Part shown: positions 1 to 64,000 of the stretch, piece after piece | Numbering within the stretch: the first letter of the stretch is position 1 | Layout of the letters: each line of letters starts with the position of its first letter | Origin: Labia minor | Taxonomy: Eukaryota; Arthropoda; Insecta; Dermaptera; Spongiphoridae | Length of the DNA stretch: 64,000 bases | Direction of reading: 5' to 3' | NCBI GenBank assembly: GCA_963082975.1 | Contig: OY720349.1 | Span: forward strand, 61,130,501-61,194,500 | Made by a program: the position numbers and the translations under genes | The notes under the pieces: model-generated | What the model was told of the DNA's origin: nothing | Seen by the model: only the letters and a program-made list of their open reading frames with translations | Database searches by the model: none

Positions 1-510
1 TTTAGACAAAACACATTGAATGAATGAAATAACAAGAAAATTTAACTATTTTATACTTTTATAATTGCAAACAAGAGTGGTTTCTATGGAAATATTATTA
101 AGAATTGGAAAAAAAAAAAAAAAAAAAAAAAAAAAGAAAAATTATATCGCGAAAATAAATAAAAATATATACCCTAATAACTATTAAAATTCTTACCCAT
201 TGAACTTATCAAATGTCCATGTCATAAATTTTATTCTAAACAATACAGACAGCTCCCGTCTACCATTTGTCAAATTAGTTATTATTTTACATCCTACTTT
301 CGAAAAAAATAAACAAAAAGGAAAAAAAAAATTCAAATAGCTATATTGCCTTTATTTTATGATTATTCTTTCTCTACCTCTCTTTGAGATGTCATAAATT
401 GAAATTTGTTAAACAATAAAACAACCAAACCACCACCACCAATACGTATATACGTATATATATTTGAAAATTGAACATTAATGTATCAATTTGTTCATTA
501 ATAATTGATT

Positions 511-520
511 TTATTTAATA
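511..520 (+). promoter_or_regulatory. TATA-like upstream element of 5S gene
   Basis: An AT-only block (TTATTTAATA) sits at -34 to -25 relative to the 5S start. Insect 5S genes are known to need a TATA-like element near -30 as well as the internal control region. The same block occurs upstream of every 5S copy in this array and even of the orphan 5S relic near 57,800. Assignment is by position and composition. Confidence 0.5.
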
Positions 521-544
521 GATGGAGAGTAATTTTAAATCAGT

Positions 545-664
545 GGCAACGGCCATATCATGTTGAATGCACCGGTTCTCGTCTGATCACCGAAGTTAAG
601 CAACATCGAGCGCGGTTAGTACTTGGATGGGTGACCGCTTGGGAACACCGCGTGCCGTTGCCCT
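545..664 (+). rRNA. 5S ribosomal RNA
   Basis: 120-nt 5S rRNA of the large ribosomal subunit, transcribed by RNA polymerase III. The 5' GGCAACGGC pairs with the 3' GCCGTTGCC to form the terminal helix, which fixes both ends. The internal promoter is visible: an A box (TAAGCAACATCGAGC, 597-611) and a C box (GGATGGGTGACCGCTTGG, 625-642). A run of five T follows about 10 nt after the mature end. All intact copies in the window read the same over these 120 nt. Its downstream spacer is of the ACATTTAG / TATAAGAAA type. Confidence 0.97.
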
Positions 665-673
665 TAAATTCTA

Positions 674-678
674 TTTTT
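674..678 (+). terminator. Pol III T-run terminator of 5S gene
   Basis: First run of five T after the 5S gene, about 10 nt beyond the mature 3' end, followed by a run of six T at 680-685. Pol III stops at such runs, so the primary transcript would be slightly longer than 120 nt, as is known for Drosophila 5S. The same runs follow every copy in the array. Confidence 0.6.
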
Positions 679-1184
679 GTTTTTTGGTTTTCCTTTTCAC
701 ATTTTGACTTTAAAATTTCATCCTATCTTTTTAATCAAGTCTCTTTATTATATTTCTATTTAATTCTAATATTATATTCATACAATTTGCAAATAATGAA
801 TAAATAAAATTACTCACATTTTCAAAAAATAATTCATAACATTACATTTAGAAAACCTCGTTATTCATTTTATTAATTTGTAAATTACCTCTTCGACATA
901 ATCAACATCTTTATATGAAAATGTACTGAATTCTTTTGAGCCTGTTGGTATTTTTCTTTTAAGAATACAAAAATAAAACTTTCCCTAACATTATAAGAAA
1001 TAGGAAATACATTATAAATGAAACTATTCGAATATCTTTTTATTGATGTAACCAAACCCTCCCTCACTCACTCTGTTTTAGACAAAACACATTGAATGAA
1101 TGAAATAACAAGAAAATTTAACTATTTTATACTTTTATAATTGCAAACAAGAGTGGTTTCTATGGAAATATTATTAAGAATTGG

Positions 1185-1215
<31 letters not shown>

Positions 1216-1622
1216 AAAATTATATCGCGAAAATAAATAAAAATATATACCCTAATAACTATTAAAATTCTTACCCATTGAACTTATCAAATGTCCATGT
1301 CATAAATTTTATTCTAAACAATACAGACAGCTCCCGTCTACCATTTGTCAAATTAGTTATTATTTTACATCCTACTTTCGAAAAAAATAAACAAAAAGGA
1401 AAAAAAAAATTCAAATAGCTATATTGCCTTTATTTTATGATTATTCTTTCTCTACCTCTCTTTGAGATGTCATAAATTGAAATTTGTTAAACAATAAAAC
1501 AACCAAACCACCACCACCAATACGTATATACGTATATATATTTGAAAATTGAACATTAATGTATCAATTTGTTCATTAATAATTGATTTTATTTAATAGA
1601 TGGAGAGTAATTTTAAATCAGT

Positions 1623-1660
1623 GGCAACGGCCATATCATGTTGAATGCACCGGTTCTCGT
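1623..1660 (+). pseudogene. 5S rRNA gene, 5' fragment (+1 to +38), split by retrotransposon
   Basis: First 38 nt of a 5S gene with its normal upstream spacer and TATA-like block, cut after TTCTCGT by the retrotransposon that follows. The last 14 nt (GCACCGGTTCTCGT) are repeated at the element's far end. The internal A and C boxes are not on this side. The rest of the gene lies at 7020-7101. Confidence 0.95.
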
Positions 1661-3199
1661 AGTTCTATTCGAGCATCGGTACTGTTAACATCTCTTTCCA
1701 GAGTGGAGACCCCGAGCCCGAACAATAACCCGCCTACGGATCCCAAGCCCGGCTTACCTGCCAAGCCCTTGGGCCAGCCCTTAGAATTGCCTCCGAGCAA
1801 ACTTAAATCTATCAGTGTACAGACTAAAGGTCTTTCGAACAAGAAAGCTTTTGAGTTATTAATTAACTCAAAAAGAACTTTAACGAAAGCAGACGTGAAA
1901 CGTCTAAGTGATAAAATGTCTACGAGCAAGAAAAATTCTTCGAGTGGGGTTACAAGTAACTCAAAAATGCAGGCTCTCGAAAACGAGAACAAAGAGTTAA
2001 GGAAAAAAATTCAAGAATTGGAAGAATTAATAAAAAAGAACATTTCATCGGCAACGGCAACATTAGTCGATGACGTCGAAATGGAAGAAGACGCGGACAA
2101 TCAGAAGTGGACGGAGGTATCAAGGAAAAGAAAATCAGGAAAAGAATCTCTATTGCCTCAATCAAATAAAAAGATTCTGACCTGTGAATCAAACATAAAC
2201 GAAAATACTAAAATCACTACCCCGCAGGTGGATAAGACCTCAGTAAAAGAGAAATGTCCACCAATATCAATCAACAATGATATTGCGGTCCAAGTGATCC
2301 AAATTATGAAGACCTATTCAAAAAATTTTGAAATAAAAAGAAGACCTGGTTCGAAGATGTCAAATATAATCACCCAATCAATGGATGATTATAAAAAAAC
2401 AATTGCCATACTAAGAGAAAGGAAGTATGAATTTTTTACATTTACTCCTAAATGTGAAAAATATCAGACATTTCTTCTCAAAGGGTTGGCTCTCGAAACA
2501 AGTGAAGAAATTGTGAAAGAAGAATTATGTATTCACAAGAATATAAAATTCACCAAAATAGAGAGATTCGCAACAAAAAAATCCAAGGACGAAAAGAAAA
2601 CTCTTCCCATATTCTTAATCCAAATAAGCCCGGACAGCAAATTTAAAGACCTAAAAGAAATTAAAACTATATTTCATCAAAGGATTCACTGGGAAAACAT
2701 AAAAAAACAACAAATGATGCAATGTTACAATTGCCAACGCATGGGTCACTCATCTCACTCATGCAATATGGAATCAAGATGTGTTAAATGTAACACAAAA
2801 CACGAAAAAGGTCAGTGCCAAATTACAATTGATACAGACAAATCAAAAATTTTCTGTGTCAATTGTAAAGAATACGGCCACCCAGCTTCATACAAGGGTT
2901 GTCCAGAAAAAAGAAAATTAACGGAAAAAATAAAGACACAGAAGAATGAAGAAAAAGACAATAAAATAAAAAGAGTGAATAGAATTACCAAGATGGTTAA
3001 TCCAGGTATGTCATTCGCCGCAGCGGTGAATAATAATAGTGAAAGTGATTCAAGCAAAGCATCAAATAGTGAAAGTGCTACAGTGCAAAGTGCTCCCCTC
3101 GAAAATAATCTTGAAAGCAGACTGCAGAGAATGGAAAATGCAATTCAACAACTTACAGTCAGCATGCAAATAATTGCCAACTTACTACAACCTCAATGA
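1661..3199 (+). CDS. ORF1 gag-like RNA-binding protein of copy 1
   Basis: Nucleic-acid-binding gag that would package element RNA into RNPs. Visible in order: a Pro-rich N-terminus, a Lys/Glu-rich predicted coiled coil after the first internal Met, basic spacers, a PRE_C2HC-like region, then three zinc knuckles of spacing CX2CX4HX4C, CX2CX3HX4C and CX2CX4HX6C, and a short C-terminal heptad-like helix. The frame is open from the first base of the element, but the first in-frame ATG within it is at 1916 (427 codons to the stop). In this copy the 5S-derived ATG at 1638 is out of frame, because the junction lacks the extra base seen in copies 2 and 3. Translation may therefore start at 1916 or at a non-AUG codon. 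The start given is the element boundary, not a proven start. The frame ends in TGA overlapping the ORF2 ATG. Confidence 0.8.
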   Translation, partial: SSIRASVLLTSLSRVETPSPNNNPPTDPKPGLPAKPLGQPLELPPSKLKSISVQTKGLSNKKAFELLINSKRTLTKADVKRLSDKMSTSKKNSSSGVTSNSKMQALENENKELRKKIQELEELIKKNISSATATLVDDVEMEEDADNQKWTEVSRKRKSGKESLLPQSNKKILTCESNINENTKITTPQVDKTSVKEKCPPISINNDIAVQVIQIMKTYSKNFEIKRRPGSKMSNIITQSMDDYKKTIAILRERKYEFFTFTPKCEKYQTFLLKGLALETSEEIVKEELCIHKNIKFTKIERFATKKSKDEKKTLPIFLIQISPDSKFKDLKEIKTIFHQRIHWENIKKQQMMQCYNCQRMGHSSHSCNMESRCVKCNTKHEKGQCQITIDTDKSKIFCVNCKEYGHPASYKGCPEKRKLTEKIKTQKNEEKDNKIKRVNRITKMVNPGMSFAAAVNNNSESDSSKASNSESATVQSAPLENNLESRLQRMENAIQQLTVSMQIIANLLQPQ

Positions 3200-6100
3200 A
3201 TACTGGTGAGTGCTCAACAGATAGAAAAATTCAAAAATCTTTTAAATTAAATTGCTTGTCATTAAACGTTAACTCGTTAGTTTCAATGCAAAAAAGGGCA
3301 AGCTTGCTTGCCCTATTAGAAAAATATAGGCCGGATGTTCTTATGTTAAGCGAGACCAAACTTAATAAAATGCATCAAATGTCATTTGCTGAATACAACT
3401 TCATTAGGACAGATAATCCAAATGAAAACAATGCAGGAGGAACAGCAATATTAATTAAAAAATCATTCAAATATAGGGAAATTCTTAATAGCAAAATATT
3501 AAACAATAAAAAAGTAGAATCAACCATAATAAAAATTAAAATTGATAATAAAAAAAATCTTTTCCTAATATCAATATACTCCCCAAGTAAAAATGATAGT
3601 TTATTTATTGAAGAGCTAGAAAATATTTTCAAAAATCTCAATTTAGATCAACAGGACAATTACTTTTATTTGGCGGGTGACTTGAATGCCAAACACGAAA
3701 GATGGAATAATAGAAAAAATGACTCTAGAGGGAATAAACTTTGCAGATGGGTCGGCGATAACGAAATTCAATTCAAAATAAAGCTACTTTGTTCAGAAAT
3801 TCCTTCCTTCCCAAGAACAGGATCATTTATAGATTTGATATTGATAGATACCAGATTAAAAGTAATTAATAAAAAAAATAATTATCAGGTTCCAGTGATT
3901 GATTTCGATGGAGATCACTTAGGTCTAATTTCTGAAGTAGAGTTTTCAGGCTTGGAAATAGAATATCAAACAAATAAAAACAAATTTAACTTCAAAAAAA
4001 CAAATTGGCAGCATTTCAAAAATTACCTTAACAAAACTTGTACAATTGACCTTTCGGAAAACCAAAATTTAAATAATCAAAAAATAGATGAATCAATAAA
4101 TTTAATTGAACAACACATTCACTCTGCAATTCAAAAGGCAACACCCAAATTCAAAAGCTTCAACTCAATTGACAAATACGTCACTCATAAAATTAAAAAA
4201 CTACAAAAAGAAAAAAGTTTTCTAATATCACAAATTAATAAATTTTATAAAAATAATTTGAACCGTAACTCTGATGAATTTTTAATCCTGAAAGCTTTAC
4301 TACAAGAAATTAGAAAAAAAATAAATAAGGAAATCAGTCAATCAATTAACAATTATTGGAAAAACCAAATTGAAAATATACCAGAAAAAAACTCATCAGA
4401 AACACTTCCAAAAATTAATGGTATTTTCAGAAGGGGACAAAAAGGGAAGGCAATAAATACAAAAATAAAAATTCCAAACAATAAATTAGAAATTATAGAA
4501 AAGGCCGGAATTAAAAGGGAAAATCTAACAAAAGATGCAGAAGGTAACTTCGTAATTTACGACCCAATTGAAAAGCTTAATATAATGGGATTTCACTTTT
4601 CAATGACCCATTTGCAAAATAAAAATTTAGGTACACATGGACTAACTAACATTATACAACATTGGACTGATAAACTAAAAACTGAAATACTGACTGACAA
4701 ACAAAACAATAAAAGAATAAACAAATTTTCAATTCATAACAAAGCTTCAGACCCTATTTTAAAAGATGAACAACTCTCACTGACAAATTTCCAAGAAGTA
4801 AAAAACATTTTTAAAAGACTAAATAACAAAACATCGACTGGAATTGACAAAATTCCAAATTGTGTTCTTAAGCATCTGCCTGATAAAGTAATTGTCTATT
4901 TCACCATCATATTTAACAATGCCCTGAGCAATTTATATTTTCCTGAAAAATGGAAAAAGGCACTATTAATAGCAATCCCAAAAAAAGACAAAGACACATC
5001 CATTTTAACAAATTTAAGGCCAATAAGTTTATTACCTTGCATTGGAAAGATATTTGAAATAATAATAAATAAAAGGTTGGTCTCAACATGTATAAATAAG
5101 AATATCCTACCTGAAACTCAATTCGGTTTTAGATACAAGCATTCAACAATTAATGCTATTACAAAATTAAATTCGGACATCTGTTGGGCTCTCAACGGGG
5201 GTAATGTGGTTGGAGCGTGTCTGATTGATGTTGAAAAGGCATTCGACACAGTCTGGAGAGAAGGTCTAATCTACAAACTATTAAAGAAAGGTTTCGACAA
5301 AAACCTAGTGAAAATGATATGGAGCATGATTGAGAACAGATCATTCGTAATGAGCGATAGAGGTTTGCAGTCCTCAATCAGCTTTCCGGTTGTAAACGGT
5401 TTACAACAGGGTACAATAAACTCGCCAGTCCTATTTAATATATTTATAAGTGATATTCTAACAGCATATGAACTAAATGTTAAGAAAGGTCTGAATGCAC
5501 TGGCATTTGCGGATGACCTGATCATTTATATTTCTGGGAAAAAAACAGATGAAATTCAACAAAAATTAGAATCTTTAGGCAACAAAATTTTTACTTTTTA
5601 TAATAATTGGAAATTAAAGATAAATTTAAATAAATGTGAAACAATATTATTTAGGCCAACTATTAATAATGGAAACAAAAATTTAAAAAAGAATTGGAAA
5701 AATTTTCACATAAGTATAAATGGTCAGGTCATTCCCCATAAAAACACAGTTCGTTATCTAGGCGTACATTTAGATGAAAGACTAATGTTCAAAAATCACA
5801 TAAATATTCAATTAGCCAAGGCCAGAGCAGCATTCATGTCGTTAAAATGGCTATTCTATAGTCCGTATTTAAAGCCAAAAATAAAAATTCAATGCTATAG
5901 TTTATTTGTTAGACCAATTGTAACATACGGTTCAAGTATATGGTTCAACCAAAACGCATCAACAATGGAGAAAATTCGTGTGTTTGAAAGGAAATGCTTA
6001 AGAGCTTGTCTGGGGATGTGGAGGGCTCGAGAAACCAGCTATCAGAAATTTATAAATAATGAAACAATCTACAATCTGGCGAATTTAAATAGAATAGATT

Positions 6101-6459
6101 GCTTCATTATTAAATTAATAAGAAAATATTATAGCAGAATTTTAAATAATGACGAAAATAGTTTGGTTTCGGGTGCGGCACTTCCACACGACCAGTATTA
6201 TAAAGAAACTCTAGAAACGGGATTTGTTCCACCAGAAGCATTTCCTTTCTTAGATGCCCAGGGATATATACAAGACTTTAATAGTATTCCTATTATTTAT
6301 CATGTGTATAGAAATATTAATGACAAAAGAATCAAATATGATCCCTTCCTAGACGGACAGGACCAGTATAGATTTTATAGATTTAGTCGTGCGATCCCGG
6401 ATAGGGATAAAAAAGAAAAGTTAAATAATAAAAACTACTGGTGGTTTGATAATCAATAA
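3196..6459 (+). CDS. ORF2 APE endonuclease-reverse transcriptase of copy 1
   Basis: A 1,087-residue protein that nicks the target and copies element RNA by target-primed reverse transcription. APE endonuclease is at about residues 15-250, with the catalytic Glu in LSETKL (E53), GDLNAKH (D162, N164) and the final DGDH (D240, H241). RT is at about 540-880: the LRPISLL region, QFGFR, motif A LIDVEKAFDTVW (D678), motif B QQGTINSPVLFN and motif C FADD (771-774), then thumb YLGVHLDERL (854-863). The C-terminus carries the FVRPIVTYGSSIW and IYNLANLNRID segments typical of Jockey-type ORF2. I see no RNase H domain or C-terminal zinc knuckle. ATG overlaps the ORF1 stop by ATGA, suggesting stop-restart translation. 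All catalytic residues are present and there is no frameshift. Confidence 0.95.
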   Translation: MNTGECSTDRKIQKSFKLNCLSLNVNSLVSMQKRASLLALLEKYRPDVLMLSETKLNKMHQMSFAEYNFIRTDNPNENNAGGTAILIKKSFKYREILNSKILNNKKVESTIIKIKIDNKKNLFLISIYSPSKNDSLFIEELENIFKNLNLDQQDNYFYLAGDLNAKHERWNNRKNDSRGNKLCRWVGDNEIQFKIKLLCSEIPSFPRTGSFIDLILIDTRLKVINKKNNYQVPVIDFDGDHLGLISEVEFSGLEIEYQTNKNKFNFKKTNWQHFKNYLNKTCTIDLSENQNLNNQKIDESINLIEQHIHSAIQKATPKFKSFNSIDKYVTHKIKKLQKEKSFLISQINKFYKNNLNRNSDEFLILKALLQEIRKKINKEISQSINNYWKNQIENIPEKNSSETLPKINGIFRRGQKGKAINTKIKIPNNKLEIIEKAGIKRENLTKDAEGNFVIYDPIEKLNIMGFHFSMTHLQNKNLGTHGLTNIIQHWTDKLKTEILTDKQNNKRINKFSIHNKASDPILKDEQLSLTNFQEVKNIFKRLNNKTSTGIDKIPNCVLKHLPDKVIVYFTIIFNNALSNLYFPEKWKKALLIAIPKKDKDTSILTNLRPISLLPCIGKIFEIIINKRLVSTCINKNILPETQFGFRYKHSTINAITKLNSDICWALNGGNVVGACLIDVEKAFDTVWREGLIYKLLKKGFDKNLVKMIWSMIENRSFVMSDRGLQSSISFPVVNGLQQGTINSPVLFNIFISDILTAYELNVKKGLNALAFADDLIIYISGKKTDEIQQKLESLGNKIFTFYNNWKLKINLNKCETILFRPTINNGNKNLKKNWKNFHISINGQVIPHKNTVRYLGVHLDERLMFKNHINIQLAKARAAFMSLKWLFYSPYLKPKIKIQCYSLFVRPIVTYGSSIWFNQNASTMEKIRVFERKCLRACLGMWRARETSYQKFINNETIYNLANLNRIDCFIIKLIRKYYSRILNNDENSLVSGAALPHDQYYKETLETGFVPPEAFPFLDAQGYIQDFNSIPIIYHVYRNINDKRIKYDPFLDGQDQYRFYRFSRAIPDRDKKEKLNNKNYWWFDNQ

Positions 6460-6920
6460 GTTTACTAGTTGAAAAAGAGAGGATGAGAAATGTATCCGTT
6501 ATTTGATTTCTTTTATCTTTTCTTTCTTGAGTGAATCTTATTATTCATATTATAATCATTATAAAAATTGTAGCATAAGTTAATTTATTTCTTTTCTTAT
6601 TATATTAGCAATTATTAATAAACATTAAGTTAAGTTTTTCTTTTTTCTTTTTTTATATATCTTAATTTATGTAAAGGAGGGGAAAGGAAAAAAAAAAGAA
6701 TTATAAAAATTCAAGTAGTGATAAGTTAATAAAAAATATTTTTTTTTCAGGTTTTTATAAAGCCAATTTTTCCTGAAAATTTTTTTTAAAAAATAAGATT
6801 ATATAAACTTAATAATTATATATTAAAAAACAATTACTTTCCTAGTGTATAAATAATTTAAGCATAATAACGTATATACATAAAATGTATAATGTTATAA
6901 ATCAAATGTAATTAATATGT

Positions 6921-6944
6921 AAATCCCAATGTGTTTGGGGATTT
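6921..6944 (+). other. Conserved 3'-UTR hairpin of the 5S-targeted element
   Basis: AAATCCC (6921-6927) pairs with GGGATTT (6938-6944), with further A/T pairing inside, giving a stem-loop about 60 bp before the element's end. The same hairpin is kept in copies 2 and 3, although the bases around it vary. Such 3' structures can be recognised by the RT of non-LTR elements; that role is inferred here. Confidence 0.5.
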
Positions 6945-7019
6945 TGTTCATTGTAAATATAACTGTAATTTGGCTCAATAAACACATTTTTCTAAAAAAA
7001 AAAAAGCACCGGTTCTCGT

Positions 7020-7101
7020 CTGATCACCGAAGTTAAGCAACATCGAGCGCGGTTAGTACTTGGATGGGTGACCGCTTGGGAACACCGCGTGCCGTTGCCC
7101 T
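7020..7101 (+). pseudogene. 5S rRNA gene, 3' fragment (+39 to +120), after retrotransposon
   Basis: The remaining 82 nt of the split 5S gene, preceded by the 14-bp TSD (7006-7019). The A box and C box are intact, so Pol III could in principle start upstream in the element's A-rich tail. The normal T-run terminator follows. The downstream spacer carries the ACTTTTAG / AAAATATAC variant. Confidence 0.95.
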
Positions 7102-8055
7102 TAAATTCTATTTTTGTTTTTTGGTTTTCCTTTTCACATTTTGACTTTAAAATTTCATCCTATCTTTTTAATCAAGTCTCTTTATTATATTTCTATTTAA
7201 TTCTAATATTATATTCATACAATTTGCAAATAATGAATAAATAAAATTACTCACATTTTCAAAAAATAATTCATAACATTACTTTTAGAAAACCTCGTTA
7301 TTCATTTTATTAATTTGTAAATTACCTCTTCGACATAATCAACATCTTTATATGAAAATATACTGAATTCTTTTGAGCCTGTTGGTATTTTTCTTTTAAG
7401 AATACAAAAATAAAACTTTCCCTAACATTATAAGAAATAGGAAATACATTATAAATGAAACTATTCGAATATCTTTTTATTGATGTAACCAAACCCTCCC
7501 TCACTCACTCTGTTTTAGACAAAACACATTGAATGAATGAAATAACAAGAAAATTTAACTATTTTATACTTTTATAATTGCAAACAAGAGTGGTTTCTAT
7601 GGAAATATTATTAAGAATTGGAAAAAAAAAAAAAAAAAAAAAAAAAGAAAAATTATATCGCGAAAATAAATAAAAATATATACCCTAATAACTATTAAAA
7701 TTCTTACCCATTGAACTTATCAAATGTCCATGTCATAAATTTTATTCTAAACAATACAGACAGCTCCCGTCTACCATTTGTCAAATTAGTTATTATTTTA
7801 CATCCTACTTTCGAAAAAAATAAACAAAAAGGAAAAAAAAAATTCAAATAGCTATATTGCCTTTATTTTATGATTATTCTTTCTCTACCTCTCTTTGAGA
7901 TGTCATAAATTGAAATTTGTTAAACAATAAAACAACCAAACCACCACCACCAATACGTATATACGTATATATATTTGAAAATTGAACATTAATGTATCAA
8001 TTTGTTCATTAATAATTGATTTTATTTAATAGATGGAGAGTAATTTTAAATCAGT

Positions 8056-8175
8056 GGCAACGGCCATATCATGTTGAATGCACCGGTTCTCGTCTGATCA
8101 CCGAAGTTAAGCAACATCGAGCGCGGTTAGTACTTGGATGGGTGACCGCTTGGGAACACCGCGTGCCGTTGCCCT
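8056..8175 (+). rRNA. 5S ribosomal RNA
   Basis: Intact 120-nt 5S gene, same sequence as the copy at 545, with terminal helix, A and C boxes and T-run terminator. The downstream spacer is the ACATTTAG / TATAAGAAA type, matching the unit after 545. Confidence 0.97.
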
Positions 8176-9132
8176 TAAATTCTATTTTTGTTTTTTGGTT
8201 TTCCTTTTCACATTTTGACTTTAAAATTTCATCCTATCTTTTTAATCAAGTCTCTTTATTATATTTCTATTTAATTCTAATATTATATTCATACAATTTG
8301 CAAATAATGAATAAATAAAATTACTCACATTTTCAAAAAATAATTCATAACATTACATTTAGAAAACCTCGTTATTCATTTTATTAATTTGTAAATTACC
8401 TCTTCGACATAATCAACATCTTTATATGAAAATGTACTGAATTCTTTTGAGCCTGTTGGTATTTTTCTTTTAAGAATACAAAAATAAAACTTTCCCTAAC
8501 ATTATAAGAAATAGGAAATACATTATAAATGAAACTATTCGAATATCTTTTTATTGATGTAACCAAACCCTCCCTCACTCACTCTGTTTTAGACAAAACA
8601 CATTGAATGAATGAAATAACAAGAAAATTTAACTATTTTATACTTTTATAATTGCAAACAAGAGTGGTTTCTATGGAAATATTATTAAGAATTGGAAAAA
8701 AAAAAAAAAAAAAAAAAAAAAAAGAAAAATTATATCGCGAAAATAAATAAAAATATATACCCTAATAACTATTAAAATTCTTACCCATTGAACTTATCAA
8801 ATGTCCATGTCATAAATTTTATTCTAAACAATACAGACAGCTCCCGTCTACCATTTGTCAAATTAGTTATTATTTTACATCCTACTTTCGAAAAAAATAA
8901 ACAAAAAGGAAAAAAAAAATTCAAATAGCTATATTGCCTTTATTTTATGATTATTCTTTCTCTACCTCTCTTTGAGATGTCATAAATTGAAATTTGTTAA
9001 ACAATAAAACAACCAAACCACCACCACCAATACGTATATACGTATATATATTTGAAAATTGAACATTAATGTATCAATTTGTTCATTAATAATTGATTTT
9101 ATTTAATAGATGGAGAGTAATTTTAAATCAGT

Positions 9133-9252
9133 GGCAACGGCCATATCATGTTGAATGCACCGGTTCTCGTCTGATCACCGAAGTTAAGCAACATCGAGCG
9201 CGGTTAGTACTTGGATGGGTGACCGCTTGGGAACACCGCGTGCCGTTGCCCT
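9133..9252 (+). rRNA. 5S ribosomal RNA
   Basis: Intact 5S gene identical to its neighbours. The downstream spacer has the AAAATATAC / TATAAGAAA variant also found after the two left-hand retrotransposon insertions. Confidence 0.97.
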
Positions 9253-10208
9253 TAAATTCTATTTTTGTTTTTTGGTTTTCCTTTTCACATTTTGACTTTA
9301 AAATTTCATCCTATCTTTTTAATCAAGTCTCTTTATTATATTTCTATTTAATTCTAATATTATATTCATACAATTTGCAAATAATGAATAAATAAAATTA
9401 CTCACATTTTCAAAAAATAATTCATAACATTACTTTTAGAAAACCTCGTTATTCATTTTATTAATTTGTAAATTACCTCTTCGACATAATCAACATCTTT
9501 ATATGAAAATATACTGAATTCTTTTGAGCCTGTTGGTATTTTTCTTTTAAGAATACAAAAATAAAACTTTCCCTAACATTATAAGAAATAGGAAATACAT
9601 TATAAATGAAACTATTCGAATATCTTTTTATTGATGTAACCAAACCCTCCCTCACTCACTCTGTTTTAGACAAAACACATTGAATGAATGAAATAACAAG
9701 AAAATTTAACTATTTTATACTTTTATAATTGCAAACAAGAGTGGTTTCTATGGAAATATTATTAAGAATTGGAAAAAAAAAAAAAAAAAAAAAAAAAAAG
9801 AAAAATTATATCGCGAAAATAAATAAAAATATATACCCTAATAACTATTAAAATTCTTACCCATTGAACTTATCAAATGTCCATGTCATAAATTTTATTC
9901 TAAACAATACAGACAGCTCCCGTCTACCATTTGTCAAATTAGTTATTATTTTACATCCTACTTTCGAAAAAAATAAACAAAAAGGAAAAAAAAAATTCAA
10001 ATAGCTATATTGCCTTTATTTTATGATTATTCTTTCTCTACCTCTCTTTGAGATGTCATAAATTGAAATTTGTTAAACAATAAAACAACCAAACCACCAC
10101 CACCAATACGTATATACGTATATATATTTGAAAATTGAACATTAATGTATCAATTTGTTCATTAATAATTGATTTTATTTAATAGATGGAGAGTAATTTT
10201 AAATCAGT

Positions 10209-10328
10209 GGCAACGGCCATATCATGTTGAATGCACCGGTTCTCGTCTGATCACCGAAGTTAAGCAACATCGAGCGCGGTTAGTACTTGGATGGGTGACC
10301 GCTTGGGAACACCGCGTGCCGTTGCCCT
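10209..10328 (+). rRNA. 5S ribosomal RNA
   Basis: Intact 5S gene with internal promoter and T-run terminator. First of four consecutive units whose spacers share the ACTTTTAG / AAAATGTAC / TATAGGAAA combination. Confidence 0.97.
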
Positions 10329-11285
10329 TAAATTCTATTTTTGTTTTTTGGTTTTCCTTTTCACATTTTGACTTTAAAATTTCATCCTATCTTTTTAATC
10401 AAGTCTCTTTATTATATTTCTATTTAATTCTAATATTATATTCATACAATTTGCAAATAATGAATAAATAAAATTACTCACATTTTCAAAAAATAATTCA
10501 TAACATTACTTTTAGAAAACCTCGTTATTCATTTTATTAATTTGTAAATTACCTCTTCGACATAATCAACATCTTTATATGAAAATGTACTGAATTCTTT
10601 TGAGCCTGTTGGTATTTTTCTTTTAAGAATACAAAAATAAAACTTTCCCTAACATTATAGGAAATAGGAAATACATTATAAATGAAACTATTCGAATATC
10701 TTTTTATTGATGTAACCAAACCCTCCCTCACTCACTCTGTTTTAGACAAAACACATTGAATGAATGAAATAACAAGAAAATTTAACTATTTTATACTTTT
10801 ATAATTGCAAACAAGAGTGGTTTCTATGGAAATATTATTAAGAATTGGAAAAAAAAAAAAAAAAAAAAAAAAAAAAGAAAAATTATATCGCGAAAATAAA
10901 TAAAAATATATACCCTAATAACTATTAAAATTCTTACCCATTGAACTTATCAAATGTCCATGTCATAAATTTTATTCTAAACAATACAGACAGCTCCCGT
11001 CTACCATTTGTCAAATTAGTTATTATTTTACATCCTACTTTCGAAAAAAATAAACAAAAAGGAAAAAAAAAATTCAAATAGCTATATTGCCTTTATTTTA
11101 TGATTATTCTTTCTCTACCTCTCTTTGAGATGTCATAAATTGAAATTTGTTAAACAATAAAACAACCAAACCACCACCACCAATACGTATATACGTATAT
11201 ATATTTGAAAATTGAACATTAATGTATCAATTTGTTCATTAATAATTGATTTTATTTAATAGATGGAGAGTAATTTTAAATCAGT

Positions 11286-11405
11286 GGCAACGGCCATATC
11301 ATGTTGAATGCACCGGTTCTCGTCTGATCACCGAAGTTAAGCAACATCGAGCGCGGTTAGTACTTGGATGGGTGACCGCTTGGGAACACCGCGTGCCGTT
11401 GCCCT
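11286..11405 (+). rRNA. 5S ribosomal RNA
   Basis: Intact 5S gene; gene and spacer match the unit at 10,209 closely (TATAGGAAA type). Confidence 0.97.
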
Positions 11406-12362
11406 TAAATTCTATTTTTGTTTTTTGGTTTTCCTTTTCACATTTTGACTTTAAAATTTCATCCTATCTTTTTAATCAAGTCTCTTTATTATATTTCTAT
11501 TTAATTCTAATATTATATTCATACAATTTGCAAATAATGAATAAATAAAATTACTCACATTTTCAAAAAATAATTCATAACATTACTTTTAGAAAACCTC
11601 GTTATTCATTTTATTAATTTGTAAATTACCTCTTCGACATAATCAACATCTTTATATGAAAATGTACTGAATTCTTTTGAGCCTGTTGGTATTTTTCTTT
11701 TAAGAATACAAAAATAAAACTTTCCCTAACATTATAGGAAATAGGAAATACATTATAAATGAAACTATTCGAATATCTTTTTATTGATGTAACCAAACCC
11801 TCCCTCACTCACTCTGTTTTAGACAAAACACATTGAATGAATGAAATAACAAGAAAATTTAACTATTTTATACTTTTATAATTGCAAACAAGAGTGGTTT
11901 CTATGGAAATATTATTAAGAATTGGAAAAAAAAAAAAAAAAAAAAAAAAAAAAGAAAAATTATATCGCGAAAATAAATAAAAATATATACCCTAATAACT
12001 ATTAAAATTCTTACCCATTGAACTTATCAAATGTCCATGTCATAAATTTTATTCTAAACAATACAGACAGCTCCCGTCTACCATTTGTCAAATTAGTTAT
12101 TATTTTACATCCTACTTTCGAAAAAAATAAACAAAAAGGAAAAAAAAAATTCAAATAGCTATATTGCCTTTATTTTATGATTATTCTTTCTCTACCTCTC
12201 TTTGAGATGTCATAAATTGAAATTTGTTAAACAATAAAACAACCAAACCACCACCACCAATACGTATATACGTATATATATTTGAAAATTGAACATTAAT
12301 GTATCAATTTGTTCATTAATAATTGATTTTATTTAATAGATGGAGAGTAATTTTAAATCAGT

Positions 12363-12482
12363 GGCAACGGCCATATCATGTTGAATGCACCGGTTCTCGT
12401 CTGATCACCGAAGTTAAGCAACATCGAGCGCGGTTAGTACTTGGATGGGTGACCGCTTGGGAACACCGCGTGCCGTTGCCCT
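12363..12482 (+). rRNA. 5S ribosomal RNA
   Basis: Intact 5S gene; spacer of the same TATAGGAAA type as the two preceding units. Confidence 0.97.
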
Positions 12483-13439
12483 TAAATTCTATTTTTGTTT
12501 TTTGGTTTTCCTTTTCACATTTTGACTTTAAAATTTCATCCTATCTTTTTAATCAAGTCTCTTTATTATATTTCTATTTAATTCTAATATTATATTCATA
12601 CAATTTGCAAATAATGAATAAATAAAATTACTCACATTTTCAAAAAATAATTCATAACATTACTTTTAGAAAACCTCGTTATTCATTTTATTAATTTGTA
12701 AATTACCTCTTCGACATAATCAACATCTTTATATGAAAATGTACTGAATTCTTTTGAGCCTGTTGGTATTTTTCTTTTAAGAATACAAAAATAAAACTTT
12801 CCCTAACATTATAGGAAATAGGAAATACATTATAAATGAAACTATTCGAATATCTTTTTATTGATGTAACCAAACCCTCCCTCACTCACTCTGTTTTAGA
12901 CAAAACACATTGAATGAATGAAATAACAAGAAAATTTAACTATTTTATACTTTTATAATTGCAAACAAGAGTGGTTTCTATGGAAATATTATTAAGAATT
13001 GGAAAAAAAAAAAAAAAAAAAAAAAAAAAAGAAAAATTATATCGCGAAAATAAATAAAAATATATACCCTAATAACTATTAAAATTCTTACCCATTGAAC
13101 TTATCAAATGTCCATGTCATAAATTTTATTCTAAACAATACAGACAGCTCCCGTCTACCATTTGTCAAATTAGTTATTATTTTACATCCTACTTTCGAAA
13201 AAAATAAACAAAAAGGAAAAAAAAAATTCAAATAGCTATATTGCCTTTATTTTATGATTATTCTTTCTCTACCTCTCTTTGAGATGTCATAAATTGAAAT
13301 TTGTTAAACAATAAAACAACCAAACCACCACCACCAATACGTATATACGTATATATATTTGAAAATTGAACATTAATGTATCAATTTGTTCATTAATAAT
13401 TGATTTTATTTAATAGATGGAGAGTAATTTTAAATCAGT

Positions 13440-13559
13440 GGCAACGGCCATATCATGTTGAATGCACCGGTTCTCGTCTGATCACCGAAGTTAAGCAACA
13501 TCGAGCGCGGTTAGTACTTGGATGGGTGACCGCTTGGGAACACCGCGTGCCGTTGCCCT
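13440..13559 (+). rRNA. 5S ribosomal RNA
   Basis: Intact 5S gene; last of the run of four near-identical TATAGGAAA-type units. Confidence 0.97.
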
Positions 13560-14516
13560 TAAATTCTATTTTTGTTTTTTGGTTTTCCTTTTCACATTTT
13601 GACTTTAAAATTTCATCCTATCTTTTTAATCAAGTCTCTTTATTATATTTCTATTTAATTCTAATATTATATTCATACAATTTGCAAATAATGAATAAAT
13701 AAAATTACTCACATTTTCAAAAAATAATTCATAACATTACTTTTAGAAAACCTCGTTATTCATTTTATTAATTTGTAAATTACCTCTTCGACATAATCAA
13801 CATCTTTATATGAAAATGTACTGAATTCTTTTGAGCCTGTTGGTATTTTTCTTTTAAGAATACAAAAATAAAACTTTCCCTAACATTATAGGAAATAGGA
13901 AATACATTATAAATGAAACTATTCGAATATCTTTTTATTGATGTAACCAAACCCTCCCTCACTCACTCTGTTTTAGACAAAACACATTGAATGAATGAAA
14001 TAACAAGAAAATTTAACTATTTTATACTTTTATAATTGCAAACAAGAGTGGTTTCTATGGAAATATTATTAAGAATTGGAAAAAAAAAAAAAAAAAAAAA
14101 AAAAAAAGAAAAATTATATCGCGAAAATAAATAAAAATATATACCCTAATAACTATTAAAATTCTTACCCATTGAACTTATCAAATGTCCATGTCATAAA
14201 TTTTATTCTAAACAATACAGACAGCTCCCGTCTACCATTTGTCAAATTAGTTATTATTTTACATCCTACTTTCGAAAAAAATAAACAAAAAGGAAAAAAA
14301 AAATTCAAATAGCTATATTGCCTTTATTTTATGATTATTCTTTCTCTACCTCTCTTTGAGATGTCATAAATTGAAATTTGTTAAACAATAAAACAACCAA
14401 ACCACCACCACCAATACGTATATACGTATATATATTTGAAAATTGAACATTAATGTATCAATTTGTTCATTAATAATTGATTTTATTTAATAGATGGAGA
14501 GTAATTTTAAATCAGT

Positions 14517-14636
14517 GGCAACGGCCATATCATGTTGAATGCACCGGTTCTCGTCTGATCACCGAAGTTAAGCAACATCGAGCGCGGTTAGTACTTGGAT
14601 GGGTGACCGCTTGGGAACACCGCGTGCCGTTGCCCT
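14517..14636 (+). rRNA. 5S ribosomal RNA
   Basis: Intact 5S gene; the spacer switches back to the AAAATATAC / TATAAGAAA variant seen after 9,133. Confidence 0.97.
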
Positions 14637-15590
14637 TAAATTCTATTTTTGTTTTTTGGTTTTCCTTTTCACATTTTGACTTTAAAATTTCATCCTATCT
14701 TTTTAATCAAGTCTCTTTATTATATTTCTATTTAATTCTAATATTATATTCATACAATTTGCAAATAATGAATAAATAAAATTACTCACATTTTCAAAAA
14801 ATAATTCATAACATTACTTTTAGAAAACCTCGTTATTCATTTTATTAATTTGTAAATTACCTCTTCGACATAATCAACATCTTTATATGAAAATATACTG
14901 AATTCTTTTGAGCCTGTTGGTATTTTTCTTTTAAGAATACAAAAATAAAACTTTCCCTAACATTATAAGAAATAGGAAATACATTATAAATGAAACTATT
15001 CGAATATCTTTTTATTGATGTAACCAAACCCTCCCTCACTCACTCTGTTTTAGACAAAACACATTGAATGAATGAAATAACAAGAAAATTTAACTATTTT
15101 ATACTTTTATAATTGCAAACAAGAGTGGTTTCTATGGAAATATTATTAAGAATTGGAAAAAAAAAAAAAAAAAAAAAAAAAGAAAAATTATATCGCGAAA
15201 ATAAATAAAAATATATACCCTAATAACTATTAAAATTCTTACCCATTGAACTTATCAAATGTCCATGTCATAAATTTTATTCTAAACAATACAGACAGCT
15301 CCCGTCTACCATTTGTCAAATTAGTTATTATTTTACATCCTACTTTCGAAAAAAATAAACAAAAAGGAAAAAAAAAATTCAAATAGCTATATTGCCTTTA
15401 TTTTATGATTATTCTTTCTCTACCTCTCTTTGAGATGTCATAAATTGAAATTTGTTAAACAATAAAACAACCAAACCACCACCACCAATACGTATATACG
15501 TATATATATTTGAAAATTGAACATTAATGTATCAATTTGTTCATTAATAATTGATTTTATTTAATAGATGGAGAGTAATTTTAAATCAGT

Positions 15591-15710
15591 GGCAACGGCC
15601 ATATCATGTTGAATGCACCGGTTCTCGTCTGATCACCGAAGTTAAGCAACATCGAGCGCGGTTAGTACTTGGATGGGTGACCGCTTGGGAACACCGCGTG
15701 CCGTTGCCCT
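15591..15710 (+). rRNA. 5S ribosomal RNA
   Basis: Intact 5S gene; spacer of TATAGGAAA type. This unit lies slightly closer to its left neighbour than usual because the poly(A) tract between them is shorter. Confidence 0.97.
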
Positions 15711-16665
15711 TAAATTCTATTTTTGTTTTTTGGTTTTCCTTTTCACATTTTGACTTTAAAATTTCATCCTATCTTTTTAATCAAGTCTCTTTATTATATT
15801 TCTATTTAATTCTAATATTATATTCATACAATTTGCAAATAATGAATAAATAAAATTACTCACATTTTCAAAAAATAATTCATAACATTACTTTTAGAAA
15901 ACCTCGTTATTCATTTTATTAATTTGTAAATTACCTCTTCGACATAATCAACATCTTTATATGAAAATGTACTGAATTCTTTTGAGCCTGTTGGTATTTT
16001 TCTTTTAAGAATACAAAAATAAAACTTTCCCTAACATTATAGGAAATAGGAAATACATTATAAATGAAACTATTCGAATATCTTTTTATTGATGTAACCA
16101 AACCCTCCCTCACTCACTCTGTTTTAGACAAAACACATTGAATGAATGAAATAACAAGAAAATTTAACTATTTTATACTTTTATAATTGCAAACAAGAGT
16201 GGTTTCTATGGAAATATTATTAAGAATTGGAAAAAAAAAAAAAAAAAAAAAAAAAAGAAAAATTATATCGCGAAAATAAATAAAAATATATACCCTAATA
16301 ACTATTAAAATTCTTACCCATTGAACTTATCAAATGTCCATGTCATAAATTTTATTCTAAACAATACAGACAGCTCCCGTCTACCATTTGTCAAATTAGT
16401 TATTATTTTACATCCTACTTTCGAAAAAAATAAACAAAAAGGAAAAAAAAAATTCAAATAGCTATATTGCCTTTATTTTATGATTATTCTTTCTCTACCT
16501 CTCTTTGAGATGTCATAAATTGAAATTTGTTAAACAATAAAACAACCAAACCACCACCACCAATACGTATATACGTATATATATTTGAAAATTGAACATT
16601 AATGTATCAATTTGTTCATTAATAATTGATTTTATTTAATAGATGGAGAGTAATTTTAAATCAGT

Positions 16666-16785
16666 GGCAACGGCCATATCATGTTGAATGCACCGGTTCT
16701 CGTCTGATCACCGAAGTTAAGCAACATCGAGCGCGGTTAGTACTTGGATGGGTGACCGCTTGGGAACACCGCGTGCCGTTGCCCT
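16666..16785 (+). rRNA. 5S ribosomal RNA
   Basis: Intact 5S gene; TATAGGAAA-type spacer, like the preceding unit. Confidence 0.97.
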
Positions 16786-17742
16786 TAAATTCTATTTTTG
16801 TTTTTTGGTTTTCCTTTTCACATTTTGACTTTAAAATTTCATCCTATCTTTTTAATCAAGTCTCTTTATTATATTTCTATTTAATTCTAATATTATATTC
16901 ATACAATTTGCAAATAATGAATAAATAAAATTACTCACATTTTCAAAAAATAATTCATAACATTACTTTTAGAAAACCTCGTTATTCATTTTATTAATTT
17001 GTAAATTACCTCTTCGACATAATCAACATCTTTATATGAAAATGTACTGAATTCTTTTGAGCCTGTTGGTATTTTTCTTTTAAGAATACAAAAATAAAAC
17101 TTTCCCTAACATTATAGGAAATAGGAAATACATTATAAATGAAACTATTCGAATATCTTTTTATTGATGTAACCAAACCCTCCCTCACTCACTCTGTTTT
17201 AGACAAAACACATTGAATGAATGAAATAACAAGAAAATTTAACTATTTTATACTTTTATAATTGCAAACAAGAGTGGTTTCTATGGAAATATTATTAAGA
17301 ATTGGAAAAAAAAAAAAAAAAAAAAAAAAAAAAGAAAAATTATATCGCGAAAATAAATAAAAATATATACCCTAATAACTATTAAAATTCTTACCCATTG
17401 AACTTATCAAATGTCCATGTCATAAATTTTATTCTAAACAATACAGACAGCTCCCGTCTACCATTTGTCAAATTAGTTATTATTTTACATCCTACTTTCG
17501 AAAAAAATAAACAAAAAGGAAAAAAAAAATTCAAATAGCTATATTGCCTTTATTTTATGATTATTCTTTCTCTACCTCTCTTTGAGATGTCATAAATTGA
17601 AATTTGTTAAACAATAAAACAACCAAACCACCACCACCAATACGTATATACGTATATATATTTGAAAATTGAACATTAATGTATCAATTTGTTCATTAAT
17701 AATTGATTTTATTTAATAGATGGAGAGTAATTTTAAATCAGT

Positions 17743-17862
17743 GGCAACGGCCATATCATGTTGAATGCACCGGTTCTCGTCTGATCACCGAAGTTAAGCA
17801 ACATCGAGCGCGGTTAGTACTTGGATGGGTGACCGCTTGGGAACACCGCGTGCCGTTGCCCT
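17743..17862 (+). rRNA. 5S ribosomal RNA
   Basis: Intact 5S gene; the first downstream spacer with CCTTTGCAC in place of CCTTTTCAC, combined with ACATTTAG. Confidence 0.97.
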
Positions 17863-18819
17863 TAAATTCTATTTTTGTTTTTTGGTTTTCCTTTGCACAT
17901 TTTGACTTTAAAATTTCATCCTATCTTTTTAATCAAGTCTCTTTATTATATTTCTATTTAATTCTAATATTATATTCATACAATTTGCAAATAATGAATA
18001 AATAAAATTACTCACATTTTCAAAAAATAATTCATAACATTACATTTAGAAAACCTCGTTATTCATTTTATTAATTTGTAAATTACCTCTTCGACATAAT
18101 CAACATCTTTATATGAAAATGTACTGAATTCTTTTGAGCCTGTTGGTATTTTTCTTTTAAGAATACAAAAATAAAACTTTCCCTAACATTATAAGAAATA
18201 GGAAATACATTATAAATGAAACTATTCGAATATCTTTTTATTGATGTAACCAAACCCTCCCTCACTCACTCTGTTTTAGACAAAACACATTGAATGAATG
18301 AAATAACAAGAAAATTTAACTATTTTATACTTTTATAATTGCAAACAAGAGTGGTTTCTATGGAAATATTATTAAGAATTGGAAAAAAAAAAAAAAAAAA
18401 AAAAAAAAAAGAAAAATTATATCGCGAAAATAAATAAAAATATATACCCTAATAACTATTAAAATTCTTACCCATTGAACTTATCAAATGTCCATGTCAT
18501 AAATTTTATTCTAAACAATACAGACAGCTCCCGTCTACCATTTGTCAAATTAGTTATTATTTTACATCCTACTTTCGAAAAAAATAAACAAAAAGGAAAA
18601 AAAAAATTCAAATAGCTATATTGCCTTTATTTTATGATTATTCTTTCTCTACCTCTCTTTGAGATGTCATAAATTGAAATTTGTTAAACAATAAAACAAC
18701 CAAACCACCACCACCAATACGTATATACGTATATATATTTGAAAATTGAACATTAATGTATCAATTTGTTCATTAATAATTGATTTTATTTAATAGATGG
18801 AGAGTAATTTTAAATCAGT

Positions 18820-18939
18820 GGCAACGGCCATATCATGTTGAATGCACCGGTTCTCGTCTGATCACCGAAGTTAAGCAACATCGAGCGCGGTTAGTACTTG
18901 GATGGGTGACCGCTTGGGAACACCGCGTGCCGTTGCCCT
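18820..18939 (+). rRNA. 5S ribosomal RNA
   Basis: Intact 5S gene; the spacer shares CCTTTGCAC with its left neighbour and adds the CCCAAACATT variant, which reappears only after the gene at 30,595. Confidence 0.97.
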
Positions 18940-19895
18940 TAAATTCTATTTTTGTTTTTTGGTTTTCCTTTGCACATTTTGACTTTAAAATTTCATCCTA
19001 TCTTTTTAATCAAGTCTCTTTATTATATTTCTATTTAATTCTAATATTATATTCATACAATTTGCAAATAATGAATAAATAAAATTACTCACATTTTCAA
19101 AAAATAATTCATAACATTACATTTAGAAAACCTCGTTATTCATTTTATTAATTTGTAAATTACCTCTTCGACATAATCAACATCTTTATATGAAAATGTA
19201 CTGAATTCTTTTGAGCCTGTTGGTATTTTTCTTTTAAGAATACAAAAATAAAACTTTCCCAAACATTATAGGAAATAGGAAATACATTATAAATGAAACT
19301 ATTCGAATATCTTTTTATTGATGTAACCAAACCCTCCCTCACTCACTCTGTTTTAGACAAAACACATTGAATGAATGAAATAACAAGAAAATTTAACTAT
19401 TTTATACTTTTATAATTGCAAACAAGAGTGGTTTCTATGGAAATATTATTAAGAATTGGAAAAAAAAAAAAAAAAAAAAAAAAAAAGAAAAATTATATCG
19501 CGAAAATAAATAAAAATATATACCCTAATAACTATTAAAATTCTTACCCATTGAACTTATCAAATGTCCATGTCATAAATTTTATTCTAAACAATACAGA
19601 CAGCTCCCGTCTACCATTTGTCAAATTAGTTATTATTTTACATCCTACTTTCGAAAAAAATAAACAAAAAGGAAAAAAAAAATTCAAATAGCTATATTGC
19701 CTTTATTTTATGATTATTCTTTCTCTACCTCTCTTTGAGATGTCATAAATTGAAATTTGTTAAACAATAAAACAACCAAACCACCACCACCAATACGTAT
19801 ATACGTATATATATTTGAAAATTGAACATTAATGTATCAATTTGTTCATTAATAATTGATTTTATTTAATAGATGGAGAGTAATTTTAAATCAGT

Positions 19896-19933
19896 GGCAA
19901 CGGCCATATCATGTTGAATGCACCGGTTCTCGT
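19896..19933 (+). pseudogene. 5S rRNA gene, 5' fragment (+1 to +38), split by retrotransposon
   Basis: First 38 nt of a 5S gene, cut at the same base as the locus at 1623. It includes the 14-nt TSD (19,920-19,933). The ATG at 5S +16 (19,911) reads in frame into the element's gag. The 3' part is at 25,283-25,364. Confidence 0.95.
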
Positions 19934-21461
19934 GAGTTCTAGTCGAGCATCGGTACGGTTAACATCTCCTTCCAGAGTGGAGACCCCGAGCCCGAACAAT
20001 AACCCGCCTACGGATCCCAAGCCCGGCCTACCTGCCAAGCCCTTGGGCCAGCCCTTAGAATTGCCTCCGAGTAAAGCTAAAACTATCAGTGTGCAGACTA
20101 AAGGTCTTTCGAACAAGAAAGCTTTTGAGTTATTAATTAACTCAAAAAGATCCTTAACGAAAGCTGACGTGAAACGTCTAAGTGTTAGAATGTCGACAGG
20201 CAAGAAAAATTCTTCGAGTGGGGTTACAAGTAACTCCAAAATGCAGGCTCTCGAAAACGAGAACAAAGAGTTAAGAAAAAAAATACAAGAATTGGAAGAT
20301 TTAATCAAAAACCAAATTTCAACAGCAACAGTTGAAATGGAAGAAGTTAACGCCGAGATTAATAATTGGACGGAGGTCACAAGAAAAAGAAAAGCAGGTA
20401 AAGAATCTTTAGTGCCTCAATCCAATAAAAAGCTGCTGACCGGTGAAACAACAATAAATGAAAATCCTAAAAAAATCACTACTCCGCAGGTGGAAAAGAC
20501 CTCAGCAAAAGAGAAATGTCCACCAATATCAATCAACAACGATATCGCGGTCCAAGTGATACAGATTATGAAGACTTTTTCAAAACATTTTGAAATCAAA
20601 CGAAGACCGGGTTCGAAAATGTCTAATATAATCACCCAATCAATGGATGATTATAAAAAAATAATTGCCAAACTAAGAGAAAGGAAGTATGAATTTTTTA
20701 CATTTACTCCAAAATGTGAAAAATATCAGACATTTCTTCTCAAAGGGTTGGCTCTCGAAACGAGTGAAGAAATCGTGAAAGAAGAATTAGATATTCACAA
20801 GAATATAAAATTCACCAAAATAGAGAGATTCGCAACAAAAAAATCCAAGGACGAAAAGAAAACTCTTCCCATGTTCTTAATCCAAATAAGCCCGGACAGC
20901 AAATTTAAAGACTTAAAAGAAATTAAAACCATATTTCATCAAAGGATTCACTGGGAAAACATAAAAAAACAACAAATGATGCAATGTTACAATTGCCAAC
21001 GCATGGGTCACTCATCTCACTCATGCAATATGGAATCAAGATGTGTTAAATGTAACACAAAACATGAAAAAGGTCAGTGCCAAATTACAATTGATACAGA
21101 CAAATCAAAAATTTTCTGTGTCAATTGTAAAGAATACGGCCACCCGGCTTCATACAAGGGTTGTCCAGAAAAAAGAAAATTAATGGATAAAATAAAGAAC
21201 AAGAAGAATGAAGAAAAAGACAATAAAATAAATAGGGTGAACCGAATTACCAAGATGGTTAATCCAGGTATGTCATTCGCGGCAGCGGTGAATAATAATA
21301 GTGCAAGTGATTCAAACAAAACATCAAATAGTGAAAGTGTTACAGTGCAAAGTGCTCCCCTTGAAAATAATGTTGAAAGCAGACTGCAAAGAATGGAAAA
21401 TGCAATTCAACAACTTACAATCAGCATGCAAATAATTGCCAACTTACTACAACCTCAATGA
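19911..21461 (+). CDS. ORF1 gag-like protein of copy 2 (ATG in 5S sequence)
   Basis: A 516-codon frame that begins at an ATG lying in the 5S gene (+16) and reads through the junction into the element. The next in-frame ATG is codon 94 (20,190). Domain order is as in the other copies: Pro-rich N-terminus (about 25-55), coiled coil (about 110-135), PRE_C2HC-like region, three zinc knuckles and a C-terminal helix. It is 4 codons shorter than copy 3 because of an indel after the coiled coil. Differences from copy 3 upstream of codon 94 are substitutions only, with no frame-breaking indel, though several change residues. Whether the 5S ATG is really used is unproven. The TGA overlaps the ORF2 start. 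Confidence 0.8.
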   Translation: MLNAPVLVSSSRASVRLTSPSRVETPSPNNNPPTDPKPGLPAKPLGQPLELPPSKAKTISVQTKGLSNKKAFELLINSKRSLTKADVKRLSVRMSTGKKNSSSGVTSNSKMQALENENKELRKKIQELEDLIKNQISTATVEMEEVNAEINNWTEVTRKRKAGKESLVPQSNKKLLTGETTINENPKKITTPQVEKTSAKEKCPPISINNDIAVQVIQIMKTFSKHFEIKRRPGSKMSNIITQSMDDYKKIIAKLRERKYEFFTFTPKCEKYQTFLLKGLALETSEEIVKEELDIHKNIKFTKIERFATKKSKDEKKTLPMFLIQISPDSKFKDLKEIKTIFHQRIHWENIKKQQMMQCYNCQRMGHSSHSCNMESRCVKCNTKHEKGQCQITIDTDKSKIFCVNCKEYGHPASYKGCPEKRKLMDKIKNKKNEEKDNKINRVNRITKMVNPGMSFAAAVNNNSASDSNKTSNSESVTVQSAPLENNVESRLQRMENAIQQLTISMQIIANLLQPQ

Positions 21462-24400
21462 ATACTGGTGAGTGCTCAACAGATAGGAAAATCCAAAAAT
21501 CTTTTAAATTAAATTGCTTGTCATTAAATGTTAACTCGTTAGTTTCAATGCAAAAAAGAGCAAGCTTGCTTGCACTATTAGAAAAATATAGGCCGGATGT
21601 TCTTATGTTAAGTGAGACCAAACTTAATAAAATGCATCAAATGTCATTTGCTGAATACAACTTCATTAGGACAGATAATCCAAATGAAAACAATGCAGGA
21701 GGAACAGCAATATTAATTAAAAAATCATTCAATTATAGGGAAATTCTTAATAGCAAAATATTAAACAATAAAAAAGTAGAATCAACCATAATAAAAATTA
21801 AAATTGATAATAAAAAAAATCTTTTCCTAATATCAATATACTCCCCAAGTAAAAATGATAGTTTATTTATTGAAGAGCTAGAAAATATTTTCAAAAATCT
21901 CAATTTAGACCAACAGGACAATTACTTTTATTTGGCCGGTGACTTGAATGCCAAACACGTAAGATGGAATAATAGAAAAAATGACTCTAGAGGGAATAAA
22001 CTTTGCAGATGGGTCGGCGATAATGAAATTCAATTCAAAATAAAGCTACTTTGTTCAGAAATTCCTTCCTTCCCAAGAACAGGATCATTTATAGATCTGG
22101 TATTGATAGATACCAGATTAAAAGTAATTAATAAAAAAAATAATTACCAAGTTCCAGTGATTGATTTCGATGGAGATCACTTAGGTCTAATTTCTGAAGT
22201 GGAGCTTCCAGGCTTAGAAATAGAAAATCAAATAAATAAAAACAAATTTAACTTCAAAAAAACAAATTGGCAGCATTTCAAAAATTACCTTAACAAAACT
22301 TGTACAATTGACCTTTCGGAAAACCAAAATTTAAATAATCAAAAAATAGATGAATCAATAAATTTAATTGAACAACACATTCACTCTGCAATTCAAAAGG
22401 CAACACCCAAATTCAAAAGTTTCAACTCAATTGACAAATACGTCACTCATAAAATTAAAAAACTACAAAAAGAAAAAAGTTTTCTAATATCACAAATTAA
22501 TAAATTTTATAAAAATAATTTGAACCGTAACTCTGATGAATTTTTAATCCTGAAGGCTTTACTACGGGAAATTAGAAAAAAAATAAATAACGAAATCAGT
22601 CAATCAATTAACAATTATTGGAAAAACCAAATTGAAAATATACCAGAAAAAAGCTCATCAGAAACACTTCCAAAAATTAATGGTATTTTCAGAAGGGGAC
22701 AAAAAGGGAAGGCAATAAATACAAAAATAAAAATTCCAAACAATAGATTAGAAATTATAGAAAAGGCCGGAATTAAAAGGGAAAATCTAACAAAAGATGC
22801 AGAAGGTAACTTCGTAATTTACGACCCAATTGAAAAGCTTAATATAATGGGATTTCACTTTTCAATGACCCATTTGCAAAATAAAAATTTAGGTACACAT
22901 GGACTAACTAACATTATACAACATTGGACTGATAAACTAAAAACTGAAATACTGACTGACAAACAAAACAATAAAAGAATAAACAAATTTTCAATTCATA
23001 ACAAAGCTACAGACCCTATTTTAAAAGACGAACAACTCTCACTGACAAATTTCCAAGAAGTAAAAAACATTTTTAAAACATTAAATAACAAAACATCGAC
23101 TGGAATTGACAAAATTCCAAATTGTGTTCTTAAGCATCTGCCTGATAAAGTAATTGTCTATTTCACCATCATATTTAACAATGCCCTGAGCAATTTATAT
23201 TTTCCTGAAAAATGGAAAAAGGCACTATTAATAGCAATCCCAAAAAAAGACAAAGACACATCCATTTTAACAAATTTAAGGCCAATAAGTTTATTACCTT
23301 GCATTGGAAAGATATTTGAAATAATAATAAATAAAAGGTTGGTCTCAACATGTATAAATAAGAATATCCTACCTGAAACTCAATTCGGTTTTAGATACAA
23401 GCATTCAACAATTAATGCTATTACAAAATTAAACTCGGACATCTGTTGGGCTCTCAACGGAGGTAATGTGGTTGGAGCGTGTCTGATTGATGTTGAAAAG
23501 GCATTCGACACAGTCTGGAGAGAAGGCCTAATTTACAAACTATTAAAGAAAGGTTTCGACAAAAACTTAGTGAAAATGATATGGAGCATGATTGAAAACA
23601 GATCATTCGTAATGAGCGATAGAGGTTTGCAGTCCTCAATCAGCTTTCCGGTTGAAAACGGTTTACAACAGGGTACGATAAACTCGCCAGTTCTATTTAA
23701 TATATTTATAAGTGATATTCTAACAGCATATGAACTAAATGTTAAGAAAGGTCTGAATGCACTGGCATTTGCGGATGACCTGATCATTTATATTTCTGGG
23801 AAAAAAACAGATGAAATTCAACAAAAATTAGAATCTTTAGGCAACAAAATTTTTACTTTTTATAATAATTGGAAATTAAAGATAAATTTAAATAAATGTG
23901 AAACAATATTATTTAGGCCAATTATTAATAATGGAAACAAAAATTTAAAAAAGAATTGGAAAAATTTTCACATAAGTATAAATGGTCAGGTCATTCCCCA
24001 TAAAAACACAGTTCGTTATCTAGGCGTACATTTAGATGAAAGACTAATGTTCAAAAATCACATAAATATTCAATTAGCCAAGGCCAGAGCAGCATTCATG
24101 TCGTTAAAATGGCTATTCTATAGTCCGTATTTAAAGCCAAAAATAAAAATTCAATGCTATAGTCTATTTGTTAGACCAATTGTAACATACGGTTCAAGTA
24201 TATGGTTCAACCAAAACGCATCAACAATGGAGAAAATTCGTGTGTTTGAAAGGAAATGCTTAAGAGCTTGTTTGGGGATATGGAGGGCTCGAGAAACCAG
24301 CTATCAGAAATTTATAAATAATGAAACAATCTACAATCTGGCGAATTTAAATAGAATAGATTGCTTCATTATTAAATTAATAAGAAAATTTTATAGCAGA

Positions 24401-25268
24401 ATTATAAATAATGACGAAAATAGTTTGGTTTCGGGTGCGGCACTTCCAAACGACCCGTATTATAAAGAAACTCTAGAAACGGGATTTATTCCACCAGAAG
24501 CATTTCCTTTCTTAGATGCCCAGGGATATATACAAGACTCTAATAATATTCCTATAATTTATCATGTATATAGAAATAGTAATGATAAAAGAATCAAATA
24601 CGATCCCTTCCTAGACGGACAGGACCAGTATAGATTTTATAGATTTAGTCGTGCGATCTCGGATAGGGATAAAAAAGAAAAGTTAAATAATAAAAACTAC
24701 TGGTGGTTTGATAATCAATAAGTTTACTAGTTGAAAAAGTGAGGATGAGAAATGTATCCGTTATTTGATTTCTTTTATCTTTTCTTTCTTGAGTGAATCT
24801 TATTATTCATATTATAATCATTATAAAAATTGTAGCATAAGTTAATTTATTTCTTTTCTTATTATATTAGCAATTATTAATAAACATTAAGTTAATTTTT
24901 TTCTTTTTTCTTTTTTTATATATCTTAATTTATGTAAATGAGGGGAAAGGAAAAAAAAAAAAAGAATTATAAAAATTCAAGTAGTGATAAGTTAAATAAA
25001 AAATATATTTTTTTTCAGGTTTTTATAAAGCCAATTTTTCCTGAAAATTTTTTTAAAAAATAAGATTATATAAACTTAATAATTATATATTAAAAACAAT
25101 TACTTTCCTAGTGTACAAATAATTTAAGCATAATAACGTATATACATAAAATGTATAATGTTATAAATCAAATGTAAATAATATGTAAATCCCAATGTGT
25201 TTGGGGATTTGGTTCTTTGTAAATATAACTGTAATTTGGCTCAATAAACACATTTTTCTAAAAAAAAA
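19934..25268 (+). mobile_element. Full-length 5S-targeted Jockey-like non-LTR retrotransposon, copy 2
   Basis: A 5,335-bp element between TSDs at 19,920-19,933 and 25,269-25,282, in the same site and orientation as the other copies. It begins with one extra G before AGTTCTAGTCGAGC and ends in a 9-A tail. Both ORFs are intact, but it is visibly diverged from copies 1 and 3: about two dozen residue changes in ORF2, a short indel in ORF1 and small 3'-UTR indels. It therefore represents an older or sister lineage. Confidence 0.93.
21458..24721 (+). CDS. ORF2 APE endonuclease-reverse transcriptase of copy 2
   Basis: 1,087 residues, the same length as in copies 1 and 3, with all catalytic motifs kept: SETKL, GDLNAKH, DGDH, motif A LIDVEKAFD, motif B QQGTINSP and FADD. 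Changes relative to copy 1 cluster in the linker after the endonuclease (about 250-262) and in the last 110 residues; one lies next to the endonuclease motif (KHE to KHV). None removes a catalytic residue, so the protein looks functional. It starts at the ATGA overlap with ORF1. Confidence 0.95.
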   Translation: MNTGECSTDRKIQKSFKLNCLSLNVNSLVSMQKRASLLALLEKYRPDVLMLSETKLNKMHQMSFAEYNFIRTDNPNENNAGGTAILIKKSFNYREILNSKILNNKKVESTIIKIKIDNKKNLFLISIYSPSKNDSLFIEELENIFKNLNLDQQDNYFYLAGDLNAKHVRWNNRKNDSRGNKLCRWVGDNEIQFKIKLLCSEIPSFPRTGSFIDLVLIDTRLKVINKKNNYQVPVIDFDGDHLGLISEVELPGLEIENQINKNKFNFKKTNWQHFKNYLNKTCTIDLSENQNLNNQKIDESINLIEQHIHSAIQKATPKFKSFNSIDKYVTHKIKKLQKEKSFLISQINKFYKNNLNRNSDEFLILKALLREIRKKINNEISQSINNYWKNQIENIPEKSSSETLPKINGIFRRGQKGKAINTKIKIPNNRLEIIEKAGIKRENLTKDAEGNFVIYDPIEKLNIMGFHFSMTHLQNKNLGTHGLTNIIQHWTDKLKTEILTDKQNNKRINKFSIHNKATDPILKDEQLSLTNFQEVKNIFKTLNNKTSTGIDKIPNCVLKHLPDKVIVYFTIIFNNALSNLYFPEKWKKALLIAIPKKDKDTSILTNLRPISLLPCIGKIFEIIINKRLVSTCINKNILPETQFGFRYKHSTINAITKLNSDICWALNGGNVVGACLIDVEKAFDTVWREGLIYKLLKKGFDKNLVKMIWSMIENRSFVMSDRGLQSSISFPVENGLQQGTINSPVLFNIFISDILTAYELNVKKGLNALAFADDLIIYISGKKTDEIQQKLESLGNKIFTFYNNWKLKINLNKCETILFRPIINNGNKNLKKNWKNFHISINGQVIPHKNTVRYLGVHLDERLMFKNHINIQLAKARAAFMSLKWLFYSPYLKPKIKIQCYSLFVRPIVTYGSSIWFNQNASTMEKIRVFERKCLRACLGIWRARETSYQKFINNETIYNLANLNRIDCFIIKLIRKFYSRIINNDENSLVSGAALPNDPYYKETLETGFIPPEAFPFLDAQGYIQDSNNIPIIYHVYRNSNDKRIKYDPFLDGQDQYRFYRFSRAISDRDKKEKLNNKNYWWFDNQ

Positions 25269-25282
25269 GCACCGGTTCTCGT

Positions 25283-25364
25283 CTGATCACCGAAGTTAAG
25301 CAACATCGAGCGCGGTTAGTACTTGGATGGGTGACCGCTTGGGAACACCGCGTGCCGTTGCCCT
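25283..25364 (+). pseudogene. 5S rRNA gene, 3' fragment (+39 to +120), after retrotransposon
   Basis: The 82-nt rest of the split gene with intact A and C boxes and terminator, following the TSD copy at 25,269-25,282. The downstream spacer is the AAAATATAC / TATAAGAAA variant, the same as after copy 1. Confidence 0.95.
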
Positions 25365-26320
25365 TAAATTCTATTTTTGTTTTTTGGTTTTCCTTTTCAC
25401 ATTTTGACTTTAAAATTTCATCCTATCTTTTTAATCAAGTCTCTTTATTATATTTCTATTTAATTCTAATATTATATTCATACAATTTGCAAATAATGAA
25501 TAAATAAAATTACTCACATTTTCAAAAAATAATTCATAACATTACTTTTAGAAAACCTCGTTATTCATTTTATTAATTTGTAAATTACCTCTTCGACATA
25601 ATCAACATCTTTATATGAAAATATACTGAATTCTTTTGAGCCTGTTGGTATTTTTCTTTTAAGAATACAAAAATAAAACTTTCCCTAACATTATAAGAAA
25701 TAGGAAATACATTATAAATGAAACTATTCGAATATCTTTTTATTGATGTAACCAAACCCTCCCTCACTCACTCTGTTTTAGACAAAACACATTGAATGAA
25801 TGAAATAACAAGAAAATTTAACTATTTTATACTTTTATAATTGCAAACAAGAGTGGTTTCTATGGAAATATTATTAAGAATTGGAAAAAAAAAAAAAAAA
25901 AAAAAAAAAAAGAAAAATTATATCGCGAAAATAAATAAAAATATATACCCTAATAACTATTAAAATTCTTACCCATTGAACTTATCAAATGTCCATGTCA
26001 TAAATTTTATTCTAAACAATACAGACAGCTCCCGTCTACCATTTGTCAAATTAGTTATTATTTTACATCCTACTTTCGAAAAAAATAAACAAAAAGGAAA
26101 AAAAAAATTCAAATAGCTATATTGCCTTTATTTTATGATTATTCTTTCTCTACCTCTCTTTGAGATGTCATAAATTGAAATTTGTTAAACAATAAAACAA
26201 CCAAACCACCACCACCAATACGTATATACGTATATATATTTGAAAATTGAACATTAATGTATCAATTTGTTCATTAATAATTGATTTTATTTAATAGATG
26301 GAGAGTAATTTTAAATCAGT

Positions 26321-26440
26321 GGCAACGGCCATATCATGTTGAATGCACCGGTTCTCGTCTGATCACCGAAGTTAAGCAACATCGAGCGCGGTTAGTACTT
26401 GGATGGGTGACCGCTTGGGAACACCGCGTGCCGTTGCCCT
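26321..26440 (+). rRNA. 5S ribosomal RNA
   Basis: Intact 5S gene; its downstream spacer is the first with a short poly(A) tract (13 A), which makes the unit 1,062 bp. Confidence 0.97.
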
Positions 26441-27382
26441 TAAATTCTATTTTTGTTTTTTGGTTTTCCTTTTCACATTTTGACTTTAAAATTTCATCCT
26501 ATCTTTTTAATCAAGTCTCTTTATTATATTTCTATTTAATTCTAATATTATATTCATACAATTTGCAAATAATGAATAAATAAAATTACTCACATTTTCA
26601 AAAAATAATTCATAACATTACTTTTAGAAAACCTCGTTATTCATTTTATTAATTTGTAAATTACCTCTTCGACATAATCAACATCTTTATATGAAAATGT
26701 ACTGAATTCTTTTGAGCCTGTTGGTATTTTTCTTTTAAGAATACAAAAATAAAACTTTCCCTAACATTATAGGAAATAGGAAATACATTATAAATGAAAC
26801 TATTCGAATATCTTTTTATTGATGTAACCAAACCCTCCCTCACTCACTCTGTTTTAGACAAAACACATTGAATGAATGAAATAACAAGAAAATTTAACTA
26901 TTTTATACTTTTATAATTGCAAACAAGAGTGGTTTCTATGGAAATATTATTAAGAATTGGAAAAAAAAAAAAAGAAAAATTATATCGCGAAAATAAATAA
27001 AAATATATACCCTAATAACTATTAAAATTCTTACCCATTGAACTTATCAAATGTCCATGTCATAAATTTTATTCTAAACAATACAGACAGCTCCCGTCTA
27101 CCATTTGTCAAATTAGTTATTATTTTACATCCTACTTTCGAAAAAAATAAACAAAAAGGAAAAAAAAAATACAAATAGCTATATTGCCTTTATTTTATGA
27201 TTATTCTTTCTCTACCTCTCTTTGAGATGTCATAAATTGAAATTTGTTAAACAATAAAACAACCAAACCACCACCACCAATACGTATATACGTATATATA
27301 TTTGAAAATTGAACATTAATGTATCAATTTGTTCATTAATAATTGATTTTATTTAATAGATGGAGAGTAATTTTAAATCAGT

Positions 27383-27502
27383 GGCAACGGCCATATCATG
27401 TTGAATGCACCGGTTCTCGTCTGATCACCGAAGTTAAGCAACATCGAGCGCGGTTAGTACTTGGATGGGTGACCGCTTGGGAACACCGCGTGCCGTTGCC
27501 CT
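27383..27502 (+). rRNA. 5S ribosomal RNA
   Basis: Intact 5S gene; the spacer before it has ATACAAATAG instead of ATTCAAATAG, a variant linked to short poly(A) tracts. The spacer after it is a long-poly(A) type. Confidence 0.97.
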
Positions 27503-28459
27503 TAAATTCTATTTTTGTTTTTTGGTTTTCCTTTTCACATTTTGACTTTAAAATTTCATCCTATCTTTTTAATCAAGTCTCTTTATTATATTTCTATTTA
27601 ATTCTAATATTATATTCATACAATTTGCAAATAATGAATAAATAAAATTACTCACATTTTCAAAAAATAATTCATAACATTACATTTAGAAAACCTCGTT
27701 ATTCATTTTATTAATTTGTAAATTACCTCTTCGACATAATCAACATCTTTATATGAAAATGTACTGAATTCTTTTGAGCCTGTTGGTATTTTTCTTTTAA
27801 GAATACAAAAATAAAACTTTCCCTAACATTATAAGAAATAGGAAATACATTATAAATGAAACTATTCGAATATCTTTTTATTGATGTAACCAAACCCTCC
27901 CTCACTCACTCTGTTTTAGACAAAACACATTGAATGAATGAAATAACAAGAAAATTTAACTATTTTATACTTTTATAATTGCAAACAAGAGTGGTTTCTA
28001 TGGAAATATTATTAAGAATTGGAAAAAAAAAAAAAAAAAAAAAAAAAAAAGAAAAATTATATCGCGAAAATAAATAAAAATATATACCCTAATAACTATT
28101 AAAATTCTTACCCATTGAACTTATCAAATGTCCATGTCATAAATTTTATTCTAAACAATACAGACAGCTCCCGTCTACCATTTGTCAAATTAGTTATTAT
28201 TTTACATCCTACTTTCGAAAAAAATAAACAAAAAGGAAAAAAAAAATTCAAATAGCTATATTGCCTTTATTTTATGATTATTCTTTCTCTACCTCTCTTT
28301 GAGATGTCATAAATTGAAATTTGTTAAACAATAAAACAACCAAACCACCACCACCAATACGTATATACGTATATATATTTGAAAATTGAACATTAATGTA
28401 TCAATTTGTTCATTAATAATTGATTTTATTTAATAGATGGAGAGTAATTTTAAATCAGT

Positions 28460-28579
28460 GGCAACGGCCATATCATGTTGAATGCACCGGTTCTCGTCTG
28501 ATCACCGAAGTTAAGCAACATCGAGCGCGGTTAGTACTTGGATGGGTGACCGCTTGGGAACACCGCGTGCCGTTGCCCT
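28460..28579 (+). rRNA. 5S ribosomal RNA
   Basis: Intact 5S gene; CCTTTGCAC spacer variant with ACTTTTAG, a combination that mixes two left-hand haplotypes. Confidence 0.97.
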
Positions 28580-29533
28580 TAAATTCTATTTTTGTTTTTT
28601 GGTTTTCCTTTGCACATTTTGACTTTAAAATTTCATCCTATCTTTTTAATCAAGTCTCTTTATTATATTTCTATTTAATTCTAATATTATATTCATACAA
28701 TTTGCAAATAATGAATAAATAAAATTACTCACATTTTCAAAAAATAATTCATAACATTACTTTTAGAAAACCTCGTTATTCATTTTATTAATTTGTAAAT
28801 TACCTCTTCGACATAATCAACATCTTTATATGAAAATGTACTGAATTCTTTTGAGCCTGTTGGTATTTTTCTTTTAAGAATACAAAAATAAAACTTTCCC
28901 TAACATTATAGGAAATAGGAAATACATTATAAATGAAACTATTCGAATATCTTTTTATTGATGTAACCAAACCCTCCCTCACTCACTCTGTTTTAGACAA
29001 AACACATTGAATGAATGAAATAACAAGAAAATTTAACTATTTTATACTTTTATAATTGCAAACAAGAGTGGTTTCTATGGAAATATTATTAAGAATTGGA
29101 AAAAAAAAAAAAAAAAAAAAAAAAGAAAAATTATATCGCGAAAATAAATAAAAATATATACCCTAATAACTATTAAAATTCTTACCCATTGAACTTATCA
29201 AATGTCCATGTCATAAATTTTATTCTAAACAATACAGACAGCTCCCGTCTACCATTTGTCAAATTAGTTATTATTTTACATCCTACTTTCGAAAAAAATA
29301 AACAAAAAGGAAAAAAAAAATTCAAATAGCTATATTGCCTTTATTTTATGATTATTCTTTCTCTACCTCTCTTTGAGATGTCATAAATTGAAATTTGTTA
29401 AACAATAAAACAACCAAACCACCACCACCAATACGTATATACGTATATATATTTGAAAATTGAACATTAATGTATCAATTTGTTCATTAATAATTGATTT
29501 TATTTAATAGATGGAGAGTAATTTTAAATCAGT

Positions 29534-29653
29534 GGCAACGGCCATATCATGTTGAATGCACCGGTTCTCGTCTGATCACCGAAGTTAAGCAACATCGAGC
29601 GCGGTTAGTACTTGGATGGGTGACCGCTTGGGAACACCGCGTGCCGTTGCCCT
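29534..29653 (+). rRNA. 5S ribosomal RNA
   Basis: Intact 5S gene; followed by a short-poly(A) spacer (12 A) with ATACAAATAG. Confidence 0.97.
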
Positions 29654-30594
29654 TAAATTCTATTTTTGTTTTTTGGTTTTCCTTTTCACATTTTGACTTT
29701 AAAATTTCATCCTATCTTTTTAATCAAGTCTCTTTATTATATTTCTATTTAATTCTAATATTATATTCATACAATTTGCAAATAATGAATAAATAAAATT
29801 ACTCACATTTTCAAAAAATAATTCATAACATTACTTTTAGAAAACCTCGTTATTCATTTTATTAATTTGTAAATTACCTCTTCGACATAATCAACATCTT
29901 TATATGAAAATGTACTGAATTCTTTTGAGCCTGTTGGTATTTTTCTTTTAAGAATACAAAAATAAAACTTTCCCTAACATTATAGGAAATAGGAAATACA
30001 TTATAAATGAAACTATTCGAATATCTTTTTATTGATGTAACCAAACCCTCCCTCACTCACTCTGTTTTAGACAAAACACATTGAATGAATGAAATAACAA
30101 GAAAATTTAACTATTTTATACTTTTATAATTGCAAACAAGAGTGGTTTCTATGGAAATATTATTAAGAATTGGAAAAAAAAAAAAGAAAAATTATATCGC
30201 GAAAATAAATAAAAATATATACCCTAATAACTATTAAAATTCTTACCCATTGAACTTATCAAATGTCCATGTCATAAATTTTATTCTAAACAATACAGAC
30301 AGCTCCCGTCTACCATTTGTCAAATTAGTTATTATTTTACATCCTACTTTCGAAAAAAATAAACAAAAAGGAAAAAAAAAATACAAATAGCTATATTGCC
30401 TTTATTTTATGATTATTCTTTCTCTACCTCTCTTTGAGATGTCATAAATTGAAATTTGTTAAACAATAAAACAACCAAACCACCACCACCAATACGTATA
30501 TACGTATATATATTTGAAAATTGAACATTAATGTATCAATTTGTTCATTAATAATTGATTTTATTTAATAGATGGAGAGTAATTTTAAATCAGT

Positions 30595-30714
30595 GGCAAC
30601 GGCCATATCATGTTGAATGCACCGGTTCTCGTCTGATCACCGAAGTTAAGCAACATCGAGCGCGGTTAGTACTTGGATGGGTGACCGCTTGGGAACACCG
30701 CGTGCCGTTGCCCT
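30595..30714 (+). rRNA. 5S ribosomal RNA
   Basis: Intact 5S gene; the downstream spacer has CCTTTGCAC, ACATTTAG and CCCAAACATT as after 18,820, but a short poly(A) tract. Confidence 0.97.
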
Positions 30715-31656
30715 TAAATTCTATTTTTGTTTTTTGGTTTTCCTTTGCACATTTTGACTTTAAAATTTCATCCTATCTTTTTAATCAAGTCTCTTTATTA
30801 TATTTCTATTTAATTCTAATATTATATTCATACAATTTGCAAATAATGAATAAATAAAATTACTCACATTTTCAAAAAATAATTCATAACATTACATTTA
30901 GAAAACCTCGTTATTCATTTTATTAATTTGTAAATTACCTCTTCGACATAATCAACATCTTTATATGAAAATGTACTGAATTCTTTTGAGCCTGTTGGTA
31001 TTTTTCTTTTAAGAATACAAAAATAAAACTTTCCCAAACATTATAGGAAATAGGAAATACATTATAAATGAAACTATTCGAATATCTTTTTATTGATGTA
31101 ACCAAACCCTCCCTCACTCACTCTGTTTTAGACAAAACACATTGAATGAATGAAATAACAAGAAAATTTAACTATTTTATACTTTTATAATTGCAAACAA
31201 GAGTGGTTTCTATGGAAATATTATTAAGAATTGGAAAAAAAAAAAAAGAAAAATTATATCGCGAAAATAAATAAAAATATATACCCTAATAACTATTAAA
31301 ATTCTTACCCATTGAACTTATCAAATGTCCATGTCATAAATTTTATTCTAAACAATACAGACAGCTCCCGTCTACCATTTGTCAAATTAGTTATTATTTT
31401 ACATCCTACTTTCGAAAAAAATAAACAAAAAGGAAAAAAAAAATACAAATAGCTATATTGTCTTTATTTTATGATTATTCTTTCTCTACCTCTCTTTGAG
31501 ATGTCATAAATTGAAATTTGTTAAACAATAAAACAACCAAACCACCACCACCAATACGTATATACGTATATATATTTGAAAATTGAACATTAATGTATCA
31601 ATTTGTTCATTAATAATTGATTTTATTTAATAGATGGAGAGTAATTTTAAATCAGT

Positions 31657-31776
31657 GGCAACGGCCATATCATGTTGAATGCACCGGTTCTCGTCTGATC
31701 ACCGAAGTTAAGCAACATCGAGCGCGGTTAGTACTTGGATGGGTGACCGCTTGGGAACACCGCGTGCCGTTGCCCT
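31657..31776 (+). rRNA. 5S ribosomal RNA
   Basis: Intact 5S gene; CCTTTGCAC with ACTTTTAG, and a short-poly(A) spacer. Confidence 0.97.
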
Positions 31777-32718
31777 TAAATTCTATTTTTGTTTTTTGGT
31801 TTTCCTTTGCACATTTTGACTTTAAAATTTCATCCTATCTTTTTAATCAAGTCTCTTTATTATATTTCTATTTAATTCTAATATTATATTCATACAATTT
31901 GCAAATAATGAATAAATAAAATTACTCACATTTTCAAAAAATAATTCATAACATTACTTTTAGAAAACCTCGTTATTCATTTTATTAATTTGTAAATTAC
32001 CTCTTCGACATAATCAACATCTTTATATGAAAATGTACTGAATTCTTTTGAGCCTGTTGGTATTTTTCTTTTAAGAATACAAAAATAAAACTTTCCCTAA
32101 CATTATAGGAAATAGGAAATACATTATAAATGAAACTATTCGAATATCTTTTTATTGATGTAACCAAACCCTCCCTCACTCACTCTGTTTTAGACAAAAC
32201 ACATTGAATGAATGAAATAACAAGAAAATTTAACTATTTTATACTTTTATAATTGCAAACAAGAGTGGTTTCTATGGAAATATTATTAAGAATTGGAAAA
32301 AAAAAAAAAGAAAAATTATATCGCGAAAATAAATAAAAATATATACCCTAATAACTATTAAAATTCTTACCCATTGAACTTATCAAATGTCCATGTCATA
32401 AATTTTATTCTAAACAATACAGACAGCTCCCGTCTACCATTTGTCAAATTAGTTATTATTTTACATCCTACTTTCGAAAAAAATAAACAAAAAGGAAAAA
32501 AAAAATACAAATAGCTATATTGCCTTTATTTTATGATTATTCTTTCTCTACCTCTCTTTGAGATGTCATAAATTGAAATTTGTTAAACAATAAAACAACC
32601 AAACCACCACCACCAATACGTATATACGTATATATATTTGAAAATTGAACATTAATGTATCAATTTGTTCATTAATAATTGATTTTATTTAATAGATGGA
32701 GAGTAATTTTAAATCAGT

Positions 32719-32838
32719 GGCAACGGCCATATCATGTTGAATGCACCGGTTCTCGTCTGATCACCGAAGTTAAGCAACATCGAGCGCGGTTAGTACTTGG
32801 ATGGGTGACCGCTTGGGAACACCGCGTGCCGTTGCCCT
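32719..32838 (+). rRNA. 5S ribosomal RNA
   Basis: Intact 5S gene; CCTTTTCAC spacer with a short poly(A) tract. Confidence 0.97.
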
Positions 32839-33780
32839 TAAATTCTATTTTTGTTTTTTGGTTTTCCTTTTCACATTTTGACTTTAAAATTTCATCCTAT
32901 CTTTTTAATCAAGTCTCTTTATTATATTTCTATTTAATTCTAATATTATATTCATACAATTTGCAAATAATGAATAAATAAAATTACTCACATTTTCAAA
33001 AAATAATTCATAACATTACTTTTAGAAAACCTCGTTATTCATTTTATTAATTTGTAAATTACCTCTTCGACATAATCAACATCTTTATATGAAAATGTAC
33101 TGAATTCTTTTGAGCCTGTTGGTATTTTTCTTTTAAGAATACAAAAATAAAACTTTCCCTAACATTATAGGAAATAGGAAATACATTATAAATGAAACTA
33201 TTCGAATATCTTTTTATTGATGTAACCAAACCCTCCCTCACTCACTCTGTTTTAGACAAAACACATTGAATGAATGAAATAACAAGAAAATTTAACTATT
33301 TTATACTTTTATAATTGCAAACAAGAGTGGTTTCTATGGAAATATTATTAAGAATTGGAAAAAAAAAAAAAGAAAAATTATATCGCGAAAATAAATAAAA
33401 ATATATACCCTAATAACTATTAAAATTCTTACCCATTGAACTTATCAAATGTCCATGTCATAAATTTTATTCTAAACAATACAGACAGCTCCCGTCTACC
33501 ATTTGTCAAATTAGTTATTATTTTACATCCTACTTTCGAAAAAAATAAACAAAAAGGAAAAAAAAAATTCAAATAGCTATATTGCCTTTATTTTATGATT
33601 ATTCTTTCTCTACCTCTCTTTGAGATGTCATAAATTGAAATTTGTAAAACAATAAAACAACCAAACCACCACCACCAATACGTATATACGTATATATATT
33701 TGAAAATTGAACATTAATGTATCAATTTGTTCATTAATAATTGATTTTATTTAATAGATGGAGAGTAATTTTAAATCCGT

Positions 33781-33900
33781 GGCAACGGCCATATCATGTT
33801 GAATGCACCGGTTCTCGTCTGATCACCGAAGTTAAGCAACATCGAGCGCGGTTAGTACTTGGATGGGTGACCGCTTGGGAACACCGCGTGCCGTTGCCCT
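33781..33900 (+). rRNA. 5S ribosomal RNA
   Basis: Intact 5S gene; the base four before the start differs (ATCCGT instead of ATCAGT), and the downstream spacer has CTTTTCAGCC and CGACACAATC, private to the right end of the array. Confidence 0.97.
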
Positions 33901-34822
33901 TAAATTCTATTTTTGTTTTTTGGTTTTCCTTTTCACATTTTGACTTTAAAATTTCATCCTATCTTTTTAATCAAGTCTCTTTATTATATTTCTATTTAAT
34001 TCTAATATTATATTCATACAATTTGCAAATAATGAATAAATAAAATTACTCACATTTTCAAAAAATAATTCATAACATTACTTTTAGAAAACCTCGTTAT
34101 TCATTTTATTAATTTGTAAATTACCTCTTCGACACAATCAACATCTTTATATGAAAATGTACTGAATTCTTTTCAGCCTGTTGGTATTTTTCTTTTAAGA
34201 ATACAAAAATAAAACTTTCCCTAACATTATAGGAAATAGGAAATACATTATAAATGAAACTATTCGAATATCTTTTTATTGATGTAACCAAACCCTCCCT
34301 CACTCACTCTGTTTTAGACAAAACACATTGAATGAATGAAATAACAAGAAAATTTAACTATTTTATACTTTTATAATTGCAAACAAGAGTGGTTTCTATG
34401 GAAATATTATTAAGAATTGGAAAAAAAAAAAAAGAAAAATTATATCGCGAAAATAAAAAAATTAAAATTCTTACCCATTGAACTTATCAAATGTCCATGT
34501 CATAAATTTTATTCTAAACAATACAGACAGCTCCCGTCTACCATTTGTCAAATTAGTTATTATTTTACATCCTACTTTCGAAAAAAATAAACAAAAAGGA
34601 AAAAAAAAATTCAAATAGCTATATTGCCTTTATTTTATGATTATTCTTTCTCTACCTCTCTTTGAGATGTCATAAATTGAAATTTGTAAAACAATAAAAC
34701 AACCAAACCACCACCACCAATACGTATATACGTATATATATTTGAAAATTGAACATTAATGTATCAATTTGTTCATTAATAATTGATTTTATTTAATAGA
34801 TGGAGAGTAATTTTAAATCCGT

Positions 34823-34942
34823 GGCAACGGCCATATCATGTTGAATGCACCGGTTCTCGTCTGATCACCGAAGTTAAGCAACATCGAGCGCGGTTAGTAC
34901 TTGGATGGGTGACCGCTTGGGAACACCGCGTGCCGTTGCCCT
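34823..34942 (+). rRNA. 5S ribosomal RNA, last intact copy
   Basis: Intact 5S gene, the last uninterrupted copy before the array edge. The spacer before it has lost about 20 bp after CGCGAAAATAAA (near 34,455), giving a 1,042-bp unit. It shares ATCCGT and CTTTTCAGCC with its left neighbour. Confidence 0.97.
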
Positions 34943-35896
34943 TAAATTCTATTTTTGTTTTTTGGTTTTCCTTTTCACATTTTGACTTTAAAATTTCATC
35001 CTATCTTTTTAATCAAGTCTCTTTATTATATTTCTATTTAATTCTAATATTATATTCATACAATTTGCAAATAATGAATAAATAAAATTACTCACATTTT
35101 CAAAAAATAATTCATAACATTACTTTTAGAAAACCTCGTTATTCATTTTATTAATTTGTAAATTACCTCTTCGACATAATCAACATCTTTATATGAAAAT
35201 GTACTGAATTCTTTTCAGCCTGTTGGTATTTTTCTTTTAAGAATACAAAAATAAAACTTTCCCTAACATTATAGGAAATAGGAAATACATTATAAATGAA
35301 ACTATTCGAATATCTTTTTATTGATGTAACCAAACCCTCCCTCACTCACTCTGTTTTAGACAAAACACATTGAATGAATGAAATAACAAGAAAATTTAAC
35401 TATTTTATACTTTTATAATTGCAAACAAGAGTGGTTTCTATGGAAATATTATTAAGAATTGGAAAAAAAAAAAAAAAAAAAAAAAAAGAAAAATTATATC
35501 GCGAAAATAAATAAAAATATATACCCTAATAACTATTAAAATTCTTACCCATTGAACTTATCAAATGTCCATGTCATAAATTTTATTCTAAACAATACAG
35601 ACAGCTCCCGTCTACCATTTGTCAAATTAGTTATTATTTTACATCCTACTTTCGAAAAAAATAAACAAAAAGGAAAAAAAAAATTCAAATAGCTATATTG
35701 CCTTTATTTTATGATTATTCTTTCTCTACCTCTCTTTGAGATGTCATAAATTGAAATTTGTTAAACAATAAAACAACCAAACCACCACCACCAATACGTA
35801 TATACGTATATATATTTGAAAATTGAACATTAATGTATCAATTTGTTCATTAATAATTGATTTTATTTAATAGATGGAGAGTAATTTTAAATCAGT

Positions 35897-35934
35897 GGCA
35901 ACGGCCATATCATGTTGAATGCACCGGTTCTCGT
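35897..35934 (+). pseudogene. 5S rRNA gene, 5' fragment (+1 to +38), split by retrotransposon
   Basis: Third interrupted 5S gene, cut at the same base. It has the TSD at 35,921-35,934 and an ATG at 35,912 in frame with the gag. The 3' part is at 41,294-41,375. Confidence 0.95.
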
Positions 35935-37474
35935 CAGTTCTATTCGAGCATCGGTACTGTTAACATCTCTTTCCAGAGTGGAGACCCCGAGCCCGAACAA
36001 TAACCCGCCTACGGATCCCAAGCCCGGCTTACCTGCCAAGCCCTTGGGCCAGCCCTTAGAATTGCCTCCGAGCAAACTTAAATCTATCAGTGTGCAGACT
36101 AAAGGTCTTTCGAACAAGAAAGCTTTTGAGTTATTAATTAACTCAAAAAGAACTTTAACGAAAGCAGACGTGAAACGTCTAAGTGATAAAATGTCTACGA
36201 GCAAGAAAAATTCTTCGAGTGGGGTTACAAGTAACTCAAAAATGCAGGCTCTCGAAAACGAGAACAAAGAGTTAAGGAAAAAAATTCAAGAATTGGAAGA
36301 ATTAATAAAAAAGAACATTTCATCGGCAACGGCAACATTAGTCGATGACGTCGAAATGGAAGAAGACGCGGACAATCAGAAGTGGACGGAGGTATCAAGG
36401 AAAAGAAAATCAGGAAAAGAATCTCTATTGCCTCAATCAAATAAAAAGATTCTGACCTGTGAATCAAACATAAACGAAAATACTAAAATCACTACCCCGC
36501 AGGTGGATAAGACCTCAGTAAAAGAGAAATGTCCACCAATATCAATCAACAATGATATTGCGGTCCAAGTGATCCAAATTATGAAGACCTATTCAAAAAA
36601 TTTTGAAATAAAAAGAAGACCTGGTTCGAAGATGTCAAATATAATCACCCAATCAATGGATGATTATAAAAAAACAATTGCCATACTAAGAGAAAGGAAG
36701 TATGAATTTTTTACATTTACTCCTAAATGTGAAAAATATCAGACATTTCTTCTCAAAGGGTTGGCTCTCGAAACAAGTGAAGAAATTGTGAAAGAAGAAT
36801 TATGTATTCACAAGAATATAAAATTCACCAAAATAGAGAGATTCGCAACAAAAAAATCCAAGGACGAAAAGAAAACTCTTCCCATATTCTTAATCCAAAT
36901 AAGCCCGGACAGCAAATTTAAAGACCTAAAAGAAATTAAAACTATATTTCATCAAAGGATTCACTGGGAAAACATAAAAAAACAACAAATGATGCAATGT
37001 TACAATTGCCAACGCATGGGTCACTCATCTCACTCATGCAATATGGAATCAAGATGTGTTAAATGTAACACAAAACACGAAAAAGGTCAGTGCCAAATTA
37101 CAATTGATACAGACAAATCAAAAATTTTCTGTGTCAATTGTAAAGAATACGGCCACCCAGCTTCATACAAGGGTTGTCCAGAAAAAAGAAAATTAACGGA
37201 AAAAATAAAGACACAGAAGAATGAAGAAAAAGACAATAAAATAAAAAGAGTGAATAGAATTACCAAGATGGTTAATCCAGGTATGTCATTCGCCGCAGCG
37301 GTGAATAATAATAGTGAAAGTGATTCAAGCAAAGCATCAAATAGTGAAAGTGCTACAGTGCAAAGTGCTCCCCTCGAAAATAATCTTGAAAGCAGACTGC
37401 AGAGAATGGAAAATGCAATTCAACAACTTACAGTCAGCATGCAAATAATTGCCAACTTACTACAACCTCAATGA
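35912..37474 (+). CDS. ORF1 gag-like protein of copy 3 (ATG in 5S sequence)
   Basis: 520 codons from an ATG in the 5S gene. Residues 1-8 are 5S-encoded (MLNAPVLV). A Pro-rich stretch follows at about 25-54, the first internal Met is 94 (36,191), and the coiled coil is at about 111-135. A PRE_C2HC-like region spans about 270-340. The zinc knuckles are C363/C366/H371/C376, C382/C385/H389/C394 and C407/C410/H415/C422, with a C-terminal helix at about 488-518. It binds element RNA and likely forms RNP particles with ORF2. The TGA at 37,472-37,474 overlaps the ORF2 ATG. Use of the 5S ATG rather than codon 94 is inferred from the open frame, not shown. Confidence 0.8.
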   Translation: MLNAPVLVSSIRASVLLTSLSRVETPSPNNNPPTDPKPGLPAKPLGQPLELPPSKLKSISVQTKGLSNKKAFELLINSKRTLTKADVKRLSDKMSTSKKNSSSGVTSNSKMQALENENKELRKKIQELEELIKKNISSATATLVDDVEMEEDADNQKWTEVSRKRKSGKESLLPQSNKKILTCESNINENTKITTPQVDKTSVKEKCPPISINNDIAVQVIQIMKTYSKNFEIKRRPGSKMSNIITQSMDDYKKTIAILRERKYEFFTFTPKCEKYQTFLLKGLALETSEEIVKEELCIHKNIKFTKIERFATKKSKDEKKTLPIFLIQISPDSKFKDLKEIKTIFHQRIHWENIKKQQMMQCYNCQRMGHSSHSCNMESRCVKCNTKHEKGQCQITIDTDKSKIFCVNCKEYGHPASYKGCPEKRKLTEKIKTQKNEEKDNKIKRVNRITKMVNPGMSFAAAVNNNSESDSSKASNSESATVQSAPLENNLESRLQRMENAIQQLTVSMQIIANLLQPQ

Positions 37475-40400
37475 ATACTGGTGAGTGCTCAACAGATAGA
37501 AAAATTCAAAAATCTTTTAAATTAAATTGCTTGTCATTAAACGTTAACTCGTTAGTTTCAATGCAAAAAAGGGCAAGCTTGCTTGCCCTATTAGAAAAAT
37601 ATAGGCCGGATGTTCTTATGTTAAGCGAGACCAAACTTAATAAAATGCATCAAATGTCATTTGCTGAATACAACTTCATTAGGACAGATAATCCAAATGA
37701 AAACAATGCAGGAGGAACAGCAATATTAATTAAAAAATCATTCAAATATAGGGAAATTCTTAATAGCAAAATATTAAACAATAAAAAAGTAGAATCAACC
37801 ATAATAAAAATTAAAATTGATAATAAAAAAAATCTTTTCCTAATATCAATATACTCCCCAAGTAAAAATGATAGTTTATTTATTGAAGAGCTAGAAAATA
37901 TTTTCAAAAATCTCAATTTAGATCAACAGGACAATTACTTTTATTTGGCGGGTGACTTGAATGCCAAACACGAAAGATGGAATAATAGAAAAAATGACTC
38001 TAGAGGGAATAAACTTTGCAGATGGGTCGGCGATAACGAAATTCAATTCAAAATAAAGCTACTTTGTTCAGAAATTCCTTCCTTCCCAAGAACAGGATCA
38101 TTTATAGATTTGATATTGATAGATACCAGATTAAAAGTAATTAATAAAAAAAATAATTATCAGGTTCCAGTGATTGATTTCGATGGAGATCACTTAGGTC
38201 TAATTTCTGAAGTAGAGTTTTCAGGCTTGGAAATAGAATATCAAACAAATAAAAACAAATTTAACTTCAAAAAAACAAATTGGCAGCATTTCAAAAATTA
38301 CCTTAACAAAACTTGTACAATTGACCTTTCGGAAAACCAAAATTTAAATAATCAAAAAATAGATGAATCAATAAATTTAATTGAACAACACATTCACTCT
38401 GCAATTCAAAAGGCAACACCCAAATTCAAAAGCTTCAACTCAATTGACAAATACGTCACTCATAAAATTAAAAAACTACAAAAAGAAAAAAGTTTTCTAA
38501 TATCACAAATTAATAAATTTTATAAAAATAATTTGAACCGTAACTCTGATGAATTTTTAATCCTGAAAGCTTTACTACAAGAAATTAGAAAAAAAATAAA
38601 TAAGGAAATCAGTCAATCAATTAACAATTATTGGAAAAACCAAATTGAAAATATACCAGAAAAAAACTCATCAGAAACACTTCCAAAAATTAATGGTATT
38701 TTCAGAAGGGGACAAAAAGGGAAGGCAATAAATACAAAAATAAAAATTCCAAACAATAAATTAGAAATTATAGAAAAGGCCGGAATTAAAAGGGAAAATC
38801 TAACAAAAGATGCAGAAGGTAACTTCGTAATTTACGACCCAATTGAAAAGCTTAATATAATGGGATTTCACTTTTCAATGACCCATTTGCAAAATAAAAA
38901 TTTAGGTACACATGGACTAACTAACATTATACAACATTGGACTGATAAACTAAAAACTGAAATACTGACTGACAAACAAAACAATAAAAGAATAAACAAA
39001 TTTTCAATTCATAACAAAGCTTCAGACCCTATTTTAAAAGATGAACAACTCTCACTGACAAATTTCCAAGAAGTAAAAAACATTTTTAAAAGACTAAATA
39101 ACAAAACATCGACTGGAATTGACAAAATTCCAAATTGTGTTCTTAAGCATCTGCCTGATAAAGTAATTGTCTATTTCACCATCATATTTAACAATGCCCT
39201 GAGCAATTTATATTTTCCTGAAAAATGGAAAAAGGCACTATTAATAGCAATCCCAAAAAAAGACAAAGACACATCCATTTTAACAAATTTAAGGCCAATA
39301 AGTTTATTACCTTGCATTGGAAAGATATTTGAAATAATAATAAATAAAAGGTTGGTCTCAACATGTATAAATAAGAATATCCTACCTGAAACTCAATTCG
39401 GTTTTAGATACAAGCATTCAACAATTAATGCTATTACAAAATTAAATTCGGACATCTGTTGGGCTCTCAACGGGGGTAATGTGGTTGGAGCGTGTCTGAT
39501 TGATGTTGAAAAGGCATTCGACACAGTCTGGAGAGAAGGTCTAATCTACAAACTATTAAAGAAAGGTTTCGACAAAAACCTAGTGAAAATGATATGGAGC
39601 ATGATTGAGAACAGATCATTCGTAATGAGCGATAGAGGTTTGCAGTCCTCAATCAGCTTTCCGGTTGTAAACGGTTTACAACAGGGTACAATAAACTCGC
39701 CAGTCCTATTTAATATATTTATAAGTGATATTCTAACAGCATATGAACTAAATGTTAAGAAAGGTCTGAATGCACTGGCATTTGCGGATGACCTGATCAT
39801 TTATATTTCTGGGAAAAAAACAGATGAAATTCAACAAAAATTAGAATCTTTAGGCAACAAAATTTTTACTTTTTATAATAATTGGAAATTAAAGATAAAT
39901 TTAAATAAATGTGAAACAATATTATTTAGGCCAACTATTAATAATGGAAACAAAAATTTAAAAAAGAATTGGAAAAATTTTCACATAAGTATAAATGGTC
40001 AGGTCATTCCCCATAAAAACACAGTTCGTTATCTAGGCGTACATTTAGATGAAAGACTAATGTTCAAAAATCACATAAATATTCAATTAGCCAAGGCCAG
40101 AGCAGCATTCATGTCGTTAAAATGGCTATTCTATAGTCCGTATTTAAAGCCAAAAATAAAAATTCAATGCTATAGTTTATTTGTTAGACCAATTGTAACA
40201 TACGGTTCAAGTATATGGTTCAACCAAAACGCATCAACAATGGAGAAAATTCGTGTGTTTGAAAGGAAATGCTTAAGAGCTTGTCTGGGGATGTGGAGGG
40301 CTCGAGAAACCAGCTATCAGAAATTTATAAATAATGAAACAATCTACAATCTGGCGAATTTAAATAGAATAGATTGCTTCATTATTAAATTAATAAGAAA

Positions 40401-41279
40401 ATATTATAGCAGAATTGTAAATAATGACGAAAATAGTTTGGTTTCGGGTGCGGCACTTCCACACGACCTGTATTATAAAGAAACTCTAGAAACGGGATTT
40501 GTTCCACCAGAAGCATTTCCTTTCTTAGATGCCCAGGGATATATACAAGACTTTAATAGTATTCCTATTATTTATCATGTGTATAGAAATATTAATGACA
40601 AAAGAATCAAATATGATCCCTTCCTAGACGGACAGGACCAGTATAGATTTTATAGATTTAGTCGTGCGATCCCGGATAGGGATAAAAAAGAAAAGTTAAA
40701 TAATAAAAACTACTGGTGGTTTGATAATCAATAAGTTTACTAGTTGAAAAAGAGAGGATGAGAAATGTATCCGTTATTTGATTTCTTTTATCTTTTCTTT
40801 CTTGAGTGAATCTTATTATTCATATTATAATCATTATAAAAATTGTAGCATAAGTTAATTTATTTCTTTTCTTATTATATTAGCAATTATTAATAAACAT
40901 TAAGTTAAGTTTTTCTTTTTTCTTTTTTTATATATCTTAATTTATGTAAAGGAGGGGAAAGGAAAAAAAAAAAGAATTATAAAAATTCAAGTAGTGATAA
41001 GTTAATAAAAAATATTTTTTTTTCAGGTTTTTATAAAGCCAATTTTTCCTGAAAATTTTTTTTAAAAAATAAGATTATATAAACTTAATAATTATATATT
41101 AAAAAACAATTACTTTCCTAGTGTATAAATAATTTAAGCATAATAACGTATATACATAAAATGTATAATGTTATAAATCAAATGTAATTAATATGTAAAT
41201 CCCAATGTGTTTGGGGATTTTGTTCATTGTAAATATAACTGTAATTTGGCTCAATAAACACATTTTTCTAAAAAAAAAA
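35935..41279 (+). mobile_element. Full-length 5S-targeted Jockey-like non-LTR retrotransposon, copy 3
   Basis: A 5,345-bp element between TSDs 35,921-35,934 and 41,280-41,293. Almost identical to copy 1; I saw one difference in the gag region and a few in the ORF2 C-terminus, such as ILNN to IVNN and HDQ to HDL. It differs in its 5' junction (one extra C), its tail (10 A) and its flanking spacer type, so it is more likely an independent insertion than a segmental duplication. The extra C could also be the target's own +39 base. Confidence 0.93.
37471..40734 (+). CDS. ORF2 APE endonuclease-reverse transcriptase of copy 3
   Basis: 1,087 residues, nearly identical to copy 1, with intact APE (E53, D162, N164, D240, H241) and RT (D678, motif B, FADD 771-774) residues. 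The specificity for one 5S base presumably lies in the endonuclease and the region between it and the RT; which residues do this cannot be read from the sequence. It overlaps the ORF1 stop by ATGA. Lack of frameshifts and near-identity to copy 1 indicate recent activity. Confidence 0.95.
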   Translation: MNTGECSTDRKIQKSFKLNCLSLNVNSLVSMQKRASLLALLEKYRPDVLMLSETKLNKMHQMSFAEYNFIRTDNPNENNAGGTAILIKKSFKYREILNSKILNNKKVESTIIKIKIDNKKNLFLISIYSPSKNDSLFIEELENIFKNLNLDQQDNYFYLAGDLNAKHERWNNRKNDSRGNKLCRWVGDNEIQFKIKLLCSEIPSFPRTGSFIDLILIDTRLKVINKKNNYQVPVIDFDGDHLGLISEVEFSGLEIEYQTNKNKFNFKKTNWQHFKNYLNKTCTIDLSENQNLNNQKIDESINLIEQHIHSAIQKATPKFKSFNSIDKYVTHKIKKLQKEKSFLISQINKFYKNNLNRNSDEFLILKALLQEIRKKINKEISQSINNYWKNQIENIPEKNSSETLPKINGIFRRGQKGKAINTKIKIPNNKLEIIEKAGIKRENLTKDAEGNFVIYDPIEKLNIMGFHFSMTHLQNKNLGTHGLTNIIQHWTDKLKTEILTDKQNNKRINKFSIHNKASDPILKDEQLSLTNFQEVKNIFKRLNNKTSTGIDKIPNCVLKHLPDKVIVYFTIIFNNALSNLYFPEKWKKALLIAIPKKDKDTSILTNLRPISLLPCIGKIFEIIINKRLVSTCINKNILPETQFGFRYKHSTINAITKLNSDICWALNGGNVVGACLIDVEKAFDTVWREGLIYKLLKKGFDKNLVKMIWSMIENRSFVMSDRGLQSSISFPVVNGLQQGTINSPVLFNIFISDILTAYELNVKKGLNALAFADDLIIYISGKKTDEIQQKLESLGNKIFTFYNNWKLKINLNKCETILFRPTINNGNKNLKKNWKNFHISINGQVIPHKNTVRYLGVHLDERLMFKNHINIQLAKARAAFMSLKWLFYSPYLKPKIKIQCYSLFVRPIVTYGSSIWFNQNASTMEKIRVFERKCLRACLGMWRARETSYQKFINNETIYNLANLNRIDCFIIKLIRKYYSRIVNNDENSLVSGAALPHDLYYKETLETGFVPPEAFPFLDAQGYIQDFNSIPIIYHVYRNINDKRIKYDPFLDGQDQYRFYRFSRAIPDRDKKEKLNNKNYWWFDNQ

Positions 41280-41293
41280 GCACCGGTTCTCGT

Positions 41294-41375
41294 CTGATCA
41301 CCGAAGTTAAGCAACATCGAGCGCGGTTAGTACTTGGATGGGTGACCGCTTGGGAACACCGCGTGCCGTTGCCCT
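41294..41375 (+). pseudogene. 5S rRNA gene, 3' fragment (+39 to +120), after retrotransposon
   Basis: 82-nt 3' part of the last 5S locus, with A and C boxes. Its downstream spacer (CTTTTCAGCC type) is the last in the array and breaks off at about 42,065. Confidence 0.95.
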
Positions 41376-42065
41376 TAAATTCTATTTTTGTTTTTTGGTT
41401 TTCCTTTTCACATTTTGACTTTAAAATTTCATCCTATCTTTTTAATCAAGTCTCTTTATTATATTTCTATTTAATTCTAATATTATATTCATACAATTTG
41501 CAAATAATGAATAAATAAAATTACTCACATTTTCAAAAAATAATTCATAACATTACTTTTAGAAAACCTCGTTATTCATTTTATTAATTTGTAAATTACC
41601 TCTTCGACATAATCAACATCTTTATATGAAAATGTACTGAATTCTTTTCAGCCTGTTGGTATTTTTCTTTTAAGAATACAAAAATAAAACTTTCCCTAAC
41701 ATTATAGGAAATAGGAAATACATTATAAATGAAACTATTCGAATATCTTTTTATTGATGTAACCAAACCCTCCCTCACTCACTCTGTTTTAGACAAAACA
41801 CATTGAATGAATGAAATAACAAGAAAATTTAACTATTTTATACTTTTATAATTGCAAACAAGAGTGGTTTCTATGGAAATATTATTAAGAATTGGAAAAA
41901 AAAAAAAAAAAAAAAAGAAAAATTATATCGCGAAAATAAATAAAAATATATACCCTAATAACTATTAAAATTCTTACCCATTGAACTTATCAAATGTCCA
42001 TGTCATAAATTTTATTCTAAACAATACAGACAGCTCCCGTCTACCATTTGTCAAATTAGTTATTT

Positions 42066-42242
42066 TCAAAAAATAATTCAACAAATTATCATAATAATTT
42101 TTTTGATAGGCAAAACAATGATATAATAATCCTCATTAAGAAAATATGAGCAGGTATTTAAAAAAAACTCAATAGTCTTCGTAAAATTATTTGAAAAAAT
42201 AATATATTTTCGCTTTAAATTTAAACAAAATACTAACCAATA
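42066..42242. other. AT-rich unique DNA at array edge
   Basis: AT-rich sequence directly after the array break with no gene or recognised repeat. The break occurs within the spacer after TTAGTTATT, not at a 5S gene. Confidence 0.5.
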
Positions 42243-42250
42243 CCTTAAGG

Positions 42251-42715
42251 CAGAGGTTCTTAAACCTTTGTACTCCGCGGACCCCCACTTGAAAAAAAAA
42301 TTTTTGACGGACCCCATCCCAACTTTAGGTACTTTACGTCATTTTATTAGTTAATTTCTGGCTTACGATCTCATAAGAACAAGGATATATGATGGATATT
42401 TCTAACAGTGATTGGTGAATAACGATTTTTTTGCATATAGTAGAACACATTTTATTAGAAATTATAATATTGAAGAAAGAAAATTCAGCTAAATATGAAG
42501 ATGGAAACGGTAGCAATAGTTTTCTTGCACATTTCGTTGAATTTGGGTATTTGATCTCTGTTTCCTCACAAAGCCATGCCATCGCTTCTTTTATATTAAT
42601 TAAAGTTTTAACTGACTCATCATTTTCTCGTGCACCTGTACGATGGCTTTGCGGACCCCCAGTAAAGGCTTCGCTGACCCCCAGGGGTCCGCGGACCACA
42701 GTTTAAGAACCTCTG
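42251..42715 (-). mobile_element. Internally deleted hAT-type transposon with 8-bp TSD
   Basis: A 465-bp element with terminal inverted repeats CAGAGGTTCTTAAAC... and ...GTTTAAGAACCTCTG, flanked by the 8-bp duplication CCTTAAGG (42,243-42,250 and 42,716-42,723). TIR sequence and TSD length are those of hAT elements. On the minus strand about 50 codons still resemble the C-terminal dimerisation region of a hAT transposase (KLLLPFPSSYLAE...), so it is a deletion derivative of an autonomous element rather than a TIR-only MITE. It cannot make an active transposase. Confidence 0.88.
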
Positions 42716-42779
42716 CCTTAAGGGTATTAAAATCTAAAGACTATTTTTTCTAACTAAAGGAGTTATAATCTATTTAGAC

Positions 42780-43655
42780 TTTTAACAAAATAAGACCGTG
42801 ATATAATGTTATTAAATAAAACAAAATCAACTTCAAAACATGTCATTTTGTTTTAAAATAATGATATTATTAGGGCAGACAGATTCAATTCAAATTAAAA
42901 TGGGAGAACTGCAATTATAATAATAAAAAACAATTAAACACATCACAAGAACTGAATGACAAAATAACTATAACCATAATTAAAATTAGTTCTAAAAACG
43001 GTAATAATCTCTTTATCATCTCACCAAATGTAGCAATGGGAAATGTTAATTTATTTAATTTATATTTGAAGGAATTAGTTCAGAATCTTAAACTGGAATA
43101 CAACTCAAATTACTAAATATGAGAGGTGGTGACCTAAATGCAAAAAATTCCAACTTGAACAAAATACAATGGTAGAGAGATTAAATTAAATAAGTGGATC
43201 GTAAACAATGAAATAAAATATAATATAAAAACTTGTACCTGGACAAAAAATACCTCTTTCCACTGGCATAATAGGAAATAAGAAATTTCAAAAATTAGGA
43301 ATAGAAAAACTTTCTAAATAACCAATAATTACAATTTCTTAAAAGAAAATTGAAATAATTTCAACTCCATCCTTCAATAGGTTCAGGGATGACAAAGGTA
43401 ACTTTGTTATTTATGACCAATGTCTTGGGAATACACTTTTCATCGATTCATTTGAATGATCACATGGGCTTACCTAACCTTATTTATATTGTAAACAAAT
43501 ATTCCAGTCAACTAAAAGGAAAAATGAACACAGGTAAAAGTGACAAAAAGACAATAACTAAATTTACCATGTCTAACAATGCTCTCGAACTCCTGCATGA
43601 CCCCAGTATTTTCATTCAATGGACAACCTTTATCAGGAAATTAAAGACATTTTAA
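42780..43655 (+). pseudogene. Decayed Jockey-like ORF2 relic
   Basis: A broken copy of an ORF2 related to, but clearly diverged from, the 5S-targeted element. From about 42,800 it can be followed through the endonuclease (including an intact GGDLNAK at about 43,125-43,145 and a KWIVNNEI segment like KLCRWVGDNEI). It then jumps over the endonuclease-RT linker to the GNFVIYD...GIHFSSIHLNDHMGL segment (43,400 onward), equivalent to residues 450-540 of the intact proteins. There are several stops and frameshifts and no RT catalytic core. It lies just outside the array, next to the hAT element. Confidence 0.8.
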
Positions 43656-44762
43656 AAAAAAATTAAAAATAATGATACTGATATTGTTTTAGTATTTTTT
43701 TATATTTAAAGTATTTTAAAATTTTATATTTAATTTCGATATAAAAGTAAAAATATTTATTTTAATAATCAAATTACAAAATATATTTATCATTCCACCA
43801 CCCATAAAAAAAAATTCAAAAAGTTATCAACATTCATATATGTAATACATATGAAGAATTATAAAGGAAGGAGTTTGAAATAAATTATTGAATAAATTTG
43901 ATCTAATAATATTAAATAAATTATATTATATTAATTAAAATGTTTTTTAGATTAAATTATAATGATATTTGATTATTTTAATTAAAAAGAAAAAAATATA
44001 ACCTTCTTTCTTAAAAAATAGACAAGCACAGGTGTCAATATAATTTCAGATTTTATATTATTAGCAGGTTAATTTTTGGCCGGAACAATCTATTTGAAAA
44101 ATATAAATTAACTGAATTCTAACAACATATATCTTATCTTATTATACTAGCAAAAATTGTATATTTATTTATATTTTTGAGGATGATATAGGACCAAATA
44201 TTTCTACAAGTAAATTTGAATATATTTTTCATCTTGAAGTGAAAATCAAGTTATTTTAATTAATTTGTACCATTTTAGTTTATAATAATAAATTGTATAA
44301 ATTTGTTAAAGGGTCGAGCGATAGCTCGGTGTTATAGGTATTATATAGTCTTGTCTTACATAGATACATAACTGTATGTGTATATGTAAAATTGTATAAA
44401 TTATATCGTTATTACTAAAATAATTATTTCTCTTTGAAATCAAATTAACATTTTTAGATCGAAGATTTAATTTTCCCTACTATTATATATGAACTTTAAT
44501 TTTTATAACATCTTTAAACGATTTTTATTTATAAATTAAGTAATTTTATTTAAATTAAGTAATTAAAATAAAAATAAAAATAAGAATAGTGGAATTTAGT
44601 AATTTTCATTGACAATATTTTTTCTTAATATATTTCTGTTTTTTTTTTTTATATATATTGAAAAAATGAATAAATAGCAAAGAAGAAATATTCAAATATT
44701 ACCCTAATAATTTAATAAATATAAGATCAAATAATTGTATTGAATTAAAATAAAAATTTATA
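43656..44762. other. AT-rich region without genes
   Basis: Very AT-rich, with no coding frame or RNA gene that I can support. It contains one hairpin motif at 44,306-44,333 (CGAGCGATAGCTCG) that recurs inverted at about 57,998-58,024. Confidence 0.5.
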
Positions 44763-44770
44763 GAATCAAT

Positions 44771-45219
44771 GGTAATTATTGAGTTTAACCCCGTGAGGTA
44801 AGGGAGGTTAATTACTTTACCAAACTTGTTTCATTAAATAGTCATAATCATCCTTTCTTAGAAATTTGCATGGGCATCTTATATTTTTCTATATATTTTT
44901 AGATAAAAAAGATTGAAATTTTAACATGTATTCCAGTTAACCTATTTTTTGACAGCCATCTTGCGATTATAGGTTGGTTCAATCATTTGGCCTCTAGAGG
45001 GCAGCACCTATAATCGTAAGATGTGGAAAGATAGCTGTCAAAAAAAAGGTTAACTGGAATTCATGTTAAAATTTCAATCTTTTTTATCTAAAAATATATA
45101 GAAAAATATAAGATGCTCATGCAAATTTCTAAGAAAGGATGATTATGACTATTTAATGAAACAAGTTTGGTAAAGTAATTAACCTCCCTTACCTCACGGG
45201 GTTAAACTCAATAATTACC
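44771..45219. mobile_element. Foldback MITE with about 200-bp inverted arms and 8-bp TSD
   Basis: A 449-bp element that is nearly all inverted repeat: arms of roughly 200 bp beginning GGTAATTATTGAGTTTAACC match with only a few mismatches, around a short centre (TTGGCCTCTAGAGGGCAGC). The 8-bp duplication GAATCAAT flanks it (44,763-44,770 and 45,220-45,227). No coding sequence. An 8-bp TSD fits hAT, P or Merlin-type elements; the termini do not let me choose. Confidence 0.87.
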
Positions 45220-45591
45220 GAATCAATTTAAAAATTGAAATGATATAGAATATTAGAAATCAAAATAAAATTGAATATATTATAATAATTCTTTGTGTGG
45301 GAATTTCTAGAATTTATATTCATTGTCAAGCAGACATGAACACTCCTGGACAGGTATGAAGGTGTTGAATGAGCATACCAAAGAAGCTTAATTTTTTTTT
45401 TTTTTTTTTATTATATATTAAAAAATATTAGATATTATAGCTGTATATAAGAATCTTGTTATATTCTAAATATATTATTAATATATTTTAAAGAAATATT
45501 TTCAATTTATTTTCATCTTAAAATTATTTTCTAAATAATTTTAAATAAATATGTTCAAATTTAATCCACATAACGAAAAAAAAAATATTAA

Positions 45592-45780
45592 ATGATATTT
45601 TCTGTTAAGAATAGATGGATGGATTATTTGAAAAAAATATTAAATTCGAATGTAAATAATAGAACAGAAACCGTATCGGTGGCCTCAACAGAAATCAATT
45701 TTGAGGAAGCGATGGAGAAATTTAAAAAGAATAAATCACATGCATTAGGTTTGATATATTTACCTGTAGAATTAATTTAA
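45592..45780 (+). pseudogene. Fragment of another non-LTR reverse transcriptase
   Basis: 62 codons that resemble the segment just before the RT fingers in RTE/CR1-type proteins: a WMDYLKKILN block, an acidic INFEEAMEKFKKNKSHALG block and a LIYLPVELI ending like the usual GxDxIPAELI. No RT core follows and the surroundings are AT-rich. It is distinct from the 5S-targeted family. Confidence 0.6.
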
Positions 45781-47235
45781 TATAGTGGGAAACCTATATA
45801 GTAGATTGTATTCACAAATTTCTTTATTTTTAAATTTACAAAAAAAAATTATTCAAAAATATTAAAGAAGAAATTTATTTTTCCAAATTTTAATACAAAT
45901 AATGAATCCTATGTAAATTTAATATATATTATATTAATATTTTAAAGAATGTGGATATATTAAAGTAAACAAGGTTTTTGATAAATTATAATTATGAATA
46001 TTATATTAAATATATATTTATATATAAAATCAATTATTAATAAAATTTAATATAAAAATAGTCTAAACATTAAAACATATTCATTGAAGAAGATGATAAT
46101 ATCTTTTTGATAATCATTTTATTTTATTGATATAAAATTTAATATTTAAAATTATAACACTTTTATTCAGGATTGTTACAAGATATAGAAATATATTCAA
46201 TTATATATTAATGCTTAAGGGGATGAATGGGACGTTAACCCTTCTTTAAGTGATAAGTGCCAATAAAAAAATCAGTAAATCATTTCAAACAATTTTACAA
46301 TGATCTTTGTGTGTAAGTGGAAAGATTGGCATTAATTGGTTACCTAGTATTAGTGAATTATGATAATTTTAATGGAAAATTCACTTACACTTTCGCTGTA
46401 GACAGAGCGTCGCCCGCCCGGTGTGCTACGCCATGCGCACTCACACAACGTCAGCGACTGACTGAATGTTTACTTGGCTAGGAGCCCCTGGCATGTATGC
46501 AACCGGCAATACCAGCCACCCAATTTAAACTTAGAATATTTAAATGTTTAAATGTTTGAAAACAGATTTTGCTTATTTGATTATTCAATTTATTAATAAT
46601 AAATTTAATAAAATATTTAAATAAAAAAAAAATAAAATAAAAATTATAATTTGAATTGTGGGATTTTAAAGTATTATTTTAACAGCGAAAAATGATGTTA
46701 AACCAATGGGATAACCAACGTAAAGAAACTGACAAATTAGTAAATGAATTTAATAATAAAATTAAATTTATAAAGGACTTGAAGAATGTAGTTTTAATTT
46801 GCAATTTATTAAAAATAAAACTGTTTTATATAAATAAATAAATTCATAAGAAAATTGATCATTGTTTTTTTGCGAATATTTTTAAATATATAAAATACAA
46901 TTTTTATTTACATCCAATTAGTAAAATTGGTTAAATTTAATTATCAATTTTGAAAAAAAAATATTTTTCAATTTCTTTGTCGACTAAGTTTGTAATTTTA
47001 TTTTATTTTTTAAAAAATGTTTTAAAAAGTCAATTTTCAAAATAATCTAAAATTAAAGTATATTTTAAAAACGCTAGCATATTATTACAATTATAATGAA
47101 AAAGTAATAATAATTAATATATTAATATGGGGATAGATAACATAATTATTCAAGTCATTAAAATATATAAATAGTTAAACACACACACACACACGTATTG
47201 TGTTTTTTACTATCTCACCAGTGATCACAAGATCA
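45781..47235. other. AT-rich region with one GC-rich patch
   Basis: No gene recognised. A patch at about 46,390-46,520 (GCGTCGCCCGCCCGG, GCCATGCGCACTC) is far more GC-rich than its surroundings, but has no supported coding frame or RNA identity. A CA microsatellite lies at about 47,178-47,194. Confidence 0.45.
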
Positions 47236-49459
47236 CAAATGATTGAGGAACTTTCAAAACGTATAAAAACATCAAAATCTCAACATCGAATCGTGATCGC
47301 AATACTATCTCTGGCGAGATAGTAATAAGTATAAATTTAACCTTTGAAAAAATAAAACTAAAAAACAATAAGTTGACCTGTGGCCAAGTCCGAACCGACC
47401 GACGGTTTGAAGTAAATTAATTTCCAGCTACAGAAACAATTTCAAATAATTTTAATATATCTATTAATGTAATAAAAAACAGATATGGATATAACATAAA
47501 TATTTTTAATTTTATTTTATTTATAATGTATATATGTAAGACCAGGCTGTGACGTCATGAATGGCTGGATGACGTCATATAATTTTAAATTAAGAAAAAA
47601 ACTAATAAAGATGATTTTTCTCGAGGATAAAACCAATACAAAGTGTATGATTCGCGGAGATATGTAAAAAATCTTCTCATGTGAAATTTGGTGTGAAAAT
47701 AACCCTTCCCTTCCTCTCGTCGATCGGTAAATAAATAAATATATATATGTTAAAACCAATGGGGGCGTAGTTATATCAATACTTCTATGTATTCATATAT
47801 TAGTACCTCCCTCTTCCCGTTCTACCAATACCATACTCTCCGTAGAGCCACAGGGATAGATAGATAGATATAACAAATACAATAGTAATATATAATTAAT
47901 TTACTGATTAAATTAAAATATCTTTTAAATAAGAACACAAACAGAAATGATTATATAATGTAATATACTGATTGAAACAAAATGGATCAAAACTTTTTAC
48001 ATACTATTATGTATTACTTCGGGGGTACAGGGGGCGGGCATTTTTATGTCTATATCTTAAAATATATAGGTAGAATTAATTATATTTAAGAATTTTTATT
48101 ATCATCAAAATCATCATCATCATCATAGGAAACCTATTATTATATTAAATTGAATGTATAATAAGTAAAATTTATCGGACCTATGTATTGGAATAATGTA
48201 TATTATAAAATTGAATTATTTTTAAATTAATAAATAAATTATCTCTACTTAATAAATATATATATTTTAGAAAAAAGAAAATAGATAAATATTTTTATAA
48301 AATTTAATTTCAATTCAATATTTTATTCATTTAATGAAATTGATTTATTCAAATAGAATAATTTTTTACCTTAGAATTTCAAATTTTCTAAATTATTTAC
48401 TCTTGTTTTTTAATGAATAGAGTTTAATCATTTTAATCCAAATAATTATTAATTTCAAAATTTTATACTTTTTGAAAAATATATTTATTATATGTATTAT
48501 GTTTTATTAATCTTTTGGATATCTATACATATTAGAAATTAGGGTTGTCGGCTTACCTTAAATTCTGTTGATCCTCACAGACTATATTAGCAGAAACAGG
48601 ATACTCCAGATATTCGATTAAACTCAATCCGACCAGGAACAGTACTATAACACAGACAGGAGTGAGGGTATGTAGGACACGTTCATTCAGTATGAAAACC
48701 AACACATTAATGGATGTGTTTAAAAAATTAGCCAACGGCGTATCACACGTTACAGACACATTGTGAGAGAGAGAGAAGGGGATTGGTAGAAGGGAAAAGG
48801 GGGAGGGAACTAATACATGAATTTGGATTGGAGGAAGGGAAGTAGGGGATTGGTAGAACGGGAAGAGGGAGGTACTAATATATGAATACACATATAAATA
48901 TTGATATAACTACGCCCCCATTGGTTTTAACATATATATATTTATTTATTTACCGATCGACAATAGGAAGGGAAGGGTTATTTTCACACCAAATTTCACA
49001 TGAGGAGATTTTTTACATATCACCACGAATCATGCACTTTGTATTGGTTTTATCCTCGAGAAAAATCATCTTTATTAGTTTTTTCTTAATTTAAAATTAT
49101 ATGACGTCATCCAGCCATTCATGACGTCACAGCCTGGTCTTACATATATTATAAATAAAATAAAATTAAAAATATTTATATTCTATCCATATCTGTTTTT
49201 TATTACATTAATAGATATATTAAAATTATTTGAAATTGTTTCTGTAGCTGGAAATTAATTTATTTCAAACCGTCGGTCGGTTCTGACCTGGCCACAGGTC
49301 AACTTATTGTTTTTTAGTTTTATTTTTTCAAAGGTTAAATTTATACTTATTACTATCTCGCCAGAGATAGTATTGCGATCACGAAAATTTTCGATGTTGA
49401 GATTTTGATGATTTGATGATTTTATACGTTTATACGTTTTGAAAGTTCCTCAATCATTT
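47236..49459. mobile_element. Large inverted-repeat (foldback) element, about 600-bp arms
   Basis: The left arm (about 47,236-47,831) and right arm (about 48,849-49,459) are inverted copies of each other with scattered mismatches, separated by about 1.0 kb of AT-rich DNA. Arms include a pair of TGACGTCA palindromes around ATGAATGGCTGGA, a CACACCAAATTTCACATG block, a CCGTCGGTCGGTT block and the ACTATCTCGCCAGAGATAG block. Pieces of the same arm recur at 53,916, 56,036, 56,299 and, for the outer end, 55,032. No coding sequence. Possibly two Helitron-like non-autonomous elements in opposite orientation rather than one foldback. Confidence 0.75.
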
Positions 49460-49962
49460 TCACTAAGGTTGAGCAAAATGTATCTGTGTGTGTGTATGTA
49501 TGTAGACAAGATTACAGAAAAAACGGTTTGAGCAAGAATCATGAAATTTGGTAGATGGGCATTATTCAAAATTCATAGTTTTCTATCAACTTTTGAGAAA
49601 TGTAGCTGAACCGGAAGAGCGTCATTACCTACAACGTTTTGATTTTTTTTCTTCTAAATTGACCGTAAAAATAAAGATATATGTTTGATAATTTTTCACA
49701 TGATTAATAATTGTATAAAACTGCTATATATAGAATTTCTGCTTAAATTATTTGAAAGTACCAGAATTAATTTTTTAACACTGCAAATCTCACGCGCCAA
49801 CACGTGAAGTGGTGCCATCAACAAAGAGCCAAACATGCGCTGGTTTAATAAATATTATTTATTCATTTTAATTTGTAATTTTATTAATTTAATTTAATTT
49901 AAATAAATTATGTTATTTAATCCAATTCAAATTTGCGAGATAGTCGAGTGGAGACACTCCAG
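49352..49962 (+). repeat. Dispersed repeat 'unit A', copy 1
   Basis: Begins at ACTATCTCGCCAGAGATAGT (itself palindromic) and ends at GTCGAGTGGAGACACTCCAG. The same start, middle (CCTACAACGTTTTGATTTTT, GCCAAACATGCGCTGGTTTA) and end occur at 55,032-55,492. It overlaps the right arm of the large inverted repeat. Parts carry the TGTATCTGTGTGTGTG...ATGAAATTTGGTAGATGG pattern common in Helitron-related insect repeats. No coding sequence. Confidence 0.65.
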
Positions 49963-50440
49963 ATTTTTTTAATTTTTAAACATGTAAATATTTAATCGCT
50001 CACTCACCACTGTCTGATAATACATTTGTATTAGATTCCGTTATTCGTTTTCAAATAATAAAAAATACCTCTCTCACTAGTCTGTGATATATAGTGTTCA
50101 CAATTTACATTAGTAAAAAATTTTTAAATTATTTAATATAATTATTCACAAATTATTCATTTATTACGATGTTGTTGTTGATTATGATTATTAAATCAAT
50201 TTAATATCAAAGTAGTGTGTATGTATTTACAATTTTATTTGTATTGTTTTGTATTATTATAGGAAATTGATTTTTTAAAATATATATATATATATATACT
50301 TTAATAATAAAAAATATAATTATTAACGTATGTTATATAAAATATATAAAAATGTATTTTAGATTTAGAATTTAAAATTTTTGTTTTTTATAGTTTTATA
50401 TAATTTTTAATATTTTATCATTAAAATATATATTATTTAT
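49963..50440. other. AT-rich region, nothing recognised
   Basis: AT-rich with short AT microsatellites; no gene seen. Confidence 0.4.
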
Positions 50441-50590
50441 TATCTATATATCTATATATATATAAAAGGCAATGTCTGTGTGTGTGTCTCGCCTAAATTC
50501 AAAAACTACCCGTCCTATTGCGATGAAACTTCCAAGGATTGTTGTGGGCATCCCAGGGAAGGTTTTAGTGTAGCTAAATCCAAAATTAAT
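50441..50590 (+). repeat. Microsatellite-led dispersed repeat (Helitron-related type)
   Basis: A TATATATA tract runs into AAAAGGCAATGTCTGTGTGTG, CTCGCCTAAATTCAAAAAC and GCGATGAAACTTCCAAGG. This layout resembles the ends of non-autonomous Helitron-like repeats of arthropods and the repeat inside the CTNNBL1 intron. Family assignment is by resemblance only. Confidence 0.4.
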
Positions 50591-53500
50591 TTAATTAGTA
50601 ATATTTTGGTATAAAGTCTATTCATGGTTACCATGGTTTCATTGGTTACTTATAAATAGGTATATACATAAAATCACATTTCAATATTTATATTATATAT
50701 ATATAATATATTATGTGTTTGAATTTTCATTTTAAATTCAATAATAATAATAATTCTAATTAATAAATGATTCTACCTAAATAGTAAAATCTTTAAAATG
50801 TAAAAATGATTAAATTATATATTGAATATCTCAAAAAGAAAATAAAAAATTAAAGAAAATAATCACGATATTCAATTATTATTTTTTTTTAATTCATAAT
50901 AAAATAAAATAAACAATTGAATATTTAATAGGGCCTCCTCCTATCCCCATAAATTAGCCCTTCCAAGCCTCTCCTTACGGAATTTGGAAAAAGTAATGAA
51001 AATGAAAGTTCGCCTTAAAAAAAAATATTAAAAAAATAAGGCGTTTGGTCTGTACGCCTTTTTGAATCAGCTGAGAATGCCTTTGATTTTTTGGATTTCG
51101 AAATGAAACCGCCACATTCGGGGCAACCTGAAATAAAACCTACCTAGTAAGGGAGTGCATAGCCTCCATCAATATGGATGGAAGGCCCATGCTAATCGAA
51201 AAAGCCTGCGCTCAAAAGGTAACCAACAATTTGTTCCTGTTCAGGCTAATCCCATTTCGGAACTATGCTGAATTACCTTCCCGAATGCTCGTTCATTCGA
51301 TCCACCTCAAATACATTCTCAGCAATACAAAAAGGCACAATTCAGACATGGCATGCAATTAATACAACCCTTCTCTCATAATATTGGCATGGCACTTGCT
51401 TTATCCACCCACACTTTTCTATTTAATAATTCTAAACTAATCTATGGATTAGTAGGATGACAACCAGCATCCTTCGATGGAAGTAGGAAGCAACCTCCTG
51501 AAAATCTCTAACAACAAAATATAAGTATATTCCAATGATTAGCCCCCTCCCCCCAGTGTAACGCAATTTTAATTACCTTTCTCTCTTCTGCTTCCTTTAT
51601 CAATGATACTCATTCTTGAGAGATGTAATCTGAAATCCCCTAATCTCACTAAGTTCTAGAATATATTTCCCTATAATTTTCTAATTAATATTATCAAAAT
51701 AAAGAAAATCAATCAATCATCAATCAAATATAATTACTGTAATGTATGTTAAATTTTACTTGAAATTAATAAAATTTATTCCTATTTGAATTTGTGCCAT
51801 GCTAAATAAATAAATAACGATGATTACTTACATTTGGTGAGCTGTATGAAGGTCATTTCATCAACATCATCAGAGATGGAGAAGATAATCAAGAATTTGA
51901 ATCAACATCCAGTAGAAGGAACGAAGATTGAAACATGAAATGGAAGAAAAAAAATAACATATATTAGATTATAAAATTTTAAAATAGATAATTATAAATT
52001 GAATAAAAATCAAATTAATAATAAATACTGACCTCGGAGTTAAGGAAAGGTTGATATATCTCGCAGATTAAACTCGAAGACTTCTATTGATATTCCATCT
52101 CACTCGACTGGATAAAAAAGAAATTCAATAAGATTAGTTATGTCATTTAAGAAAAAGAAAAATATAATAGATATAAAAAAATAAAATAAATAACATTATA
52201 ATGATTGAAGAGGTGTAAGTTTTAAAAAAATATTATTTTATTTTTTCAGTAATATTACATTAAAATACTAAAATTCTAGAATTATCCTAGAGCCACTCCA
52301 TTTTATGATTGGATGAATAAATTCATAAGTGTTTGAGTGGATTTTAATAGAAATACTTTCAAGTTATTATACTCAATTAATAGTCATTAAAAAAATTTCC
52401 TACAAAACACCACAAAACTAAAAATCTCTTCTTTCTTAAATATTAAAAAGATTATGGGATGCCACAGTGGAAATAAATTACATTTATCTTATTAATTTCA
52501 TGAAGATATTCTTCTGTATAATTGACATATAATAGAAATACCCTTAATTTACTTTCCAAAAGGGTTATATTATAATAATAATAAATTGACAAAATAATAT
52601 TCATTTTTAATTTGGATATTTCTATTCTAATTTATTAAATTGCTTTTATTTATTTATTTTAAGAAATTTTATGGGAATTGTTTTTTTTAATGATGTTATT
52701 AAGTATGAATAGGTATATAAATGCCCTTTAAAGTAGTATTGTATATTTTTTTTTTTTTTGATAATGTTATTCTAATCACCTGTGTCAATCAATGACAATC
52801 AATGATAAAGGCTTATTTATACTATTTTCCACCACTTTATTTTGATATTAATTTTATTATTATATTGATTACAAATTGAATATCATTTTATATTGAAACA
52901 TTGACAGCAATGTTGTTCTTTAATATATTCAAAAAATTTAAATTTTGAAAATTGCAATGATATTTCAAATGTTAAAATAAATATAAATCGATTTAAATAT
53001 CTATAATAGATTTAAAATGTTTTATTTTCAAATTAAAAAAAAAATATTTTAATTATTCAAAGCATTTTCATCGAACAAAGTCTGTGATAAAACCACTGGA
53101 ATAAATTGAGATTAAATAAAACTAATTTGAGAAATTTTTCATACAATTTATCCAAAATTTGTTTTGTTTTTTTTTAATAGAAACTCCAATAAAATAATAA
53201 TACGAGAATCGTAGAACAAAATTATTATTAAAGTGGATGAGATGTTGGTAAGTGAAAATATTAATTTGATTAAAATTGAATGGTAATTTACCAACTGATT
53301 GATTGATTGATGTTGCAGTGTTGTATTCATGGATTCAACACGAAGAAATTGATTTCCACACTGAAGATCGATGTATTAATGAGATTAGAAATAATAAATA
53401 AAATATTTTAAATTTATTTTTTATATTAATTTTAAAAATAAATAGCGAAAGATTTAATAATTATTACAAATTTTTTAAAGAAAATTTAAAAATAATTCTA

Positions 53501-53915
53501 ACATTTTAAAAATGATTTTAATTTAAAACAATATTTAATAAATATATTTAAAGAAAATTATATCTTATAATTGATTTTAAATCTTTTCAAAGAATTTGAT
53601 TAAAAATTTATAATTATATATATATATATATATATATAATTTTTCAATGAAAAATATTGAAATATTGTTTTTTTTTTGAAAGTTTACTAATAAATTTTTG
53701 GTTTTAATTAATAAAATAAATAAATCTTCAATTAATTCTTGATTAGTGAATGATTCAAGGGATGATTTCGGTGAATAGGACGGCTAGCGTCTTGCACTGC
53801 AAGGGGAATGAGAACTGAATGCGTTCGAGGCAGCAGCGCATCGGCCGGCAGGCATGCAGGTGGGGCAGGCGGAGGAGACTGGAGAGGGGCGGGCGGGGTC
53901 GAGCGGAGGTTCAAA
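50591..53915. other. AT-rich region without supported genes
   Basis: No protein-coding gene recognised. A less AT-rich block at about 51,040-51,400 contains a 62-codon frame (51,174-51,362) with no family resemblance that I can name. At 53,248-53,318 a GTAAGT...TTGCAG pair looks like a 71-bp intron, but no gene around it is convincing. A GC-rich patch lies at about 53,770-53,910. Confidence 0.4.
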
Positions 53916-54187
53916 TTTCAAATAATTTTAATATATCTATTAATGCAATAAAAAACAGATAGGCATACATCATAATTTTATTTTATATATAAGTAGGAGC
54001 TGGCTGTGACGTCATGAATGGATGGATGACGTCATATAATTTTAAATTAAGAAAAAACTAATAAAGATGATTTTTCCCGAGGATAAAACCAATACAAAGT
54101 GCATGATTTGTGGAGATATGTAAAAAAATCTCCACATGTGAAATTTGGTGTGAAAACAATACCTCCCTTACTATCGTCGGTCGGTAA
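53916..54187 (-). repeat. Fragment of the large inverted-repeat family
   Basis: Matches the arm sequence of the 47,236-49,459 element, including the paired TGACGTCA palindromes (GACGTCATGAATGGATGGATGACGTCAT), the ACCAATACAAAGTGCATGAT block and the CGTCGGTCGGTAA end. It lies in the same orientation as the left arm. Confidence 0.7.
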
Positions 54188-54246
54188 TAAATAAAAATAA
54201 AAATGTAATAATAAAAAATAAAATTTCAATTATATATATTCATTTA

Positions 54247-54250
54247 ATAA

Positions 54251-54291
<41 letters not shown>
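54247..54291 (+). repeat. ATT microsatellite
   Basis: About 15 tandem ATT/TTA triplets between the arm fragment and the Helitron-like end. Confidence 0.85.
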
Positions 54292-54292
<1 letters not shown>

Positions 54293-54439
54293 TGTAATAA
54301 TTCCAATAAAAATAAATAAAAATAAAAACCAAAAAAAAGTGCAATTAAAACTAAAATTTCAATTATTTTCATTTAATACATTATTATTATTATTATTAAG
54401 TGTTCAGTTATCACATACGTATATATGTATACAGACACA

Positions 54440-54472
54440 CATGCAAAAGCGAAGCTTTGCCGGGTCTGCTAG
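54440..54472 (+). mobile_element. Helitron-like 3' terminus
   Basis: A hairpin GCAAAAGCGAAGCTTTGC followed by CGGGTCTGCTAG then T. A short GC-rich hairpin close to a terminal CTAG, with the phrase GCCGGGTCTGCTAGT, is characteristic of Helitron-like elements in insects. The 5' end is not certain; the element may include the arm fragment from 53,916 on. Confidence 0.6.
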
Positions 54473-54814
54473 TTATTATTATAAAGGATTCCTAGTTCTA
54501 TTTAATTTAATCATCAGATTGATGCAGCAATGATATACTATAGCATTTAATAATTGCAATAAATAAATTGATTAAAGAATAATGGATATCAATTTTTTTT
54601 AACGGTCGCGAGTGATTGCTTAGTTTTCCAAATTCTATATATATTACTAAAATGAAACCGGGGGAAGAATGAGACGACAGGTATAATATGAATGTATGAA
54701 ACACAAAGAAATTATGGAAAAACGACTGTGAATTCAAGTATAAAAAGACAATAAGATTCACAGGTAAAAGGAACGTCTCTTGAAATAGAAAAGGAAAAAA
54801 ATTATAAAAAAAAA
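54473..54814. other. AT-rich region, nothing recognised
   Basis: No gene or clear repeat seen between the Helitron-like end and the next unit A fragment. Confidence 0.4.
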
Positions 54815-54955
54815 CTGGAGTGTCTCCACTAGACTATCTCGGAAATTTGAATTGGATTAAATAACATAGATTAATTTAAATTAAATTAAATTAATTAGAT
54901 TCTAAATTAAAATTAATAAATAATATTTATTAAACCAGCGCATGTTTGGCTCTCC
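54815..54955 (-). repeat. Unit A fragment (3' part, inverted)
   Basis: CTGGAGTGTCTCCACT... through AAACCAGCGCATGTTTGGCTC, the reverse complement of the last third of unit A at 49,352. The outer end lies against an A run, as in the copy at 57,352. Confidence 0.7.
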
Positions 54956-55031
54956 TTTTTGGGTTTTCGGTGATTGTTTTTATCTATATTTACTTATATG
55001 ATGAAATATTTGTAGATGTTTTACAGCTTTT

Positions 55032-55492
55032 TACTAACTCGACAGAGATAGTATTGCGATCACGAAAATGTTCGATGTCGAGATTTTGATGTTTTTATAC
55101 GTTTTGAAGGTCTCTCTCTGAGTCATTTTCACTAAGGTTGAGAAAAATGTCTGTAAAATACCTACAACGTTTTGATTTTTTTTTCCTCTAAAGTGACCGT
55201 AAAAATAAAGAAATATGTTTGATAGTTTTTCACATGATTAATAATTGTATAAAACTTTTATTTATAGAATTTCAGTTTTATTTATTTGCTGAAAGTACCA
55301 GAATTAATTTTTTAACACTACAAATCTCACGCACCAACACGTGACGTGGTGCCAAACATGAGCTGGTTTAATAAATATTATTTATTAATTTTATTAATTT
55401 AATTTATAATTAATTAAATTTAATTTAAATATAATATATTATGTTATTTAATCCAATTCAAATTGCAAGATAGTCGAATGGTGACACTCCAG
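55032..55492 (+). repeat. Unit A, copy 2 (nearly complete)
   Basis: Starts ACTAACTCGACAGAGATAGT and ends GAATGGTGACACTCCAG, matching unit A at 49,352-49,962 at both ends. It lacks about 150 bp of the middle, including the TGTGTGTG tract. Its existence outside the foldback shows that unit A moves as an entity. Confidence 0.7.
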
Positions 55493-56035
55493 CTTATTTC
55501 TAAATCTATTCTAATCAGTTTTGCCGCATTCTTAGGTAGTATATATATAAAATTAGGAGATTATTTTATTAAAAAAAAGATCATAATTATAAAAATTTTA
55601 TTTACAATGATATACAAAAATTTTATTTACCATAAAAAAGTTGGAAACGATTTTTAATGTCCTCTTTTATATTATTTCATTTTACTCTAATTAACCTAAA
55701 TACCTAAATCACACATTGATCATTTTATTTATTTTTATATTCTGTTTGGAAAAAAATGTTTCTTTATAATATATACGTTTTTTTGTGTTAATTGACACAA
55801 ATAAATAACCAAATTATTTATTCACCTCTTCAATTATTTTCTTTATTATATTTTATTATATTTCAAATTAATATTATTTTTCATTCTAACCCTTTTACTA
55901 AATCTTATTACAAAACAATATTTTAAACATTTCATTTATACCCTCCCAGTTATCAGCCAATAAATATAGCAATAACTAAAGAATATACAATGATTTCAAA
56001 GAAGTAAAAAGCAACTATTTAGTTATTTTTATTTT
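55493..56035. other. AT-rich region, nothing recognised
   Basis: AT-rich; a 64-codon open frame here has no recognisable content. Confidence 0.4.
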
Positions 56036-56640
56036 TACCGACCGACGATAGTAAGGGAGGTATTGTTTTCACACCAAATTTCACATGAGAAGATTTTTAC
56101 TTATCTCCACGAATCATGCATTTTCTTAACAGAAAAAAGTATTTTTAGCATCATGCCTGTCTGTCCGTCCGTAGAGATGTGTACAGCCTGAACGGCTGAA
56201 CGGATTTTTATGAAATTTGGTATATTTACTTAATGCACCAGTGAAATGAATTGATCAACATTTGGTGCAAATCCGGAAACCGGAAGTGGTAGTATTAGCG
56301 ATCGACGATAGGAAGGGAAGGGTTATTTTCACACCAAATTTCACATGAGAAGATTTTTTACTTATCACCACGAATCATGCACTTTGTGGTGGTTTTATTC
56401 TCGAGAAAAATCATCTTTATTAGTTTTTTTCTTAATTTAAAATTATATGACGTCATAGCCTGGTCTTACATATATATTATAAATAAAATAAAATTAAAAA
56501 TATTTATGTTCTATGCCTATCTGTTTTTTATTGCATTAATATCGTAGATATATTAAAATTATTTGAAATTGTTTCCGTTGCTGGAAATTAATTTACTTCA
56601 AACCGTCGATCGGTTCGGACCTGGCCACAGGTCAACTTAT
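56036..56640 (+). repeat. Two fragments of the inverted-repeat family with a Helitron-related insert
   Basis: The CGACGATAG...CACACCAAATTTCACATGAGAAGATTT block occurs twice (56,036-56,125 and from 56,299), in the orientation of the right arm. Between them lies CCTGTCTGTCCGTCCG...TGAACGGATTTTTATGAAATTTGG, a phrase common in Helitron-related insect repeats. The second fragment continues through a single TGACGTCA palindrome to the GGTCAACTTATT end. Confidence 0.65.
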
Positions 56641-57351
56641 TTTTTTTTCAGTTTTATTTTTATTATTTTATCTTTTAACTTCATTTATTTGTTAGTTTTA
56701 TTTTAAAAAAAAAAAAAAAATTATAATTTTTATCTTGATCTATTTCACTATTGTTTGAAATATACTCTTCGTCCTTCTTTTTGTTTCCTATTTTCCATTT
56801 TCATGGTCCTTCACCTTTTTATTGTACCCTTCAGAAACTTTACAGAGTCACGTAAATGGGAAAGTCGTTTGATTGTAACAGAAACTAATAAAAGTTCTCT
56901 TTTGAATAATTTTTTTTTATTTTTATTAAAATTTTAAGTAACATTACACTCAAATTCAACTAAAGAGATATTATTTAAAAAGATAAAGGAGAATTTTATA
57001 CATGCATGACAGTTTCGCTACCAGAACAAAAGATTATTTAAAAAAAATAAGAAAAGGAAACTATTTATGTGTTTTTCCCACTTTTAAGGCGTTTATATTT
57101 AACTCCTTGCAAAAACATCGAAATTTCCTATTGAATTGAATTGAAACGAATTCGGAATTACTTCAAATTTATTGTCCAGAATTACAATAGCAGTGGGATG
57201 TTTGATCAGGTAATATTTATTTCTTATAAAAGAAGTCAAGTGGCACTTCTTGAAGGTGCTAAATAATTTATCTTTCACTTTTAGAATAATTTCAAACATC
57301 TGTTGAATTGTTTTTATTTAATTTCTACCAACAAAAACTAAGAAAAAAAAG
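56641..57351. other. AT-rich region, nothing recognised
   Basis: No gene or named repeat seen; short open frames only. Confidence 0.4.
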
Positions 57352-57598
57352 CTGGAGTGTCTCCACTCGACTATCTCACAAATTTGAATTGGATTAAATA
57401 ACATATATTAATTTAAATTAAATTAAATTAATTAAATTATAAATTAAATTAATTAAATTATAAATTAAATTAATTAAATTATAAATTAAATTAATTAAAT
57501 TATAAATTAAATTAATTAAATTATAAATTAAAATTAATAAATAATATTTATTAAACCAGCGCATGTTTGGCTCTTTCTTGATGGCACCACGTCACGTA
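57352..57598 (-). repeat. Unit A fragment (inverted) with expanded 21-bp tandem repeat
   Basis: CTGGAGTGTCTCCACTCGACTATCTC through GCGCATGTTTGGCTC and GGCACCACGTCACG, the inverted 3' part of unit A. Its AT-rich middle has expanded into about five 21-bp copies (AATTAAATTATAAATT...) at about 57,415-57,535. Confidence 0.7.
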
Positions 57599-57735
57599 AT
57601 ATATACAATAGATTTATAAAAAAAGAAGAAAAAAAAAATGAATTTTCAACCATGATTTGATTTATATAATAATTGAATTTTTTTTTGTAACCAACATTCT
57701 GGCCAATGGTGGAGACCCGCCCACATACACCTATA

Positions 57736-57821
57736 TAAATTTGAAAATTGAACTTTAATGTATTTATATGTTCATTAAATATTGATTTTATTTAATAGAT
57801 CAAGAAAAATTGGAATTTAGT
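57736..57821 (+). repeat. Diverged 5S spacer preceding the orphan 5S relic
   Basis: TTTGAAAATTGAAC...TTCATTAA...TTGATTTTATTTAATAGAT matches the end of the array spacer, including the TATA-like block at its usual distance. Substitutions near the gene (ATCAAGAAAAATTGG) set it apart from all array copies. Confidence 0.85.
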
Positions 57822-57859
57822 GTCAACGGCCATTTCATGTTGAATGCATCAGTTCTCGT
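57822..57859 (+). pseudogene. Orphan 5S rRNA 5' fragment (+1 to +38), diverged
   Basis: 38 nt matching the 5S start (TCAACGGCCATTTCATGTTGAATGCATC...) with several substitutions, ending in TTCTCGT at exactly the base where the three array copies are interrupted. It lies about 15.8 kb outside the array. No 5S 3' half follows. Confidence 0.9.
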
Positions 57860-57986
57860 TTATTTTTTTTTCAGGTTTTTATAAAGCCAGTTTTCCTGAA
57901 AAATATTATAAATAAGATTATAAACTTAATAATTATATATAAAAACAATTACTTCCCTAGTGTATAAATATTATAAGCATAATAAT
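57860..57986 (+). mobile_element. 5'-truncated relic of the 5S-targeted retrotransposon
   Basis: Starts directly at the 5S break with ATTTTTTTTTCAGG and follows the element's 3' UTR (TTTTTATAAAGCCA, CTTAATAATTATATAT, CTAGTGTATAAATA, AAGCATAATAA). Its 5' end corresponds to about 6,735 in copy 1. The last 120 bp or so of the element, the tail and the second TSD are missing, replaced by unrelated DNA. Typical 5' truncation of a non-LTR insertion, here old and partly deleted. Confidence 0.85.
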
Positions 57987-58454
57987 GAAGTACCTGGAAC
58001 ACCGAGCTATCGCTCGACACTTTAATCAATATTGATATACAATTCTTTGATTATTTATTACAATTATGTAAATGTTACATCATTGCATCAATTTGATAAA
58101 ATGAATGATATTTGGGGTCCTCAATAATAATAAATAATAATAATAATTAATAAAAATTTATAAAAATTAACACAAAATTAAACGACAAAACAGATTAAAA
58201 AAATTTCAAATATTTTAAAGGAACAGGCACATATTTGTATTTATTTCTATTTGTATAATTAGATCATATTTATTCAATAATTTATTTTGAATAAGATATT
58301 CTTTAATTATCATTGTTTTTAAAATATCATAAATAATATTTAGCAATTGTCAAGATAGAAAAACATATAGGGACAGTTGGGGAACAGTGGAACACGGGGC
58401 ACTATGAAACAATGTCGATAAAAATTTGAATTTCAAACTAATTCGCACGCTACC
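57987..58454. other. AT-rich region with hairpin motif and possible transposon end
   Basis: Contains ACACCGAGCTATCGCTCGAC (about 57,998-58,024), the inverted match of the motif at 44,306. At about 58,370-58,410 lies a GC-richer GGGACAGTTGGGGAACAGTGG phrase, which may be the end of a DNA transposon interrupted by the hAT MITE just after it. No gene. Confidence 0.4.
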
Positions 58455-58462
58455 GCTTAGAC

Positions 58463-58716
58463 CAGAGGTTGCCAAAGTGGTGGTCCGCGAGAAAATTTCG
58501 CTGGTCCGCAGAAAAATGTGGAATATACTTACTCATGATGTTAAGTTATGTTTTAAGATGCATTAAAACATGATTCAATTCATAACAATATGTGATAAGT
58601 TATTTTATGTGTTCTTTGATCACAATTTTTATTTATAAATATATTTAACACTTAAAAAATCCTATTAGTGGTCCGCGGGATTTAAATTATGAGGTCAAAA
58701 AGTTTGGCGACCGCTG
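58463..58716. mobile_element. hAT-type MITE with 8-bp TSD
   Basis: A 254-bp element with ends CAGAGGTTGCCAAAGTGG and TTTGGCGACCGCTG, flanked by the 8-bp duplication GCTTAGAC (58,455-58,462 and 58,717-58,724). Inner GTGGTCCGCG blocks mirror each other. The termini resemble the hAT element at 42,251 but differ after CAGAGGTT, so it is another family. No coding sequence. Confidence 0.85.
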
Positions 58717-59039
58717 GCTTAGACCAAACGCAGCGCGTCCTGTGCCATATGAGGACGTATTGAAATATGGAGGCGCGATAACAATGGAGCTGTGAATAGA
58801 AAAATATTGGTTTTTATGTTCAAAAGTTGAGATTTCTTTTCACAGTACTTTCGTTTTTAGTAAATAAGTTTAAATAATAGGTAAGTGATATATTTTTTTC
58901 ATAAATCTTAATTATTTTGACTAATTGAGACCGCTATGTGTTAAGTTCGAAACATAATCTAACTTTTTTGAAGACTTGTTTGAAATTTTGTACGCGCTAT
59001 TATGTGGTTTCCAGTACAATTTTTTATCAAACATAAGCT

Positions 59040-59635
59040 GTAAAAAATTAACGGAATCCTGAAAGACGAGTAGAGCGTAAGGCGTTAAACGAGGATCGGT
59101 CTATGGAGTCCTTAACCTACTAAAATGTAAACAAGAAGTCTTTCTAAGAGAAATCTTAAAGCCATGTTTTCAAATGCCCAAGAACTTATGTTATTTTTAG
59201 TTAATTTAAGTCTATTTTTAAAAGTACTTAAATTAGCTGACACAGAGATAAGCATATCATCTACGAAGAGGGAATGTTGAACTGGGCATCTAATTACAAA
59301 CCAAATATAATAGCCATATTAAACAAGGTGGTGTTTAATAAACTACCTTGGAGCAGACCATTTTCCTGTTTACATGTGATAAAACATTTCCAATTTGTAT
59401 CAGGAAATGATTGCCGGAAAGATGGTGTATTATAAATTTTGTCATGTGAACCTTTATATTCCGTGTGAATTTCGCGAAGAATATGATGTCGCTATATAGT
59501 ATCAAAAGCATTTTCAAGATAAAAGAATAAGGCTAATGTGTTCCTTATTAGAAAATCCATGTTGTAGATACTGTTCATGGCGAATGAGATAATCAAGACA
59601 TGAACGATGATTACGAAAACCGCAATGAACATTAG
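59040..59635 (-). pseudogene. Decayed non-LTR reverse transcriptase relic
   Basis: On the minus strand, several frames together spell RT motifs: CGFRNHRSCLDYLI (about 59,590-59,630), LENAFDT (motif A), ENGLLQGSLLNTTLFN (motif B, about 59,315-59,365) and FVDD (59,256-59,267). Stops and frameshifts interrupt it. The motif B wording differs from the 5S-targeted element's, so it belongs to another lineage, perhaps I-like. It ends shortly before the CTNNBL1 3' end. Confidence 0.75.
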
Positions 59636-59716
59636 AAAGAATTATTATTAAAACTAATAAATAAAAATTTCTACCAATTAAAGTATATCAAAATTTTTAT
59701 ATCATTTAGATTATTT

Positions 59717-59722
59717 TTTATT
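59717..59722 (-). promoter_or_regulatory. Polyadenylation signal of CTNNBL1
   Basis: AATAAA on the minus strand about 50 nt after the CTNNBL1 stop. It is the nearest such hexamer downstream in an AT-rich context, so chance occurrence is possible. Confidence 0.4.
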
Positions 59723-59772
59723 CAATTATATAAATTTAAATAATCTTTGATAATTATTACATAAATAATATA

Positions 59773-62700
59773 TTAAAATTTATCAATCATTTGTAAAATA
59801 TGTTGTTCTTCTGCAGCTCTCCAGTCAGCATCACCATTATTTCCTAGATTTCCAGCGTATTCTAAAAAAAAAAAATAATATTAGGCTTTAATTCGAATCT
59901 ATGTTAAAATTTTTAAATTTAACAATTAAATATCTTTAATGTAATTGTTGTTGTTATTGACCTCTCATCAGTTGGCGTACTGTACTCAAAGAACCGCCTC
60001 GTAACGATAATGTTTTTACAGCTCTTTGTTTTGCTGCAGCTGGTGCTCCCGTACAAACTTGCATTAAAACATAATCAATATGTTGGAGGGTAAATAAACC
60101 TCCCTCAATTCGTCGTAGATATCGTTCATCAGCATCATCTTCATCATCATCTGAATCTTCACGTTCCTAAAAAAATCAATATAAATGTAATTATTTTCTT
60201 AAAACTTTTATAATTATCTATATATATATATATATATATATATAAAGGATTTTGTCTGTACATTGCTCAAAATTTAAAATTTTTTGCATATCTTCACATT
60301 TCATGATCTCTAGAATCCAAAAGTGACTTTAGAATTTTTCATGTCTGTCTGTCCGGAAATTGTGACCATATTTCGATGAAATTACATCACAATATTCTTG
60401 CATATGTCTATTTGAACACAGGCTTTAAACTTTATTAATATCTAATCACTAACCGAGCGCAGAAATTAATTTTTTAAAAAATTATTTTTATTGTATTCTT
60501 TGTATCCCAACATGTACATATAATCTTAAAAATTAAAAGAGAAAATGTAGTCACAATGTTAATGTTTTCAGTGTGTTAACTAAGTTAAAAAGTCCATTAT
60601 GATTAATTGAAATATTGTAAATATTAGAAAAATAAAAATATAAATATTATAAACATTCTTTTTTTTATATTCTTTGCCCAACTGAATGGAAACATGTATA
60701 TATAAAATTTTTAAAAATTAATTTCTGCGGTTAATAAAATTTATAGCCTATGAACAGACATGAAAAATTCTAAAGTCACTTTTGGATTCTAGAGATCATG
60801 AAACGCGAAGATATGGAAAAAATTTTAAATTCCCGAGCAATGTGCAGATAAAAATCTTTATATACATATATATATATATTGATATTTAAAATATTTAAAC
60901 TTTGAAAACATTCACATTACGACTATTTCTAATTTTATTAATTTTTATTATTATATAAATAAATAATTTCAATTAAGAAAATTTGATCTCATAAAAAAAG
61001 CAATATTATCAATTATTAATATTAATCGTACTAAATCGATTAAAATTAATGCATATTAAAATATATGTACCAATAAAAAAAATATTTTATAAGTAGTTAA
61101 TAACATAATAAAAAATTACTAATAAATTGAAATGGAAATCATATTAATTATGTGATTTACCCCAAAGAGGAAGGAATCTAATACAAAATTAGTATCAAAA
61201 TTTCTTGAAATAAATAAATTAATAACATAATAAAAAATTACTATCATTATAGATGAATGTAGTACTTACTTTAATTTCCTGCTCAATAATACTATCTATT
61301 TCTTCAACTTTATCTAGATATTTAAAGTGTAATTCCATTAATCTGTCAACTTTTTCATAATCATTTTCTATAAATTTATTTAAAAGCCTTTGACGTTGAG
61401 GTCCTCGGCAATTTCTCAACATATTAGCAATGATTGAACAAACATGTTCTAAAAAATAAATAATAATAATTTATTAAAAAAGAAACAAAATTTTATCAAT
61501 AATCTTATAATTATAAATGTAGGGAAAGATATAAATTAAAATCAAGAATTATAAAAAATAAGAAATTTATAATAATTGCCTTCGAATTCTTCTGATGTTA
61601 AAAGTCGTTTTTTATTCTTTTTGGGAGTTTTCATAAATAAGGGAAAAATTGTCCTTAAACCTAGAATGTCAACAAATTTATTACAATTCTCTTTTCCATC
61701 AGGTCCAGCCATTGCGAAATTCAAGACTTTTAAGGAACCGTTTCGTGATTGTTTTTTCTCTCTGAAATTACAAAAATCATTATAGATTAAAAGTGATTAA
61801 TAAAATTATTTATAAAATAATCAATTTACCTTAACATTAAATTCATTAGTTGAAGACCTTCGCCCCGGAGGAATCTTTCTCTGTTTGCTGAATATAACAA
61901 ACTTGAACACAAACAACTAAATAGATTTTCCATCATCTCGAGTTCTTCCGGTGAATGAGGATCATGTTTTTTATAGAACTAAAAATATTAAAATCAATAT
62001 TTTAGCTAATTATATTCATTCATAAATTGGCTCGAATTTTTTGAGTCATTTTCATTCCTTAAATTAAAATATATAGAATAAATTGAAAAATGATATTTAC
62101 TGCAAGTTGTTGAAGTAAAATATCAATCCCTTCTAAATCTCCTAACATTTGACGATTTTCTTGTGAATTTTGTAGTAAAATAGATAAAATTTCACTAGCA
62201 TAAAGTTTATTTTCCGAAAAGGGTAATTTTGCCCGAAGTCTTCTTAACAACCATTGTAATAAACCCTGTTTCGCTGCATCCAGACAACATTCGGGTCGCA
62301 TCTCAAAGAGATTTTCAAAAAAAGCTGAAAATTTTTTATTAAAGTAAAATTAAAATAAAAATTATATCTATATTATATATATAATATAAATGAATTAATG
62401 ACAAATTTCTTCATGTTCAATACTTACAAAGAGTATTGAAAACCCCATCACTATCTTCTTTAATTTGTTCATCAAGACGGTCAAGATTTTGAACTAGAAG
62501 AGCACAGATTTGATTTTCTATTAAAGCATTCATTAATGTTTTTCCATGTTCACCTTGATCGTGAGCATCTGATAACTCTTGAATAAGAGCTACAACTTAA
62601 AGAAAAAAATCAATAAAATTAATAATAAAAATTAAAAATATATTTCATTCATTTTGAAAAAACGTTTGTTTTCATACCAGCGACCGAAATATCACTATTT

Positions 62701-63413
62701 TCATGAGATAGAAGTTCAAGCAAAGAAGGTACAGCATTTAATTCAATAAGTATTGGATACATTTCTGGCATGGTCGTAATAACATTTAATTCCTGTATTA
62801 TATCATGAAGTTCCATTTCAGATTCCAAAAATCTAAAAAAAGATAAGTTTTTTAAATAAAAAAAAATAGATTGTTTATAAATTATCGAGTTTATGTTATA
62901 TTTAATCTTACTTTTCAGGTATATCAGGAAATTTAATTCTCATTTCTTGATTTTTTAGAGTTCTTTTTTCAAATAATAATATCATTTTTTTAATTGAAGT
63001 TTCATCTAGTGTTTCTTCCTAAAAAAAAATTAATATCTATATTCATAATAATGTTCAAATAATAATTAATTCAATGTATATACCGAATCATCCTCCTTTT
63101 CAACTAATCGTAAAATTTTTTCATTAGGTATATCTTGTTTTGACGAATTAGTGATGGGAATGTCAACCGAGGAATGTGGGGCTTCGGGTTCTAAAAACGC
63201 TTGTTTTTTTGACTTTTCTAGATGATTTAATCGTGAAATTTTTCTTTGTTTTTTAGGTATATCATTATCTGATTCACTTTCTTGAGTTCGTTTAGGTGTA
63301 TTAGGAGGCTAAAAAATAAATTGAATAAATTTACATGTAAAACTTGATTTTAACAAAAGATAACCTAAAGAGACTCTGATTACCTTATATGAGAGTAATT
63401 CTCCAATATCCAT
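59773..63413 (-). CDS. CTNNBL1: Beta-catenin-like protein 1 (CTNNBL1), 11 coding exons
   Basis: Orthologue of CTNNBL1, an armadillo-repeat nuclear protein associated with the Prp19/CDC5L splicing complex. Coding exons (minus strand): 63384-63413, 63084-63308, 62912-63018, 62678-62832, 62428-62595, 62101-62324, 61830-61978, 61580-61761, 61270-61448, 59962-60166, 59773-59861. They sum to 1,713 nt in one frame: 570 residues plus stop, close to the usual 563 or so. The start MDIGELLSYK matches the family N-terminus. A basic NLS-like segment (PKKQRK) and an acidic stretch fall in residues 11-85, then DETSIKKMIL...FEKR. ARM-repeat signatures include QGLLQWLLRRLRAK, LGDLEGIDILLQQL, FVDILGLRTIFPLFMK and VDRLMELHFKYL. 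All introns are GT-AG except the one after the exon at 61,580, which has a GC donor. The largest intron (60,167-61,269) holds a foldback repeat. The exon at 59,962-60,166 is the most diverged part relative to vertebrates. Splice sites are my reading, supported by frame continuity at all ten junctions. Confidence 0.94.
60217..60882. repeat. Foldback repeat within CTNNBL1 intron
   Basis: An AT microsatellite then AAGGATTTTGTCTGTAC...CATTGCTC...GATCTCTAGAATCCAAAAG...TTTTTCATGTCTG at the left (about 60,217-60,350) is repeated inverted at the right (about 60,755-60,882). Weaker inner pairing runs on to about 60,540 and 60,660 (GCAGAAATTAATTTTT). The left arm adds TGTCTGTCCGGAAATTGTG...CGATGAAATTAC, typical of Helitron-related repeats. 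It lies in the intron between the CTNNBL1 exons at 61,270 and 60,166. Confidence 0.75.
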
Positions 63414-63927
63414 TTTTCATTAAAAGTAAAGATCAAGAATACATGAAAAAAGTCACCTATCTATTCATATATCACTTAATTTAATATTTTGATTCTTATA
63501 AAATTGAATTAGTATGTTTTTAAATTGATTTTCATTGAGATACCAACATACTGCCAATGGTACCAACCACAGACCATCCTCCGTGTATCAGACGCGGACA
63601 CTCAATGTTATTTCGAGAAACATTAGCACCATGCCACAGAGTATCCGTACGGAATGCCTGCAAAATCGTTTTTACCCCCCGACGAGAGTAAGGGAGGTAT
63701 TTTTAAATTTTTTTTTGTTTTTTTTATGAATATTGGGAATTAAAAAATTATTTATTGAGATATAAAACATTATAGCAATCAAATATGCTTTTTTTTTAGT
63801 TTTAATATCCAAATAAATAATTTTTAACTTAACAGAAAACTCTACTGATCATAGGACATCTCATTGATATAACCGACTTGATAGGCGTTGTCCTTGCGTA
63901 GTCAAAGTTTTTTTTTATATTTAAAAT
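63414..63927. other. Region upstream of CTNNBL1
   Basis: Presumed 5' UTR and promoter of CTNNBL1, but I see no clear core promoter. At about 63,535-63,690 a GC-richer block ends in CGACGAGAGTAAGGGAGGTAT, which resembles the CGACGATAGTAAGGGAGG part of the dispersed inverted-repeat family. The 64-codon frame there is not recognisable as a gene. Confidence 0.45.
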
Positions 63928-64000
63928 AAATTATAAATTAAAATTAATAAAAAATATTTATTAAACCAGCGCGTGTTTGGCTCTTTGTTGATGACACGTG
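63928..64000 (-). repeat. Unit A fragment at window edge
   Basis: ATAAATTATAAATTAAAATT...AAACCAGCGCGTGTTTGGCTCTTTGTTGATG matches the inverted inner part of unit A as at 57,352. It continues past the window. Confidence 0.6.

Follow-up and report, generated by a model that had tools for sequence, protein, structure and literature searches.

A Jockey-like LINE lineage of Labia minor in 5S rRNA genes, a tRNA gene and tRNA-like repeats: probable targeting of RNA polymerase III genes as a class

A Jockey-like LINE lineage in the genome of Labia minor probably integrates inside genes transcribed by RNA polymerase III (Pol III) as a class, and not at the 5S sequence as such; its integration complex would be tethered by a factor of the Pol III machinery. 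The target class would include 5S rRNA genes, a tRNA gene and the tRNA-like heads of SINEs. Three copies of the element (E1, E2 and E3) are located in a 5S array in the window, i.e., the whole stretch of 64,000 nucleotides of contig OY720349.1 that was analysed (Table 1).

The 14-mer GCACCGGTTCTCGT occurs in 27 exact copies in the window, the average for 100 shuffles being 0.00. A 5S rRNA search of the window gave 24 matches: 21 intact genes and three lower-scoring matches, which are the right-hand parts of interrupted genes. E1, E2 and E3 each sit between paired copies of the 14-mer, and their poly(A) immediately precedes the second copy. The 14-mer starts 24 bp after 5S +1; thus, the duplication corresponds to +25..+38. 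All three copies are on the + strand, as are the 5S genes. The junctions read in the window agree with the preliminary description of three full-length copies inserted in one orientation after 5S +38. The shared 14-bp duplication reported there (+25..+38) does flank all three, with slight differences in the junctions themselves, namely in the extra base on the 5' side (none in E1, G in E2, C in E3) and in the A count given in Table 1. E1 and E3 have three differences in 5343 aligned bases, plus four gap columns, while the identity of E2 to both is 97.0%.

Table 1. Copies of the element and the 5S genes interrupted by them (positions in the window)
Feature	Position	Strand	Evidence
Left part of interrupted 5S (+1..+38), ends with duplication copy 1	1623..1660	+	14-mer, 5S match, junction
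Element copy E1, 5345 bp, poly(A) of 12 A at the 3' junction	1661..7005	+	
E1 ORF1 frame, gag-like, three CCHC knuckles	1661..3199	+	
E1 ORF2, 1087 aa, APE-type endonuclease and reverse transcriptase	3196..6459	+	Pfam run on E2 protein
Right part of interrupted 5S (+25..end), opens with duplication copy 2	7006..7100	+	
Left part of interrupted 5S (+1..+38), before E2	19896..19933	+	
Element copy E2, 5335 bp, poly(A) of 9 A at the 3' junction	19934..25268	+	
E2 ORF1 frame	19934..21461	+	
E2 ORF2, 1087 aa	21458..24721	+	
Right part of interrupted 5S, after E2	25269..25363	+	
Left part of interrupted 5S (+1..+38), before E3	35897..35934	+	
Element copy E3, 5345 bp, poly(A) of 10 A at the 3' junction	35935..41279	+	
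E3 ORF1 frame	35935..37474	+	
E3 ORF2, 1087 aa	37471..40734	+	
Right part of interrupted 5S, after E3; last 5S of the array in the window	41280..41374	+	

Genome-wide, 39 copies with a 3' end were found, 23 in the 5S array and 16 outside it. Inside the array, the insertion site is fixed to one base, as had been proposed: all 23 3' ends lie at 5S +25, with 20 exact junctions and three variant ones (L031, L032 and L036). The exact 5' junctions, 19 in number, are all inside the array; the 5' side of the array copy L036 had no match. The 23 interrupted genes compare with at least 97 uninterrupted genes.

The proposal that the element is fixed on 5S rDNA is not supported, given the 16 copies outside the array. 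In 15 cases, the flanks read as a tRNA gene or as tRNA-like sequence of SINE type, with varied sequences and insertion positions and with the element in the sense of the gene, around box A. The preliminary description had named many copies at unrelated sites outside 5S as evidence against its proposal; outside copies are indeed many, but their sites are not unrelated to 5S, as they look like other Pol III genes. The exception is the copy at C4:23.38 Mb, in the flank of which no tRNA-like sequence is visible by reading. Array and outside copies belong to a recent common lineage: the outside copies L010, L020 and L021 show 0.0% divergence from array copies over ORF2 and the 3'UTR. One outside insertion splits a tRNA-Ala(AGC) gene, has a 13-bp duplication, and leaves joined flanks that ARAGORN reads as a whole gene; a 40-nt stretch of this tRNA-Ala has nine exact genome copies, six of them within about 100 kb of the insertion. 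Of the 11 outside copies for which a match of both sides was attempted, 10 gave one (no 5' side was matched for L037); their duplications are 13–16 bp in length, each starting with G.

A strict box B (GWTCRANNC) was found 12–62 bp downstream on the sense strand of the element in 14 of the 16 outside copies and on the reverse strand in none of them. The background is 1.0% in mononucleotide shuffles and 0.4% at positions starting with G elsewhere in the window, and when 130 bp were scanned, strict matches were confined to the 25–54 bp bins. The same preference can be noted in a sister family (ORF2 identity of 58%), which consists of two subfamilies, L124 and L125–L127, with a common 3' end, pooled in the counts. 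Here, 35 of 57 flanks contain the strict box B, with one match on the reverse strand; by reading, none of the 57 flanks is 5S and about 11 are without visible tRNA-like sequence. Repeated flanks were retained in these main counts; in one separate recount with identical flanks removed (16 reduced to 15 and 57 to 50), the strict box B was present in 13/15 outside copies and 29/50 sister flanks. A loose rule gave 15/16 and 45/57, respectively, against a background that rises to 24% for shuffles and 30% for the window. In a control LINE family of the same genome, the strict rule was matched in 0/12 and the loose rule in 2/12 cases, and the flank of L142, the one copy used as a control from the nearest Jockey-like family, is not tRNA-like by eye.

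Among nine joined empty sites, ARAGORN recognised a tRNA in one. An Rfam search of 73 flank loci (E up to 0.5) found no tRNA; it also missed the half tRNA-Ala. The loci are half genes, and half tRNAs are not recognised by Rfam, so the SINE heads were judged from box motifs and reading alone.

E1, E2 and E3 are active-looking two-ORF LINEs in which ORF1 and ORF2 are uninterrupted; in E1, the ORFs overlap by four bases (ATGA). The open frame of ORF1 extends back to 1583 in E1, into 5S and the spacer, and into the 5S part in E2 (back to 19911) and E3 (to 35912). A start of ORF1 within the 5S part was rejected, since the 5S ATG of E1 is in a different frame and the outside copies have no 5S. Pfam analysis of the E2 proteins revealed RVT_1 (9.5e-39) and Exo_endo_phos (3.8e-12) in ORF2, with no match to RNase H, whereas the ORF1 scores are below the cut-offs (PRE_C2HC, 16.8 bits vs 22.1; zf-CCHC, 19.6 vs 20.8), with three CCHC knuckles visible in the sequence. 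Endonuclease and reverse transcriptase (RT) domains, tails, duplications of 13–16 bp and truncated copies (L010 and L033 are 5'-truncated) place the element among non-LTR retrotransposons (LINEs) with an APE endonuclease. The Jockey clade is characterised by an ORF1 with PRE_C2HC and CCHC knuckles and an ORF2 without RNase H. In an RT tree of 16 sequences, from which the near-duplicate rows L138, L140 and L141 were left out, the element groups (99.4/100) with the families L129, L135 and L136 of its own genome, which we take to be Jockey- or R1-like from their appearance. It stands apart from human LINE-1, the only L1/Tx1 proxy in this tree. Domain content and position in this tree would fit a Jockey-like lineage. 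The search of phages and viral contigs with ORF2 found no relative, and that of PDB with ORF1 gave no match. A decayed relative suspected by eye near 42.9–43.7 kb was rejected, as tblastn at 1e-3 gave no match.

By analogy with other LINEs, the ORF2 endonuclease would nick the template strand before a G, at a point within the gene about 10–35 bp from the start of the transcript. Target-primed reverse transcription of the poly(A) RNA would take place at this nick, giving a copy in the sense of the gene, and the duplication would result from a second nick 13–16 bp further on. The 5S, tRNA and SINE targets share their promoter class alone, likely because a bound Pol III factor guides the integration complex, while the endonuclease would pick the G locally. 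The tRNA-like targets are nicked around box A and 5S at +25, presumably upstream of the 5S box A. Measured from the transcription start, the nick positions in the two kinds of target agree better than when measured from box A, which makes TFIIIB or Pol III itself a likelier tether than TFIIIC. However, the one-base precision in 5S (23/23) exceeds the spread in tRNA-like targets, and tethering alone does not predict it.

This precision, together with the G at the start of every two-sided duplication, could be explained if the endonuclease itself recognised a DNA sequence or shape common to 5S at +25 and the tRNA-like D-arm, the host factor being unneeded. We consider this unlikely, since by eye the joined sites have no common sequence apart from the starting G. 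One SINE was cut 11 bp apart by L021 and L025, and another was cut 8 bp apart by L026 and L127, which come from the two sister families. In a third SINE type, nine flanks gave seven different distances between the junction and box B, the poly(A) border being uncertain in three; this also argues against recognition of one sequence. Best scores of the box A consensus at ten sites range from 5 to 8 of 8, too loose for this match to be accepted as the sole placer of the nick. A 5S-specific element with occasional off-target insertions, closest to the preliminary description, would account for 23 of 39 copies at one 5S base, but is very improbable, as the other copies are of Pol III type (15/16; strict 14/16) far over background, and the sister family, with none of its 57 flanks being 5S by reading, has a like preference. 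Random insertion followed by survival in harmless repeats only is hardly credible: SINEs are indeed abundant (one box B stretch alone has 1243 exact copies), yet the tRNA-like insertions have one orientation and lie close to the repeat head, always with box B 25–54 bp downstream, and the control LINE family gave 0/12.

It is possible, though rather doubtful, that the 23 array copies, with their single base, go back to a few founder insertions that unequal exchange of 5S units has multiplied, which would be compatible with the targeting of Pol III genes. Tandem arrays homogenise, many array copies are 0–3 bases apart, and seven tail types are each common to two to four copies. However, the array copies form several subfamilies, with outside copies nested among three groups of them, so several independent insertions at this 5S base seem needed. 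In addition, 10 distinct tails were found among 22 array copies, although slippage can also alter the length of poly(A).

We see about an even chance that this lineage of animal LINEs has a general landing pad in the preinitiation or initiation complex of Pol III, with the cut about 10–35 bp into the gene, at one base in 5S and with some spread in tRNA-type genes; tRNA-derived SINEs would then be insertion decoys genome-wide, and the 5S LINEs of Tribolium freemani would belong to the same lineage. Our literature searches found no animal LINE entering Pol III genes as a class. If such a lineage exists, animal LINEs would have acquired Pol III targeting independently. One element would offer two target modes, strict in 5S and relaxed in tRNA-type genes, and its SINE insertions might mark the germ-line positions of Pol III factors. 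The 23 interrupted genes alongside at least 97 uninterrupted ones are also relevant to the upkeep of the 5S array.

Jockey-like LINEs in 5S arrays are already known from a beetle: according to the available text, LINEs of this type of about 5 kb regularly interrupt the 5S arrays of T. freemani, where 32 of 113 5S copies are without the first 30 bp, and these short copies occur solely with the LINEs (PMC11202950). Insertion near +25..+31 would give such short copies. By description, the LINEs of both species are Jockey-like and located in 5S arrays; the available text reports association and pseudogenes, without target site, duplication or tRNA-type targets (PMC11202950). The dictyostelid TRE5, TRE3, NLTR-A and NLTR-B are described in the available texts as non-LTR elements with an APE endonuclease and Pol III gene targets, classed as L1 type. 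TRE5 also targets 5S, its ORF1 binds TFIIIB subunits, and its targeting requires box B; it inserts 40–54 bp upstream in the opposite orientation, NLTR-A inserts 2–6 bp upstream, and TRE3 downstream (PMC5911963, PMC5006619). The Pol III-targeting non-LTRs tabulated in the available part of PMC5911963 come from dictyostelids, and their insertion sites lie outside the gene. Like TRE-type elements, the Labia element inserts in or near Pol III genes of differing sequence (SINE heads by box motifs). Unlike them, it is found inside tRNA-Ala, 5S and SINE heads, in the orientation of the gene, and the tree separates its RT from human L1.

Zebrafish Mutsu and Dewa belong to the Tx1/L1 clade. In the available texts, they are animal non-LTRs at Pol III-type loci, 5S genes and a tRNA-Leu spacer, respectively (PMC3706591), Mutsu being a two-ORF element of about 5.5 kb (PMC11202950). 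Each is described there for one target, whereas the Labia family enters 5S, a tRNA gene and many tRNA-like repeats; its insertions are not confined to 5S as those of a Mutsu-type element would be, 16 of 39 copies being outside the array. R1 and R2 of 28S rDNA are non-LTRs fixed to one base of the rRNA array and specific to one site. Theirs is a single site, whereas the Labia element enters many unrelated sequences. R1 and R2 are named in the available text of PMC3706591, which also describes Dada DNA transposons that enter genes for tRNAs and snRNAs, in some cases at box A. Dada elements differ from the Labia element in having a DDE transposase, duplications of 6–7 bp and, as described there, their own target gene for each family (PMC3706591).

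The 5S rDNA array fills the first 41.4 kb of the window as tandem genes, its uninterrupted units measuring 1042–1078 bp; 21 5S genes are intact and three are broken by a 5.3-kb, putatively Jockey-like element (copies E1, E2, and E3). All three insertions have the 5S-sense orientation; as the preliminary description correctly observed, they share one orientation, lie after position +38, and are accompanied by the duplication GCACCGGTTCTCGT (+25 to +38), a 14-mer expected 0.00 times in the shuffled window. Each copy contains two open frames that overlap in ATGA. ORF1 is gag-like with three CCHC knuckles. ORF2 (1087 aa) encodes an APE endonuclease and a reverse transcriptase (RT) according to a Pfam run on the E2 proteins, in which PRE_C2HC and zf-CCHC scored narrowly below their cut-offs. 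There are 3 differences between E1 and E3 over 5343 aligned bases, and E2 diverges by about 3%.

A census of the whole genome (71 contigs totalling 604 Mb, with the window at C6:61130501-61194500) located the element's 3' end, at up to two mismatches, 39 times; 23 of these ends belong to the 5S array (C6:60.91-61.17 Mb) and 16 lie outside it. In twenty of the array copies, the 3' end runs through poly(A) into GCACCGGTTCTCGT exactly; the remaining three occupy that site too, with either a variant 3' end or a single-base change. All 19 exact 5' junctions found genome-wide are in the array. The genome contains 113 uninterrupted 5S stretches (up to two mismatches); among the 100 listed, at least 97 are on C6, at least 95 of those being exact, so roughly a fifth of the array's genes carry an insertion. 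Scoring of 42 out of 6125 candidates yielded 30 ORF2 matches with 96% identity or more; 24 of them are full length and free of stops, 19 within the array and five outside it. Scattered over contig C1 are eight 5S-like genes or gene fragments, of which four read CCGATC instead of CTGATC; no element was found at +38 in these eight loci.

The lineage had been described as fixed on 5S rDNA. This holds within the array, where the insertion point is 5S +25 in 23 of 23 copies, but not for the lineage as a whole, 16 of whose 39 copies lie outside. When the 3' flanks of all 16 were read, 15 continued into a tRNA gene or tRNA-like sequence, the exception being at C4:23.38 Mb. The earlier interpretation is too narrow: the element is a LINE that enters Pol III-type genes generally, and within 5S it always uses one base.

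Of the 16 outside copies, 14 have a strict box B (GWTCRANNC) 12–62 bp downstream, and none has one on the reverse strand. The 5' side was tried for seven of them; six matched, and no match was found for L037. The duplications, which begin with G in all six, are 15 bp in L010 (the final two matched bases may be the element's own) and L020, 14 bp in L026, and 13 bp in L021, L025, and L033. L010 and L033 are 5'-truncated. L033 interrupts a tRNA-Ala(AGC) gene, nicked before nucleotide 24, and its joined flanks form one complete gene (ARAGORN); a 40-nt stretch of this gene has nine exact genome copies, six within about 100 kb. The other matched copies sit in the heads of SINE-like repeats, identified as such by their box motifs and their recurrence; in one of these repeats, the box B stretch occurs 1243 times in the genome without a mismatch.

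A sister family in the same genome (58% ORF2 identity; 57 3' ends) was analyzed likewise, all 57 flanks being read. About 46 are tRNA-like by eye and about 11 are not; strict box B is present in 35 of 57, and in one on the reverse strand. Four copies matched on both sides have duplications of 13, 16, 14, and 13 bp, G first. This family comprises two subfamilies, L124 and L125–L127, which share one 3' end and show about 71% similarity across a portion of their ORF1 DNA. On the RT domain tree (IQ-TREE, 16 sequences, 237 columns), both families fall into one group with three further LINE families from this genome (SH-aLRT/UFBoot 99.4/100), separately from human L1 and R2.

The background of strict box B is 1.0% in mononucleotide flank shuffles and 0.4% at G-starting positions in the rest of the window. 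Without identical flanks, the motif remains in 13 of 15 outside copies and 29 of 50 sister copies (binomial P at 1.05%: 2e-24 and 2e-44). Strict matches are confined to the 25–54 bp bins of a 130-bp scan. A loose rule gives 15/16 and 45/57 against a background of 24–30%. For another LINE family in this genome, used as a control, the counts are 0/12 by the strict rule and 2/12 by the loose one.

Divergence from the nearest array copies (ORF2 and 3'UTR) is 0.0% for L010, L020, and L021, 0.05% for L026, 0.13% for L033, 0.76% for L025, and 2.59% for L037, and the outside copies nest among three groups of array copies. Therefore, recent insertions into 5S and into tRNA-type targets stem from the same elements. 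Array copies split into several subfamilies; the 22 with a readable tail show 10 distinct tails, seven of them common to 2–4 copies. Exchange of units probably multiplied some array copies, and several independent insertions at this single 5S base seem to be needed.

Recognition of one sequence at all targets might be proposed as an explanation; however, the same SINE is nicked at different positions in L021 and L025, another in L026 and the sister copy L127, and a third SINE type shows seven distances among nine flanks (in three of which the poly(A) border is uncertain). Both sides were matched at ten sites; there, the nick placed by hand is at about tRNA position 7–24 (2–24 by scripted box A placement, which performs poorly on degenerate box A sequences). 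The 5S nick is at +25. Since tRNA transcripts begin a few bases ahead of the mature end, a distance of roughly 10–35 bp into the transcript covers both target types. The 5S box A is presumably around +50, further in than the nick, so measuring from box A does not reconcile the two, and we infer TFIIIB or Pol III rather than TFIIIC as the guide. G is the first flank base in 15/16 outside and 41/57 sister copies after poly(A) trimming, which looks like the endonuclease's own preference. Whereas the targets, orientation, positions, and duplications are observed directly, a tether to the Pol III machinery is the likely arrangement: a bound Pol III factor would guide the element to these genes, the endonuclease favouring G.

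Other features of the window are listed below; a tblastn search at 1e-3 for an ORF2 relative at 42874-43655 gave no match.

Features of the window outside the 5S array
Feature	Window position	Strand	Remark
Inverted-end repeat, aggcagaggttcttaaac ... gtttaagaacctctgcctt	about 42250-42725		Just outside the array; looks like a hAT-type non-autonomous element
Decayed frames	42874-43655		Faint ORF2 look
192-nt inverted repeat	44771-45219		98% complementary, 65-nt loop
Large nested inverted repeat	47237-49459		Longest arms 244 nt at 97%; arms about 1-2 kb apart
Exon-like frames	59954-63308	minus	Look like those of a CTNNBL1 gene; putative label

No animal LINE targeting Pol III genes as a class was found in the literature searched, which most subscription journals lie outside. 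The accessible part of PMC10886601 has no bearing on LINE targets. In Tribolium freemani, Jockey-like LINEs regularly break up 5S arrays, and the first 30 bp are missing in 32 of 113 5S copies, only in LINE-interrupted arrays (PMC11202950); the available portion of that paper does not address where the LINEs insert or what they duplicate. The non-LTR elements listed in PMC5911963 as targeting Pol III genes are TRE5, TRE3, NLTR-A, and NLTR-B, all of them from dictyostelids and inserting outside the gene, and tRNA gene targeting by TRE elements has been called unique to dictyostelids (PMC5006619). The consulted text of PMC3706591, which names Mutsu and Dewa, sets factor-mediated targeting beside genes apart from direct sequence recognition inside genes; the Labia lineage seems to mix these two modes.
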